Made by a program: the position numbers and the translations under genes. A model generated the notes under the pieces. The model did no database searches. It worked only from the letters and a program-made list of their open reading frames with translations, and was not told the origin of the DNA. A stretch of 64,000 nucleotides of DNA from Deroplatys truncata (taxonomy: Eukaryota; Arthropoda; Insecta; Mantodea; Mantidae). Positions 1 to 64,000 of the stretch are shown here, one piece after another (position 1 is the first letter of the stretch; each line of letters opens with the position of its first letter). The stretch is taken from assembly GCA_030765065.1 (NCBI GenBank), contig CM060975.1, positions 262,827,816 to 262,891,815 on the forward strand, written 5' to 3'.

Positions 1-270
1 GTTCTGATAAGTGCTGACATTGGCTCATCCAGTTCTGTACCTATTCATTCCTGAGTTAACAGCATCTACTTCTAATTCTTTTCTTATTTCCTCATTCCTA
101 ATTGTCTTCTCTTTACAACCTTTCGTTTTCCTCAAATTTCATCTCACCACTGTGTATTCTACTTATTGTCCTTCGTGTAGGTAGCCAGCTTTCACAACTA
201 TAAAGTAATGTAGGGGTTGGCAAAGTGTTATCAAATATCATCTTTGTTTCGGGCCTTGTTTTACTCTTTA
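1..270 (-). mobile_element. Non-LTR retrotransposon remnant, C-terminal RT region
   Basis: Read on the minus strand, about 20-250 gives a broken frame containing SCESWLPTRRTISRIHSGEM and then TIRNEEIRKELEVDAVN. This matches the end of the reverse-transcriptase ORF of common insect APE-type non-LTR elements, which carry an ETW...RIxxAEMKF...RRDRIRNEDIRKEL-like stretch after the catalytic domain. The frame breaks near 120 and a stop follows the motif. The element would run off the left edge of the window at its 3' end. The clade cannot be fixed from this scrap. Confidence 0.5.
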
Positions 271-3200
271 AGGTATTGTGTATTGTTCCATAAATTGTTT
301 ACAATAATATATATAATATCCGATTTTACAATGTGCAAAAATTTTTCCGGCACCCAAGACTTCAGTTTTTACCATCCTAATATCACTTTTCTCCATTCTT
401 GTCTATTGGACCATAAATCTTTCCCAATTTCCCGAATCCATTATTACTCCTCCATGTCTTTTGGCATAGACTCCATTATTCTTTTGAATAATCTTTCATC
501 TTTCTGTTAGCATGTCGGGACGGGTAGGGCCTAAGAATTTCTGCTGGTACAGGCCTCTTAACAGCCAAGGAGCCCCATCTACCTAATTCCTTCATTCATA
601 GTTCAAATCAAACTACAAGGGAATAAAATCGTATCTCGCACACTCTGGGGTTCACGCATCCTGGGTTAAATACCACCGCTCCAGCATGTGATATGTTTAT
701 GCATCATATGCAATAGAATGCCTCTTTTTGCAAGCCTCAATGAAAGAGCTAAAAACGATGATGTTACTTCTTTGTTTGGTTTTGCAAAGCTACACACATG
801 TTTGTGTGTTCGCGTAGCTGATAGCTTCAGTCTTTTCTACTTTTTTCATTTCTCACAAATGCAATTGTTTTATCAGTATTGTTGTCAGTGTCGCATTCAT
901 GACCATCGAGGCTGAAAGTCGATATGTTTGGATATGATAACCTAGCGTACATCTGCATAAAAATAACATATTTGGAAAACCAAGAAAAATAACCGGTATA
1001 CAAATGATAAAATTAATGGACCAACACTAAGCCCCATGTGTATTTCATAGCTCTTTTTGGTTGACATCAGAATTACGGATACTACCATAAAAGAAACATT
1101 TTTGTTTTCTCTTGAAAAACATATCTATCCTGATCAACATAATGTTTTTGTCAGTTTTTAGTTTTTGCATCTACTCTAACAAAAATATTGTTATATATGC
1201 TTTAAGTCCCTTAACTACAGAGGCCTTATTGCAACAAACATGAATGAAGTATACGGAGTGTACATGACAATTTCTGTTTGGAAGTCACAATACACATTAA
1301 AGATACAATATTGTTCATTACATTTGATAGCACATAACTCAGAGGACAGTTGTGTAACCCTATTTGGAATGTAGTAAACATTTGGTTATTGCGTGTCTGA
1401 TGGTCTGTCTTGTGTTGCAGCGGGTACGTTGCGAAGGTTCATTCTTGGTGACTAATTGTTTATTTTATGAATTAAAATCCTGTGGTAAAATTTCGCTATG
1501 CCCAACTGTTTTATTAACTTCTCTACTATGTATAGTAAGTAGGAGAAGTATTATTTTCCACCTATAAAGTTGTATATTGAGATTTCACCGGAAATATTAT
1601 GTTTTAATACTCCCTAAATCCAAAAAAAAAGCATTTTAGAAAAAGGTCCGTGTGTGTGTCTGTGGATAGCATAACTCAAAAACGAGAAGTCGGATAAGTA
1701 CAAAACTTGGTATTTAAGTTCAATATCCTGCAAGAATGAGAAGATTTTCAAGAAAATCCCACATCTGCAACTACTCTTTACCTGAGCTTTTTCGAAAAGT
1801 TTCGTTTCCTAAAAAACGTCTAACGATTTTATTAAAATACCATATATTACAGATATTTAAAAGGAAATAAAATGTGTATCTTGAATTTTCAAAAGTAGCC
1901 TGTGAAGTTCACTTCATTTGGAAGAAATTTTGTACAATCTTGTATAACTGGTGAACGTTAAGCGACAGACGAAAGCATACTACACAAAAAACTGTAGATC
2001 TCTTTAAAACACAAGATTTATTTAAAATAAGTTATTTTATGGCATTAGTCGTTTCTGAGATATCGATTTATTAAAGATTCGAATTGTTAGTTTCTTGGTC
2101 ATTCTCTTAAATACTTTCAGCCTTCAGTTTTTTCTTGCGATTGCTTAAAAGTTGGACAGTGTGGAATTTTAAGACAGCGTATATCGTCCAGTTCTTAAAC
2201 ATTTGACTATCGTTGTACCCTTTACATCTATAGCGAAATGTGTAATGTAGCTATTTCTTACAAAGATTTATTTCGATTAAAATACAGTAGAAGAAAAAAA
2301 GCTTGAGTAAAAATAATTTGTATATCTACTAATAAAAGATAGAGGGTAGTAAAGGTCATGTGAATGTATCAGATATATTTCCATATTTCCTTTATGGTAC
2401 ATTTTGGTGCCTCTAATTATTTAAGTGAGGCATTGGAAATATTTATAAGGTTCCCTTAAAGAGAAAGACTAAATACTAATCAATCATAGCTGACTAGCAT
2501 AATCTATGAGGCATATGCTAACTGGGAATACTTGGTGTTTCTGAAATTACTTAAGACGCAGTTTGAAGTTTACTGATAAAGCAGCAGACTATACACACGA
2601 TAATTTAAAGTGTCCATGTTCTTCTTCTTTAACGGGTTGCCCTACTCTATGTATGACTTACACCCCCAAGAACACAAATCTATCCTTGGATTCCTAGCCT
2701 GGGAAGCAGCAAGCAAACTCTTGGATCATAGCACATCCAGGATGGGTGATCAGCCCAAACGTTTCCATATTTTTATGAGAAAAACACATGTGATTAGCAG
2801 GCAGAGTGGTTTTAGTAAGTAAACAAAGCAATCGTATTAGTTCACGGAGTATAATTCTTGTAACGGACACTTTCCTCCCCAACCCAACACACGGTTTCGT
2901 TGTGAGTGTTCCATTTATTCGATGCATATATAGACTAGTGGAGAACTGTGACAATATGTCTCATGTAAAGAAAAGTTCATATATACCTAAAAATATCCCA
3001 TTAGCATCGTTTGTAACGGAATTTGGCATAGAACTCTTCAGCACAAATGACGAAACCATCAGATGTAACATTAGAGCTCAAAGAACGTTTAAAACTTCAT
3101 GTTAAACAATCTGTGATTCAATGAAACACAAGAAACATGTGACTTTATTAGAAAGGGATAATGGTGAAAGTGAACTTTCAACCTCCTCAGCTCCAAACTA

Positions 3201-4589
3201 TGGATCAGAATTTTTCGACGACCTGTACCATACGCTAATAAAAGCAAGTGTTGCTTTAAAAACATGTACACCTTCCGATGTAAAAGAAACGACAATGTAA
3301 TTCAGGTTTATGTGTATCAATGTCTTAACTAAATCACGAGGTAAGTTTATTGTACCCCATCAACAGCTAAACATACTTTTCTTTCCCTTGCCTGTATCGA
3401 ACCAGAGTGTACTGCCTTCAAACTGTACATCATATTTGTTTACAGAGAATACTGCAAGCTCACAAGCGCACCCCACCTTCTCTCGCCACTAACCCTCGCT
3501 GTATTCCACACTGGATGGTTTACTCACTAAAACCCCTCCGTCAAGCGATTAGATACAGTTCATTTAATGAAATCCTAACTCATAGCGCATACAAGGAAGA
3601 GGGGCAGCTCGCGCACTGCGGTCTACGGGAGATCTACTGCGGCTACCACTCTCCAGGAGGAAAGGGATAAAGTGAAGAAACCACACAGGAGGCTACATGC
3701 CACAGACACTCGGAAATCTCCAAAATGTTCCAGGTCCGAAAACCCGTCCCACTACTGGAGCTATCCAGAGAGGACAAGAACGACCCTTCCAACCAAGCAC
3801 TGTAATATAGTCACATATGATGTTGAGGGATGCTAATAAACCTGTTATAATTCGGGCATTTCTTTATTTTTGGAATGAATCATATAAATTATATTTCTTA
3901 GCTGATAGTTGATAGATTCGTATTTCTACTGCATTCTTGGTTTGTTGAGCTTAGTAGTTTACATTATGTAACAGGATACGATGGTTTACCACTTCCTATG
4001 AGAAATCCTATAGGTTTTACCATGACATCAGTTTCCGTGAGAGTACGTGCAGGTTTGCAGAAACACGGCTGCACCCTCGACTGTCATGCGTCACTAGGAA
4101 TGTTCGAGAACAATTTGAATACTCGACGCTGATTTGTTGCTAGGGAATAAGCCTTAGGCGGTGGTTCGCCTTATTTGGCATAACTTCGGTATAATGATGG
4201 AGGCCCCGCGGGCGGTGAGGGCCTATATAACGAGCCATAGAGCCCAGTTGTGCGGAACACTTTTTGCGACCCAAGCTAGGCCAGTCGCTCTCGCCGCCAC
4301 TCCAACACCCACCCTCAAACTCGTGTGACACGTTTCTAGGGTAAGACCCGCAAGGGTAAAGACGTTATGTATTTAGAAAATATATTTGTACACATGTTTG
4401 GTCTCTAAGAGGCGAGCTTTATAGTAATGGGACATTGATAAGTTCAGATTGCTAATGTTCAATAATAGATGGATCAGTAAATTACATTAAGGGTTGTCTT
4501 TACCATCTACCCTCTAGTTATGCTCCCAGTCTGAACTCTAATTGCGACAATATCCACTGGGAGTACTCTTTTCTAGGAGCAAGCATCCG
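271..4589. other. Unassigned AT-rich DNA, no gene seen
   Basis: No open frame here shows a recognisable domain, and all are under about 100 codons. There is a short GT-rich patch near 1650 followed by AT-rich sequence. A GC-richer stretch near 4130-4330 has no identifiable coding content. Nothing looks like an exon chain, tRNA or rRNA. Confidence 0.5.
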
Positions 4590-4830
4590 TGTCATCTGTC
4601 TGGCACCGCCTCACGCCACAAAACCTAGAAGTACACAAAGCAAGAGAAGGAAACGAAAGGAAAGAAAAATGAAATCGTGGTAAAGGAGAAACCACCCAAG
4701 GATTCAACTACCGACCAGAGAAAACCACGAAAATCCGAAGGTCAGAGTAGGCGGTACACAGGTATCAAAGGTGGGACCTCCCGAAAGCGCGTCTTGCACG
4801 TTACCGCAGAGCCACCTCGCTCGGCAATCC
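4590..4830 (-). mobile_element. Candidate tRNA-derived SINE
   Basis: On the minus strand the sequence starts near 4830 with GCCGAGCGAGGTGGCTCTGC, which resembles a tRNA-type head with an A box (GGTGGCTCTGCGGT). A weak B-box-like stretch follows about 40 bases later. The remaining 170 bases are a non-tRNA body rich in TTTC and TTCC. This fits the head and body layout of insect SINEs. It is not a functional tRNA, because the cloverleaf is incomplete. I see no clear target-site duplication, so the limits are approximate. Confidence 0.45.
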
Positions 4831-5012
4831 TAACACATAGTAACACATAAGCCATCGCAGTTCTATCTCAGCCACGCCCCGCATGTCCGCGCGGTTCCAC
4901 ACACAACTCATAGTAACAGTGAAACTGATGTGCAGGATCGGTTTGAGATGTCAGGAAAGTAAAACTTTATACATAAGAGATTAATGCACACATCTCTAGG
5001 AAGTTTCCTGAT

Positions 5013-5561
5013 TTAAGCTAAAAGGATGGAAGTTAAGCGATGTTTCAACTTCATCCTTGTGGCATAGCAGCGCTATCGTGCATTGGAGACAAAATGGTGG
5101 TCATGTCTCACCAGCGCGATGAATGTGTCATATGGTATGTGAACTTTTCACAGCTAATACGGACCCAGCAGACGTCAGTATGCCCTATTGGAGGAATGAT
5201 AATACAATACCTTAAGATGCTTAAATACCATATTCAGTAAAAGCAAACTTTGATGCAGCGTAATTATGAAGCTCGTGTCAAATTTGCTGCCATGATGTGT
5301 TAGAGGCAGGAAGCAAACGATCAGTGGTTAAATCGATGGATGTTCAAAGGACAAAGCCACATTTCATGTGAGTGGCCGAGTCAACAAGCATAACTGCATT
5401 ATTTGGAGAACTGAGAACCCACATGTCTCATGACACATTTCACATACCAACTACACAATGAGCACGCTGTGTGGCGTGACAACCATTTTGTCTCATTTGC
5501 ACAATAGCCATGTCACACTGATGAAACATCATTTATTGTTAACTTCCATCCTTTCTGCTTA
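5013..5561 (+). mobile_element. Fold-back DNA transposon with mariner-like transposase scrap
   Basis: The outer ends are inverted copies: AAAGGATGGAAGTTAA at 5021-5036 reads again as its complement at 5539-5554. The similarity continues inward for more than 100 bases on each side; GAGACAAAATGG is present in both arms. Between the arms, plus-strand codons around 5335-5430 read KATFHVSGRVNKHN then IIWRTENPH. This resembles the transposase core of mariner-type elements common in insects (DEATFHVSG...WGTENPH). A stop follows at once. The unit looks like an internally deleted element mobilised by its ends. I could not confirm a duplicated target site. Confidence 0.6.
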
Positions 5562-6179
5562 TATTGCAGCAAACGTCTCAGAGATGTGTGGATTAAGCTC
5601 TTATATAACATTTTAATTTTCTGACATGTCAAACGGATCATCCTGTATTTTCATCGCCACAGGAAGTCCCATTCATAAGGGGAGGTGAACATTGGAACAC
5701 ATTAGGTTTTTTATTTATTTGTTTCTTTATCTTTTTACCTCTTGTTTCACATTTCAATTTAAGTGGACTCTTATGTTCTGACCTGACACCTCTCGGAATA
5801 GTTTCCATGGCTGTACATAAGTCCCAGATGTACAGGGTCAAAATCAATTCCATTGCCTATCTAAAGTAATTTATCCGGTTCAGCATCTCACGTGCAATGC
5901 TACGAAAGATTTTTCGTGAAGCGTGTAGCTGCACGGTCGCCAAGTGGAACGTGGCTGTGAGATAAATGTGATGTTTTACTATGTTAAAGCTTTCATTCAG
6001 TACATTGGTTCGAAGCTAATATCTGTTTTTTCTCGAACAATGTATACAAACTTAATTATTCTGTGTGTTAGCCTTGTCCAGTTATATAAGGAATGTTATC
6101 TCGCTCAAGCAACCACCGGTTTGCCAAGAGCAAACATGTTTAGGTGCTGGGGAAATCCGTTGACTATGTAAGCCAGCGT
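5562..6179. other. Unassigned DNA, no gene seen
   Basis: AT-rich sequence with no recognisable protein, RNA or repeat signal. Confidence 0.45.
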
Positions 6180-7540
6180 TCTCGCAGGAGGAATCCTCAT
6201 ACTTCGCCGGATCTATGCAGCATGGGATTTAAGAGGAAAGAGCCCCTCCCCTCTTCCAAAGCAGCCTCACCGCAGGAGACTAAACTAAAGAATAGGCCAC
6301 TGAAGGAGCTGCATCTGCCGCAGCAGCTGACGCCGCTACACCGGCTGCCGCTCAAGTCGGCACAGCATCTTCTTAACCGGAGCCGCACTCCAGAGTTACT
6401 CCGTCAGCCTCACCTTCTCGGCTACAACCCACTTCAGCAACCACCACGAGGCCACCAACGCAGGAGCGCTTTGACGCCTGGGTGGACGCTTCGACACCCA
6501 AATGTCGCTAGGACGCTTTTAGTGCCGTGGTCTGTGAGTTCCAACACCACCTACCAGAAAGGATCCCCAGGTGGACGCGCTACATCTCTGGCCCTCACTA
6601 GTCAGTGCCTCCAGGATCACCTCCGTCAAAGGCCTACTCCGCTGCTGCGCCTGGCCTTTCTCGACCGGGCGCATTACACCGCTGCACTAACGACTGGCCT
6701 AGCTCTCTTGGGGCAGTCGTACAGGATTGAGGAGAGCCGCAGCACTCGTCATATCCCTTGCCGTCGGTGTTGCTACCACTATTGAGGCTCGCCCAGCATC
6801 GCAGCAGACTGCACCGGGCACATCTGTCCCGCCGTCGCCGCTTCTGCTCCATTTGTGGAGGCAGTGACCATTTCACGGGTCAGTCCTCGAGCCGTTATAC
6901 CCAAGGGCTCCACCTCCACGTAGACTTCCGCCAAGTATCCTGGCTACAAACCCAACAAGCCTGCACCTTTAGTGGCACCTGTGCCATCTTAGACGCCACC
7001 GCAAACGACATGCTCAACCATCACCACCACTACCTAGCAACACTGCCGTAGAATTCAAGGAGGCCATCGACGGCCTCAACACACTCTTTACGATCTTGGA
7101 CTTCGCCTCGAGGCGCTGCGGCGGGCAACCAGTGTGTGCCTTGCGGCAATGGAGGCCAAGCAGCGCAGCTCCATTAGGCAGCTAGCAGCAGCAACTATGC
7201 AAATTTCAAAGCTCCAACAACAAGACGATGTCAACACTGCGGTGCTCTCGTCGAGCCAGCGCAATCTGGCGCGCATCGAAAACCAACTGGTAAAAGCGGA
7301 GGATCCAGACGACACCAGCGATGACTCATCCATGCGGCTGAGTCTCCTTGAGAGCTCAGTCGCTGCGCTCCGAGAACTTCACCGGACTTCATACCAACAA
7401 CTACAGTTACTCCAGGGCAAGCACAGCAGGCTTCAAGAAAGCTCGAAACTAATTCGAAGCCCCATGGATACGTATGTGCTCCCCTTTCCATCGCCACCAA
7501 CATAACACAGAAGGAACTATCACCTTTAAAGTCCACTAAA
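6180..7540 (+). pseudogene. GC-rich coding-like region, possible retrotransposon ORF1 remnant
   Basis: This 1.3 kb is clearly GC-richer than its surroundings, with plus-strand frames of 213 codons (6144-6785) and 123 codons (7134-7505). One broken frame is Ala/Pro/Thr-rich (TEGAASAAAADAATPAAAQ), as in the low-complexity N-terminus of insect Jockey-type ORF1 proteins. Near 7050-7085 another reads VEFKEAIDGLNTLFTILDF, like the short helical C-terminal segment of such ORF1s. The last frame is coiled-coil-like (Gln/Leu/Arg-rich). At least two frameshifts are needed to join these parts. No zinc knuckle or APE/RT follows. A decayed host gene is a possible alternative. Confidence 0.35.
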
Positions 7541-8281
7541 ATGAATGATTAAAGAAAGCAGACCAACCCTTTCCTATCCTTCACCTAGAACCCCCGGGTG
7601 GCAGCCAGGACCTTACGTCATGGCTGTTAACACGGTACAAGTATGCCACTCCGTTATGCACCGGCAGCTTGTATGAACTGATACTAACGGAGGTGCTAAC
7701 GGGTACTCCAACCTCCCTTTAACTTTATTTCCTATCGATTTCCTACTTTATCACTGCCAATTTCCTCACCCAATTCAAAAAATAAAAACAGTAAGAGGAA
7801 TTAAATGAGTTGGTCAACCAGTCAGTAAGTGAGCGAAATAGCGGTTGTATTTCTGCTGTGACATCAAATACTGTTCTCTTACAGTTTGTGACGACTGCCA
7901 TGACATGCAGAGAATAGAGGTGCAAAGGATATACTAGAGTACCCTGTTGCCTCGCGGGCTACTAATCATATAGACGACAGGTGGAAGGAGTTCATTTGAC
8001 AGGTAGATAAGAATCTAATACAGCTGATCCCAAAACCTTCCCCCGGGAAGCAAGCAGAACTCGGGAAAACATTGTGAGTATTTCTATATCTAGAAAGAGA
8101 TTGGGGACATCTGTTCGAATCCTCAGAGTGAAATGAATCTTCATAAGAAGAGGCTGTTTCATGCGCATTTCGTTACGCCGCTACGTCTCGAAGAAAGTGA
8201 AGTGACAGAGGAATTTGACTAGTTCACATTAATGAAGTGATGGTGTGAACTAAGTAGAGTATCAGAGAAAGCTGAACTAGG
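7541..8281. other. Unassigned DNA
   Basis: No recognisable gene or repeat. Confidence 0.4.
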
Positions 8282-8341
8282 TTGTGTGCGTGCGTGCGTG
8301 CGTGCGTGCGTGTGTGTGTGTGTGTGTGCGCGCGCGCGCGA
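8282..8341 (+). repeat. Compound (TGCG)n(TG)n(CG)n microsatellite
   Basis: Repeated TGCG units pass into TG dinucleotides and then CG dinucleotides over about 58 bases. It is a simple sequence repeat with no coding role visible. Confidence 0.95.
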
Positions 8342-9710
8342 GAAGTCTAGTCATTGTTTTCGGTCAAGTTGCAGAGGCTAATTTACGAACATTGTACAGT
8401 ATCTTATACCGTAATTATTGACAGGAAGATATACATAATTAAATAAATAATAGTAAGAAGTAATTGCAATAAATAGCTTCCGTATATTAAATCAATCTGC
8501 AATGTAATAAACCCGTGTTAAAATATTTGTCCAGAAAAACACGGACCATTAGGGAGTCACGTTAAGGTAGTACATTAGTAAAACCGAGTAGCGAACCCAT
8601 TAGCACAAAACCTCTTGAAATGTAGTTGAAGGGTGAATTCAGTACGTTTGCAAAGTTACGTAGGCAGGTATTCTGTAACTTAGGAAGCCAATGAAATTCT
8701 TAGAGCAAAGAACCCCATAGTGTTTGATACGCATACGTAGAGTTTTCAGATTGGACCACGTGAGTAGGAACGTTGATCGGGGTAGCGTAGGTAGGAGGAA
8801 TTTAAGAAAAAACTATCATTCTAAATCAGACTTACTAACTGAACCTTCCTTCCTTATTACTTACTTACTAAATCATGCGACATACTCGTGTGATGACACG
8901 TGATTACAAGTCGTGTGGTGTTTAATTCCTTTTAAGTTGTGTCGCGCCTAGTGATGCGCTTGAGTTGGAAATATTTAGCGCCTTGCGAAGGATCTTTCCG
9001 AGTGACAGGTCTACGACTTACGGCAACTGACGCTTCGCATAATGATTATTCTACAAATAATTTAATTCTTTAATTAAACAGTCGGCGACTCTCTTCAAAC
9101 AGAATATTTGAGTCAACATTCAAATTTATCAGCTAATTAAATTCCTATTATCCTTTCACACTACTCGTGCATATCCTGTGACAAAGAACTCATAGCTATA
9201 CCACTGAAGCAGCTGGCGGGTCAGACAACGCAGAACTAGATGGGAGATGGCGACATCGTAGAACTTAGCAACGAAGCAGGTAACATTAAATGTTAGTTAA
9301 ATCGATACAACTTCGAGGAAGCAGCGTCAAAATTTGAAGCCAAAGGTACGGCTTCAAAATTGGCGCGCTCACGAACGACCTCATATCATAATACGAACTA
9401 CCAATGTCTAATGTTTAAACCTACAACATCCTTTTACTGCATGAAGCCTGAAATAAACCTCTAAAAATAAAATGTAAAGAGTCAACAAATAATGGCGGAG
9501 AGAAGAATTGTGCTTCAACTGAATGTACAGTGTCTTCAAACGTATCGAATGTTCATCTAAAATAGCCGGTACCCATGGAGGCTGGAAGCACACGGTTTGC
9601 TGACAGAGTTGGTTGTTATTCAGCAAGTTTAACTCTGTTTTTCTCATGTAAAGTAAAATTGCAGTAGCTACTTAATCCAGATGAGTCGGGCAGGTTAATT
9701 ACAGATGACG
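8342..9710. other. Unassigned AT-rich DNA
   Basis: No domain-bearing frame or named repeat was recognised. Confidence 0.4.
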
Positions 9711-9716
9711 CAACAC

Positions 9717-10658
9717 TGAGGCAGTGTTTTTTACACTTGAATAATTTAATAAAATTATATAATATGTAAATTCAATAACAGCTCGCCTTGAAGCAATATG
9801 TATATATGTAATAATTTTTAAAAAATGTATGTAAGTCATTGCATATGCTTATATTATTGTAAACATGTTCAATAATGTTATGTGAATGCATTACGTAATT
9901 TAATAATGTAAGAGCTGTGAGAATAATGAGTTTAACGTTGCTAACAATGAGGTAACAATGGTAGCCTTGAGGCAATAATGAGTTTGAGAGTTTAAGTACT
10001 ACTAGTCGTGATTAGGGCAGCAATAATGTAAATTTTGTGACAGTTTAAAACTAGCCAATCAACAGCCAAAGAATGCTTTAGTAAAATGCAGGTATTCTAT
10101 TGGACTAGGATTAGCCAATCAGACTAGAAATACAGGAGCTTACGGGTTTGGACGGTTGAAATATGTTCAGTTCCCTACAGACCTTGATAGTAACTGGATG
10201 TGCTGTTTGTGCGTTCTCTAGAGAGATATTACGTATTCGTGTGAGACGTGAATTAAGTATACGCGTTAACAAAGTGCAAGTATTAAATTAAAGAATCTCA
10301 CAGCTCTTAATATCAGTGTAGTGCTATTTAATCTGTCAAGGATTAATAAAAACAACAGAATTTAAATTTAAAATCTGTGTAAGCCTACATCCTTGTCGCA
10401 CCACGCCCTGATTAAGAGAAAGGTGTCTCTAAAGAAATACTGACCTAGCCGAAACAAACATAAACATAAATAATATCTATAGAAACAGTTCTATAACAAA
10501 GTTAATAATTTTTTTAAATTTGGAGCGTAACAACAAAAACACATCTTCAAATCGGCTTTTCATACGTAGCAGCATATTACATAACAAACAATCTTCTTCA
10601 AATCGACGTCCATACGTGGAGCTAAATAAATAAATAAATAACAACAATCCATCTTCTT
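9717..10658 (+). mobile_element. Solo-LTR-like repeat, copy 1, with 6-bp target duplication
   Basis: This 942-bp unit is flanked by direct CAACAC at 9711-9716 and 10659-10664. It starts TGAGGCAGT and is homologous over most of its length to 52696-53544 and 38128-39147, both on the minus strand. It has two CCAATCA boxes (about 10053 and 10116), a late AATAAAA-type signal (about 10345) and a conserved GTGTAAGCCTACAT block. The last 120 bases hold two or three copies of a motif like TTCAAATyGrC...CATACGTrG, resembling a tRNA primer-binding site. One copy per locus with a short duplication suits a solo LTR. The 3' end is not the usual CA, so the class is inferred. Confidence 0.6.
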
Positions 10659-10664
10659 CAACAC

Positions 10665-13600
10665 CGTTTCGGGAATTCTTGGGCAAGGGATACGGAAGGA
10701 AGGGAGGTTTACTTGTAATCATGTAGGTACAAAGTAGAGCATACAATCCCCTTATCTCTCTAGTACTGCGCTAACAGAAACTTCGACTTCCCCCTTGCCT
10801 CACCTGCCCTTTTCTTCTCACTGTGACAGGAGTAAGAAGAGACTTGCTCAGTGACGTCATAGAGCATTATTTGGTGACACTGGACATTCATTAAAGTGTT
10901 AGTAACGATGGCGCTATGCTGCTACACATGTCGCACAATCTTCAAGAGAATTTGCGTAAACACACATTAGTTCTTCTTGTTTAATCATTTTTCGAATCGG
11001 TAACATTTGGTCACTATCATAATGGAAAGTAACTAGTTATATAAGATCATTAAGTGAGTGTTACTTGATGACTAAAACAGAAGTAACAAGGACAGTAACT
11101 AAATTCATTGCAGTTACCTACTTGTTGTCGCGGTATCGTTCGTGTTATCTTATTTGCTGAGCGCCTGTTATTATTTTACTATTTTGAATTTTGGATTCTT
11201 TGTCCTCCGGCTAGCTATTATTGCTCAGTCGAGCAAATCTCTTGAACAGGGTGTGTAAACGGAAAGGAGTTGTTATTAAAAGATAACACTGATAAAATAA
11301 TTTGTTTGTACACTTTTATTGCCGTCACACCTTATTAATTTTATACATATTACTCTTGATACACGCCAGACTGAAACTGTTATATTTTCGAATGTAACTA
11401 TAATTGCTTATTTGCCGCGCATTATTAATTCGCGTATTTCACATTTTGTAACTAACTTTACGACGCGAGAGATTCTGTAGAATTGCGTAACGTGTACTTC
11501 GTGAATGATTCTGTTGAACTGCGCGTTACTTGCATTTGGCTTCAGAATCTATACTCCCTCACCCCGATATGCCTAAACATTATAACAGAGCTACTATTGG
11601 TTAATAAAGCGCGCCAACATTAGCGTCTATTTTTATATCCAATCAAAATTACGAACACACATGCTCTAGGGAAGATACTCCTTACATTTCTAAAGAAAGG
11701 CACGCTACTCTGACGTCATTTGTTTGCCTCTTCTAATTGATAAGCAACTCACCCCCTCGCTCCATTGTTATTAGCTCCTATTGTCAGTTTCAGTGATGCC
11801 GTGTAAACTTATTTCCTAACAATGCTTATAATTAACAAACATCTCAAACAATGTTAATTTACACTACAATCACTCTGGCATTTACAGTGTTGTGATATAA
11901 AATACTGCCTAATTCTTATCATTGGAACCTGATGTCATTACTTAATATTGCACTACTCCTTAAGATAGATGAAAGCAGTATTCTATTATACCATCTAGCA
12001 AGAGACTAAGTGGCTTGCAACAATTACTGTTAGCAAGGATTGCTTAATGGCTTGCAGTAATATTTAGAATTGCTTATAGCTTATCCTTCGTCTTTCTACC
12101 AATTGATCTGACTATCTGGTGACGTACTCTAAACCGAATAAACAAACTAATTACGGGTGTATTTGTTTCATATATATGTAGATAATTACTATAACATGTG
12201 CAGAGGTAATACACTGGTAATAAATAATTTAAAAAACTGCATAATATTTTTAATCTGAAAGGTCTTTATATGCATTAATTAAGGTATATTGCTTATGAAT
12301 GATTAAATCATAATGTGCCATTCGAATCCATACTGTTAGAAAGTAAAAAATAGATACATTGCACCAGAAGTACATTAATCTGCTACCGATAATTAATTCC
12401 ATACTAAGGGTTTAATAGTTGCTTGTAGTCATTAACTCGTGTGGGCCAGTCAGGTATCAAAAGCCACTTGGAACATTCATTATCTTAAAACTAATCCCCA
12501 TAACTGTTAACGTATATCCCGCTTATAGATAAGACAGCCAATACTGGTGCCGTAGAAGCTTCTGTGTTGCAAAATCCATGTTACAGAATCGCAAATGTCC
12601 ACTATGCCTCCTCATGTTGCTAAAAGCGTAAAAGTCGCAAATGTAAAGCCATCAATATAAGAAATGTATTATTTACGGAGAGCAAACGTAAAAAGCCGTG
12701 CAAAGCATTTCTAGCGAACTAAAGACGATGTTTCAAAACTTACTGTATATTTATAACTTAGCCAAGAAACACGTCAAAATCGTTGCTAAAGACCAAGGAT
12801 TTTCCTCCAACCTTTCTACACAGACGTTCTTGTATGTTTATTTTAAGACTGAGGAGGAACGTTAGTGGATATGACTGCGAATCAGTTAGCAGCCTAAACG
12901 CTTCTACAAGAATGAGATTTACCGTGTTACTTCACAATAAGAGAAACGTATTAACATTCATTGTCCACATGTTCATGCCACATTTCACATATACTGATGA
13001 TATAGCCGTCTCTCTTATGCAGAAACGACAGGAAGAAATCAACACGGTTTTCGTGATCACACCGCTTCTAGGGTACTTCATGACGTCATGACTTCATTTT
13101 ATTGGCTGGCGATGTCACCTGATACGTGTTATCATGCCTTGAGCTATTTATCAGACCAATAAGCAGAACTATGCTAGTTCTGTCACCTCATTGGCTAATT
13201 ACGAATAGATATAGTTAAGGAATGGCACCTCCCACAATCACGAAAGAGGTAATAATATGGTGGAGACGCATCTTCTCTCTTTCTCAAGGTTAATCGCGAA
13301 TATATAGCAAATTCGTGTTTAGAAGTGCTCTAGATGAGTCGGTTCTCGAGATGTTAGTATTTTAGTGCTTAAACATCAATTGTGGGTCCTCATAAGTTGG
13401 CCTTTCCTAGCTTGGTGGTCAAGTCGCTGGCACCCAATGATAGTTCTGGTTCGTACCATTCAACTTCCCTTGTTTAGTTTATTTTTCCCCCTACTTGTCA
13501 CTACCTTAAAACAATTACTATATTTATGGTTTCTTTATATTATTTATGATATTAGTTGTCTAATGGAAGACCGCTCTTTGTGTTTCTCATATAAGGTTCT

Positions 13601-13962
13601 GTTACAAGGGTGTCAGAAAGTATTGAAGGTTATTGAAGGTAAGTCCGTAGACACACATCTTTATGGCAAACATAATTGTTTTATTTGAGACATACAGTTA
13701 CGTGTTCCAGTACTTAACGATATAAAACAGTGTCCAGTGCACACGCTGTTAAGAACACTAGGGAATAACAATTTTAAAACTGAACTGAAATGAGGCTATT
13801 ACAGCAGTTACTTATAATTAATTGAATAAATTAACATATGTCCACGTACAGAATTAATAACTCATAATGTAACTGCAGACTTTCAACATAACTTACACGC
13901 GTGTTCAACAGGTTGGTTGAGTGTAAGACATTTTTAGCAATTGCCTGTCTTTGTAAGGTAAG
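10665..13962. other. Unassigned AT-rich DNA with one weak LTR-like candidate
   Basis: I see no coding signal. About 11260-11820 on the minus strand looks faintly LTR-like: it begins TGTTAGGAAATAAGTTTACA, has an ATTGG box and an AATAAAA signal, and ends near CGTTTACACACC. No second copy or clear target duplication was found, so it is not listed separately. The remainder shows nothing recognisable. Confidence 0.4.
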
Positions 13963-14610
13963 ACACTCAAAGTATTCGTCTCCACTTTGGAAAATTATAG
14001 CAGCCCGGTTGTTGGAGGGAAGGAACATTTTTTATTTCGGAGGGAGGGGAGGATATTGAAGTTTGCGTGTTCTGGGGTTTTTCCACACTTATTTATTTTA
14101 AGTTTGCACGTTTTTGAAAATTTCATGAATTTTCAATTTTTTTGTGTTTGCAGAATTGTTTTTGGTGCATTTTGTAGAGCACTTTTTTGTATAATGCCTG
14201 AAGTTGCGGCAAGCATGGGGTTTGATCTGATGGAGAACAAATTATCTATGTAGACAGTTATCAATGTTCTTGTGAACTTCCTCATTAACACCTAAGTTTT
14301 TAGGACTTAATAATTTTTCCTCAATAAGATCAAATTCCATGTTCGCCACCATTTCAGATACTAGCGTTATGCCAAAGCAGATTGCTCTGCCAGATACATA
14401 CAAGATAGTTTTGTGGGCGCCACACATCAAAAGGTTGAAAAATCCGTGAAATTTTCAATAATTATAAGTAACAGGATGAAAAGTATAGAAGAGGCCAGAG
14501 AATATGAGCTGTAATGTTGTTTCTTCTTTCTGCATATTAAGGACGAGAATCTTGTGCCCTTAAACTTAGCTCCAGAATTATTTTAAGTGGAGACGAATAC
14601 TTTCTTGGGT
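13963..14610. repeat. Large imperfect inverted repeat
   Basis: The outer ends match as inverted copies: AAAGTATTCGTCTCCACTT at 13969-13987 returns as its complement near 14586-14604. Inner parts also match: GAAAATTTCA at 14116 pairs with TGAAATTTTC at 14447, and TTTGATCT near 14220 pairs with AGATCAAA near 14328. The arms are each about 300 bases and diverged, with a spacer of roughly 40 bases. The inner arms translate alike (ASMGFDLMENKL and ANMEFDLIEEKL), so a coding fragment may have been duplicated head to head. Confidence 0.6.
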
Positions 14611-14983
14611 GACTGTAGATAACTTCATAATCTGAATGTGAGGAAGTCTCATAGTAGGGAATAGCTATCCCATACTATTCATTAAATAAACGGCATTCTT
14701 CTATACAAATAAGATGTATTACTTCAGGGGAAAATAGAACAAACATGGTTAGCTTTTACCAAACAGAAGTAGCAAGAAACATCGAATCACATGTTCTAAA
14801 AATAGGTAAGCGGTAATGTCCGTTCTTCCACCCCACACTAACAGTAAAGGAGGCGCCAGCGGATATCTTAAGATACGCCCTTACACAGGTTCAGAAATCG
14901 GATGTAGTTCATTTCCTGTGCAATGTATACATTATGACCTCGATAATGTAATACTTCAATTACTGATTACAGGCATCAATGCT
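14611..14983. other. Unassigned flank of the R2 cluster
   Basis: No homology to 28S beyond 14984 and no recognised repeat; this is the non-rDNA flank abutting the first 28S fragment. Confidence 0.4.
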
Positions 14984-14984
14984 G

Positions 14985-15016
<32 letters not shown>

Positions 15017-15050
15017 GGTGTCACTAATTAAATGACGAGGCATTTGGCTA
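14984..15050 (-). rRNA. 28S rRNA fragment, downstream side of the R2 site
   Basis: The minus strand reads TAGCCAAATGCCTCGTCATT and continues through AATTAGTGAC and ATGGATTAACGAGATTCCC to about TGTCCC. This is the conserved 28S sequence immediately downstream of the R2 insertion point. It begins exactly at the TAGCC boundary, where the R2-I 3' end (ending ACTTACATTA) is attached. Only about 67 bases survive before unrelated DNA. It differs from the conserved 28S sequence at several positions, so it is a relic rather than a functional rRNA gene. Confidence 0.85.
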
Positions 15051-15843
15051 TAATGTAAGTGCTAGTGTCTCATTTTCAGGTTGTATGGTAACAGTGACCA
15101 TCCCTCATATAGCAGTTATGAAGTAACATTTTAAGCGAATAAAAATATAACTGACGGTAGTATTAGTTATTAATAGATACTTCTTATATTAATAGTCCTG
15201 AGTGTTAGTAATATTATTTTTGATATTTATGTTGATACTATAATAGTAAAATATAATTAAGATAAGATCATATAAATCCATAGATCTCACAATAATATCA
15301 TAGGCAAAGATCTTCATAAAGTTAGATGTGGTAAATGATCATTCGTTGGCAGTTTCAATAAAGGTACTATGTATATTAAAGTTCTCTTCAAAATATTAAT
15401 GGCCACATGTTTTATCTCTCTATAGGTGAAGCCTATATGCTTGAGAAAGTGGCGAGATTCAGGAGGAACTGAACCTCTAGATCCAAAGACCATCGGTTGA
15501 ATCTCGACTTCATTAAGCTCCGGATGTGTATTCATGCGGGTAACGGATGGGGACTCTCTATTTAGAGACAGCCCCACTTCAGGGAGTAGCGACCCTGCCC
15601 ACGTGAGCTCCAGGATCCTTTGGCCCGGAGGGTAGTACCTGGTTAGGGCCCCCTTGCCCAGGGTTACGGGTGAAGACCCCAAAGGTATATTCAACGGAGA
15701 AGGAATCCTTCAGTATGATGAATATGCGGGAAGGGACACATTAGTAGAAGGAACTCCATAATAAACCCGGGTAGAGGAAACTCGTAAACTGGGTGAAAGT
15801 AATCCTATAAGGGTAGGAGGACCTAAAAGAAATCCCCTCCAGG

Positions 15844-16705
15844 TTGGGGGTTGTGCGTCTGGGTTGGTGTCCCGTCTATGTAAAAACAAAATTCACTCAT
15901 AAGCTTCAGAATAAAAGTAAGCCGGACGGATTTAATAGACACGTCTACAGCAAGAATAAAGTGAAACGATTAGAGATAGCTGATACATTAAATATTCCAA
16001 CCTGGAATGTCAGGGGTCTGTATAATATGGAAGTCGAAATACAAAATGAGTTAATGAAGAAAAACATAAGCATAGCAGTGCTTAGTGAAACAAAAATTAA
16101 GTTAAAGGAAATATTAGATATAGGAGACTATACTCTACTGCAAGGATGGCAAAAAAGCCTTCCTACCGTGAGTCACCAAATATGTAACACACACTGCATC
16201 ACTCAGCAGCACGTGAAAAGCAAATAGGGAATGTGGCAGAGAGGGAACGGCGCCTGCGAGGTAAAATGACTCGAGTCACGTTTTCGCTACCCCTGCTCTA
16301 CTGTATAGTGGAGTGAAACATAAAGTAAGGGCCCAAGCAGGTATTGCCATGATGATAGAGCATAAATGGAAGAAGAATATTACAACGTATACCTTGTATG
16401 ATGAGAGAATTGTGACAATTGGCTTCAAAATACCAAAAGGCCATATGACAGTTAAGTGTGTACAGCCCGGAAGAAGGTAGACTGGAAGAATCAGGTACAT
16501 TTTATACAACATTACAAAACGTAGTCAATAATATTAATAAAACTGTTATAGTATATATCTGTGGAGATTGGAATGCCCGGGTTGGAAATATGGCTTGAAA
16601 CGATATTGTTGGTCAATTCGGAGAAGACAGAATCAACTGTAATGGCATGAAGATGAGAGATTTCTGCGTATGCACTAATTTGAAGATTACTAACACATTC
16701 CATAG
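15844..16705 (+). pseudogene. APE-like endonuclease of the RTE-like element
   Basis: In the intact family this domain nicks target DNA to prime reverse transcription. Visible motifs are WNVRGLYN near 16008-16030, VLSETK near 16080 (catalytic Glu) and CGDWNARVG near 16560-16590. The frame is split by the MITE at 16141-16295 and by later frameshifts, and the C-terminal part with the SDH motif is deleted. It is non-functional. Confidence 0.7.
16141..16295. mobile_element. hAT-like MITE with 8-bp target duplication
   Basis: This 155-bp insertion is flanked by perfect CTCTACTG at 16133-16140 and 16296-16303. The ends are short inverted repeats: left CAAGGATGGCAAAAA, right (complement) CAGGGGTAGCGAAAA. 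An 8-bp duplication with a CAGGGGTxGC-type end is typical of hAT elements. The matching position in copy B (about 30664-30675, ACTCTACTGTATAG) is uninterrupted, so the insertion is specific to copy A. It has no coding capacity. Confidence 0.85.
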
Positions 16706-16913
16706 AAAAAAAATTAACTTGCTAAGTAATAAATCAATACCAAATCTATATTGACAAAAATTAAACCAGTATTTGAAACGGAAACTAGTAAATAAGGAAT
16801 GGCAAGGAAAAAAGAACTGTGTACAAAGGGCTGCAGATGAAGCATTGGGTAAGGACACAATTTGGAAACGAAGAAAAGGATTAAAAATCTGGAAAGAAGA
16901 AATAAACTAAGCT

Positions 16914-17909
16914 TTGAGTGATAAGCAACAAGCTTGTAAGTTACATTTAAAAACAGATGAATCCAAACAGAATTACATAACAGCAAGTAATGTCGCTAAA
17001 GATATAACAATAAGAGCACACAGAGATAGCTGGGATCTATTTGAGAGTAAAGTAGAACATGGCGTATATGGCAGACAAGACTTTGCTTACAAATTATTAA
17101 GAAACTTAAACATCACCGAAAGAGAGAACGCACAAATAGAGATAATATCTGAAGAAAAGTGGATCAAACACTATAAAAAACTTTGGTTTAATCCGAAGGA
17201 AGTAACATCTTATAGACAAGAAATACCCAATGAAAAGATTTATTTTTTAACGTTAGAGGAACTAGAGACAGTTCTGAAGAGCCCAAAAACAAAGAACAAA
17301 ACAAAAAATCAACAGAACCAGTGGGAATAAAGCTGGAATTGATAAAGAATGGGGAATACTACTTAAACTACGCCTTCTACATCTATTAAACACTTGCTGG
17401 ATTACAGTGAGAATTTCTGATAAACGGTGAGAAGCTACAATAATCACCATTTTCAAAAAAAAAAAAAAAAAAAAAAAGAGGAGGAGATCGAAATTAACCC
17501 TCAAGTTACAGAGGTATTAATATATTAAATTCAGCGTATAAAATTTACGCTGGAATATTAAACAAAAGATTAAAGCCAATTGTGCACACATTATTGGAGG
17601 AATAATGTGGATTTAGAAAAGGAAGGTCTTGCAACCACAATATACTCAATGATACAATTAATAGAGAAACGGAGAAAATATAATTCACCTACATATCTGC
17701 CATTTATAGGCCTAGTAAAGGATTTGACAAAGTTGATAGGCGGAAATTATGGGAGACATTAGAGAAACATGGATACCCCATTCATATAATAAATTGTATA
17801 AAAAGTCTATACCAAGGCACCTGTTTTAAGTTCAATAAACCATATTTTAAAGGAGAATGAACGGTAACTAACCAAGGGGTCAGACAAAGGTGTGTATTAT
17901 AGCCTACTC

Positions 17910-17942
<33 letters not shown>

Positions 17943-18330
17943 GGACGACATCTTACGTGGATGGAAAGGATGTGCACCAGTTGAAATATTAATAGAGGGA
18001 AGGAATGTAAATGTTTTAGCCTACGCAGATGATGTAATTATACAAAACGCAGAACAGAATATTCATGAAGCAACCTATATGTTTCACCAGATATGCCAAG
18101 AATATAATTTTAAGATCTCTGCTCCAAAGACCAAGACAATGGCATTCCAAGGTAAACATCCAATAAGAATAAAATTATTTTGGAGAACAATATTTTAGAA
18201 TAAATCCAATATTTCAACTATCTGGGATATGAACTCTCATTTGATGCTGACAGAGACCTGTATAATAAAATGAGTAAATATAAGTTAATGTGTGGTACTA
18301 TAAGAAGAATACTAAAACAAGTTAGACACT
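16914..18330 (+). pseudogene. Reverse transcriptase of the RTE-like element
   Basis: Frame pieces at 16914-17330 (linker with FLTLEELETVLKSPKTK), about 17600-17820 (GFRKGRSCNHNILND, FDKVDRRKLWETL) and 17941-18200 (MDDILRGWKG, AYADDVIIQNAEQN) make up a reverse transcriptase with the YADD catalytic box intact. It is broken by a poly-A run at 17455-17477, by frameshifts and by an AT microsatellite just before MDDIL. The thumb-like end (YLGYELSFDADRDLYNKM) follows at about 18210-18280. Confidence 0.75.
17913..17942 (+). repeat. (AT)n microsatellite inside the RT frame
   Basis: About 15 AT units sit exactly where the RT should read LFNIYMDD. The run adds codons alternating Ile and Tyr without changing the local reading sense. 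It probably grew from the AATATATATGGA coding seed. Confidence 0.85.
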
Positions 18331-18714
18331 CAGCTTAAGTTTTGTAAAGTAATGACAATAGCAGTACTATTGTTCGGCACAGAATTCTGGCTAATACGAT
18401 AAAAACATAATAGGCGTATACACGCTACTGAAATGAAATTTCTAAGATCAGTATTAGGATACACAAGATTATACAAAATTAGAAACCAAGAAATACGGAA
18501 AAATGAAATATATTTGCAATAGAAGATAAAGTTATAGAAAACAGGAAAAATTTGGAAGAACATCTGTAGAGAATAGATAATTCAAGGATACCAAAGGATA
18601 CTCGACTACAGACCAATAGGTTTGAGGCCCAAGAAGACCTAGACTAAGATGGATAGAGGCCGGAACAGGTTGATGGACCTAATCCCTGTCAGGAAGAAGA
18701 TGATGTATATTCAT

Positions 18715-19020
18715 TATTATTTCCTTTAATGGATTATATTTATCCACTTTTTCAAGGAAGGCTCATCTTCATACCTAATGGTGACATCTAATATAGTAGC
18801 CATATTGCCCTTTATAATTACAAGATCAGGTTTCAGGACGATTTCATTTCCTACTTGAAAGGACTGCTCATAATATATCCTTATTTCAGCTGGGTCCCTA
18901 GATTTGATTTTTGCCTTACTTTATTCACTAGGTCATCGTGTCTCTTCATCCGTGCGGGTTTGGTGGAAACGCAAAGACGCAAAATATATCCGTCCGTTTA
19001 CACCACTCCCTTATAATGTG
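18715..19020 (-). pseudogene. R2-I copy A restriction-like endonuclease domain
   Basis: The minus strand reads VSTKPARMKRHDDLVNKVRQ (about 18905-18965) and then LKPDLVIIKGNMATILDVTI with RYEDEPSLKK (about 18745-18840). These are the finger-linked R/KHD stretch and the PD...D...K-type catalytic core of the R2 endonuclease, which cuts the 28S target. The catalytic residues are present here, but the flanks carry stops. A one-base change in the lysine run shifts the frame. The frame would continue at 15520 without the RTE-like insertion. Confidence 0.75.
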
Positions 19021-19559
19021 TGCACGTTTCGTCAATGTCATATTAGTATCGGTTCTCATTAATTTTACAATCCTGGGTTTTAGTTTTTAACATAATTGCT
19101 TCTGTCATTTTTGAAGAAGATAGTATCTATGGTTTTAATAAGCAAGCAGTACCCGCGGAATTGCTATAGAAGCAGTTAACACCTTTGCTTTGCACAGACA
19201 ATTTGCTGAATATTCCCAGTTTTCTTCCTTTGCTTTATATTTGCGCTTGTTAGTAGCATTAATAGTACAAGGACATTCAATATTTGGGGTCGTAGCCCAT
19301 CATCGCTTCCGTTAAATTATTGTTGTTGTCAAAAAGGATCTTTCTAGCTTTCAAATATCAAAGGGAAACCTGGTAAGATAATCTTGGAGTACCAAGTCTA
19401 CCGTCTCTCCTTCTGCTATATATAAATTCATTTGCCGTGGATTTAAGTAAATGGTAGATATGCTAAATATACTGCCTGATATTGTCGTCTATTTGTTTTA
19501 ACACACTGTCGGATAGAGCCTCAATGTTCATAATATACAAAAAGTTGGGGGGTAATATG

Positions 19560-20500
19560 CAATAATAATAACAGTTCTATTTTTTCAGGGTTTGAAAAGC
19601 AGAGCAGCACATCTTTTGACAGCTCCTATAAGACGGTCTTTAATTTTTTTCCAATTTCAATATCCCAAGGTTTGATATCCCGAACCAAATAACGCAATAT
19701 TTCGTCTGGTTGAATAACTGGTACAGGTATATCCCCATCGGTAAGCGAGGGGTTTGCTAGGGCCCAAGATTTCCTTCCTGTAACAATTTTAAAACGAGGT
19801 TTTTATGAGGGAAGCCCCAAGTCCCAATAGATTGAGATGATAATTTAATTCGTCAAGCATGTATTGAATTTCTGATGCTTCCTCTCCTACAAATACTAGG
19901 ACTTCGACAAATGCCAAAATGCGTGGAATTTAATCCTTAAAGCTTACACACTTCTTTATGTCTGTAATGTGTTTTGTAACCCGATACAAAGCTACATTAA
20001 GAAGGGGAGATAGATAGAGGGTCACCTTGTTTAACCCTTCTCTTAATAAATATTTGATGACCATTTTTTAATATAGTGGTGGCGTGTTGTTGTATCTCTT
20101 GTATTAAATCAATCAAATATGGGAGAAAACCTTGGGCCTTTAAACCAGCTGTGATCGCGATATTACTAATTGTATCGAACGCTTTTTCGATATGGACTGT
20201 GGCTAAAGTCAGTCCGGTTGCCTCTTTCCCTTTATTAATCGCTTCAGAAATTGTGGCCATGTTTTAAAATGTTCCATTACCTGTAAATTGGCCTTGTTCA
20301 GAGGCGGTTCTCGCCTTAGTTTTCATTCGGCGACAGAGCAAGCCGGATAAGGTCCTACCATGGAGTCAGTCTATAGATATGGGGCGCCACCCTTTAACCA
20401 CTCCGTTATTACAAAATTCCTTAGGGATAAAAATGGTCTTACTATTTTTTCAAGCTTTTGGGGTATATCCCTGTTAAAAGAATAAGATTAAGAGAATTCG
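19560..20500 (-). pseudogene. R2-I copy A reverse transcriptase
   Basis: Frames include TLATVHIEKAFDTISNIAI and RRVKQGDPLSISPS (19997-20260), a position equivalent to the FADD box near 19900 (AFVEVLVFVGEEA) and the thumb region (VPVIQPDEILRYL, about 19690-19730). Two catalytic positions are lost: the motif A Asp is His (VHIEKAF), and the FADD aspartates are gone. Frameshifts separate the blocks. Confidence 0.75.
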
Positions 20501-22119
20501 CTAATAGAGAGGGGATATTCAATCTGAGTATATGTCTTTAAATTCCATTTATCCCGGCGGCTGTGGACCTCTGTATCAAACGACGTCCAGTTTCCACCTC
20601 CGCCAGGGAGATGAGAGGCAGGCCTAAATTCATTATACTGTGGTTGTAAATTCTCATTCAGTATTAATATTATCACCCCATAATTCGGAATATTGCATAC
20701 TAAGTTGCTCTATTGGAATTTTTCTCCTAGCTTCTTCACCTACACTAATATAATTTAATACTAAATCCGCCAATCTACTAGGACATTTATAAAACATATT
20801 TTGTTGCCTTGTATATAAATAACGTTTATTAGAAGAACTTGGTTTTTTAAAACGATGTTGTCCGTTTCTATGTTCTAACCCCGCCTTTGTTCGGTCCCCC
20901 TGTTTTAAAAATATTATTAATATCTCCTCAAGTGCATCAATAACTGATTAACTTGATCAAATTTGGTATGCATCGAAGCAAGGTGATCCATCTCTGAGCT
21001 AATCTCCTCTAAAATTAAAGCAGTACAAATAAGCTTAATGTGGGTAATATAATTTTAGCTTCATTCTTCCATGATTCTATATCTTCTTGAATGCACTTGT
21101 CGCCAGCTACCCATTCAGGGCATCTCTCATTATAAGGGTCTCTGTGATATTCTGATGACCGTCCATGGTTCTAAGAGGACATGGGCTGTGTTTATGAATT
21201 TCATTAAAATAATGTATCGGTTCTATATTTGGATGTTCGGGAATTGTTATGGCTATTCAGAGACCACAATCTGCGGTATCTGGTTAGGGGCGTGGTGTTG
21301 TACAGCAGCGGTGTGTGAGCAACTTAAATTTTTATCATTCGTAACTAGGTTTTTGGGGTTAAATCAAGGGAATGTCCCTCTTCTTCCCTTAGTTTAGCGT
21401 TTTTATCCGGTGACCTATTTCGATATAATCGATAAATCATCAATTACAATATTCAAGGCGGGAGTAACTATTGTAACTAAGTTATGCATTCCAGAAGGAT
21501 TAAGACAGGAGTTAATCGATTGATCATAATCTTCCCTTATTCCTTGTAATTCTATTTCCGAAGGAGACTCCTGTTTGTTGTCGGGAATTACATCGCTAGA
21601 AATAGAAGTCATAATGATAGTGCTTATTAGTGATGTATTCCTGATATAGTTCGTCACATCAGTTTTTTCCATCCCCTCCATATGAACTTCCTGATCATTT
21701 TGCTGAGCACCTACATTAAAATCTATGTTGTCCGTTCTAATGGATCTGAACGAACCTCAACCACAGTCTCATTCGACAGAATTATATTTTTCTCCGCGAA
21801 GGCCTCCCCTTCAGCAATTGGAAGTGGATCATAACATGTTAACATTTGAGAAATGGAACATATGTCATATTGGACCTCTATATCGACTTCCAAGACACTA
21901 ACAGATTCCTCAGCCTTTAAAAATTCGTCTTCAATTAATTGCCTTCTTTTATGTTTAACCTAGTCTATTGTTTTGTGGGGGTAAATGGGCCTGATTTTCT
22001 TATTTACGGCTGTTTTGCATTCGTATTGAAATGATAATTCTACCTATAACTCGCTGTCCTCAACCGTCCAGACACCTTTATAGGCAACTTTCGTTTTCAT
22101 GGCCTCCAATCTGTTTTCA

Positions 22120-22420
22120 TTTCTAATATTCTTAGGCCTCTTAGCCTCATGTTGACTAAGACCCATTAATGTATTCAACTAAGTTTCACAATTATCGCAT
22201 TTAAAATCATGTTGACGATTATTGATAGTACCAGGACACTTAGGTATGTGGAAGATAGCAGAATGTAGTAGTTCAGAGGTCTTATTACAAAAAGTGCAGC
22301 TATAAAAAAACCCTCCTTATAATGGACACAGTTGAGTGCTTAATATATTCACCCACGAGTGTAAAGAACAGACCGCAGTCTATTGGCTTTACATGAAATG
22401 CCAATAACTGATTTAATATT
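22120..22420 (-). pseudogene. R2-I copy A zinc-finger N-terminus
   Basis: Compared with the better copy at 33525-33884, the minus strand here keeps finger-like remnants with Cys-Cys...His spacing and an HIPKCPGT-like stretch near 22240. R2 proteins use these fingers with the Myb-like domain to bind the 28S target. The frame is interrupted by indels (for example the A run near 22300). Confidence 0.6.
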
Positions 22421-23856
22421 AGCCATTTTTATGCATATTAACTGGCACTATAATGTATCAAATAGTAATATAGTGAAAATGTAAATTAGAGATATTATTA
22501 AATGAAGATGAGTTAAAGCCTTCAATGTCAATTAAAACACCATCATATAAAACATTACAATGTGTGAGATGATAAAAAAATTCATGAATTTGTCAAAGGT
22601 TAAAATATAAAAAAATAAAAAAGTCAATAAATCACAAAGGAGTGAATGATATCTAAAATAAATTGCTGACTATTCAACAAAAATTAAAGTCGACATGTAT
22701 GTATAAAGACGTAACAATAAAAATGCGTTGAGCATATTAGTCATAAAGGATAAATACTTTAAGGGCTTAACAGGTCAATCTTAATATAATGAAATTTGTT
22801 TAAGAACTGCCCAGTGTAAAACAATGATTTTTTTTTAAAAGGTGAGGTTGGTAACGTCACTATCGATGGTGTGTGGGCAGAAACAATGACGATACACCGT
22901 TGGTATATAAACTAATGTAAACAATCCATATGGCCGCTTATAACCAGGAAATTTAACGATGAAATGAAATGTAATACCTAGCGATAAAAAGCGGTACCTA
23001 CGGCTCTAAAATCATCAGTGTAACCACTCGTTAAAATATATATATAATTGTAGAGGGATTATGGTCTCTTCAAAATAGCCCTAGGTTATAAAAGGCATGT
23101 TGGTACTACTAATACATTAAATTACATCATTCGCCATTTACTTCAATGCACAAAGAGTCTTAATCACAATCAACACTTATATACATCAATAGAATTAAAG
23201 GAGAAACCCATAAAGAAATAATCGCAATAAATTTAGTTAAATTCTCTTAGGAGAGAAGGGAACGAGAGTTCTAAAAATAAACACACAATATGACCGATAA
23301 TCATTCCATATTTGGAATAAAGGCAACTGTAATTATTACTGGCTTAACTATAACAATACAGTCATTAATTAAAAGAGAACGATATGTAAAATCAAATGTA
23401 ATATGGAGAAACTTTACCCTTGAACGCAGTAAGGGAAGGAATTCACCTCTCCACTCTTCCTGTTCACACGAACCATTAACCCAAGGAAACCACAAGCGGA
23501 GAACCACAATATTAACTTTTCCCTTAAATTTGATAGACTACTTAATCCATCCACATACTAACACTCGCCAAAAAATTATAAAATTATAACGTGTTATTAT
23601 ATAACGACAGAACTGTTCATAGGTTATTTCATATAAAAACTGTGATTAAACACGGAGCACAAAAATCACTGAATTGTCTTCCGCCGCTATGATCTGGTAC
23701 GGGTGTTACCTAATCCAATTTTCGGATTATTGAAATATCCGTCACCCTGCCCCCTAGAATCCTTTCTTATAATGTTTATTTTAGTGTTATTCCAAGAAAG
23801 GCTACTAACATAAATAATAATTAATACTAAACAAAGAAACTCGAAACTAAAAAGTA

Positions 23857-25258
23857 GTTAAATTCCCGGAAACAAAGCCTCCTTGGCCAATAGTACAGGT
23901 ATACCCTCCGTAATTAGATGCCCTCTCCCAACCCCATCCAGCCCAAAGGCAATCGTCTTCCGGACCCTACGAAGCCGTATTTCGAATTTACTGGGCGAGG
24001 TGAGCGGGAGGTATTGAACCAGAGTTACACAGGTAGGCCGGATGTCGTGGCTATCTTCTAACTTAACCCATTGAACCCATAAATCTGAGTAAAGCTGTTC
24101 TGAGCCATTGGGGTCTCTCTCTCTCTTCCCACCATCAACAATGTATGTATTGGGGGCACATGTTGCGTAAGGTGGGATGGACATTTACGAAACATGTTCT
24201 GACAACGGGAATATAAATAACGTTTCATTGAGGAGCGTATTCTTCTTCCAATACCTTGCGTGATCCTCGGCTTCTCTTTGGTCCTGTGTGTTACATTTCC
24301 CCTCAGTCTTCCCAAACCGGATATAACCCAATCTAGAGCATCGGGAAGCTTCCTTCTCCCGTTCGCTTAGGGTCAACTCATTTAGGGTTCCCCCCAATTT
24401 ACCTAACCCTTGAATGTGTCCGGAAGTTTTAAGGGATAAGATATCGGGTAGCCTCACGTGTTCATAATTCCATGTTACACATATCTCCCTCTCCCGCTAG
24501 CTATCCAGGTAAGCCGGGCCACTTAAGGCCTCTGATGGATCCTCCGTGAGACCTGCAGACTCCGGGCGGTACTCGGATAGGCGTGGACAAGGGCTCTGGT
24601 GGATCTTACACTCCCTCTTGACGAACAGAACTATTATCATCAACAGCCACTTCTAAGTTTTGATCAACATCATCGACCCTAGGCAGACCATTAGCGGCCA
24701 GCTTTTTCCGCTGATATTTAAACCTGTCGATGGTTTTATGGGGAAGTTCCACCTGGATCCTTTCATTAATGGCTGGTTGACCCTCAAAACGAGCATACAA
24801 CTCGACCAACTGGCTAAGATCTTCCTTATACCATCGAGCTTGGCCACTTTCCTTTGGGACCACCTAGTCTAAGCGCTTCTCATTCCGGATGTTCGGATGA
24901 GCAGAACGCTCATGGAATCGCCAGATTCCTTTGAGTCTCAAATGACCTAGCACATTCAGAACACGGAAATGGCAGTTTCACCTGCTCCGGCGGACCAGGA
25001 CACTTGGGAACATGGCATACTACTGAGCGCACCGAGCTAAATGGCCTATTACAAAGCCACAATTATAGTTCACTTCAGTCTAGGATGGTTGGTAACTAGT
25101 CGCTCTGTTACTCACTGAATATTTATCTTTATTTGTTGCCGTGAACAGAATTAAGTTAAATACATTTTTGGGGTCCGTCTTTAACGAAGACCGGCCCCAG
25201 GCATGCCTTCCTCAGAAGGGTACCGCACCCCATCAATCCCCCTAGGAAATGATCAAAG
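23857..25258 (-). mobile_element. R2-II fragment, 5' half
   Basis: The minus strand holds, in order, 5' sequence (25.26-25.1 kb), decayed fingers (about 25.05-24.88 kb), a Myb-like domain at 24606-24863 (ELYARFEGQPAINERIQVEL, PHKTIDRFKYQRKKL), a linker, and the start of the RT at 23858-24184 (RRVRKTIAFGLDGVGRGHL, TEGIPVLLAKEAL). The RT stops abruptly at 23857, where the R2-I copy A 5' end begins. The remaining RT and endonuclease are missing. At the other end it abuts the R1-like element. Confidence 0.8.
24606..24872 (-). pseudogene. R2-II Myb-like DNA-binding domain
   Basis: An 85-codon frame begins VPKESGQARWYKEDLSQLVE and continues through FEGQPAINERI to PHKTIDRFKYQRKKL. The Trp, the spaced helices and the PHKTID...KYQR ending are typical of the Myb domain that follows the zinc fingers in R2 proteins. 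It contributes to sequence-specific DNA binding. It is the best-kept part of this fragment. Confidence 0.7.
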
Positions 25259-26116
25259 TGTTTGTCTTTACTCCCTTACGTGCAAATCGTATTTTACACA
25301 TTCAAAAAGGGCATGTTCCGGATTGTTCTGCTTATAACATATCACATATCATTTGAGATTTTGTTTATCTTTTTCCAATATGTTCTATATGGGCCGTGTC
25401 CTGTTAAGAAATGTAACAGTACTTTTGTGGGTTGTATATGCATGAAACTGGATCTTTCCTGAATATTACAAAAAAATTGTTAAGTACATCTACCTTAAGT
25501 TGCTTGGTCTCATTCTTGTTGCAAATTTTGTTTTAATATATTTTTGACATCTCTTTTAGTGTTGCAATTTCCCCCCATAATTTCTCTAACTTTGTAAGAC
25601 ACTGACGTTTTGAGCCAAAATATGGCTCCTCTTAACTTAATAATATAGTCAATTGGCCAGATACCTATACAAACCAGAAGGGTTTGAAGGTGGGTGAAGT
25701 AATAGCAGCACCTGTAAATCTTAAAAGAATTTTCCGCTCTGAACGCCTTAATAGAGATCTTATCGTAGCATCATTCATGTGTTTCGCCCAAATCCCTGCG
25801 CCATGGGATTTAATAGAGGCGAAAATGCTAATGTGGTATGTTATAATCACGTTGAAAGGTATCTTGAAATCCTTTTGAACTATTCTTGCTAATTTGAGCA
25901 TAAGATTCTCTCCTTTCTTCCTAACGAAATCTGTGTGTTGTCTAAGATTAAGTTTTTCATCGAGAAATATTCCGAGGTATTTTGTCTTTTTATGATTTGG
26001 TGATTGTATTTTATTATGGTAACTCGCTTAAGATTTCCTTTAAATACCATATAGTTAGATTTTAATGGGGATACTTTCAGTTTTGTCGTCTCACACCAAT
26101 CAGATAATTTTGTGGT

Positions 26117-27093
26117 TCATGCATTAGCTTTTTGCTCCACTTGGTTTCTGTTTTCTCCTTCAATTAGAATTAGAATGTCGTCTGCATATGCAATGGTGTC
26201 CAGTATATCTGATTGATTGCCTAATTCTACTAAAAGGGTTTCTAATAATAGGTCCCAGAAAATTGGCCCAAGAATTGAGCCTTGAGGGCATCCGTTCGTT
26301 ATATTCCTATAGACCTTGGTGTGTACGCCTTCTATGTATACCCTTCTGTCTTTACAATAATCTCTGAGCAACTCGTACAAACATTTAGGGTATCCATTCA
26401 CTCTTAATTTTGCAAACAGTGCGGGCCACCAAAGTTTATCAAAGACCCGGATATGTCTATCAAAATTCTAATAACGTATTTAGCATTTGATAGTTGGATG
26501 GAATCCATGACTTTATTAATTGCGTCATCTGTGGATTTCTCTTTCCTAAAACCGAATTGCTTTGCGTTCATGCCCTGCATGAATAATTCTTCAAAGATAT
26601 TTCCTAAAGTGTGTAACAGACTGATGGGCCTATACGACTTGGGTTCCCTGTGATCCTTATCCGAACCCTTTTTCAGAATGATTACCCTTGCTCCTTTCCT
26701 ACAATAGGGGAAGCGTCCCTTCCAGATGCATCGATTGAACAAATGAAACAGATAGGGTGTGATTAAGTCCTCCAAATGAATTAAAACTTCGTTTCCTATG
26801 CCATCGGGACAGGCATCTTTCTTTTTCTTCAAATTCTTAATAACTATCCTTATTTCAGGCATATCAAATGGAAATACTATATTGTTATTCGCATAGTTTT
26901 CTAATAAATTAATTCTCTCCATTATATGATTATAATAATCCGAATTTTTATCATCTTGTAACAATTTACACAATAATTCATTTATAGATGATAACCAGTT
27001 TGTGGTCATGCCACCGTCATCTGTTTTTTTAACGTAGTTAAAATGTCGGTTTTTTTTTACCTTCTCCATGATAATTTTGTACGCATTCCCCAT
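26117..27093 (-). pseudogene. R1-like reverse transcriptase
   Basis: Two frames cover it. Residues 1-229 (27093-26404) include KKDACPDGIGNEVLIHLEDL, REPKSYRPISLLHTLGNIFE and QFGFRKEKSTDDAINKVMDS. The second (26401-26117) has NITNGCPQGSILGPIFWDL and IAYADDILILIEGENRNQV. The YADD box is intact, but motif A is damaged (LIDISGSLINFGG) by a frameshift at about 26440-26470. The pre-RT region (27.3-27.1 kb, SKQLGQNEKCRRIYQKS) matches the R1 scrap at 47.7-48.5 kb. Confidence 0.85.
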
Positions 27094-27379
27094 ATATTTG
27101 TATCCAGTTCTTTTTCCACGAAAGTGTTTCCATGAATTTTGCTTCGTTTCTTGCAGAAGATCTTTGTAATTTTTTTGTTTGCTTGCCTAAATGTATTTGA
27201 GTTCCGTTCCCTGATTTCTGCTATAAGAGATTTTTGATAGATTCTTCTGCACTTTTCATTTTGGCCTAGCTGTTTGGAGAGTATCACTCCATATCTTCTC
27301 GTAATGCTTCCTAGGTTTTATCTTGGGGCCAGATATGTTAACAGCCTTTTGTATAGCTCTGACTAATTTTATGGCATCA

Positions 27380-28111
27380 TTGTCCACCGAGTTTCCTTCG
27401 TAATATATTGCAGGTTTGAACATTCCGATCTTAGCAGGTCCCAGTTTGCTTGTTTGTAACTGAAAACTTTAGTGCCATGTATTTCCTGGTTAAAATTTTC
27501 CCCAATTCGACAATTGAAACATATTCTATGATCACTTGAGGATAAATCCTGATACACTTTCCAGTTGTAGACCTTATCTGCTAAATGATTGCACAACTTA
27601 AATCAATATTTGCTTTGGCTCCTGCTCTATTTTCAAATGTGGGGGATTATTTGGTTGATCTTTTATTAATACATTTAGCTCAGAAATAATTTCTTCCACT
27701 TTTTCTCCCCTTTCATCTGTGTTGTTATACCACCACTCTGATTTGGCGTTCGCATCTGGGGTGTAAATCTGATCTATCAAGTTATATGTTGTGTTAATTT
27801 CTCTAATGTGAAAAGTAAATATGAGTGAATATCATAGCTAAATTGTAAATATTGATTGATTATAATACATTTACCAGATGGATGTGTGATTTCAATAAAA
27901 TTTGTGTGTGCGTGTGTGTGCGTGCGTGCGTGCGTGCGTGTGTGTGTGTGTCACTTAATTGAGCTATTTTACCTACTTGCATTTTGGGATTATAAATTAT
28001 TACCGCCATTGGGTTGTCGCCATCTGCGATAACTCTGGCCTTTACTGGAATATGAGTGACCTTACCGTTATATAAGTACGGTTCTTGTATAAACGATATA
28101 TCCAGACTCAA
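27380..28111 (-). pseudogene. R1-like APE endonuclease
   Basis: Frames at 27860-28111 (DISFIQEPYLYNGKVTHIPV, MAVIIYNPKMQVG), 27598-27780 (YTPDANAKSEWWYNNTDERG) and 27369-27596 (SSSDHRICFNCRIGEN) correspond to the N-terminal, central (DANAKS-W) and C-terminal (SDHR) motifs of an R1 endonuclease. A TG/CG microsatellite at 27895-27951 interrupts it after the IYNPKMQVG stretch. Confidence 0.75.
27895..27951 (+). repeat. (TG)n(TGCG)n microsatellite inside the R1 endonuclease
   Basis: A compound TG/TGCG array of about 57 bases. It interrupts the R1 coding sequence and reads as repeated His-Thr and Ala-Arg-Thr codons on the minus strand. Confidence 0.95.
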
Positions 28112-28233
28112 TTCTTCAGCCGTTTATTTCGGTTCCGACATTACATGCCTGTTACGTTGAGCATTTATTCGTGCAATTGTTAAAGAATTGAAATCCTCCC
28201 TATCTTGCATTTTTAATTTAATCCTGTCCATAA

Positions 28234-29430
28234 TTAGTTCTTGATACTAGACTTTCCTATATGTCGGACAATCCTTCTTTCCTGCAAATTTTCTTTCTTT
28301 TTGTGCAAGGTATACACACGCCCTGTTGCTCTATCTTCTGATAGTCTTTTTAGCGTGATCTTCCTCACCACATTGACCACATACTGCTTTATTTTCTTTT
28401 CTACAATAATTGGCAACGTGTCCCAAATCTTGGCATTTCAAACAACGTGATACCACTATATAATCTTCGACTCCTATTGATTGAAAACTGAAGTGAACCA
28501 TTAAAATTCTTATACTAGATGTTACCTCTATAACATAATGAACGGTAGATTTGTTCCTTTGCCCGGTTTTAAATCTGAAGTTTACCTGTTGTTCAAATTC
28601 CTCCCATGAAAATTGGCTTTCAAAATTTTGTGTGTATTTAGAGTATTTCATATCTTCCGCCTTCTCTCCTACCATTAAGCCAATAATATTACTAACGGAT
28701 TTCTCTTTTTGGGCATCTCCATTTTTAAGTATTTACCTTTGTGATTAGGACTTATAATTATATTATCCATACCGTCTTTAGATTGTGTTTCTATTATAAA
28801 AGTTTCTCTCGGTAGATGGAATATTGTTAATGCGAATCTTTTCTCTAGCGGGTTTTAATCTTGTAACAATTTCTTGTACATCTTTTATTGATTTACAATT
28901 TTCAGAAGTGATGAATAGACTATATTTTGTTTTTATAGTGTTTTGTACCTTTTAGGTTTTATGACTAATTTTAGGAGTTTGTGCCACTTAGGCATAACTA
29001 TGCATTGGCACTTATTTCTTAACTTCCCTTAAAACTTTGAGCTCTGTTTTTGGCATTATATTTTCTTCCTTTAAGTTGTTATACATCTCTTGTAATTTCC
29101 CTAAAATTGTAAAGATTTTTGTCTATTTGTGGAGGACAACTTATGACCCCCAACTGCTCTATTTATATCAGCTATTATTCTATAAAAATCGTTACCTTTA
29201 AAAGTAACCTTCTTCGACTCATCCTCCTTTCTCTCTGTTTTTCTATCTATTTCTTTATCGTTTCCGGCGATCTTGCTAAAGATAACCTTGGCCTAAAGGC
29301 TGCTTCTTCTTTTGCCATGGCTTTATCGATCTTCCCTCTGTCTCTACTCATTTCAAGTTCCTCTCAGCCAGTAAAAGTAAACAATACTTTTTACTGCTCA
29401 GGACCGGGGACGAGGACCCGGGAGCAAGAT
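28234..29430 (-). pseudogene. R1-like ORF1 with zinc knuckles
   Basis: The frame at 28331-28675 has a CCHC knuckle, CLKCQDLGHVANYC, and a second one with its last Cys lost (CGQCGEEDHAKKT). These nucleic-acid-binding knuckles close the R1 ORF1 (Gag-like) protein. The upstream half (28.7-29.4 kb) is basic, broken by stops, and contains NRERRMSRRR. The start codon is not certain. Confidence 0.7.
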
Positions 29431-29524
29431 CGGTAGTTACTAAGGCCGCGTACAAACGCAAGTCGGCCTTCTTTAAAATACACTTTTGGCAGGGGGTAAC
29501 TGCCGAACTTCCGACCCCTGCACT

Positions 29525-29560
29525 GAGGACGGAGGGAATCTCGTTAATCCATTCATGCGT

Positions 29561-29591
<31 letters not shown>
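29525..29591 (-). rRNA. 28S rRNA fragment between R2-I copy B and the R1-like element
   Basis: The minus strand reads TAGCCAAATGCCTCGTCATC, then TAATTAGTGACACGCATGAA and TGGATTAACGAGATTCCC, ending at about GTCC. The first base is the canonical R2 downstream boundary and the R2-I 3' end abuts it. The distance between R2 and R1 targets in arthropod 28S is about 74 bases, so this 67-bp fragment nearly fills that interval. It is closer to the conserved 28S sequence than the fragment at 14984-15050. Confidence 0.88.
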
Positions 29592-30075
29592 TAATGTAAG
29601 TGCTAGTGCCCTCATCTCCAGGTTGTATGGTGCCTGTCACCATCCCTTATATAACAGTTATGAAGTAACATTTTAAACGAATAAAAATATAACTGACGGT
29701 AATAACAGTTATTAATAGAAACTTCTTATATTAATAATCCTAAGTGTTAGTAATAATATTTTAGATATTTATGTTGATAATATAATAGTACAATATAATT
29801 AGGATAAGACAATACAAATTCATAGATCTCACAATAATATAATAGGCAAAGGTTTTCATAAACTTAGATGTGTTAAATGATCATTCGTTGGCGGTTTCAA
29901 TAAAGGTACTATGTATATTAAAGTACTCTTTAAAATATTGGTCACATCTTTTATCTCCCTATACGTGAAGCCTATATGCTTGAGAAAGTGGCGAAATTCA
30001 GGAGGAGCTGAATGTCTAGATCCAAAGACTAAGGGTTGAATCTCGACTTCATTAAGCTCCGAATGTATTATTCAT

Positions 30076-31280
30076 ACGGGTAAAGGGTGGGGACACTCTA
30101 TTTATTGACAGCCCCATTTCAGGGAGTAGCGACCCTGCCCACGTCAGCTCCAGGATCCTCTGGCCCGGAGGGTGGTACCTGGTTAGTGCCCCTTGCACAG
30201 GGTTACGGATGAAGAACCCAACGGTATATACAACGGAGAAGGAATCCTTCAGTACGCTGAATATGCAGAAAGGGGCGCATTAGGAGAAGGATGCTCCAAA
30301 ATAAACCCGGGTACAGGAAACTCGTGAACTGGGTGAAAGTAATCCTCTAAGGGTAGGAGGCCCTAAACGAAACATCCCTGGATCTCCAGGTTGGGGTTTG
30401 TAAGTCTGTGTTGGTGTCCCGTCCATGTAAAAACGAAATTCACTCAAGTCTCAAAATAAAGGCAAACCGGACACGACTACAGCAGAATAAGGTGAAACGA
30501 TTAGGGATATCTGATACATTAGATATTGCAACCAGGAACGTCAGGGGTCTGTATAATAAGGAACTCGAAATAGAAAATGAGTTAATGAAGAAATACATTA
30601 GCATAGAAGTGCTTAGTGAAACAAAAAAGAAGTTAAAGGGAACAATAGATACAGGAGACCATACTCTACTGTATAGTGGAGTGGAACATAAAGAGCCCAA
30701 GCATGTTTTGCGATGATAAACCATAAATGGAAGCAGAATATCACAGCGTATACATTTTATGATGAGTGACTTATGGCAATTCGCTTCAAAAAACCAAGAG
30801 GCCATATGACAGTTGTAGATGTGTACAGCCCGCAAGAATAGAAGAATCAGATAAATTTTATACAGCATTACAAAACGTAGTTAATACGATTAATAAAAGC
30901 GATCTAGTATATATTTGTGGAGATTGGAATGCCCGGGTTGGAAAAATTGCTATAGAAGATATTGTCGGTCAATTCCGAGAAGACAGAATCAACTGTAATT
31001 GTAAGATGATAGATTCCTACATATACTATAATTTGAAGATTACTAACATATTCTATAGAAAAAAGAATATTCACAATTTTACATGGAGTAATAGAGGCTC
31101 CAGATCTAAAATTGACTATGTAGTTGTCAATAGAACAGCTGCAAATTTAATAAAGGATGTTACGTATACAGAGGTTCTGAAATATGCAGTGATCAGTTTC
31201 TATTGATCAAAACCATATTAAAAAGAAGATGGGCAAGATTAAGAGATAGGAATTTAAGATAGCAATTTTCTAAGGCCGAA
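30076..31280 (+). mobile_element. RTE-like element, truncated, in R2-I copy B
   Basis: The left end follows GAATGTATTATTCAT, the same R2 site and boundary as copy A (15523-15536), so the two insertions descend from one event. It retains the 5' UTR and endonuclease: NVRGLYNKELEIENELMKK, EVLSETKKKL, YICGDWNARVGK and FTWSNRGSRSKIDYVVVNRT. All RT motifs and the 3' end are missing because a deletion joins about 31280 to R2-I sequence equivalent to about 19765. Confidence 0.8.
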
Positions 31281-31299
31281 GTGTTCCTTCTGTAACAAT

Positions 31300-32320
31300 T
31301 TTAAAAAAGAGCATTTTATGGGGGAAGCCCCAATCCCAATAGATTGAGCTGATCAGTTAATTCGTCAAGCATGTACTGAACATCTGATTCTTCCTCTCCT
31401 ACTAATACTAGGTCGTTGGCAAATGCCAAAATGCTTAGAATTTGATCGTTAAAGCTCATAACCTTCGTAATGCCGGTAATGTGTTTTATAACCGGATTCG
31501 AGGCTAAATTAAAAAGGAAAGATAGATGGTCACCAGTTTAACCCCTCTCTTAATAACTATATGATGACCATTTTCTAATATAGTGGTAGCATCTTGTTGT
31601 ATCTCATGTACTAAATCAATCATATGTGGGTGAAAGCCTTGGGCCTTAAACCAGCTGTGATCGCGCTATTACTAATTGTATCGAATGCTTTTCGATATCG
31701 ACTGTGGCTAAAGTCAGCCTCTTTCCCTTTATTAATCGCCGCAGAAATGATGACCTTGTTTTTAAAGGTTCCAATACCTGGAACGAAGCCGCTTTGTTCT
31801 GAGGCGATCCTCGCCTTAGTTTTCATTCGGCGGCAGAGATAGCCGGATAAGGTCCTACCAAGGAGTGAGCCTATAGATATCGGCGCCACCCTTTAAGCAC
31901 TTCGTCGTTACCTCATTCCCTTAGGGATAAAAATGGTCTTACTATTTTTCCAAGCTTTAGAATATATCCCTGTTAAAAGAATAAGACTAAAATATTCCCT
32001 AATAGAGAAGGGATATTCCATCTTGGTAGATGTCTTTCAATTCCATCTATCCCGGCGGCTGTGGACCTCCGTATCAATCGAAGTCGGGTTTCCATCTCCG
32101 CCGGGGAGATGAAAGGAGGGAATTGTTTAATATACCTAAATTGTAAATTATCTCCTTCAGTATTAATGTTATCACCCAATAGCTCGGAATATTGCATACT
32201 AAGTTTCTCTGTTGGAATTTCTGTCCTGACTTCTTCTACTACACTAGTATTAATTATCACTAAATCCGCCAATCTAATAGGACATTTGTAAGACATATGT
32301 TTTTTGTCTTGAAACAAATA
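31300..32320 (-). pseudogene. R2-I copy B reverse transcriptase
   Basis: Blocks on the minus strand are EMETRLRLIRRSTAAGIDGI (32317-31973), PISIGSLLGRTLSGYLCRRM and SGFVPGIGTF (31889-31620), a motif A stretch TLATVDIEK followed by a one-base loss, and the box AFANDLVL near 31415, where Asn replaces the first FADD aspartate. It is a decayed R2 reverse transcriptase. Confidence 0.75.
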
Positions 32321-33524
32321 AAGTTTATTAGAACTTGGTTGTTTTAAAAGGATGTTGTCCGTTTCTATGCCAAATCCCGTCTTTTTCGGTACCCTTGTTT
32401 TAAAAACTTTATTAATCTCCCCTCAAGTGCATCAATAACCGGTCTAACTTGATCAAATTTAGTATGTATCGAAGCAAGGCGATCCATCTCTGAGCTAAGC
32501 TCCTTTAAAATTAAAGCAGGATAAATAAGCTTAATGTGGGTAATGTAATTTTTAGCCTCGTTCTTCCATGATTGTATATCTTCTTAGATGCATGTGTCGC
32601 CACTGTCCATAGTTCTAAGAGAACATGGGCTGTGTTGGTGAATTTCATTAAAATAATGTATCGGTTTTCTATATTTGGTTGTACGGGAATTGTTATTGGC
32701 TGTTCAGAGACCATAATCTGTGTTATTGGTTAGGAGTGTAGTTTGTGTAGCAGAGTTGCTTGAGCAACTTAAATTTATATCATTCGTAACTAGGTTTTTG
32801 GAATTTAAATAATGGGAATATCCCTCTTCTTCCCTTAGTTTAGCGTATTCATCCGGATGACCTATTTCGATATAACCAATAAATCAATTACAATATTCAT
32901 GTTGGGAGTAACTATTGTAACTAAGTCATGCGTTCCAGAAGAATTAAGACAGGAGTTAATGGATTGGTCCTAATTCTTCCTTATTCCTTGTCATTCTATT
33001 TCCAAATGAGACTCCTGTTTGTTCTTGCGAATTACATCGTTAGAAAGTGAAGTCATAGTGATAGCTGATATAGTTCGTCACATCAGCTTTTTCCATCCCC
33101 TCCTTATGAACTTCCTGATAATCATTTTTGCAGAGCACCTACATTAAAATCTTATGTTTTCCGTTCTAATGTATCTGAACGAACCTCATCCACAGTCTCA
33201 TTCGATCGAATTATATTTTTCTCCACGAAGGTCTCTCCTTCAACAATTGGAAGTGGAACCTAACAGGTTAAAATTTAAGAAATGGAACGAACGTTATCTT
33301 GGACCTCTATATCCACCTCAAATTCTCTAGGAGATTCCTCAGCCTTAAACTATTCGTCTTCGGTTGTTTTCTTTCTTTTATATTTAATCTGGTCTATTGT
33401 TTTATGGGGTAATTGGGCCTAAATTTTTTATCTATGGCCGTTTGGTATTCATATTCAATTAATAAATCTACTAATAATTTGCTGTCCTCATCTGTCCAGA
33501 CACCTTTATTGGTAACTTTTGGTG

Positions 33525-33884
33525 TTATGGCCTCCAATCTCTTTTCATTCCTAATATTCTTATTCCTCTTATCCTCGAGTTAAGACTCCTAAATGTTTTG
33601 TACGAGCTTTCACAATTCTCGCATTTAAATTCGTATTGACGGTTATCGATAGGACCAGGAAACTTAGGTATGTGGCAGACGGCAGAATATAGTAGTTGAA
33701 AGGTCTTATTACAAAAAGTGCATCTGTAAGCAAAATCCTTATCATGATGGACAACAGTTAAGTGCTTAATATATTCACCCACGAATGCAAAGAACAGGCC
33801 GCACTCTATACCGGTATTGACTTTATAGGAAATGTTAACAACCGATTTAATATTAGCCATGTTTTTATACATATTAACTGCCAC
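33525..33884 (-). pseudogene. R2-I zinc-finger N-terminal domain
   Basis: A 119-codon frame contains three finger-like units: first ECGLFFAF...HLTVVHH (second Cys replaced by Phe), second CTFCNKTFQLLYSAVCHIPK (with the PGP turn typical of R2), third CENCESSYKTFRSL (terminal His residues lost). The order finger-finger-finger before a Myb-like domain matches R2 lineages with three N-terminal fingers. It starts in the native-looking context MANIKSVV. It is the best R2-I finger module in the window. Confidence 0.8.
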
Positions 33885-35290
33885 TATAATGTATCAAATA
33901 GTAATATAAAGAAAATGTAATCAGAGATATTATTAAACAAATATGACATAAATGCTTCAATGTCAATTAAAACACGATCATATAAAACAACCCGATGGGT
34001 GAGATGATAAAAGAATTATTGAATTTGTCATAGGTTAAAATATAAAAAAATAAAACAAGTCGACAAATCACAAAGGGGTGAATGATATCTAAAACAAATT
34101 GCTGACAAGTCAACAACAATAGAATCGATATGTATGTATGAACACGTAACAATAAAAATGTGTTAATCATATTAATCATAAATGACACATATGTTAAGAG
34201 TTTAACAGATCAACCGTTAAAATAATAAAATTTGTTTAAGAGCTACCCAGTGTAAAACGATGATTTTTTTAAAAAAGTGAGGCTGGTAACGTCACTATCG
34301 ATTGCATGTGGGCAGAAAGTATGTCGATACACCGTTAGTATATAAAAGAATGTAAACAATCAATATTGCGGCTTGTAAGCAGAAAATTTAAGGATAAAAT
34401 AAGATGTAATACCTAACGATAAAAAGCGGTAACTGCGGCAGTAAAATCATACGGAAGCGTAAAACCTCGTTAAAATATAATTGAAGATAAATTATAATCA
34501 CTTCAAAATAACCCTACGTTATAAAAGGCATGTTAGTACTACTAATCCATTAAATTAGATCACTCGCCATTTACTTCAATGCAGAATCAATCTTAATCAC
34601 AGTCACACACTCATATACATCAATAGAATTAAAGGAGAAACCCATGAAGAAATAATCGCAATAAATTTAATAAAACTGTCATTTGGGAGAGAAGGGATCG
34701 AGAGTTCTTAAAATAAACAAACAATATGGCCGATTATCATTCCGTATTTAGAATAAAAGTTACTCTGATTAGTACTGGCCTACGGTAACTATAACAATAC
34801 AACCACTAATTAAAGGAGGAGGATATGTAAAATCAAATCTAATATGGAAAAACTTTACCCTTGAACGCAGTAAGGGAAGAAATTCACCCGTCCACTCTTC
34901 ATGTTCACAAGAACGATTAACCGAAGCAAACCAAAAGCGAAGAACCACAATATTAACTTTGCCCTTAAAATGATAAACTAATTCATCCATCGGCATGCTG
35001 ACACTCGCCATAAAACTATAAGACATATAAAGTGTTATTTATATAACGAGAGCGCTCTTCATAGGTTATTTCACATAAAAATTGTGATTAAACACGGAGC
35101 ACAAAAATCACTGACTAGTCTATGATCTGGGACGGGTTTTACCCCATCCGATTTTCGGATTATTGAGGTGTCCGTCAGCCTGCCCCCTAGAATCTTTTCT
35201 TATACATATTTATTTTAGTGTTTTTCTAAGGAAGGCTACTAACCTAATTAATAGCTAATACTAAACAAACAAACTCAAAACTAAAAAGTA

Positions 35291-37081
35291 TAAATGGCGC
35301 AACGGTTCTAGACATGTGAAAATCTCAATGGCAGCTATGAAGCGAGTTGCTTACCAGATGAGGTGACCCTCATCTGCATGCTGCAGGAGTGCGTAGGACA
35401 GTCATTGTTCAAATATCCGCACACCGGTTATGCACTGCACTGCGCTGCACTGATAAACTTAGTTTTATATATAGTATATTTAAATCCACCGCTGTAAAAA
35501 GCGCTTAATATAAAAATCTGTCAATCATCTGTCTCCAATTCTTCCACACCTGACAGCCCGTCCTCTTTGGCGGAATCACTCCCATCATTGCCGTCATCAC
35601 TGCTGTTGCTTCTTTCTACACCATTATCCCGGATGAGGATTATTTTTATTTGATTTTCTGCATTTGCATCTTTTTCGAAATAATGATCCTAAATTTATTC
35701 AACATGTCGACGTACATTCTTCCATTCTCGCCTTCCAATTTCTGCAAATCGCTGCGGACATAACTGACCCACATCTTTTAATTTAAAAGTGTTATTTCTG
35801 CAGGCCACTCGTTTTTTGACATTAGCCAGATTAATTCGATTGGTTTTATATCTGGGTTATACGGTGGCACTCTTAAGTACATTATGGCCATATCTGGCCA
35901 AGTATGTAAGACTTCTGAAGCGGTTTGTTGGCTTTAATTAAGTTATATAGCTTTGGATTACTCTTGCTTTCATGTAAAGCTATATTACGCCTAAGTAACC
36001 AAGTACTCATTTCTTCTTTCAAGGAATTTCAGGTAGGTGGTTTGTCATTTTGAGTGTTGACGCATTGTGAAGCATTGTCGATAACCAGAACAGACCCAGC
36101 AGGTATATTAAGTATCAACATGGTGTTGCTTCACTTAATATAACTTTTCTGTATTCATTTCTTGATAAAAATCTCCTGTTTTTTTGTTGCGACTTGTAAA
36201 AGAAGGGCATTTGGAACTAAGCAGATCTTTCCAATAGCATGAACGATAATAAGTGTTTGCCCTTTGGCAACAGGTGCCTGCATGGCTATTTCGCTATAAT
36301 TTTTACATGTTGTATGACTGCTATATATGTATGACTCAGCTGAAATCGTATATCGTGCTTTTCTATTAGAACTCTTCTATTTGATTTAGTTTACTTCCAC
36401 TTGAAACCTAACTATTTTATACTTTTTCTGAGTTTTAGCACCACCTTGAAAATTTATGCTGTCTTTCAGATTGATGAGCAATCTACTTTTTGTTCGCCCA
36501 GTTTTTTCTTCTACATAGAAATTGTGAATCGTGCACCGAATGACGCATTTATCGCAATCATCTATTTCTGTAATACGTTTAGGGACCTTATGTATCTTTA
36601 CAAGGGTGTCAAATGGTACTCCTTCATTCATGTGTTTATCTTATCTTTGATAACTCTGGAAACGGAACTCGGTGAAACAGCAGTTGCTTTGGCTACTCTT
36701 TCTTTCACTCCCTTAAAGTTTTAGTGAAACTCGGGTGAACATCTATTTTCTTCCTTCATCTCTGCTTCTTTCTTCATGAAGTCGAGGACATTTGCAATTA
36801 TTTCCCTGCTTTGACTATGTAATACCTTGCAACTTAACTTTGAAAACGTAGTAGTTATGGTTATAAACATCGCAAATATTAAATAAGCACTATTTAGGTG
36901 CTGCACTCTTTGAAGTAATAACCACATGCGGACAGTTTCTGCGCAGACTGTATGTGTTACGCACTGTGAGTACGCAAAGGTATTATATCGCTTTAGTTGA
37001 TTAAGCTAAACATAAACCATTCCTAGGCTCGGCAGCCGGGTGGCAATCAAGGTTACGATTCTAGACGTTTTGTGCCAGCTA
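35291..37081 (-). mobile_element. Tc1/mariner-superfamily transposon with TA duplication
   Basis: This 1791-bp unit is flanked by TA (35289-35290 and 37082-37083). The ends are imperfect inverted repeats: left TAAATGGCGCAACGGTTCTA, right complement TAGCTGGCACAAAACGTCTA. The minus strand codes a decayed DDE transposase: SQSREIIANVLDFMKKEAE (about 36800), VEEKTGRTKSRLLINLKDSI (about 36450-36500), KGQTLIIVHAIGKICLVPNA (about 36200-36260), PAGSVLVIDNASQ (about 36080). The window also holds the matching empty site at 40158, CTAAAAAGTAGCCTCAAC, so the boundaries are firm. Confidence 0.88.
35530..36900 (-). pseudogene. Tc1/mariner-like DDE transposase
   Basis: Motifs follow the order of the insect DDE-superfamily transposase group: an N-terminal helix region (SREIIANVLDFM), a central INLKDSINFQGGAKT block, then LVIDNASQ, where the Asp corresponds to the second catalytic acid, and KEEMSTWLLRRNIALHESKS near 35980. 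The final DDE acid cannot be identified confidently. Stops occur between blocks, so the protein is not made intact. Confidence 0.75.
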
Positions 37082-37083
37082 TA

Positions 37084-38063
37084 GCCTCAACAAATAAAAG
37101 GTGGCGGATAGAAGGCGAATAGCCAATAGATTTAATTAACATAATTTAAAATAAGGAAGAATATTTTATATATCATGCGTTCCCTGACAGAGGTGCTAGT
37201 ATATTCCATAAAGGAGCTGTAGATGTTTTAGCCCATCTTGAGTATAGTCAGTGCTATAGATTCCATTTCTCTATTAGAGAACCCCCACAACCTCAAGAGA
37301 TCCCTTGTTTCTGGCGGGACAGATCTACTCGAGCCAAACACTAAGGGTTAGAGAGAAAAATTCTCCACTCCAGGGTGTATGGCCCGAATTGGGTTATCCA
37401 GATGCTGATATTTCTGGATCTTATCAGTCTCAGCCTTCGAAAGGGTTTCATTATCTTCGTACCTGATGGTGGCATCGATAGCGAACTTTTCGCTATCTCG
37501 GATCGCCAAGTCGGGCTTGAGGTGCTGACCATCATTGGTCAGGAGTGAGTGCTCAAGTTACACCGTGGTTGGAGACACATTATTAGAATTGATTTTATTC
37601 CTAATCTCATTCACCACGGTGTCATGCCTCTTTATTCTTGCGGGCTTGGTAGAGACAAGAATATGACGTGTTCTCTCCACAGCAGCACCGCAACGCCGGC
37701 AGTTGACATCGGATAAGGGGTTATACCTGGCCTCGACGACCCGAAGATATTGCGTATTACTGCGAAATATTAACTGCCTCCGTATACCTTGATGGCTGAA
37801 ACAACCAAGGTTTCAGGAGCAACGTATTATACCAATCGGGTCGCCATAAAATGCCCCAAATCCTTTACCCTGTCAAGGGCAGAAGAACCATTCGCCCCAT
37901 TCTCTAGCCTTTAACGTGAGCTAGTGGGAGTTTGTCCCTAAGGATATACGGCCATACGATGCCAAGCGTCTCGGAGACACGCTGGAGCTTGTCTGTTAAA
38001 TTCCCCTCTTCCCGAACCAACCTTAACAATTCATCGGTGGAATTTAACAGGGCTCTCCCTGTT
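37084..38063 (-). mobile_element. R2-II 3' part
   Basis: The minus strand reads part of the thumb, then the endonuclease: STKPARIKRHDTVVNEIRNK (about 37615-37680), HLKPDLAIRDSEKFAIDATI with RYEDNETLSKAETDK (about 37440-37530) and the tail PLVFGSSRSVPPETRDLL (about 37300-37350). The 3' end is TTTTATTTGTTGAGGC at 37084. The PD...D...K catalytic residues are readable. At 38063 it is fused directly to R2-I 5' sequence, so the N-terminal two thirds are deleted. Confidence 0.8.
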
Positions 38064-38127
38064 TAAGACCTACCCAGTGTAAAACAATGAATTTTTTTTT
38101 CAAGTGAGGTTGGTAACGTCACTGTTG

Positions 38128-39147
38128 AAGTATTGTTGCCCCACCTATGGAAAGCCAATTTGAAGAAGGGTTTATCTTTACGTTATTACCACCACGCTTC
38201 GGGCGCCAATTTGAAGGAGTAGTTGTATTATCTTTAGTTGTAGCCCCACGCATGGAAAGCCAATTTGATGTAACAGTTTTATTGTAGTTCAACTGTTGGG
38301 GGACCCAAACTTGAAGTAACTGCCCCACGTATGGTGCAAAGTTGCCGCTGGCCTTCGCCCCAACGTTTAGGAATGAACTTTGTATTTTTACTTTCTTTAA
38401 ATATTTATATATATATATATATATATATTTACCTCCGCTACGTCAGTATTAATTTGTAGAAACATGTATCTCTTAGCAGGGGGTGATGCGGTTAAAGAAT
38501 GTAGGCTTACACAAACTATAATATTTGTTTCACTCCTTTTATTAATCCTTCACACGATTAAATAACACTTCACTTATATGGAGAACTGTGAGATTATTTA
38601 TAAGTTACTTGATCATTTTAACACGTAAAATTTATGATATTCTCGCCGTAATGAATTTTATATATCCCACACTGAATACGTACCGTGCAAATGAACTGCT
38701 CAGGTACGATGCCGTCTAGCGTTTACCGCTTAAGTTTGTAAGTTTCTGTTATTTCAAGTCTCTGATTGGTTAATTTTACTTCAATAGAATGCTTTTATTT
38801 AACTTTCAACCTTTCTGGTTGTTGATTGGCTATTTATAAACTGTTTTAAATATTACATTATTGTTCCAAGAATTACTAGTAGTGTTATTAAACTTTCGAA
38901 TTCATTATTGCAAGGTAACCTCGTTCTTAGCAAATTTCGGCTTCTATTCTCACATCCCTACATTAGTAAATTACGTAATACATTCATATAGCGTTATTAT
39001 ATATGTATAGAGTAATATAAACATAATACAATGACTGTTACATACATTTTATATATTGTACAAATATTGCTTTAAGGCGGGCTGTTATTTATTTTTATAT
39101 TATATAATTAATTGGAAAATCATTTTCATGCTAAAAATACCGCCTCA
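38128..39147 (-). mobile_element. Solo-LTR-like repeat, copy 2, with tandem PBS-like motifs
   Basis: It is homologous to copy 1 (9717-10658) and starts TGAGGCGGTATTTTTAGC on the minus strand. After the CCAATCA boxes, a GATATATAAAAT stretch and GTGTAAGCCTACATTC, it carries a 250-bp tail with three repeats at roughly 52-bp steps: CAAATTGGCTTTCCATGCGT, CAAATTGGCGCCCGAAGCGT and CAAATTGGCTTTCCATAGGT, each followed by GG. The middle one is the best match to a retroelement primer-binding site (TGGCGCCCGAA). It sits in the R2-I 5' region. Flanks CTGTTG and CTATCG are a poor target duplication. Confidence 0.65.
38407..38429. repeat. (AT)n microsatellite
   Basis: About 11 AT units inside the solo-LTR-like repeat; the 52.8 kb copy has a shorter run at the same place. 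Confidence 0.8.
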
Positions 39148-39445
39148 CTATCGATTGTGTGAGGGCAGATACACCGTTGGTATATAAAAGAATGCAAACA
39201 ATCAATAGATAGAAAATTTAAGGATAAAATAAAATCTAATACCTACGGATAAAAAGCGGTAACTGGGATAGTAAAATCATAAGAAAAGGTAACACCTCGT
39301 ATATATATAATTGAAGAGAGATTATGCTTACTTTAAAATAATCCTAGGTTATAAAAGGCACATTGGTACTAACAATCCCAATCCATTAAGTTACATCATT
39401 CGCCATTTATTTGAATGCACAAGCAATTTTAATCACAATCACGCA

Positions 39446-39447
<2 letters not shown>

Positions 39448-39488
<41 letters not shown>
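39448..39488. repeat. (AT)n microsatellite in the R2-I 5' region
   Basis: About 20 AT units; in the R2-I sister copies (23.18 and 34.61 kb) the same site reads TTATATACATCAATAGAATT, so the run expanded here from a short TATATA seed. Confidence 0.9.
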
Positions 39489-39492
<4 letters not shown>

Positions 39493-40339
39493 AGAATTAA
39501 AGGAGAAACCCATAAAGAGATAATCGCAATAAATTTAATGAAATTGTCACTTGGGAGAGAAGGGAACGAGAGTTCTTGAAACAAACAAGCAATATGACCG
39601 ATTATCATTCTGTATCTAGAATAAAAGCCACTGTAATTAGTACTGGCCTAACTATAACAATACAACAATTAATTAACGGAGAACATATGTAAAATCAAAT
39701 GTAATATGAAAAAGCATTACCCTTGAACGCAGTAAGCGAGAAAAATTCACCTGCCCACTCTTCCTGTTCACACGAATAATTGACCTAAGCAAACCACAAA
39801 CGGAGGACAACAATATTAACTTTTCTCTTAAAATGATAAACTAATTAATCCATCGACATACTAATACTCACCAAACCACTATAAAACACACAAAGTGCTA
39901 TTTACATAACAAGAGCATTGTTAATAGGTTATTTCACATACAAATTGTGATTAAACACAGAGCACAAAAATCAGTCTAGTCTTCCGCCCCTATGATCTGG
40001 GACGGGTTTTACCCCAACCGATTTTCGGATTACTGAGGTGTCCCTCGCCCTGCCCCCTAGAATCTTTTCTTATACATATTTATTTTAGTGTATTCTAAGG
40101 AAGGCTAATAACCCAAATAATAACTAATACTAATCAGACAAACTCAAAACTAAAAAGTAGCCTCAACAAATAAAAAGTGGCGGCTAGGAGGCGCATAGAA
40201 AATAAGTTTTATTAATAGAATAATTTAAAATAAGGAAATAGTTAAAAATCATGCACTCGCCTGACCGAGGCGTTAGCATATTCCATAAAGGCGCTGTATA
40301 TGTTTAAACTCATCTTAAGTATAGTCAGCGCTACCATTT

Positions 40340-40785
40340 CATTTCTCTATCAGAGAACCCCCACAAACTTGACAGATCCCTTGTTTACAGACCCCCTCGA
40401 GCCAAACACTAAGGGTTGGAAAGAAAATGTTTCCACTCAGGATGTATGGCCCGAATTTTGGTGTCGAGATGCTGTTATTTCTCGATCTTATCAGCCCCAG
40501 CCTTCGAAACGCATTCAATATATTCGTACCTAATGGCGACGTTGATAGCAAAAGCTTCGCGATCTCGCACCACCAAGTCGGGCTTCTAGCGCTGATCAAC
40601 ATTGGTGAGGAATGAGTGCTCGTGATACACCGTGGTTGGAGACGGATTATTAGAATTGATTTTATTCCTAACATCATACACAACGCTGTCATGGCCGTTT
40701 TCTCTTGCAGGCTTAGTAGAGACACATAGGCCAAGAACACGACCTGCTGTCTCAACAGCACCGCAACGCCGGCAGTTGGCATCGG
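40340..40785 (-). pseudogene. R2-II endonuclease domain
   Basis: In the broken frame the minus strand gives LCVSTKPARENGHDSVVYDV, KPDLVVRDREAFAINVAI and RYEYIECVSKAGADK. Against the sister copy (AIDATIRYED) the second catalytic Asp is Asn here, so cleavage would be lost even without the stops. Confidence 0.65.
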
Positions 40786-41816
40786 CTGCAGGGTTATACC
40801 TGGCCTCGACGACCCGAAGGGTTTGCGTAATAGTTCGAAGTTAAAGTGCCTCCGTATACCTTGAGGCCGTAAGTAACCAAAGTTTCAAGAGCCACGTGTT
40901 ACCAATCGAGTCGTCATAAAAGGCCCCAACCCCTTTAACCTAAGAAGGGCAGGAGAGCCATTCGCCCCATCTTTAAAGTCAACTTGTGGGAGCTTATGTC
41001 CGTAAGGGTACACGGCCACACGAGGCCAAGGGGAGGCTGGAGACATGCTGGTGCTTGGTTGTTAAATTCCCCTAATCCAGAAGCACCCTTAAAAATTCAT
41101 TGGTGGAATTTAACAGGGCTCTCCCAGCCCGCAAATACATTAAAATCAGATCTACCGTTTTAGGCATTCCGAGTCCCCCGTCGCGCTTGCGGCTGTAGAA
41201 GAAGCCCTTCGCCACCGATTTCGGTAGATGGAACATGTTTTGACAATCCACCTAAGCCGGATGTCAATTTCAGTTACCAAAGTTTTGGAAGCAGGCTCAA
41301 TACTTAACGAGGTACATAAATCTTGGAATAATGTAACACACGAGTAGCTGCATCTTCTGCCCTGGCTTTAGAGTTAGACCAGCGTAGCGCTTAGCAGCAG
41401 CTACCAGATTGGCGCTACCAAATTGGCTACTCTATGGGTTAATGCTCTTAACCTAGATATCTGATGAGTTCATCTGATTTGTATACAGGGATGGACTGGC
41501 TCTCCGTAAGGAGGGCAGGATCCGTCGTTGCCCAGGTTTTTCTGCCCACGACGACTAGGAAGCAGCTCAACTTTGGCGGCGACTAATAAGACCTAAGGGG
41601 CCAAGGTCGTGATAAAGTGAATCTATCATAAATTGCACCTCCTCCGTGCTTCCGTCAGTCATAACCATGTCATCTGCAAATACCTAGATATTAAGGCGTT
41701 TGTCACCAAACTCTACACCCTTGGCATGCCAGCCACTCTTCTCAGAGCCGGATCAATGGCGAGATTAAATAAAATGGGGGATAGAGGATCACCCTGCTTA
41801 ACAGCACGTCTAGTGG

Positions 41817-42420
41817 CTACACAATGACCTCAATGGCTAGTTGAGTGTAGACTCTCTGATGCATGTCCCCTACCAGGTGGCCATGGAAACCTGGCATCCT
41901 CAAACAGCTGAGGACGGCGTTGTGACTGACGGTATCAAAGGCCTTCGCCAAATCTACCGCAGTCAACGTCATTCCGTTCTTCTGTTTGCCGATCTTGATC
42001 GTTCCACTCAAGAGAGCAATGTTGCGGAAATTTCCATTCCCGGATAGAAAGCCTCCCTGAACAGAAGTGATAACTGTTCTGGATTTTATGCGGCACTCAA
42101 ACAGCCCGGAGAACGTCCTACCGAGGAGCGAGCCTATAGTAATAGGACGCCACTCCTCGGATGTACATCTTCCTTGCCCTTAGAGATAGACTGTTCTATT
42201 TGCCTTCCATGCACCAGGGTACACGCCGGTCAATAAAATGAGGTTATATATTTTGTCCAGTAGTACGGCTATAGCCTCCGTAACCAGATGCCCTCTCCCA
42301 ATCCTATCCAACCCAGAGGCAACCTTCGTACAGACCTTACGGAGACGGATTTCGACCACCCATTGCGAGATGAGCGGGAGGCTCTAAACCAGAGTTATAC
42401 AGGTAGACGTTAGCCAAGGC
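41817..42420 (-). pseudogene. R2-II reverse transcriptase core
   Basis: Blocks are GLDRIGRGHLVTEAIAVLL (about 42260-42320), ILLTGVYPGAWKANRTVYL (about 42180-42240), PITIGSLLGRTFSGLFECRI (about 42090-42150) and MTLTAVDLAKAFDTVSHNAV (about 41910-41970). Motif A (VDLAKAFD) is intact here. The FADD box lies further left, near 41670. Frames change between blocks. Confidence 0.75.
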
Positions 42421-43103
42421 ATCCGAACTAACTCAGCCACTTGACCCGATAAATCTGATTAAAGCTTTCTAACTCACCCACAGGGACGTCTCTCTTCCCG
42501 CCATCATCAATATCTGTCTTGAGGTTTACATGTTGCGCAACGCGGGTTGGACATTTACGAAACTTGTTCTGACAACGGTAATATTGCGTTTTCTGTAGGA
42601 GCGTATTCTTCCTCCAACACCTTGCGTGATCCTTGGACTCTCTTGGTCCTGTGTGTCACATTTTCCCTCAATATTCCCAAACCGGATATAAACCTATCTA
42701 GAGAGACTCTGTAATCTTCATTCTCCGGGTGGCTCAGGTCAACTCATCTAGGTTTTCCCCCAATTAAGCTAACCCTTGGACAGACTCCTGGGTGTTCCCG
42801 GAAGGAGGGGTGAACAAGGGCTCTGGCAAATCATCCATTATCTCTTGCCGAACAAAACTATTATCGTAAACAGCCTCTTCCAAATCCTGATCAACATCAT
42901 CGACCCTAGGCAGAACATAAGCCTCCAGCATTTTTTGCTGATATTTAATCTTGTCGGTTGTTTTATGGGGACGTTCTACCTGGATATTTTTAAATGGCTA
43001 GTTGGCCATCAAAACGGGCACACAACTCAACCTACAGGCTAGGATCTTCCATAGACCATCTACCTTAACCACTCTCCTTTGGGACCATCTGTTCTAAGCG
43101 CTT

Positions 43104-43439
43104 CTAATTCCGGATGTTCAGATAAGCTGTACGCTCATAAATGCCCAGTCCCGTTAGAGTCTCAAATGACCTAACACACTCGGAAAGGGAAACAGCAGTT
43201 CCTCCTGCTCCGGCGGGCCCGGACACTTGGGGAACATGGCAGGCTACTAAGTGCTCAGAGCTAAATGGCCTACTACAAAGTCGACAATTATAGTTTACTT
43301 CACTCATAAGATGATCGGTGCTGTATTGTTTCAAGTACTCCCTAAGGACATCATAATGTCTTTTGCATATTCGGCAGATAGAAGGCCTGAAATGGAAATC
43401 CGACTGACACTGAAAATATATGATTTCCTCGGTCAGCAC
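43104..43439 (-). pseudogene. R2-II zinc-finger N-terminus
   Basis: A 111-codon frame shows finger 1 CRICKRHYDVLREYLKQYST followed by DH, finger 2 CRLCSRPFSSEHLVACHVPQ with the SGP turn, and a third finger reduced to SECVRSFETLTGL. It is equivalent to 33525-33884 of R2-I but clearly diverged, so R2-I and R2-II are separate lineages. Confidence 0.75.
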
Positions 43440-44819
43440 CTCTTCGTTATTCGCTTCGTTACTTACTAAAGTTTATCGCCATGAACAGAGTGAGTTAAGG
43501 GGATGTTGGTGTTGGAGAACGGCCCCCAGGAATGTCATTCTCAGAAGGGTACCTCAAACCACCAATCCCCCGAGAAAAGAATCAAGGGGTCGAAAAGACA
43601 CACAGGGGTTTACTCAGCCGCTACTGAGTAGTCCCCCTCCCAAGTCCAAACTAAGGGACCTTCACACCCAAAACAGTTAATATCTGTCGGTGCAAACACG
43701 TGGACGCGGATACACAACTCACCCTTCCTCAAGTACTAGGTCGAGTTAGCACACAAGACAAAGAGATCACCCTCTCCCGGGGATGGGTTCGCACTTCCCA
43801 GACGTTCTCTAGTTGTGCCTTTTAACCTCACCCAACCGAAGTTAACCTCAGTTGGGCTAGCTAAAATGAACGGAGAACTTTCAGGTCAAAGACATCCAGA
43901 GGCGATTCCACCGCTCCTAGAAAGAAATGGGGACCCACGATGATCCCAAATAATTAAGTGAATAATAACAAGGCATAGACTAGTTAACAGCAACCAAAGA
44001 GAACAAGAAGATATATCCCTTCCCAAGTAAAGGGATCTACTAACCACATACCAAAACAGGTTATCTATTAACACGGAAGTATCGATAAGCTCTAGGATAG
44101 GGCAATCCCGTAGTGCATGGGAAGGCATAGTGATCCCTCTGCTTTAACGCTTAACAGGGAAAGCGGCGCACTGTCAACCTAAGTTGCCCGCAGGGATCCT
44201 CGCGATGGTTGCACCCATAAGCAGTGTGAGAACCCAACACACTGCGTCACTATTCTGCTCTAAGAAGGCCCGAAGACCCATCGCATCATTCAGCGACCTG
44301 GAAAACCACGTTCCGCGACGGGAGACAAGCACCCGGATGGCACCGAGCTCTCACGATGAAATCTCCCTCTAGAAAGCCCTCCCCTATGTGGGAGTCTCAA
44401 AATATGATCACTCTCTTGTATTAGTCAGAGTTAGCCAAATAAGACCTCCCCAGGCGTTCCCTATATCCTAGCCCAGGAGGGCCACTTCCGGCTGGCTATC
44501 AGATAACTATATAAGAAGTAATATATTTTCTAGGGACCAACATAAGTCAATATAAATAAAACGGAAAATTGTAATGAGCAATTGTAAATGTATAAAAGAA
44601 AGTAAGTTACTACTTCCAGGGTTAATTTATTTTTAAAACCTTAAAATATAAGAGATTAAATATTAACACTAAAATTAAGAGTTATATGTTCACCGCACAG
44701 CGGAAGTTATAAGTATTAAAATGCATATCAAGTTACATCGAAATTTACCGTCTGTTAGAATATAGTAAGAAAAATAAAGAACGAGAAAAGCACTAAAGGG
44801 CATTGGCATAGTCTCTAAA

Positions 44820-45435
44820 TTAGCTGATAATATTAAGACCAGATTTTAAAATAAATATAGCGGTGTCCTGCATGTTTCTATGCGTCCAGCCCCAACTGTT
44901 CAAAATGTTCCTAGTTTCAGGCGGAATTGCGCCTATGGATCCAAATACTAGTGGTTGCACCTCGACAGTTTTGTCGTCGGTATGCAATTTAATAAATTCC
45001 TTTAAAATGGAATATCTATCCTTTCTTTCCAATTTCTGCCTTGGCAAGTGAGTCTTTGTCTTCATGTCGTATTGTGACGTCGATTATTGATGCCTTGTCT
45101 TCCGTAATTACCACAAGATTGGGTTTGAGGAGAGTATTCTTATTAACTTTAAAAGAATGCTCGGGAAGAATTAAGGCCTCAAAAGATGATGTTGAGATGC
45201 TTTGTTTGACGTCCCTCATTATTTTGTCATTTCTGGCCATTCGTGCGGGTTTTGTCGAGGTGCATACTCCCAGGATGTGTCCGGCTGTTTCTGGTGTATT
45301 GTAGCAATTCCTTAAGTGGATGTCTGTGTTAGGTTTGTACCGACCCTCAACTATCTTACATGCCTGCGTGTTTGTTCGTAATTTGATGGCTTCGGTAAAC
45401 CATGAGTTTTTTAATATGTACGGTTTTAACATCAT
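44820..45435 (-). pseudogene. R2-III endonuclease and C-terminal tail
   Basis: The frame at 45435-45016 reads TNTQACKIVEGRYKPNTDI, a CCHC-like unit ending ETAGHILGVC, then STKPARMARNDKIMRDV, LLKPNLVVITEDKASIIDVT and IRHEDKDSLAKAEIGKKG. The first catalytic Asp of KPDLV is Asn (KPNLV), and the KRHD stretch is ARND. The tail frame (45065-44820) has QPLVFGSIGAIPPETRNIL. The two frames overlap and are joined by a frameshift near 45030. Confidence 0.8.
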
Positions 45436-45996
45436 GTATTGCCGCTAGGGTTGGCGTAAAACGCACCTATACTCTTTCCGCATTCGGCCCGAGAATTGAA
45501 CTTGGTTCTTTCGGTTTACTTTATACGCGTTTATCTCTTATAAGGAAGCTGGCCAATGTAACCCAATTCCAGTAACTACCTTATGTAGCCTTCTCCCCAG
45601 ACATCCCTCGGAAAACATATTGTTCATAGCAGGATCTAAAGTATTTAAAAATTTGGTGACAGCTCTAAGAAAGGCAACAGGTATCAGAGGTGCCATTTTA
45701 GGTATTCCTAGACCACCATCTCGCCTTTTTGTATAAAGGAGACCATTATCTATTTGAGTCGGGAGATGCAAAATCTGTTTAAACATTGATCTCAATTTAT
45801 CGTCGATGTTGTTCAACAGCGTTTTTGAAGATGGATCTAATGTCGCAAGATATAGGAATCTGGGAGCTATATATGTATTGAAAAGGTCTAACTTTTGCTA
45901 AGACTTCAAGTTTAAGTTGGCGCATCCTTCAGATGCATTAATTATGTGCTCTTGAAATCCCTTTCCCACATTGCCAGCCCAGGGATTTATGTCTTT

Positions 45997-46962
45997 TCAC
46001 AGACAGTGTTTGGAATCATCTGAGCTGGAAAACGGCACAGTCTCATTATTTAATAATAGTTGGGTATCAACAGTAATCAAAGTTTTATTTTTAACTATAA
46101 TCTGTAAGCACTTAGATTTAATAGGGGATACCTGTAAACAGAGTTTTGATATACCAGAAACTAATGTATTTAACAGTTGTTGAGTTTCACAAAGAGTACG
46201 GCCGATTAGTACTATGTCATCAGCGAAGACCATTATGTTTATTTTAGTGCCCCTAAAACAATTACTCCGGATTGTGCTTCCACATCTTTTATAACGGTAT
46301 CAATTGCGGCATTGAATAGCAATGGTGTTAGGGGGTCGCCTTGTTTTACGCCTCTTTCAAAATCTATCTTGGCACCGTTGATTAAAACCGTAGAGCAATC
46401 AATATACATATTTTTTATGGTCAACACCATCCAAGGGTGGACGCCTCTTCTTAATAACGCAGTCCAAATCGCGGAGTGATTTAAGGTATGAAAGGCTTTC
46501 GCAATGTCTAAAAGTGCGACTGTAACTCCTCTTCCTTTACCCCTTCTTAAAATTTTGTTAAACCTGGCTATGTTAACGAAAGCGCTGGTGTTTAACCTGA
46601 ATCCTGTTTGGGCTGCAGATAGTGGAATTATATTACTCAATCTTCTAGTTATTAAAGATGCGAAAATCCTTCCACGCACCGGGGTACATTCCGGTCACTA
46701 AAATGGTGTTATACAACTTGGCAAGAAATAGGGGCATACCCTCCCTCAGTAAGTGTTTCCTAGCAATCCCATTCAGCCCAGAGACGGTGGTGTTTTGGAC
46801 CTTACGGTGACGGATTTCCACCTCCCTGGGCGAAATTAGCGGAAGACAATGTACGAGAGGGTGGCAGGTGGGTCTGTTGTCCTGTCCTTCCTCCAAATCT
46901 TCCTCTTGACCCCATAAATCAGAATAAATTTGATCTAATTCTGTAATAGAATTATCTTTCAT
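45997..46962 (-). pseudogene. R2-III reverse transcriptase
   Basis: Frames are 46962-46645 (SGLNGIARKHLLREGMPLFL, LVTGMYPGAWKD), 46679-46239 (SLITRRLSNIIPLSAAQTGF, VALLDIAKAFHTLNHSAIW, RGVKQGDPLTPLLFNAAID) and 46233-45997 (MVFADDIVLIGRTLCETQQL). The catalytic LLD of motif A and the FADD box survive. The AFD of motif A reads AFH. Only two frameshifts separate these blocks, fewer than in the other R2 copies. The thumb continues at 45816-45538. Confidence 0.85.
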
Positions 46963-47715
46963 TTCCTGCCACCTTCATTGATATCCGTGTTGAGGACTAC
47001 ATGCTGCGCTAAACGGGTTGGGCATTTGCGAAACATGTTCTGGCATCGGGAGTAAAGGTAGCTATTTCTAGAGGAACGTGCTCTCACTCCATTGCCTTGG
47101 CTGTTGTACGGCTTAGTTCTCGAACTTTATCTCTCTAACCCTCAGATATCGACCCAACAGTCAAAATTCCATCTAGAGCCACCCGGGAGGTTTTTTTCTC
47201 CGGTGGACTCAGCACTAGGTGGTTCAAGGTTTCCCCCAACTCAGCCAGCCCTTGGAGGGAGCTGGGTATCTCGAGGGACAAAATATGTCTTTTTGCCTCC
47301 TCCATTCATAATTCCATGTCATGTCTGTAGTCCGACTCTCCTTCCAGCCAATCAGGAGCGCGGAACCCCTGGCCGTCGCTAGAAGGACCCACCGCCCCCG
47401 ATGAGCTTTCGGGAAGTGCCAGCGGTATGGGCTCCGATGGACCATCGTCCCCCTATGTGACTGTTAGTTATATTGCCAGTCCCAGCCTCGCTTATTCCTT
47501 GATCGACCCTCTCAGCACTTGCCATTACATTGATGGCCAACTTTGGCCTTTGGCACTTAATTTGTTCGATGGCCTTATGAGGAAATACATCTTGTATCTT
47601 TTGATTTATGGCTCTGCTACCCTCATAAATGTGCACAGTTCGACCAATTTTTTAATTTCCTCCTCGGACCATCGATTGGAGCCACTTACTTTAGGGACAA
47701 TCTGTTCTAGCCGTT

Positions 47716-48530
47716 TTATATTTCCATTAAATAATTGACTGATTCAATCCAAGTCTTTGTTAGTTGCCCATTTCCCTTATCAAGTGTAGATAATACTTCT
47801 GGGGCAGCAATCGTTTCCATTACAATCTTATAAGGAACATCCCATATGTTGTCCTTTAGATTTTCTTCCACAAACCTCTCCCATGAGGATCTCCTCGTCT
47901 CCTCCAATTTATCTTTATACTTACTCTTTAAATCCCTATATATCTCCAAATTCATATCACGTACATTCGCAGTTTTACTCTTTTGATAAATTCTTCTAGC
48001 TTTCCGTACTTTCCTCCTCAATTTTTGTAGTTGCTCATTCCATATAGTTTTACTATTCATCTTACAACGATTTTTCTGTAACCCTTTTTCCATTGCTACT
48101 TGTACACTTCTGGTAAGTTTAGGTGCCTTATTGTCTATATCGTCATCTGCCCTAAATTCAGGTGTTTTGAAGTTCTCTCGAAGTCTTGCCCAATCCGCGT
48201 TTTTAAGTTGATAGCGTATCCTGCCTCCCTCTGTATATCTTGGATTATAATCATTAATTTCAACATCAAAATAAATAAGATTATGATCACTTGTAGTTTG
48301 TTGTTGGGCAACTTTACAGTTTATCTTATTACTAATGTATCTTTAGCTAAAGTTAAATCAATTTTTCCGAGGCATCCATGCGATTCTCGAACGTATACGG
48401 ATTATTTGGTAGATTCATGATACTTATTCCATAACTGGATATCAATTCTTCTAACATTTCGCCTCTCCCATCCGGATTTTTGCTATACCACCAACTAGAC
48501 TTAGAATTGGAATCCATTCCTCATCCTACA
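47716..48530 (-). mobile_element. R1-like fragment inside R2-III
   Basis: The minus strand carries an endonuclease scrap (SWWYSKNPDGRGEMLEELIS near 48500) and a 125-codon pre-RT frame at 48093-47716 (KLRRKVRKARRIYQKSKTAN, YKDKLEETRRSSWERFVEEN). These match the R1-like element at 27.2-27.8 kb (DANAKSEWWYNNTDERG, KCRRIYQKS). No RT follows; the piece ends against the R2-III Myb region. It replaces the place where R2-III fingers should be. Confidence 0.75.
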
Positions 48531-49351
48531 CCTGTCCAACCTGGCTTTCACTCGCCTCCATCATACCCGAGTTAAGGGCCCCAACCCGGGGACGCGTATG
48601 CACCTCCCATTCTTCGCCGTGTACTAGCCCGAGTCGGTGTCAAAGACAAAAAAACCCATCCCCTACCGGGAATGGGCTCGCCTTCCCAGACTTTCCCCGG
48701 TCTTGACCTATTAACCTAGTCCATCCAGGGTCACCACCAGATGGGTTAGCGGCAAAACAAGGATGGGGGACCTCCAACCCGGGATGCCAGGGCAGGATAC
48801 CACTCGACCAAGACCCTCCCATGATCCCAAATAAATCAGCCAAAAACAATATAAAATTATTAAGCAGACAAATTTAACTTAATATAATGAAATAAATCCA
48901 CCCAAAATTTTGGATCTTCTGTCCACAACCACCCCAAGGATTGTCTCTTTACCCCAGGAAGGATCCTCACATTCTGGGCTAGGGTATTAACCCAGTGGGT
49001 GGGGAGAGTGGATGTTCCCTCTGCTCTAAAAGCTTTACAGGGAACAGGCACTTCTCCATCTAATGTTGCCCACTGGGATCCTCGTAGAGGCTATCCCTAC
49101 TAGCGGATTGCCACCCCTTACAATCCGCGTCATCCACTTTCCTCTAGGGGGCCATTACAACCATTTGCCATCACTCAGCAACCTGGAAGTTCCAGGTTCG
49201 TGGCGTGGGAACGAGCACCCGGATGGCACCGAGCCCACACAGCTGCTTGTCTCAAATAAGTAGCAACCCCTTACATGTGGGCGTCGGAACTATATTCCAT
49301 TTCAGGTACAAGACCAGGTTGGACAATAGAGCCCTCCCCAGGCGTTCCGCT

Positions 49352-49460
49352 CTTTAAGAATGTCATAGTAACTCCCGCCGTTTACCCTCGCTTGCTTGAA
49401 TTTCTTCACCTTGACATTCAGAGCACTGAGCAGAAATCTTATTGCGTCAACACACGCTGG
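49352..49460 (-). rRNA. 28S rRNA fragment, upstream side of the R2 site
   Basis: The minus strand reads GTGTTGACGCAATAAGATTT, then CTGCTCAGTGCTCTGAATGT, then GAAATTCAAGCAAGCGAGGG, AAACGGCGGGAGTTACTATG and ends CTTAAAG. This is the conserved 28S sequence running up to the R2 cleavage point (CTTAAG). The R2-III 5' end follows immediately in the same orientation. Point changes show it is an old copy. 28S similarity fades beyond about 49460. Confidence 0.88.
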
Positions 49461-49734
49461 GGGCCTCGATTCAAAATGACTTGGCTTGGCACTTTCATAA
49501 CGATATCAAATTTAACTTGGCTTATTCATATTTGTGGACGACCAGATGTTACTTGCGGAAAGACAATATTCAGACAGCAGCATATAACCTTAGCTTTCTT
49601 CCAATGGAAAACATAATTTAAGGATTTCGGATACGAAAACAAAAACAGTGTCCTTTGAAGGGAAAATAAGCTTATAACATGACAGCTGCATACTCCTCAT
49701 CACTGTGGCTATTTTGAGCTCCTCTCTTCCTCTT
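49461..49734. other. Unassigned spacer between 28S fragment and R2-II piece
   Basis: 274 bp with no recognised domain. It begins with TCGATTCAAAATG, which also follows the 28S fragment at 63.9 kb; beyond that the two loci differ. Confidence 0.4.
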
Positions 49735-50508
49735 CCCGTTAAATTCTCTTCCTCCAGAACCAACCTTACCAACCAAGCGGCAAATACGCTAAGAGATCCA
49801 GATCTGCCATTTTAGGCCTACCTAGTCCCCCGTCCCGCTTGTGGCTGTAGAAGAAGCCCGTCACCACCGATTTCGGTAGATGGAAGATTTGTTTGATAAT
49901 CCGCCAGAGCCGGTTATTAAATTTCAGTTAGCAAGGTTTTGGAAGCAGGCTCAATAGTTAAGAGGTACATAAATCTTGGTAAAATGTACCACATGAGTAG
50001 CTGCATCTTCTGCCCTGGCTTGAGAGCGGGACCAGCGCAGCTCTTAGCAGCAGCTACCAGATTGGCGCTGCCAAATGGGCCACTCCATGGGTGAATGCTC
50101 TTAACCCAGATATCTTATGAGTTCATCTGGTTTGGCTACAGGAATGGACTGGCCCTCCATAAGGAGACCAGGATTCCGTCGTTGCCTAGATTTTTCTGCC
50201 CACGACGACACGGAAGAAGTTCGATTTTGTCGGCGACACCCTAAGACCTAAAGGGCGAAGGTCTTGACACAGCGTATCTATCAGATTGCATATCCTCCGG
50301 GCTTCCGCCAATCATAACTATGTCATTTGCAAATACCAACATATTAGGGCGTTTGTCACCAAACACTACCACCATTGGCATGCCAGGCACTCTCCTCAGA
50401 GTCGGATCAATGACGAGATTAAATAAAATGGGCTGTAGAGGATCATCCTGCTTAACACCACGTCTAATGGCCACACAATGGCAATTTTCTAGTTCACTGT
50501 AGATTTGA
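49735..50508 (-). mobile_element. R2-II fragment, RT and thumb
   Basis: The minus frame 50474-50241 contains RRGVKQDDPLQPILFNLVID and MLVFANDIVMIGGSPEDM, where the QGD and FADD motifs read QDD and FAND. The thumb follows to 49735 and matches 41.05-41.8 kb of the nearly complete R2-II. At 50508 the sequence changes abruptly to the R2-I endonuclease region, so two lineages are fused. Confidence 0.8.
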
Positions 50509-51065
50509 TTTTTGGCTTACTTTATTGACTAGGTCATCACGTCTTTTTAACCGAGCGGATTTGGTAGAAATCAAAGGCCCAAAATATGTCCGGCCGTTTC
50601 CACTGCTCCCTTACAATGCCTGCACATTACGTCAATGTCATGTCTGTATCGATTCTCAGTAATTTTACAAGCCTGGGTATTTGTTTTAACTTAATTGCTG
50701 GTCATTTTTCAAGACGTTAATATCCATGGTTTTAATCGCCAAGTATTACGGGTGGAATTGCTATAGAAGCAATTAACTTCTTTGCCTTGGACGGGACGAT
50801 TTGCTGATTCTTACCAGTTTTCTTCTTCTGCTTTATATTTCCGCTTGTTAATATAATGAATAGTAAAAGGGCATTCAAGATTTAGGTTCGTAGCTACCCG
50901 TTGCAGTCTACTATAAAGTTTGCTCTCGCCCATCAGCGTTTGTGCTAAAGCATTGTTGTCAAAAAGGACCTTTCCAGCTTTTCAAATATGAAAGGGGAAA
51001 CTGGTTCGATAATCTTGGGATACCAAGCCCAGCGTCTCTTTTTCTGCTATATATAAATCCATTTA

Positions 51066-52162
51066 GTGTCGGTTTCACCAAACGCAAGTAACTTTTACTC
51101 TCAAGTAAAACGTGTTTTACCCGCGAGTAAGCCCTTTGAGCGTTTCACGGACAACTTTGGAATAAATTGCGTATGCGAGTAAATCAGAGAGTAACGTTAC
51201 TGGGCGAAATATTGTGTAATAAAGTACAGAGTAACTGCTAGCTAGCATTTTACAATGGTTGCACCGGTGCAGGTTTGATGAGAATGGATTTTGAGGACAG
51301 TTCTAGCGATGAAGATGAGGATTTTTACCAATGAGACTGAGTACTTTGGTGAATACTGAATAATCACTATGATCTGACCTTGGAGGTCCACCACCTACAA
51401 ATTAGAAGAAAGAATAGAAAGAACGCTTACACTACGTATTCATGTTGCATATTAAAAAGAAAACAAATGTATCACCTGTCTTATTGCAGCTATTCTTTTA
51501 TTAGCTAAATCCTTCTTCGGAGCTTTTTTTAGCAACTTCCACAGTTCCTTTATATTAGCTGCAGTTCTATGTCCCATAGTGGTGCCAGCATTTTTCTGCA
51601 GCATTTTCCCATGTATCCTTCTTCTGGCGCATAGTTGAACCATCTGTTCTCTTATTCTCTAACACACTTATAAATTCTTCTACCACAGAAAGCAGTAGGA
51701 GTTTTTCAGAAGAATGCCAATTTGGACTTCTCTTTCGCTTTCCTTCGTCTGACATGGTTCTGTAAATTTAACACACAAAAGGTAAAATTTAAGAGGATAA
51801 TTTCATTAAAACGAAAGCTTAAGTTGAATTTTTTCTCGAAAATATTAGCTATTACCATATATTTCTACTTCCCAGTGTTTTCGTTTACTTTTTTCTCCGT
51901 AGCTTTAACATCTAAAAACTTTCGTTTACTCGCACTAAATTCCTTAAATTGGCGAAAAAAGCTGTAAATGCACACAAACTATAAGAAACTTCGCAAACAG
52001 CACCTTTCTGGTATAATTGTTGGAGTACTAACTGGAGAGTACTTTAACCTCCACACAAGCATGGTAATACGAATCTATGCCACTCGGGAGTATCAACCAC
52101 CGGGTTAATGTTACTCTGTATTAACTATTCTAGACTTTAATCGCGTTTGGTGAAACCGGCCC
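51066..52162 (-). mobile_element. PIF/Harbinger-like non-autonomous element with a Myb/SANT-like ORF
   Basis: This 1097-bp unit is flanked by TTA at 51063-51065 and 52163-52165, and its removal restores ATCCATTTAGTGTGAATT of R2-I. The ends are inverted repeats: left GTGTCGGTTTCACCAAACGC, right complement GGGCCGGTTTCACCAAACGC. A 3-bp TWA duplication and a GGGCCGGTTTCACCAA-type end fit PIF/Harbinger elements. Only a Myb/SANT-like frame is present and no DDE nuclease is seen. Subterminal TTTACTC/GAGTAAA repeats occur near both ends. Confidence 0.8.
51452..51755 (-). pseudogene. Myb/SANT-like DNA-binding protein of the Harbinger-like element
   Basis: Two overlapping minus frames are joined by a frameshift near 51590-51600. 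The first (51755-51567) reads RSPNWHSSEKLLLLSVVEEF with VLENKRTDGSTMRQKKDTW. The second (51643-51452) reads TMGHRTAANIKELWKLLKKA and PKKDLANKRIAAIRQ. The trihelix-like W...K..WE...F spacing resembles the Myb-like accessory protein of Harbinger transposons, which helps the nuclease bind ends. It could equally be a captured SANT domain. Confidence 0.65.
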
Positions 52163-52695
52163 TTAGTGTGAATTTAGTTAAGTGGTACATCTGCTTAATA
52201 TACTGCCTGATATTGTCTATTTGCTTTAACACACTGTCAGATGGAGGCTTCATGTTCATAATGTAAACAAATTTAGGGGTAATGTGTATTAATAAGTTAT
52301 ATTTTTTTCAGGGTTTTAAAATGAGAGTAGAACGTCTTTTGACAGCTCCTATAAGACAGTCTTTAAAATTTTTTCCAATTTTACCACCCCAAGTGTTGAT
52401 ATCCCGACCCAAATAACGCAATATTTCGTCTGGTTGAATAACTGGTACAGGTATATCCCCTACGGTAAGCGAGGGGTTTGCTAGGGCCCAAGCTTTCCTT
52501 CCTGTAACAATTTTAGAACAAGAGCATTTTATGGTGGGAGCCCCAATCCCAATTGTTGAGCTGATCATTTAATTCGTGAAGCATGCACTTAAATTCTGAT
52601 TGTTTCTCTGCTACTAAATACTAGGAGCAAATGCCAAAATGCTTAAAATGTAATCGTTGAAGCTCATACCATTCTTAAAATCTGCAATGTGTTTT

Positions 52696-53544
52696 TATAA
52701 TATTGCTGCAGTAGGAGAGCCAAACTTGAAGTATTTGCAGCCCCATGTACGGTACAAGGTTTCCGGTGGCCTTCGCCCCAATTTTAAGAATCAACTTTGT
52801 ATTTTTATGTTTTCTTTAAATAATATCTATATATATTTAGGTTTGCCTCACCTGCGTCAGTATTAATTTGTAGAAACATGGGTCTCTATGCAGGAGGTGA
52901 TGCGGCTAAAGAATGTAGGCTTACACAAATTATAATTTTTACTTAACTCCTTTTATTAATCCTTCACACCATGAAATAACACTTCATTGATATAGAGAGC
53001 TGTGAGATTACTTATTAATTACTTGCACTTTTTTAACAACAAACTTTATAGTATTCTCAGAGTAATGAATTTTCGCCTCGCACTGAATACGTATTAAAAT
53101 TCTCGAGGACGTATCTTACGTCCAGTTAGGAACTCTGTCTGCTAGCAACTGACTATAGCCTGAATTTGTAACTTTTTCTATTTCACGTCTCAATGGCTAA
53201 TCCTACTCCAATAGAATACTGTTATTTAATTGTTTAAAAAATTACATTATTGTTTCCAAGAATTACTAGTAGCATTATTAAATTTCCAATTCATTATTGA
53301 CTCAACGTAACCTCATTGTTAGCAACTTTTGACCTATATTATCACAGCTCCCAAATTATTAAATTACGTAATATATTCACATAATATTATTAAAGATGTA
53401 CATAATAATACAAACATAATACAATGACTGAAACAAGCATTTCATATATTATATGTTACACGTATTGAGTTGAGGCTGGCTGTAATTATAGTTTATATTA
53501 TATAATTGGACTGAAATCATTTAAGTGTTAAAAATATTGCCTCA
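52696..53544 (-). mobile_element. Solo-LTR-like repeat, copy 3, with 6-bp target duplication
   Basis: This 849-bp unit is flanked by TGTTTT (52690-52695 and 53545-53550). It interrupts the R2-I sequence AATGTGTTTTATAACCGG, which is intact at 31480-31495. It starts TGAGGCAATATTTTTAAC on the minus strand and keeps the GTGTAAGCCTACATTC block. It has only one PBS-like unit (CTTCAAGTTTGG plus GTACATGGGGC), compared with three in copy 2. It is collinear with the other two copies. Confidence 0.75.
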
Positions 53545-54079
53545 TGTTTTATAACCGGATTGAAACCTAATTTAAAAAGACGAGGAAATAAAGGGTCACC
53601 TTGTTGACCCCTCTCGTAATAAATATTTGACGACCAGTTTCTAATATAGTGATGGCGTCTTGTATCTCATGTATAAATTCATTGAAATGTGAGAGAAAGG
53701 CTTGGGCATTTAAACCAGCTGTGATCACGCTATTACTAACTTATAGCACGCGTTTTCGATATCGACTGTGGCTAAAGTCAGCACACTCACCAAACAACTA
53801 TAAATCATATAAAGTGTTAACTATATAACGAGAGCACTGTTCATATGTTATTTCACACAAAAATTGTGATTAAACACGGAGCTCAAAAATCACTGACTAA
53901 GTCTTCCGCCGCTATGATCTGGGACTGGTTTTACCCCATCCGATTAACAGATTATTGAGATCTCCGTCACCCTGCGCCTAGAATACTTACTTATACCATA
54001 TTTATTTTATGGTTATTCTAAGGAAGGCTACTAACATAAATAGTAACTAATACTAAACAAACAAACTCAAAACTAAAAA

Positions 54080-54290
54080 GCAGCTCAAACAAATAAAACA
54101 TGGCAGCTAGGAGGCGCATAGCCAATAGAGCTAATTAATAGAATAAATTAAAAGAAGCAAGTATACAGTTAAAAATCATGCACTCGCCTGACAGAGTTGT
54201 TAGCATATTCCATAAAGGAGCTATGGATGTTTTAGCTCATTTTGATTATAGTCAGTGCTGTAGATTCCGCTTCTCTTTTAGAGATTCCCC
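54080..54290 (-). mobile_element. R2-II 3' terminal piece
   Basis: It matches 37084-37285 and 40160-40355: terminal TTTTATTTGTTTGAGC, then the 3' UTR and the start of the endonuclease tail. It is cut off by the I/Jockey-like element. At 54080 it abuts the R2-I 5' end. Confidence 0.75.
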
Positions 54291-54934
54291 CCCAGGGTCT
54301 CACCTTGTGTGAGTGCGAGTTTGGCGTACACGGGGTGTCTGAGCCACTCATCATAATTCCTCCACCCTCGTCCGGTCGAGGTGGGATCGTCCTCGTGACC
54401 GGTGGACTCAAGGTAGGCTCTCGTGCGCTCTTTGCATTTCGCTCCATGCCGCCCCTCGCCATCGTTTCTTTCTTGTCTAGCCCCTTTCCGAACATTTCGC
54501 ACCACGTCCATTCATTCACACAATTATTTTCCATCTTCACCCGCCTACCTTACGAGCGAATCGCCCACGCACTTTTTGGATTTTTTTACCATTCTATTTA
54601 TTTTAATCCTCCGTGGACACAGCCTGATGGATACCCGCGTACTGGGTGCGCAGCTGGGTGAGTGGGTAATGGAGTCATCCCCACCACCCCGGATCATCAT
54701 GTAGGGCCTATGTTCGTATCCGTTGTTCAATTGCAGATCCGTGGGGGGCCATTATATGAGCTGCTGACTTCCGAGTCACACCGACGGCCATTGGGTCCCT
54801 CTGTCTATGTTCTGGGAGGTGTGACCCTGGGGTGGCCCTGGAATAGATAGGTCACACACCCAATTCGGGGTAACGCCCGGGAAGTCAGATATCAATGTCG
54901 GAGACGGTTACAATAGTGGAGGATTTCTTTCGCT

Positions 54935-56246
54935 ATGGGGCCCTCTTTCTCCATTACTTACAAGCGCCGAAAAGTCTTTGTAAAAGAAGTGGCACCACCG
55001 ACATCTGGTTATTACTTGGTCATTTCACGAACAGAAGAAGGACAAAGTTTTGAGGAGATGAACCCTTTTATTATTCAGAAGGGCATTGATGCTTTTGCTC
55101 GTGAGGTTCCGTCCTGCACTCGTCTAGGGAATGGTTCCTTATTAGTACAAACAAGGTCCGATCAGCAAAGTAAAACCTTTTTGGGCGCTACGCTTCTCTA
55201 CGGTTATCCCATCCGTGTTGAGAAGCACCGCACCTTGAGTTCCTGTTAGGCGTCGTTACCATACATATTCTCGATGGTATGTCGGACGATGAACTCGTAG
55301 ACTATTTTTCAGATCAAAAGGTGACAGCTGTGCATCTAGTGCAGACCAAACCCGAAGGAGTATTGGTACCCACTCGTACCCTGTTTATAACTTTTGATGG
55401 CGTCGATCTGCTCACGAGCAATTCAGCAGGGTACGAACGTATTGCGGAGAGGCCTTATATTCCTATAACTCTGCGTTGTTTTAAATGCCAAAGTTTTGGG
55501 CATACGTAAGTCTCATGTAAGAGTGCCGTTACCATCTGTGCATCATGTAGCCAGTCCGCGCACGAAGGTACCTGCTCAACAGCCCCCGACGGCGTTAATT
55601 GCAAAGGGTCCCATTCTGCGTCATTTCCGACTGTCCGCGGTACTTGGACGAGAAGGCGATCCAGGAGATCCGGATAAAGGAGAAACTCCTTCGCTGAAGC
55701 CCGGAGGCGTTACTATACGCGCTAAACTTCGCTCCTGCGATCGGGTACATTAACAACTGTTGTTGCCTCGCCAGTACCCCGGAAGGATGCCGAAACACGT
55801 GGACCATGACTGCATTGACCGACACTACAATCATGTCTTCCATTTCTGGTAGAGTTATCAAGCCATCTAAAGCAGGTACTAAGGTACTAAAGTCACAAGA
55901 CACTGAAAAAAAATCAAAGCAGAAACTTCGTATGGATGATTTTCTGAAAGACCCTCCGCGTGCGCGCGGTAAGAAAAGTTCACCTTCTCCTCCTCGAAGG
56001 TCGCAGTCCCAGGATGCTCCTGGGACAAGCCGCGCTCAGACGCACCAATCGCCCATTGCCACCCAGAACCGATTCTCGGCGCTTAAATCGGTTTCTGGCA
56101 CTGAGCGCGTGGGCCCTTCATTCGAGGAGCCTATGGAGTCTGATCAACTCCATACCAAAAGACGGAGCCCCAAGGTTAAGCAAAAATTTATTTTGAGCCG
56201 CCATTCTAAGAAAGAAGTTTATCCCTTTTATTCATGGCTATCCTGA
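54935..56246 (+). pseudogene. ORF1 (Gag-like) of the I/Jockey-like element
   Basis: Frame 54935-55249 includes MNPFIIQKGIDAFAREVPS and GSLLVQTRSDQQSKTFLGA, an RRM-like fold of insect transposon ORF1s. Frame 55279-55509 has MSDDELVDYFSDQKVTAVHL and RPYIPITLRCFKCQSFGHT, the start of CCHC knuckles. Frameshifts then continue with C..C..H..C remnants (CASCSQSAHEGTC) and a basic C-terminus (55806-56246). Such proteins coat the element RNA. At least three frameshifts are needed for one protein. Confidence 0.8.
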
Positions 56247-59200
56247 CCTGGAATTTGTGTGGTGTACGATCGCATAGGGCAGAACTGCAACTTTTATTAC
56301 GTTCCCTTTCACCTGTGGTCCTGTGTTTAACGGAGACTAAGCTTCGCCCTCACGATCCTTTTGATTTCTGAGGATATACTCCGGTTCGCTACGATCTTAA
56401 CCGGATGAGGGTACTCTTGCTCATGGAGGTGTCATGTTATTAGTGCGTAATGACGTTCATTTTCAAACCCTCACTCTTACGTCCGACTCGCATGCTGAGT
56501 CCGTTAGGCTTTAATCACCGGGCTTTTTCTTTTCCGATTGCTCTGTCTATTCACCTCCATCGTCTCCCCTCGCTAATGCGGACATTCGAGATCTCCTGTC
56601 CGCTCTCCCAACACCATTTCTTCTGTTGGGGGATTTAAATGCCCATCACCTCCTGTGGGGTTCGCCAAGGGCTTGTGCGAGGGGAACTCTTCTTTCCGAC
56701 ATTTATGCTCAGTTCAACCACTTCATCCTCAATACAGGTGAACCCACTTATCTTTCGGATTTTTCTGGTACATTCTCTCACTTAGACCTTGCAGTTTGCT
56801 CCATCCAGCTTGCTTGTCGGCTGCAGTGGAACGTCGTCGCTGACACCTACTCCAGCGATCATTACCCTTGCATCGTCTCTCTTCTGTCTCAGAGTACCTA
56901 CCTGGATATTCAGAAATGCCGACTGGAGATTGTATTCCAGCCTCGTGTGTTTTGAGGACCAGACCTTCACTGGCGTTAGCCAAATTGTGCAGCACCTTAC
57001 GTCTACTATGCTATCTGCCGCTGAACGCAAAATTACCCGTTCGTCCTCTCACCCTCAGCGCATTCCTGTACCGTGTGGAACGAGGACTGTCAGGACGCCG
57101 TTCGTGCTCGTAGAACAACGCTCAGGTTGTTTCGGCGACACCCTATACTTGATAATTTGGTTACGTTTAAGCAATCGCGGGCCAGGACTCGTCGCATTAT
57201 TCAAGATAGCAAGAAGGCGTCCTGTACTAGTTTTTTTCGAGCTTCACGTCTTCCTCTGTTGTTTCGGATAAACTTCGTCGCTTCTCCGGTAAAGTTTCGC
57301 ATTGTACTGTCTGGCCTTCAGGTTTCCAATGCCACCGTAGTGGATTCGGCTGCCATTGCTAACACTCTGGGTACTGCCTTAGAGGCGGTTTCCCGTTCTG
57401 CCCATTATTCCGCCGGATTTCGCATCCTCAAAGCCCGACTGGATACCGAAACCTATAATTTTCGGTCTGTTAATAAAGGAGTGTTATAATGAGCTTTTCA
57501 TAATGAGCTGGAACACGTTCTCCATTGCTCTAGGCAGTCCGCTCCTGGGTCTTACGGCATTCATGCCCGCGTGTTAAAGAACCTTTCAGACGACAGTAAA
57601 CTCTTTCTGTTACAGATCTATAGCCGTATTTGGCGAGACGGCCTTATTCCTTCCGTTCGGAGCGAAACCACCATTGTCCCTATACTAAAGCCTGGGAAGG
57701 ATCGCCATCTACCCATCAGTTACCGCCCTAATCTCCGTCACCAGTTGCATTTGCAAGGTGATGGAGCGCATGATCAACGGGCGGTTGACATGGTGGCTTG
57801 AGTCTCAGAAACTTCTAGCGATCGCTCAGTGCGGATTTTGTCGCCATCGTTTTACCGTTGACCATCTGGGTCTCTGTCGACGCATATTGTGAATAGATTT
57901 CTGAGAAAGTGACGAACAGTGGCTGTGTTTTTTGACCTGGAGAAAACTTATGACACTTGTTGGAGGGGCGACATTTTATGTAGACTTCACGCATGGAATT
58001 TACGCGGTCGTCTTCCCATATTTCTTCGGGTGTTCGACGCATCCCGTCTTTCGTGTACGTGTGGGCTCGGTTTTATCTAGTCGCTTTATTCAAGAGAACG
58101 GTGTACCGCAGGGCTCTGTACTCAGAGTCACACGTTTTGCTATTCTTATCAACCCCATTGTTCATTGTATTCCACCTGGTATTTCATCGTCCCTTTTTGT
58201 TGACGATTATGCCATTTACTGCAGTTCTCGGCGGGCCTGTGCTCGAACGCCGTCCCAGAGCTGTGTAGACCGTCTCTACGACTGGAGTAACACCAATGGC
58301 TTTAATTTCTCCTCCGAGAAATCAGTCTGTACAAATTTCTGGCACCGGAAGGTATTCCCTCCGCCCTCTCTCCATCTTGGGTCGGAGATACTTCGTTTGC
58401 AGACGATGTGAAATTTTTGGGGTTGATCTTTGTTAGAAAGCTGAGCTGCACTTCGCACATTTCCTTTTTAAAAGCAAAGTGTGACCGTTCTCTTAATCTT
58501 TTATGTGCTTTAAGTGGCTCATCCTGGGGAGCTTATCGGATCATTCTTCTGCATCTTTATCGCTGTTTGGTCCGATCCAAGCTTGATTACGGGTGCATTG
58601 TCCATTCGTTGGCACTTCCATCTGTGTTACGTCGATTGAACGCCATTCGCCATTGTGGCATAAGGGTCGCTACAGGGGCTTTCCAACCAGCCCTGTACCT
58701 AGTATATAGGCTGAAGCTGCAGAGCCTCTGCTGTCTCAAGGCGTGAGATGCTTTTGTGCAGCAATGCATGTCGACTCTCAAGCTTGCATGACCACCCGTC
58801 CTTCGAGTTATTTTTCGAGGAGTCGCTTGATCGGCAATATTTCATTAGCTCCTCTGCATTGCTCCCCGCAGAGCGTTTTTAGAACTACAGGCGCAATTCG
58901 GGGAATGTCATTTTATATTTACTGATGGGTCTAAGACTGGTGTTTGGAGTACAGTGTGCCTTTGGTTTTGGTGAACATAATTTTAGCTTTCGTTTACGTG
59001 GGCAATGTTCGATTTTTACCGCCGAACTTTTTGGTATTTATCAATCTGTTTTATACATTCAGCGGCACGACTTTCGGCACTGTGGTGTTTGTACGGACTC
59101 TCTGAGTGCTCTACTGAGTATTAACGCGCTGTAAAATTGCCACCCCCTCGTAGAGCGCATACCTGACCTGCTGCACTCGCTTGGTGCCCCTGGCATCCGC

Positions 59201-59600
59201 GTCTCTTTCTTGTGGATTCGGGTCATGTAAGCATCTCAGGCAACGAGTCATCCGATTCCGCTGCTAAATCGGCAGTTTTATCGCCCAGAATTTTTACCTC
59301 TGTTGTTCCCCCTACTGATTTCTATGTAATTTTACGGCAAGGCATCCTCTCGCTTTGGCACGATGAGTGGACGACCCTCCGGAGGAACAAGTTGTGGGAG
59401 ATTAAACCTCTCCCGGTTGTCTGGGCCACCTCTTCTCGTACTTCTTGTCGGGAAGAGGTATTTTAACACGACCTCTAATCGGAAATTGCCTTTTTGTTAT
59501 AGAAACTTGCTTAGTGGTGACCGCGCACCACTATGTGAGCGGTGTGATGCGCCCTTAACGGTGCATCACATTTTAGCGATGTCAGGTTTTAGCTCAATTG
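56237..59600 (+). pseudogene. ORF2 (APE, RT, RNase H) of the I/Jockey-like element
   Basis: The APE part has GDLNAHHLLWGS (56629-56664), LNTGEPTYLSDFSGTFSHLD and SDHYPCIV (about 56850). RT parts are ETTIVPILKPGKDRHLPISY (57660-57720), FFDLEKTYDTCW (about 57925-57960), RFIQENGVPQGSVLRVT (about 58085-58130) and SSLFVDDYAIYCSSR (58190-58230), with VDD at the catalytic box. RNase H shows FTDGSKTGV (about 58915-58940) and HVSISGNESSDSAAKSA (59220-59270). A Cys/His tail CERCDAPLTVHHIL lies near 59537-59575. Numerous frame changes make it dead. Confidence 0.82.
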
Positions 59601-60020
59601 CGTGTTCGTGTATCTATGCCTGTTGCTCTAGCCAACGTTTTGGCAGACGACCCGCATACTGTAGAATGTCTTATGTTTTATCGCTGAATTTCGTTTTAGC
59701 CGACGCATTTGATGCGGTGTACGTCTTTTAATTTTGTGACTTTATACTGTCTGTTTTTTAATGGGGCTCTTCACTCGGGCAGAGATATGGCGCTCTTGTC
59801 CTTTGTGTTGTAGAGTTCCTGACACGTCGTTTTACTCTTGTCTTGTTTTATTTACTATGTTTTTGTGGTGGTTTTAAAATTCGATCGTTTGTTTTATAGT
59901 GTTTTTGTCTGAGGTTTTTTGACCCATATTTTATTTTTGGACTTTAAATTTTATACTTTGTAAGAGCGCTGATGACCATAGCTGTTTAGAGCCCTTAAAC
60001 CGCATCTCATCATTATTCAC

Positions 60021-60767
60021 CACACATATTCTGACAACGGAAATATAAATAACGTTTCCTGGAGGAGCGTGTTCTTTCTCCAGCACCTTGCCTAATCCTC
60101 GGCTATTCTTTGGTCCTGTGTGTCACATTACCCCTCAAACTTTCTAAACTGGATATAACCCAATCCATAGGGTTTCGGGAAGCTTCAAGGTCAAAAACAT
60201 TCTGAGATTATCCCAACGCTCCAAGAGGGAAACGGGAGCCCATCCTGAACCCAAATAATTAAAAGAATAATAACAGGCATAGACTATTTAGCCTTACAGA
60301 AATCAAAGAGAACAGGAAAATATACACCTTTCCAAATATATGGATGGACTAACCACATACCAAACAGGACATCTATTTACCCCAAGAAGAATCGAAAACA
60401 CTGGGATAGGGCAATCCCCTAGTGCATGGGAAGAGCTAGTGTTCCCTTTGCTTTAACACTTCATAGGGAAATGTATACTCTGCCAACCTATGTTGCTCGC
60501 TGGGATCCTCACGGAGGTTGCACCCACAAGGAGTATGAGAACACACTGTGTCACCACTCTGCTCTAACGATGTCCGAAGATCCTTCGCCATCGTTCAGCG
60601 ACCTGGAAAACCACGCATATAAGCGGACAAGCCCACAAATGGCACCGAGCTCAGATGACTTTAATCTCCCTCTTGGTAACAGCCACTTAACTGAGAGTCT
60701 CGGGAGTACGATCACTTTCTGGTAATAGATCGATTTAGCCAAGAGAGATCTACCCAGGCGTTTCCTA
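60021..60767 (-). mobile_element. R2-II 5' piece
   Basis: 60021-60180 matches the R2-II pre-RT segment (compare 24.18-24.36 kb), then jumps at about 60185 to the 5' region (compare 43.87-44.46 kb), losing the fingers and Myb domain. The 5' terminus reads AGGAAACGCCTGGGTAGA (60766-60749), a diverged version of the R2-II/III 5' block. Confidence 0.75.
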
Positions 60768-60911
60768 TTATCTGAGGATGAACCCCTGATTTCCGAGTAA
60801 TGAAAGTGCTCGTCTTCATAATTCTGATCATTATTTTATTCTAAGACAGGCCACTTAACTTTAAATTAAAAGTAAAAGAAACGCAACACCCAAACGAACT
60901 AAAAACAAAAA
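60768..60911 (-). mobile_element. Probable R2-I 5' scrap
   Basis: The last 80-100 bases resemble the R2-I 5' terminus (TTATTTTATTCTAAGACAGG and the closing AAAAACAAAAAG), followed by TAGCCTCAA of the next R2-II. It is the fourth instance of the R2-II 3' / R2-I 5' junction. The leftward limit is vague. Confidence 0.5.
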
Positions 60912-61254
60912 GTAGCCTCAATAAAGAAATTCGGCGCGCAGGAGGCTCATAGCCATTGCTTTAAATCAACTAAAAAGTTAAAATATTTAAAACAACTCAA
61001 AACTAAATATCATGCACTCGCCTCACCGGAACATTCGCATAATCTAAGAAGAAGCTATGGTTGTTTATGCTCAACTTCAGTATGTTCATTACTATGACCC
61101 CTATATCTCTGCGAGTGAAGCACCAGAACCTCAAGACGTCCCTGGTCTCCGGCGGTACTGACCCCCTCGATGCAAACACCTATGGTTGAACAGAAAAATG
61201 CTCAATCCAGGGTGAATGGCTCAAATTGGGGTGTCGAGTTGTTGATATTTCTCG

Positions 61255-61294
<40 letters not shown>

Positions 61295-62187
61295 CGACAA
61301 GGACTCTCCATCCTCATACCTGATGGTGGCGTCGATGACGAAGGCTTCGGCATCTCGAACTAATACCAGGTCGGGCTTCAGGCGCTGTCTATCTACGGCC
61401 AGGAATGGTGTTTTTCATGATACACCGTCGTTGGAGGATTATTTGATTTAATCCATTCTTCATCTCGTTTACCACGGTGTCATGTCTTCTTATTCTTGCG
61501 GGCTTAGTGGAAACACACAGGCCAAGAATATAACTTGTCTCCACCGCAGCACCGCAACCGGCAGTTGACATCCGCTTGGGGATTATATCGAGACTCGACG
61601 ATTCTGCATGATTGTGTGTTTGTTCGGAGTTTGAGTGCCTCTGTAAACCTCTATGCCTTAAGCAGCCAAGGTTTCAGGAGCCACCCATTACCAATAGTAT
61701 CGCCATAAAATTTCCCTATCCCTTTACCCATTGAAAGTCAAGATGTCCATTTACCCCACTCTCTGACTTTCAACGACAGTTTATGTGCATTGATGTCGTT
61801 AAGTGTGCACGGCCACTGCAGGCCCAAGGTCCGGGAGACATGGAGTCTTAATGTTAAATTATCCCCCTCTAAAACGGACTTAACCAAATCATTCCGATGT
61901 AGCAAGGTCTCCCAGCGCGCAAATACGCTAGGAGGACCAGATCCGCCATTTTTGGCATCCCCAGGCTCCCGTCCCGTTTGCGACTGTAGAAAAACCCTGT
62001 TGCCACTGACTTGGGTAGATGAAAAATACGCTTGATAACAAGCCGAGGCTTGTTTTCAATGTCTTAAAGGGAGGTTCCAAAGTTAATAGGTACATGAACT
62101 TAGGCACAATGTACCTTAATAGGAGCTCCATCTTTTGCAATGGTTTCAGGGGCAAGCCGGCACAACGCTCGGCTGCGGCTATGATCT
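60912..62187 (-). mobile_element. R2-II-like 3' piece, 5' truncated
   Basis: The minus strand reads the thumb (KPLQKMELLLRYIVPKFMYL, 62155-62095), then the endonuclease: LGLCVSTKPARIRRHDTVVN (about 61480-61545), LKPDLVLVRDAEAFVIDATI and RYEDGESLSKA (about 61295-61390), the 3' tail and the terminus TTTATTGAGGC. It begins abruptly at 62187 after R2-IV sequence, as expected of a 5'-truncated copy. The frame is interrupted by a (TC)n array just after the SLSKA codons. Confidence 0.75.
61258..61291 (+). repeat. (TC)n microsatellite inside the R2-II endonuclease
   Basis: About 16 TC units; on the minus strand they read alternating Glu and Arg directly after the SLSKAE codons of the endonuclease. 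In other copies this position has GCAGAGACTG-like coding sequence. Confidence 0.92.
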
Positions 62188-62619
62188 AACACACGTGTGC
62201 TTATTTTCGCGTTCGGGAGCGCGTTCCCAGAACCTTATTTAAGTTAAAAAAATTTAAAAACATTCTTGGGTCATTATTTTAAAACAACAACAAAAACCAA
62301 CTAATTAAATACGATATAATTCAAAAATTCTAATAATTACTAGATCTACCTTCGGGTCAATTGATCCTTCTTTTATTTCCTACGGTAAACTAGAACTACT
62401 GTCCCTTGATAAAATTCTTTCTAAACAATTATCTGCCTCGCTTATTCTGAAGCTGACGAAAGTATACTAACTACTTACTATACATATCGATAACGATTTA
62501 AGCTATTAAATTTGTTCTTGAATATACGTTTACCTATTCATTCGCGCCCTCAAGAAAGGAACTGTGGATCATTAACCCCCCTTTTTAAGATGAATAAAGC
62601 TAAATTCTCCAGTTCGCGT

Positions 62620-63249
62620 TTACTGAACCCCAAATCCTTTAAAGTATTTCTGGCTTCGAGGGTAACAGATCCCCTTGACCCGAACACTAGTGTTGCCATA
62701 ATAACTATGAATGTTCTTCAGGTTTGGATAAATTAACCTTAATGAGGATTCAAGATTTCTATAGTTTTCCACCTTTTCTAACTGGGCGAAGTTCAACGAA
62801 TCTTTATCTTCGTATCTAACCGTCACATCTATTATTTGGGCAACATCATTCTCGATTTTAACTATGTCAGGCTTTAGCATCTCTGAATCATTGATTCTAA
62901 AGGAATGCTCATGATAAAGGGTAGCTGCCTCGGAAGACATTTCGATTTTTCTCTTTACCCTTAAAAGCAATTCATCATGCCTCTTTATACGCGCTGGTTT
63001 TGTTGATACGCATAAACATAATATGTGACCGGCTGTTTCAAATCCCCCCTGACATCTCCTACAATTAGTATCTACGTTTGGCTTGTATCTCTGTTCTACC
63101 ATCCTGCAGGCTTGCGTGTTGGTGTCTCTGAAAGCGCTCCCTACTTGGCCATTCCAAGGATTGACGTACTTCCCGAGGTATCTGAGAAAGTCGTCTGGCT
63201 TGGCCACTGGGATCCGCCATTGCCCAAGTCTTCCTACCGACAACAACAT
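62620..63249 (-). pseudogene. R2-IV thumb-endonuclease fusion frame
   Basis: A 209-codon frame runs VAKPDDFLRYLGKYVNPWNG, then jumps in frame to TNTQACRMVEQRY and the endonuclease: CCHC unit CRRCQGGFETAGHILCLC, STKPARIKRHDELLLRVKRK, MLKPDIVKIENDVAQIIDVT, VRYEDKDSLN. Compared with R2-III about 250 residues of thumb are missing between VGSAFRD and TNTQ. The CCHC residues, the KRHD stretch and both catalytic acids are intact, the best endonuclease in the window. No start or promoter is evident, so it is a decaying remnant. Confidence 0.8.
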
Positions 63250-63325
63250 GGAAGCAGGAGGATTTCAATGATGACACTCCAAGTCCTAAAGGTCGGAGAC
63301 CATTACAGAGCAGCTCTAACATTTT

Positions 63326-63766
63326 TTAAACCTCCTCCGGGCCCCTACCCACCAGAACTATGTCGTTAGCAAATGCTAAGATGTTAAGTCGTTTGTTATC
63401 AAACGACAAACCCGTGGGTATATCAGTCACTCGTCTCAATAACGGATCGATAGTAAGATTAAATAACAGGGGAGAAAGGGGATCTCCCTGGTTAAGAATA
63501 TAACGATTAGCTTCTTCCACCCAAAAATCCATGTCCTGTCCATAGTCGACCCCTCCTTCCAGCCACCCCGGAGAACGGAAAACCTCGGTGTCTTCTAAAG
63601 GAACACCAGACGGCCCCGCCACACCAGGAGGCCTCTCAGGGGGAGCCAGTGACAAGGGCTCCGACGGACCATGTTCCCCTTTGTGACTATCAGTTATATT
63701 TTCAGTCACAGCGTCGCCCATTCTTTGATCGACTAACGCATCCCTCGATAGAACTTTGGAGGCCAA
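63326..63766 (-). pseudogene. R2-IV linker-RT fusion frame
   Basis: A 146-codon frame starts in the post-Myb linker (SKVLSRDALVDQRMGDAV, Pro-rich PPERPPGVAGPSG) and passes at about codon 92 (YILNQGDPLSPLLFNLTIDP) directly into the RT QGDPL motif, then LAFANDIVLVGRGPEEV. RT motifs 0 to A are therefore deleted in frame. The FADD box reads FAND. It stops just after this box, and the next frame (63249-62620) is shifted. Confidence 0.75.
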
Positions 63767-63800
63767 CTTAAAACGTTGGTATTTAATTTGATCGATGGTA

Positions 63801-63903
63801 ATAAGAGTAAAAGTTACTCCCGCCGTTTACCTGCCCTTGCTTGAATTTCTTCAAATTGTCATTCAGAGCACTGGGCAGAAATTGCATTGCGTCAACACCC
63901 GCT
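63801..63903 (-). rRNA. 28S rRNA fragment, upstream flank of R2-IV
   Basis: The minus strand reads GGGTGTTGACGCAATGCAAT, then TTCTGCCCAGTGCTCTGAAT, GAAATTCAAGCAAGGGCAGG and TAAACGGCGGGAGTAACTTT, ending near TCTTA at the R2 cleavage point. It is the same 28S interval as 49352-49460, in the same orientation and ending at the same place. Confidence 0.88.
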
Positions 63904-64000
63904 CGGGTTCTCGATTCAAAATGGAGGACTTTAAATGATAAAAAAAATTGGAACTATAATTTTCACTTTAAGGGGTCCCATTGTTCCACCTTCTATCAAT
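63904..64000. other. Unassigned DNA at window edge
   Basis: After the 28S fragment comes TCTCGATTCAAAATGGAGG and AT-rich sequence with no recognised homology. Too short to interpret. Confidence 0.4.

Follow-up and report, generated by a model that had tools for sequence, protein, structure and literature searches.

Head-to-tail stacks of decayed R2 elements bordered by 28S rRNA relics in the mantis Deroplatys truncata

R2 retrotransposons are usually described as single copies per 28S gene. Tandem arrays at a 28S site are known for R1 in Drosophila, where site-specific copies lie head to tail, split by a 14-bp target duplication, and are explained by new copies inserting on the 5′ side of a resident R1 in the 28S (PMC2718515). 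In the literature searched, as judged by titles, abstract openings and partial texts, we found no R2 equivalent of these arrays. Here we describe a locus where R2 copies likewise lie head to tail at one 28S site, and which may represent an R2 version of the published tandem R1 arrays. Compared with the Drosophila arrays, the stacks consist of R2, mix several R2 types, are decayed and hold 28S runs of at most 7 bases between copies; compared with ordinary R2 insertions, they are stacks in relic 28S. They share with R2 in 28S rDNA the reverse transcriptase (RT), CCHC and endonuclease pieces, the CTTAAGG/TAGCC target and both full-length and truncated 5′ junctions (PMC2718515).

The locus lies in a 64,000-nt stretch (the window) of Deroplatys truncata contig CM060975.1 (GCA_030765065.1). 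To locate 28S sequence, both halves of the 28S around the R2 site were compared by sliding local alignment with both strands, and the best match per 1.4-kb stretch was kept. The upstream-half relics scored 155 and 140 and the downstream-half relics 115 and 112; one additional place scored 30, and in 60 mononucleotide shuffles the highest scores were 26 and 25. Scores of 112–155 against a shuffle maximum of 26 rule out a chance origin of the four relics, all of which lie on the minus strand. The first-pass annotation had placed four such fragments at essentially the same coordinates and had them end at the R2 insertion point, and the alignment bears out both claims. The inner ends of the relics correspond to the point between CTTAAGG and TAGCC; the upstream half ends in CTTAAAG at 49352 and is without its last ~4 bases at 63801. 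The features of the locus are listed in Table 1.

Table 1. Features of the R2 cluster, in window coordinates. Positions of 28S relics are relative to the R2 site, and their identities refer to a 28S core consensus, written out with the Rfam consensus as guide, and not to the species' own 28S.
Feature	Coordinates	Strand	Description	Match
28S relic	63801-63903	-	about -106..-4; 5′ flank of stack 1	90/102 identical; Rfam RF02543, E 5.3e-10
R2 copy E2	62186-63800	-	5′-truncated; 28S joined to Myb/linker region, then RT remnant, CCHC, endonuclease, C-end	R2 structures, E 1.9e-19
R2 copy E1	60769-62185	-	5′-truncated within RT thumb region; divergent C-type	
R2 copy C'	60015-60768	-	5′ end homologous to F and C2; adjoins E1 3′ part; interrupted by later insertions	60188-60768 similar to 43883-44464
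C-type 3′ part (54290-53783), then AB-type R2 (53781-50504)	50504-54290	-	both with deletions and insertions	
C-type R2 RT/thumb fragment D	49731-50503	-		49780-50503 similar to 41131-41851
28S relic	49352-49459	-	about -106..0; 5′ flank of stack 2	95/106 identical; Rfam RF02543, E 4.8e-17
R2 copy F	44465-49351	-	5′ end directly after 28S; RT 46694-46242; CCHC/endonuclease 45444-45019	
R2 copy C2	38060-44464	-	5′UTR, zinc fingers 43472-43107, Myb region, RT, CCHC/endonuclease, long 3′UTR ending TCTTAAACA	
R2 copy C1	34233-38059	-	5′-truncated; directly after C2 3′ end; own 3′ end TCTTAAACA	
R2 copy B, AB type	29592-34232	-	zinc fingers, RT, C-end, 3′UTR; plus-strand APE-like frame inside	
28S relic	29526-29591	-	+1..+66; 3′ flank of stack 2	62/66 identical
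APE-type non-LTR element	25270-29523	-	starts at 28S relic end; zinc-knuckle-like ORF1 piece 28732-28334 (by eye); RT 27186-26120	Pfam RVT_1 (RT)
C-type R2 remnant G	22797-25256	-	N-terminal part 25256-23882 joined by deletion to C-type 3′UTR 23857-22797 ending TCTTAAACA	
R2 copy A, AB type	15051-22796	-	has copy B's plus-strand insertion	14982-16140 similar to 29523-30671
28S relic	14985-15050	-	+1..+66; 3′ flank of stack 3 and cluster edge	62/66 identical

Rfam reported the upstream relics and missed both 66-base relics. At E values up to 1, the two LSU relics were the only rRNA families in the whole window; this search detected no 18S, no 5.8S and no other 28S, and hence no intact rDNA unit comprising all three genes. 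A 28S pattern had no exact match among viral contigs. The outer boundaries of the relics are abrupt: past +66 and about -106, similarity to 28S falls to the level of shuffled sequence in all four flanks (P 0.38-0.99), while both retained 28S pieces used as controls gave P 0 of 2000. The two upstream relics share their outer boundary near -106 and about 14 further bases that are not 28S. The two downstream relics share the boundary at +66 and have different flanks beyond it. A similarity search gave no support for R1 or R2 as the source of three outer flanks. That upstream of 49478 matches one other place, weakly (18053-18156, E 1.2e-4), that upstream of 63923 matches nothing, and that downstream of 14984 matches solely in its own neighbourhood, as an inverted repeat.

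Next, we examined the sequences beside the relics. When seven stretches were searched against the PDB, R2 proteins came first for four, all within stacks 1 and 2 (62620-63264, E 1.9e-19; 46242-46694, E 1.3e-18; 45019-45444, E 1.1e-13; 43107-43472, E 1.5e-5), in agreement with the earlier proposal that the fragments adjoin R2. The remaining three stretches came from APE-type pieces and gave L1-type matches or, for two of them, none. The piece at 46242-46694 is an R2-type RT: five solved R2 sequences rank at the top (E 1.3e-18 to 4.6e-15), followed by a group II intron RT (1.4e-8) and L1 (3.1e-6), and Pfam RVT_1 was found as well. The pieces at 62620-63264 and 45019-45444 match R2 structures in the C-terminal zinc knuckle and restriction-like endonuclease. 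The piece at 43107-43472 has its R2 alignments in the N-terminal region of 9nl2, 9nl3 and 9dou (E 1.5e-5, 6.6e-5 and 7.4e-5), in a search whose 14 matches include generic zinc-finger proteins, with PRDM9 at 2.1e-5 ranking amid R2. The Myb region was assigned by reading and by conservation among the copies. For the RT and C-terminal pieces (46242-46694 and 62620-63264), A-clade R2 structures match better than 8gh6, which we take to be the Bombyx protein. The insertion point of the R2 clade, CTTAAGG/TAGCC, is found at four junctions; those of copies A and B go back to one event by duplication. Peptide patterns of copy E2 matched 11 stretches, none of them a relative. A delta-like ribozyme was considered as a marker of R2 5′ ends and found unsupported: Rfam gave no HDV-like match at E up to 5 (F) or 10 (C2), and pairing of a 28S octamer with the R2 5′UTRs was no better than in shuffles. 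The 5′ region of F folds better than shuffles (z -2.47), which is a non-specific signal.

The R2 copies are arranged in three stacks. Stack 2, from 49459 down to about 25.3 kb, is the best kept and reads 28S (-106..0), F, C2, C1, B, 28S (+1..+66), APE-type element. The R2-R2 junctions are direct and lie at or near element termini, and 28S is confined to the outer ends of the stacks. At all six R2-R2 junctions the longest 28S run is 6-7 bases (P 0.42-0.93 against shuffles), whereas at both 28S-R2 control junctions it is 14, the longest run tested (P 0 of 1000). Thus, none of the six shows the R1-type pattern, in which a duplication of about 14 bp from the 28S separates the copies. Three copies have the C-type 3′ end TCTTAAACA, and what follows it is either an R2 of AB type (copies A and B, representing one event) or the truncated C1. 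Despite different predecessors, namely 28S, R2 3′UTR and R2 3′UTR, copies F, C2 and C' can be aligned at their 5′ ends, with the first base of C2 and C' placed to within some 30 bases. Many stack members have deletions. C2 contains a 1-kb insert at about 38.12-39.15 kb, and C1 is interrupted by a TA-flanked insert of 1.79 kb (35296-37081). The junctions of 28S with an R2 5′ end are full-length at 49352 and 5′-truncated at 63801, both kinds being published for R2 (PMC2718515). The first-pass annotation had read the latter as an R2 5′ side, which holds with the refinement that this copy is truncated. It had mentioned neither the end-to-end abutting of the R2s nor a downstream limit within the R1 interval.

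Stacks 2 and 3 are partly duplicates. Copies A and B, each with the preceding C-type 3′UTR, share a nested plus-strand insertion and are 87.8% identical over 1169 columns; C1 and C2 agree at 83% of 951 positions. Both findings would fit stacks built by segmental duplication, or by unequal recombination among units carrying R2, instead of by repeated insertion. We regard this as improbable, as the junctions lie at element termini with different partners, and recombination alone would not put breakpoints at R2 ends. In addition, stack 1 starts with E2 and stack 2 with F, two distinct R2s that share 55% identity over 117 residues, and the 5′ junctions of the two stacks differ.

The 28S downstream of copy B is followed by an APE-type element, whose position and ORF order suggest that it is R1-like and make it a candidate member of the R1 clade. 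Its proteins gave Pfam RVT_1 only; the RT piece matches L1-type structures in the PDB, and the APE piece has no PDB match. The 5′ end was placed by eye, and the ATG 173 bases in opens a frame of just 34 codons. The 28S before 29523 stops at +66, inside the R1 interval of +60 to +74, both ends of which are published as R1 junctions (PMC3414825, PMC2718515). This position differs from the usual R1 junction at +74 and from the melanogaster-type junction at -9. A fragment related to the element occupies the place in copy F where zinc fingers are expected. In D. simulans, a fusion of an R1 5′ end with an R2 3′ end lies in a tandem array outside the rDNA (PMC2718515). As there, an R2 3′ end is followed here by an R1-like 5′ end without an intact rDNA unit; at the present locus 66 bases of 28S separate the two and several R2s come before.

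We consider it moderately probable that the cluster comprises the remnants of three dead rDNA-derived units, in each of which the R2 site was filled repeatedly to give head-to-tail stacks. Several R2s would have filled the R2 site of each 28S in succession, leaving the order 28S upstream half, R2, R2, ..., R2, 28S downstream half, and in at least one unit an R1-like element would have followed at the R1 site. The units, presumably three in number, would then have escaped concerted evolution, decayed and received other transposons. The first-pass annotation had offered two origins, decayed and rearranged R2-loaded rDNA units or R2 copies that carried 28S flanks to a new site. The former is now the better supported, because 28S lies only at the outer ends of the stacks, the APE-type element falls within the R1 interval and the 5′ junctions represent both published kinds. 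We infer the rDNA origin rather than prove it, since the -106 limit is unaccounted for and Rfam reports no further rRNA sequence (18S, 5.8S or 28S) in the window. Both observations count against repeated filling, and the common -106 boundary with its about 14 non-28S bases is not predicted by an rDNA origin.

These shared boundaries are what would be expected if the 28S pieces were part of a mobile unit, that is, if R2 RNAs with a ~106-base leader and/or a ~66-base tail had been reverse transcribed into non-28S sites: the upstream relics agree in their outer boundary, as do the downstream ones, yet the flanks beyond differ. Leaders of 28S are known from R2 RNAs, and among the R2 junctions of horseshoe crabs there is upstream 28S duplicated over 113 bases (PMC3774820). 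Some fish R2s carry 28S-derived sequence in the 3′UTR, with a 5′ junction shifted upstream of the R2 site by about 110-130 bp, a boundary resembling the one seen here (PMC5035012). However, the 28S-like piece of the fish elements lies within the 3′UTR and replaces the target, whereas the pieces described here stop at the cut site, next to R2 5′ ends. Carried flanks are also disfavoured because every R2 in the window lacks 28S on at least one side, and because E2, although 5′-truncated, meets 28S at the cut site (63801), which is unexpected from a leader and is the outcome expected of insertion into 28S. Moreover, the nested insertion common to A and B makes them look like products of a single insertion, and the +66 end that they share therefore counts once, not as two independent cases. 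Overall, a mobile 28S-bearing unit appears unlikely.

Under repeated filling of the R2 site, new R2s probably entered at the 28S/R2 5′ junction, because an occupied 28S retains the upstream recognition sequence and the DNA upstream of the nick positions the A-clade R2 protein, whose zinc fingers and Myb domain bind there (PMC12180492). Older R2s would therefore end up 3′-most. Disablements per 100 codons were counted in stacks 1 and 2. The first three R2s of stack 1 show 1.23, 2.31 and 4.12, which we count in favour of repeated filling, but the fourth member stands at 2.57 and the series in stack 2 is 1.98, 3.26, 2.55 and 1.39. Since the counts are not monotonic and depend on detectable homology, we rejected dating of the copies by disablements, and growth in the 5′ direction is weakly supported. 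Growth at the 3′ side, with each new R2 placed between the previous R2 and TAGCC, would accord with copy B, the 3′-most member of stack 2, which looks young because of its 1.39 disablements per 100 codons. Furthermore, TCTTAA in the C-type 3′ end matches, over this short length, the sequence that precedes the R2 nick, and the 3′ junction would thus partly rebuild the target; together with a 10-base match, TCTTAA stands at nearly the 28S spacing. However, the hexamer occurs at chance level, and the 3′UTR end is not significantly similar to 28S (P 0.24, 0.11 and 0.76 for the three copies, the third on 68 bases only; anchored 0.16). The idea of this end as a decayed 28S mimic or landing pad was rejected, as its alignment is no better than shuffles. 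The A-clade R2 protein, in turn, reads upstream DNA (PMC12180492). We therefore find 3′ growth doubtful.

Repeated filling from the 5′ side leads us to propose, tentatively and with less than even confidence, that R2s with upstream-reading DNA-binding domains re-insert at an occupied 28S/R2 boundary, so that lineages are stacked in reverse order of arrival. If this is true, an occupied R2 site may remain a target, with a bearing on repeated insertion at one locus and on the persistence of R2 when free targets are scarce. The former is of interest as the R2 protein is under development for targeted transgene insertion into rDNA (PMC11371274, PMC12180492). Dead stacks outside concerted evolution would also preserve R2 lineages lost from live rDNA, and each stack would record, layer by layer, when the various R2 families were active.

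The first-pass annotation had claimed four 28S relics ending at the R2 site, the cut point between CTTAAGG and TAGCC. All four proved to be real and on the minus strand, judged by consensus identity and by local-alignment scores above shuffles. Their scores were 112 to 155, against a shuffle maximum of 26 (60 shuffles per 28S half), and one further place scored 30. Beyond the relic limits, 28S similarity fell to the shuffled level in all four flanks; both control pieces inside relics lay far above shuffles. Besides the two longer relics, Rfam (E up to 1) detected no rRNA in the window.

The minus-strand coding pieces between the relics are largely R2. Seven stretches were searched against solved structures, and the remaining copies were placed through similarity among copies. 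R2 proteins were the top match in four of the seven, with PRDM9, a generic zinc-finger protein, next at 2.1e-5 for 43107-43472. The other three are APE-type pieces: 26404-27186 gave L1-type matches, and 27863-28123 and 47719-48342 had no match among solved structures. For 62620-63264 and 46242-46694, the A-clade entries 9nl2 and 9nl3 outscored 8gh6, which we take to be the Bombyx R2 protein; 8gh6 was absent from the match lists of the other two R2 stretches. The entries 9nl2 and 9nl3 are the A-clade PlaMe and TaGu complexes (PMC12180492).

The R2 copies are arranged head to tail; the three-stack scheme and the type names F, C and AB are our own. Over the stretches compared, similarity among C-type copies is 78-89%, except for the divergent E1 (62-71%). 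A and B match each other at 86-90% and the stack 1 AB-type piece at 83-84%. F and E2 share 55% residue identity over 117 positions. The APE-type fragment in F occupies the expected zinc-finger place, just before the Myb region, and represents a hybrid or a later rearrangement.

28S relics, R2 stretches, stack composition (minus strand, 5' to 3') and other repeats and frames; 28S identities are against a core consensus drawn up with the Rfam consensus as guide
Feature	Coordinates	Strand	Evidence or composition
28S relic	14985-15050	minus	62/66
28S relic	29526-29591	minus	62/66
28S relic	49352-49459	minus	95/106; Rfam eukaryotic LSU rRNA
28S relic	63801-63903	minus	90/102; Rfam eukaryotic LSU rRNA
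R2 top match	62620-63264	minus	E 1.9e-19
R2 top match	46242-46694	minus	E 1.3e-18
R2 top match	45019-45444	minus	E 1.1e-13
R2 top match	43107-43472	minus	E 1.5e-5
Stack 1		minus	28S 63903-63801; E2 (5'-truncated); E1 (5'-truncated); C'; plus-strand element; C-type 3' part; AB-type R2; C-type fragment D
Stack 2		minus	28S 49459-49352; F; C2; C1 (5'-truncated); B; 28S 29591-29526; APE-type element
Stack 3		minus	C-type remnant G; A; 28S 15050-14985
APE-type non-LTR element inside stack 1	54900-59730	plus	Exo_endo_phos_2 domain 56515-56952
Fragment inside F	47719-48550		relative, at 25-27% protein identity, of the APE-type element at 25.3-29.5 kb; open 208 codons
Insert in C1	35296-37081		mariner-like; between TA dinucleotides; imperfect terminal inverted repeats (by eye)
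~0.8-kb repeat, 66-73% alike	9712-10481 (opposite orientation); 38299-39147; 52714-53544		two of three within R2 copies
Decayed inverted repeat near cluster edge (14984)	13969-14603		61% over 522 columns
GC-rich region (52%) outside R2 cluster	6001-8000		213-codon open frame; no Pfam match

C1 reads as a single element split by a 1.79-kb insert, and C2 carries the uninterrupted counterpart. A and B align over long stretches that include the preceding C-type 3'UTR (14982-16140 with 29523-30671, 87.8%; 19753-23863 with 31266-35295, 82.8%). The first alignment extends into a plus-strand APE-like frame (15817-16224; 30357-30713), an insertion therefore older than the duplication. A and B thus look like one R2 insertion event, so that their common 28S end counts once.

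The downstream relics stop at +66 from the R2 site; R1 junctions are reported at +60 (3' side) and +74 (5' side with 14-bp duplication) (PMC3414825, PMC2718515). Behind B, an APE-type element adjoins the relic directly, with an ATG 173 bases in and 34 open codons, then a zinc-knuckle-like piece (by eye) and an RT. From position and layout we take it as a candidate R1. At A, 28S stops at the same point and unrelated DNA follows; our guess is a break or a lost R1. The upstream relics hold about 106 bases of 28S, then about 14 common non-28S bases, before diverging. Upstream limits of 110-130 bp in some fish R2s (PMC5035012) and a 113-base upstream 28S duplication at horseshoe-crab R2 junctions (PMC3774820) make an R2-made boundary possible.

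The C-type 3' ends of C2 (38060), C1 (34233) and G (22797) all terminate in TCTTAAACA, followed by an AB-type R2 start in two and by mid C-type R2 in one. A 10-base 28S match about 80 bases upstream of these ends, near the 28S spacing, was not significant in the two copies having it. F, C2 and C' have 5' ends that can be aligned starting at the junction, although different sequence precedes them: 28S before F, R2 3'UTRs before C2 and C'. The latter two possibly share about 30 further bases, so the first base is inexact. Within 50 bases of all six R2-R2 junctions the longest 28S run was 6 or 7 bases (P 0.42-0.93 against shuffles), and both 28S-R2 control junctions reached the tested maximum of 14. 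Since the former are no better than shuffles, the 28S flanks are a property of stacks, not of single R2s.

The best reading, which we hold to be fairly probable, is that the cluster is the remains of rDNA-derived units carrying stacked R2s. The main rival, that the R2s carried their own 28S flanks, is unlikely in our estimation. In the proposed mechanism, an occupied 28S gene retains its upstream half at the 28S/R2 boundary, and the A-clade R2 protein takes its position through zinc fingers and Myb that contact the DNA lying upstream of the nick (PMC12180492). A second R2 could therefore nick and insert at this boundary, its 3' end abutting the resident's 5' end. Tandem R1s have been explained through insertion at a resident R1's 5' side (PMC2718515). 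With endonuclease-dead R2 proteins, tandem transgene copies made up the major 3' junction class, for which that study names tandem template copying as a possible cause (PMC11371274); such copying would yield copies of one template, whereas the stacks here contain different R2 types. Disablements per 100 codons along stack 1 (1.23, 2.31, 4.12, 2.57) and stack 2 (1.98, 3.26, 2.55, 1.39) give limited support for the insertion direction. The new element here is the R2 stack; no description of R2 stacks was found in the accessible parts of the open-licence literature.
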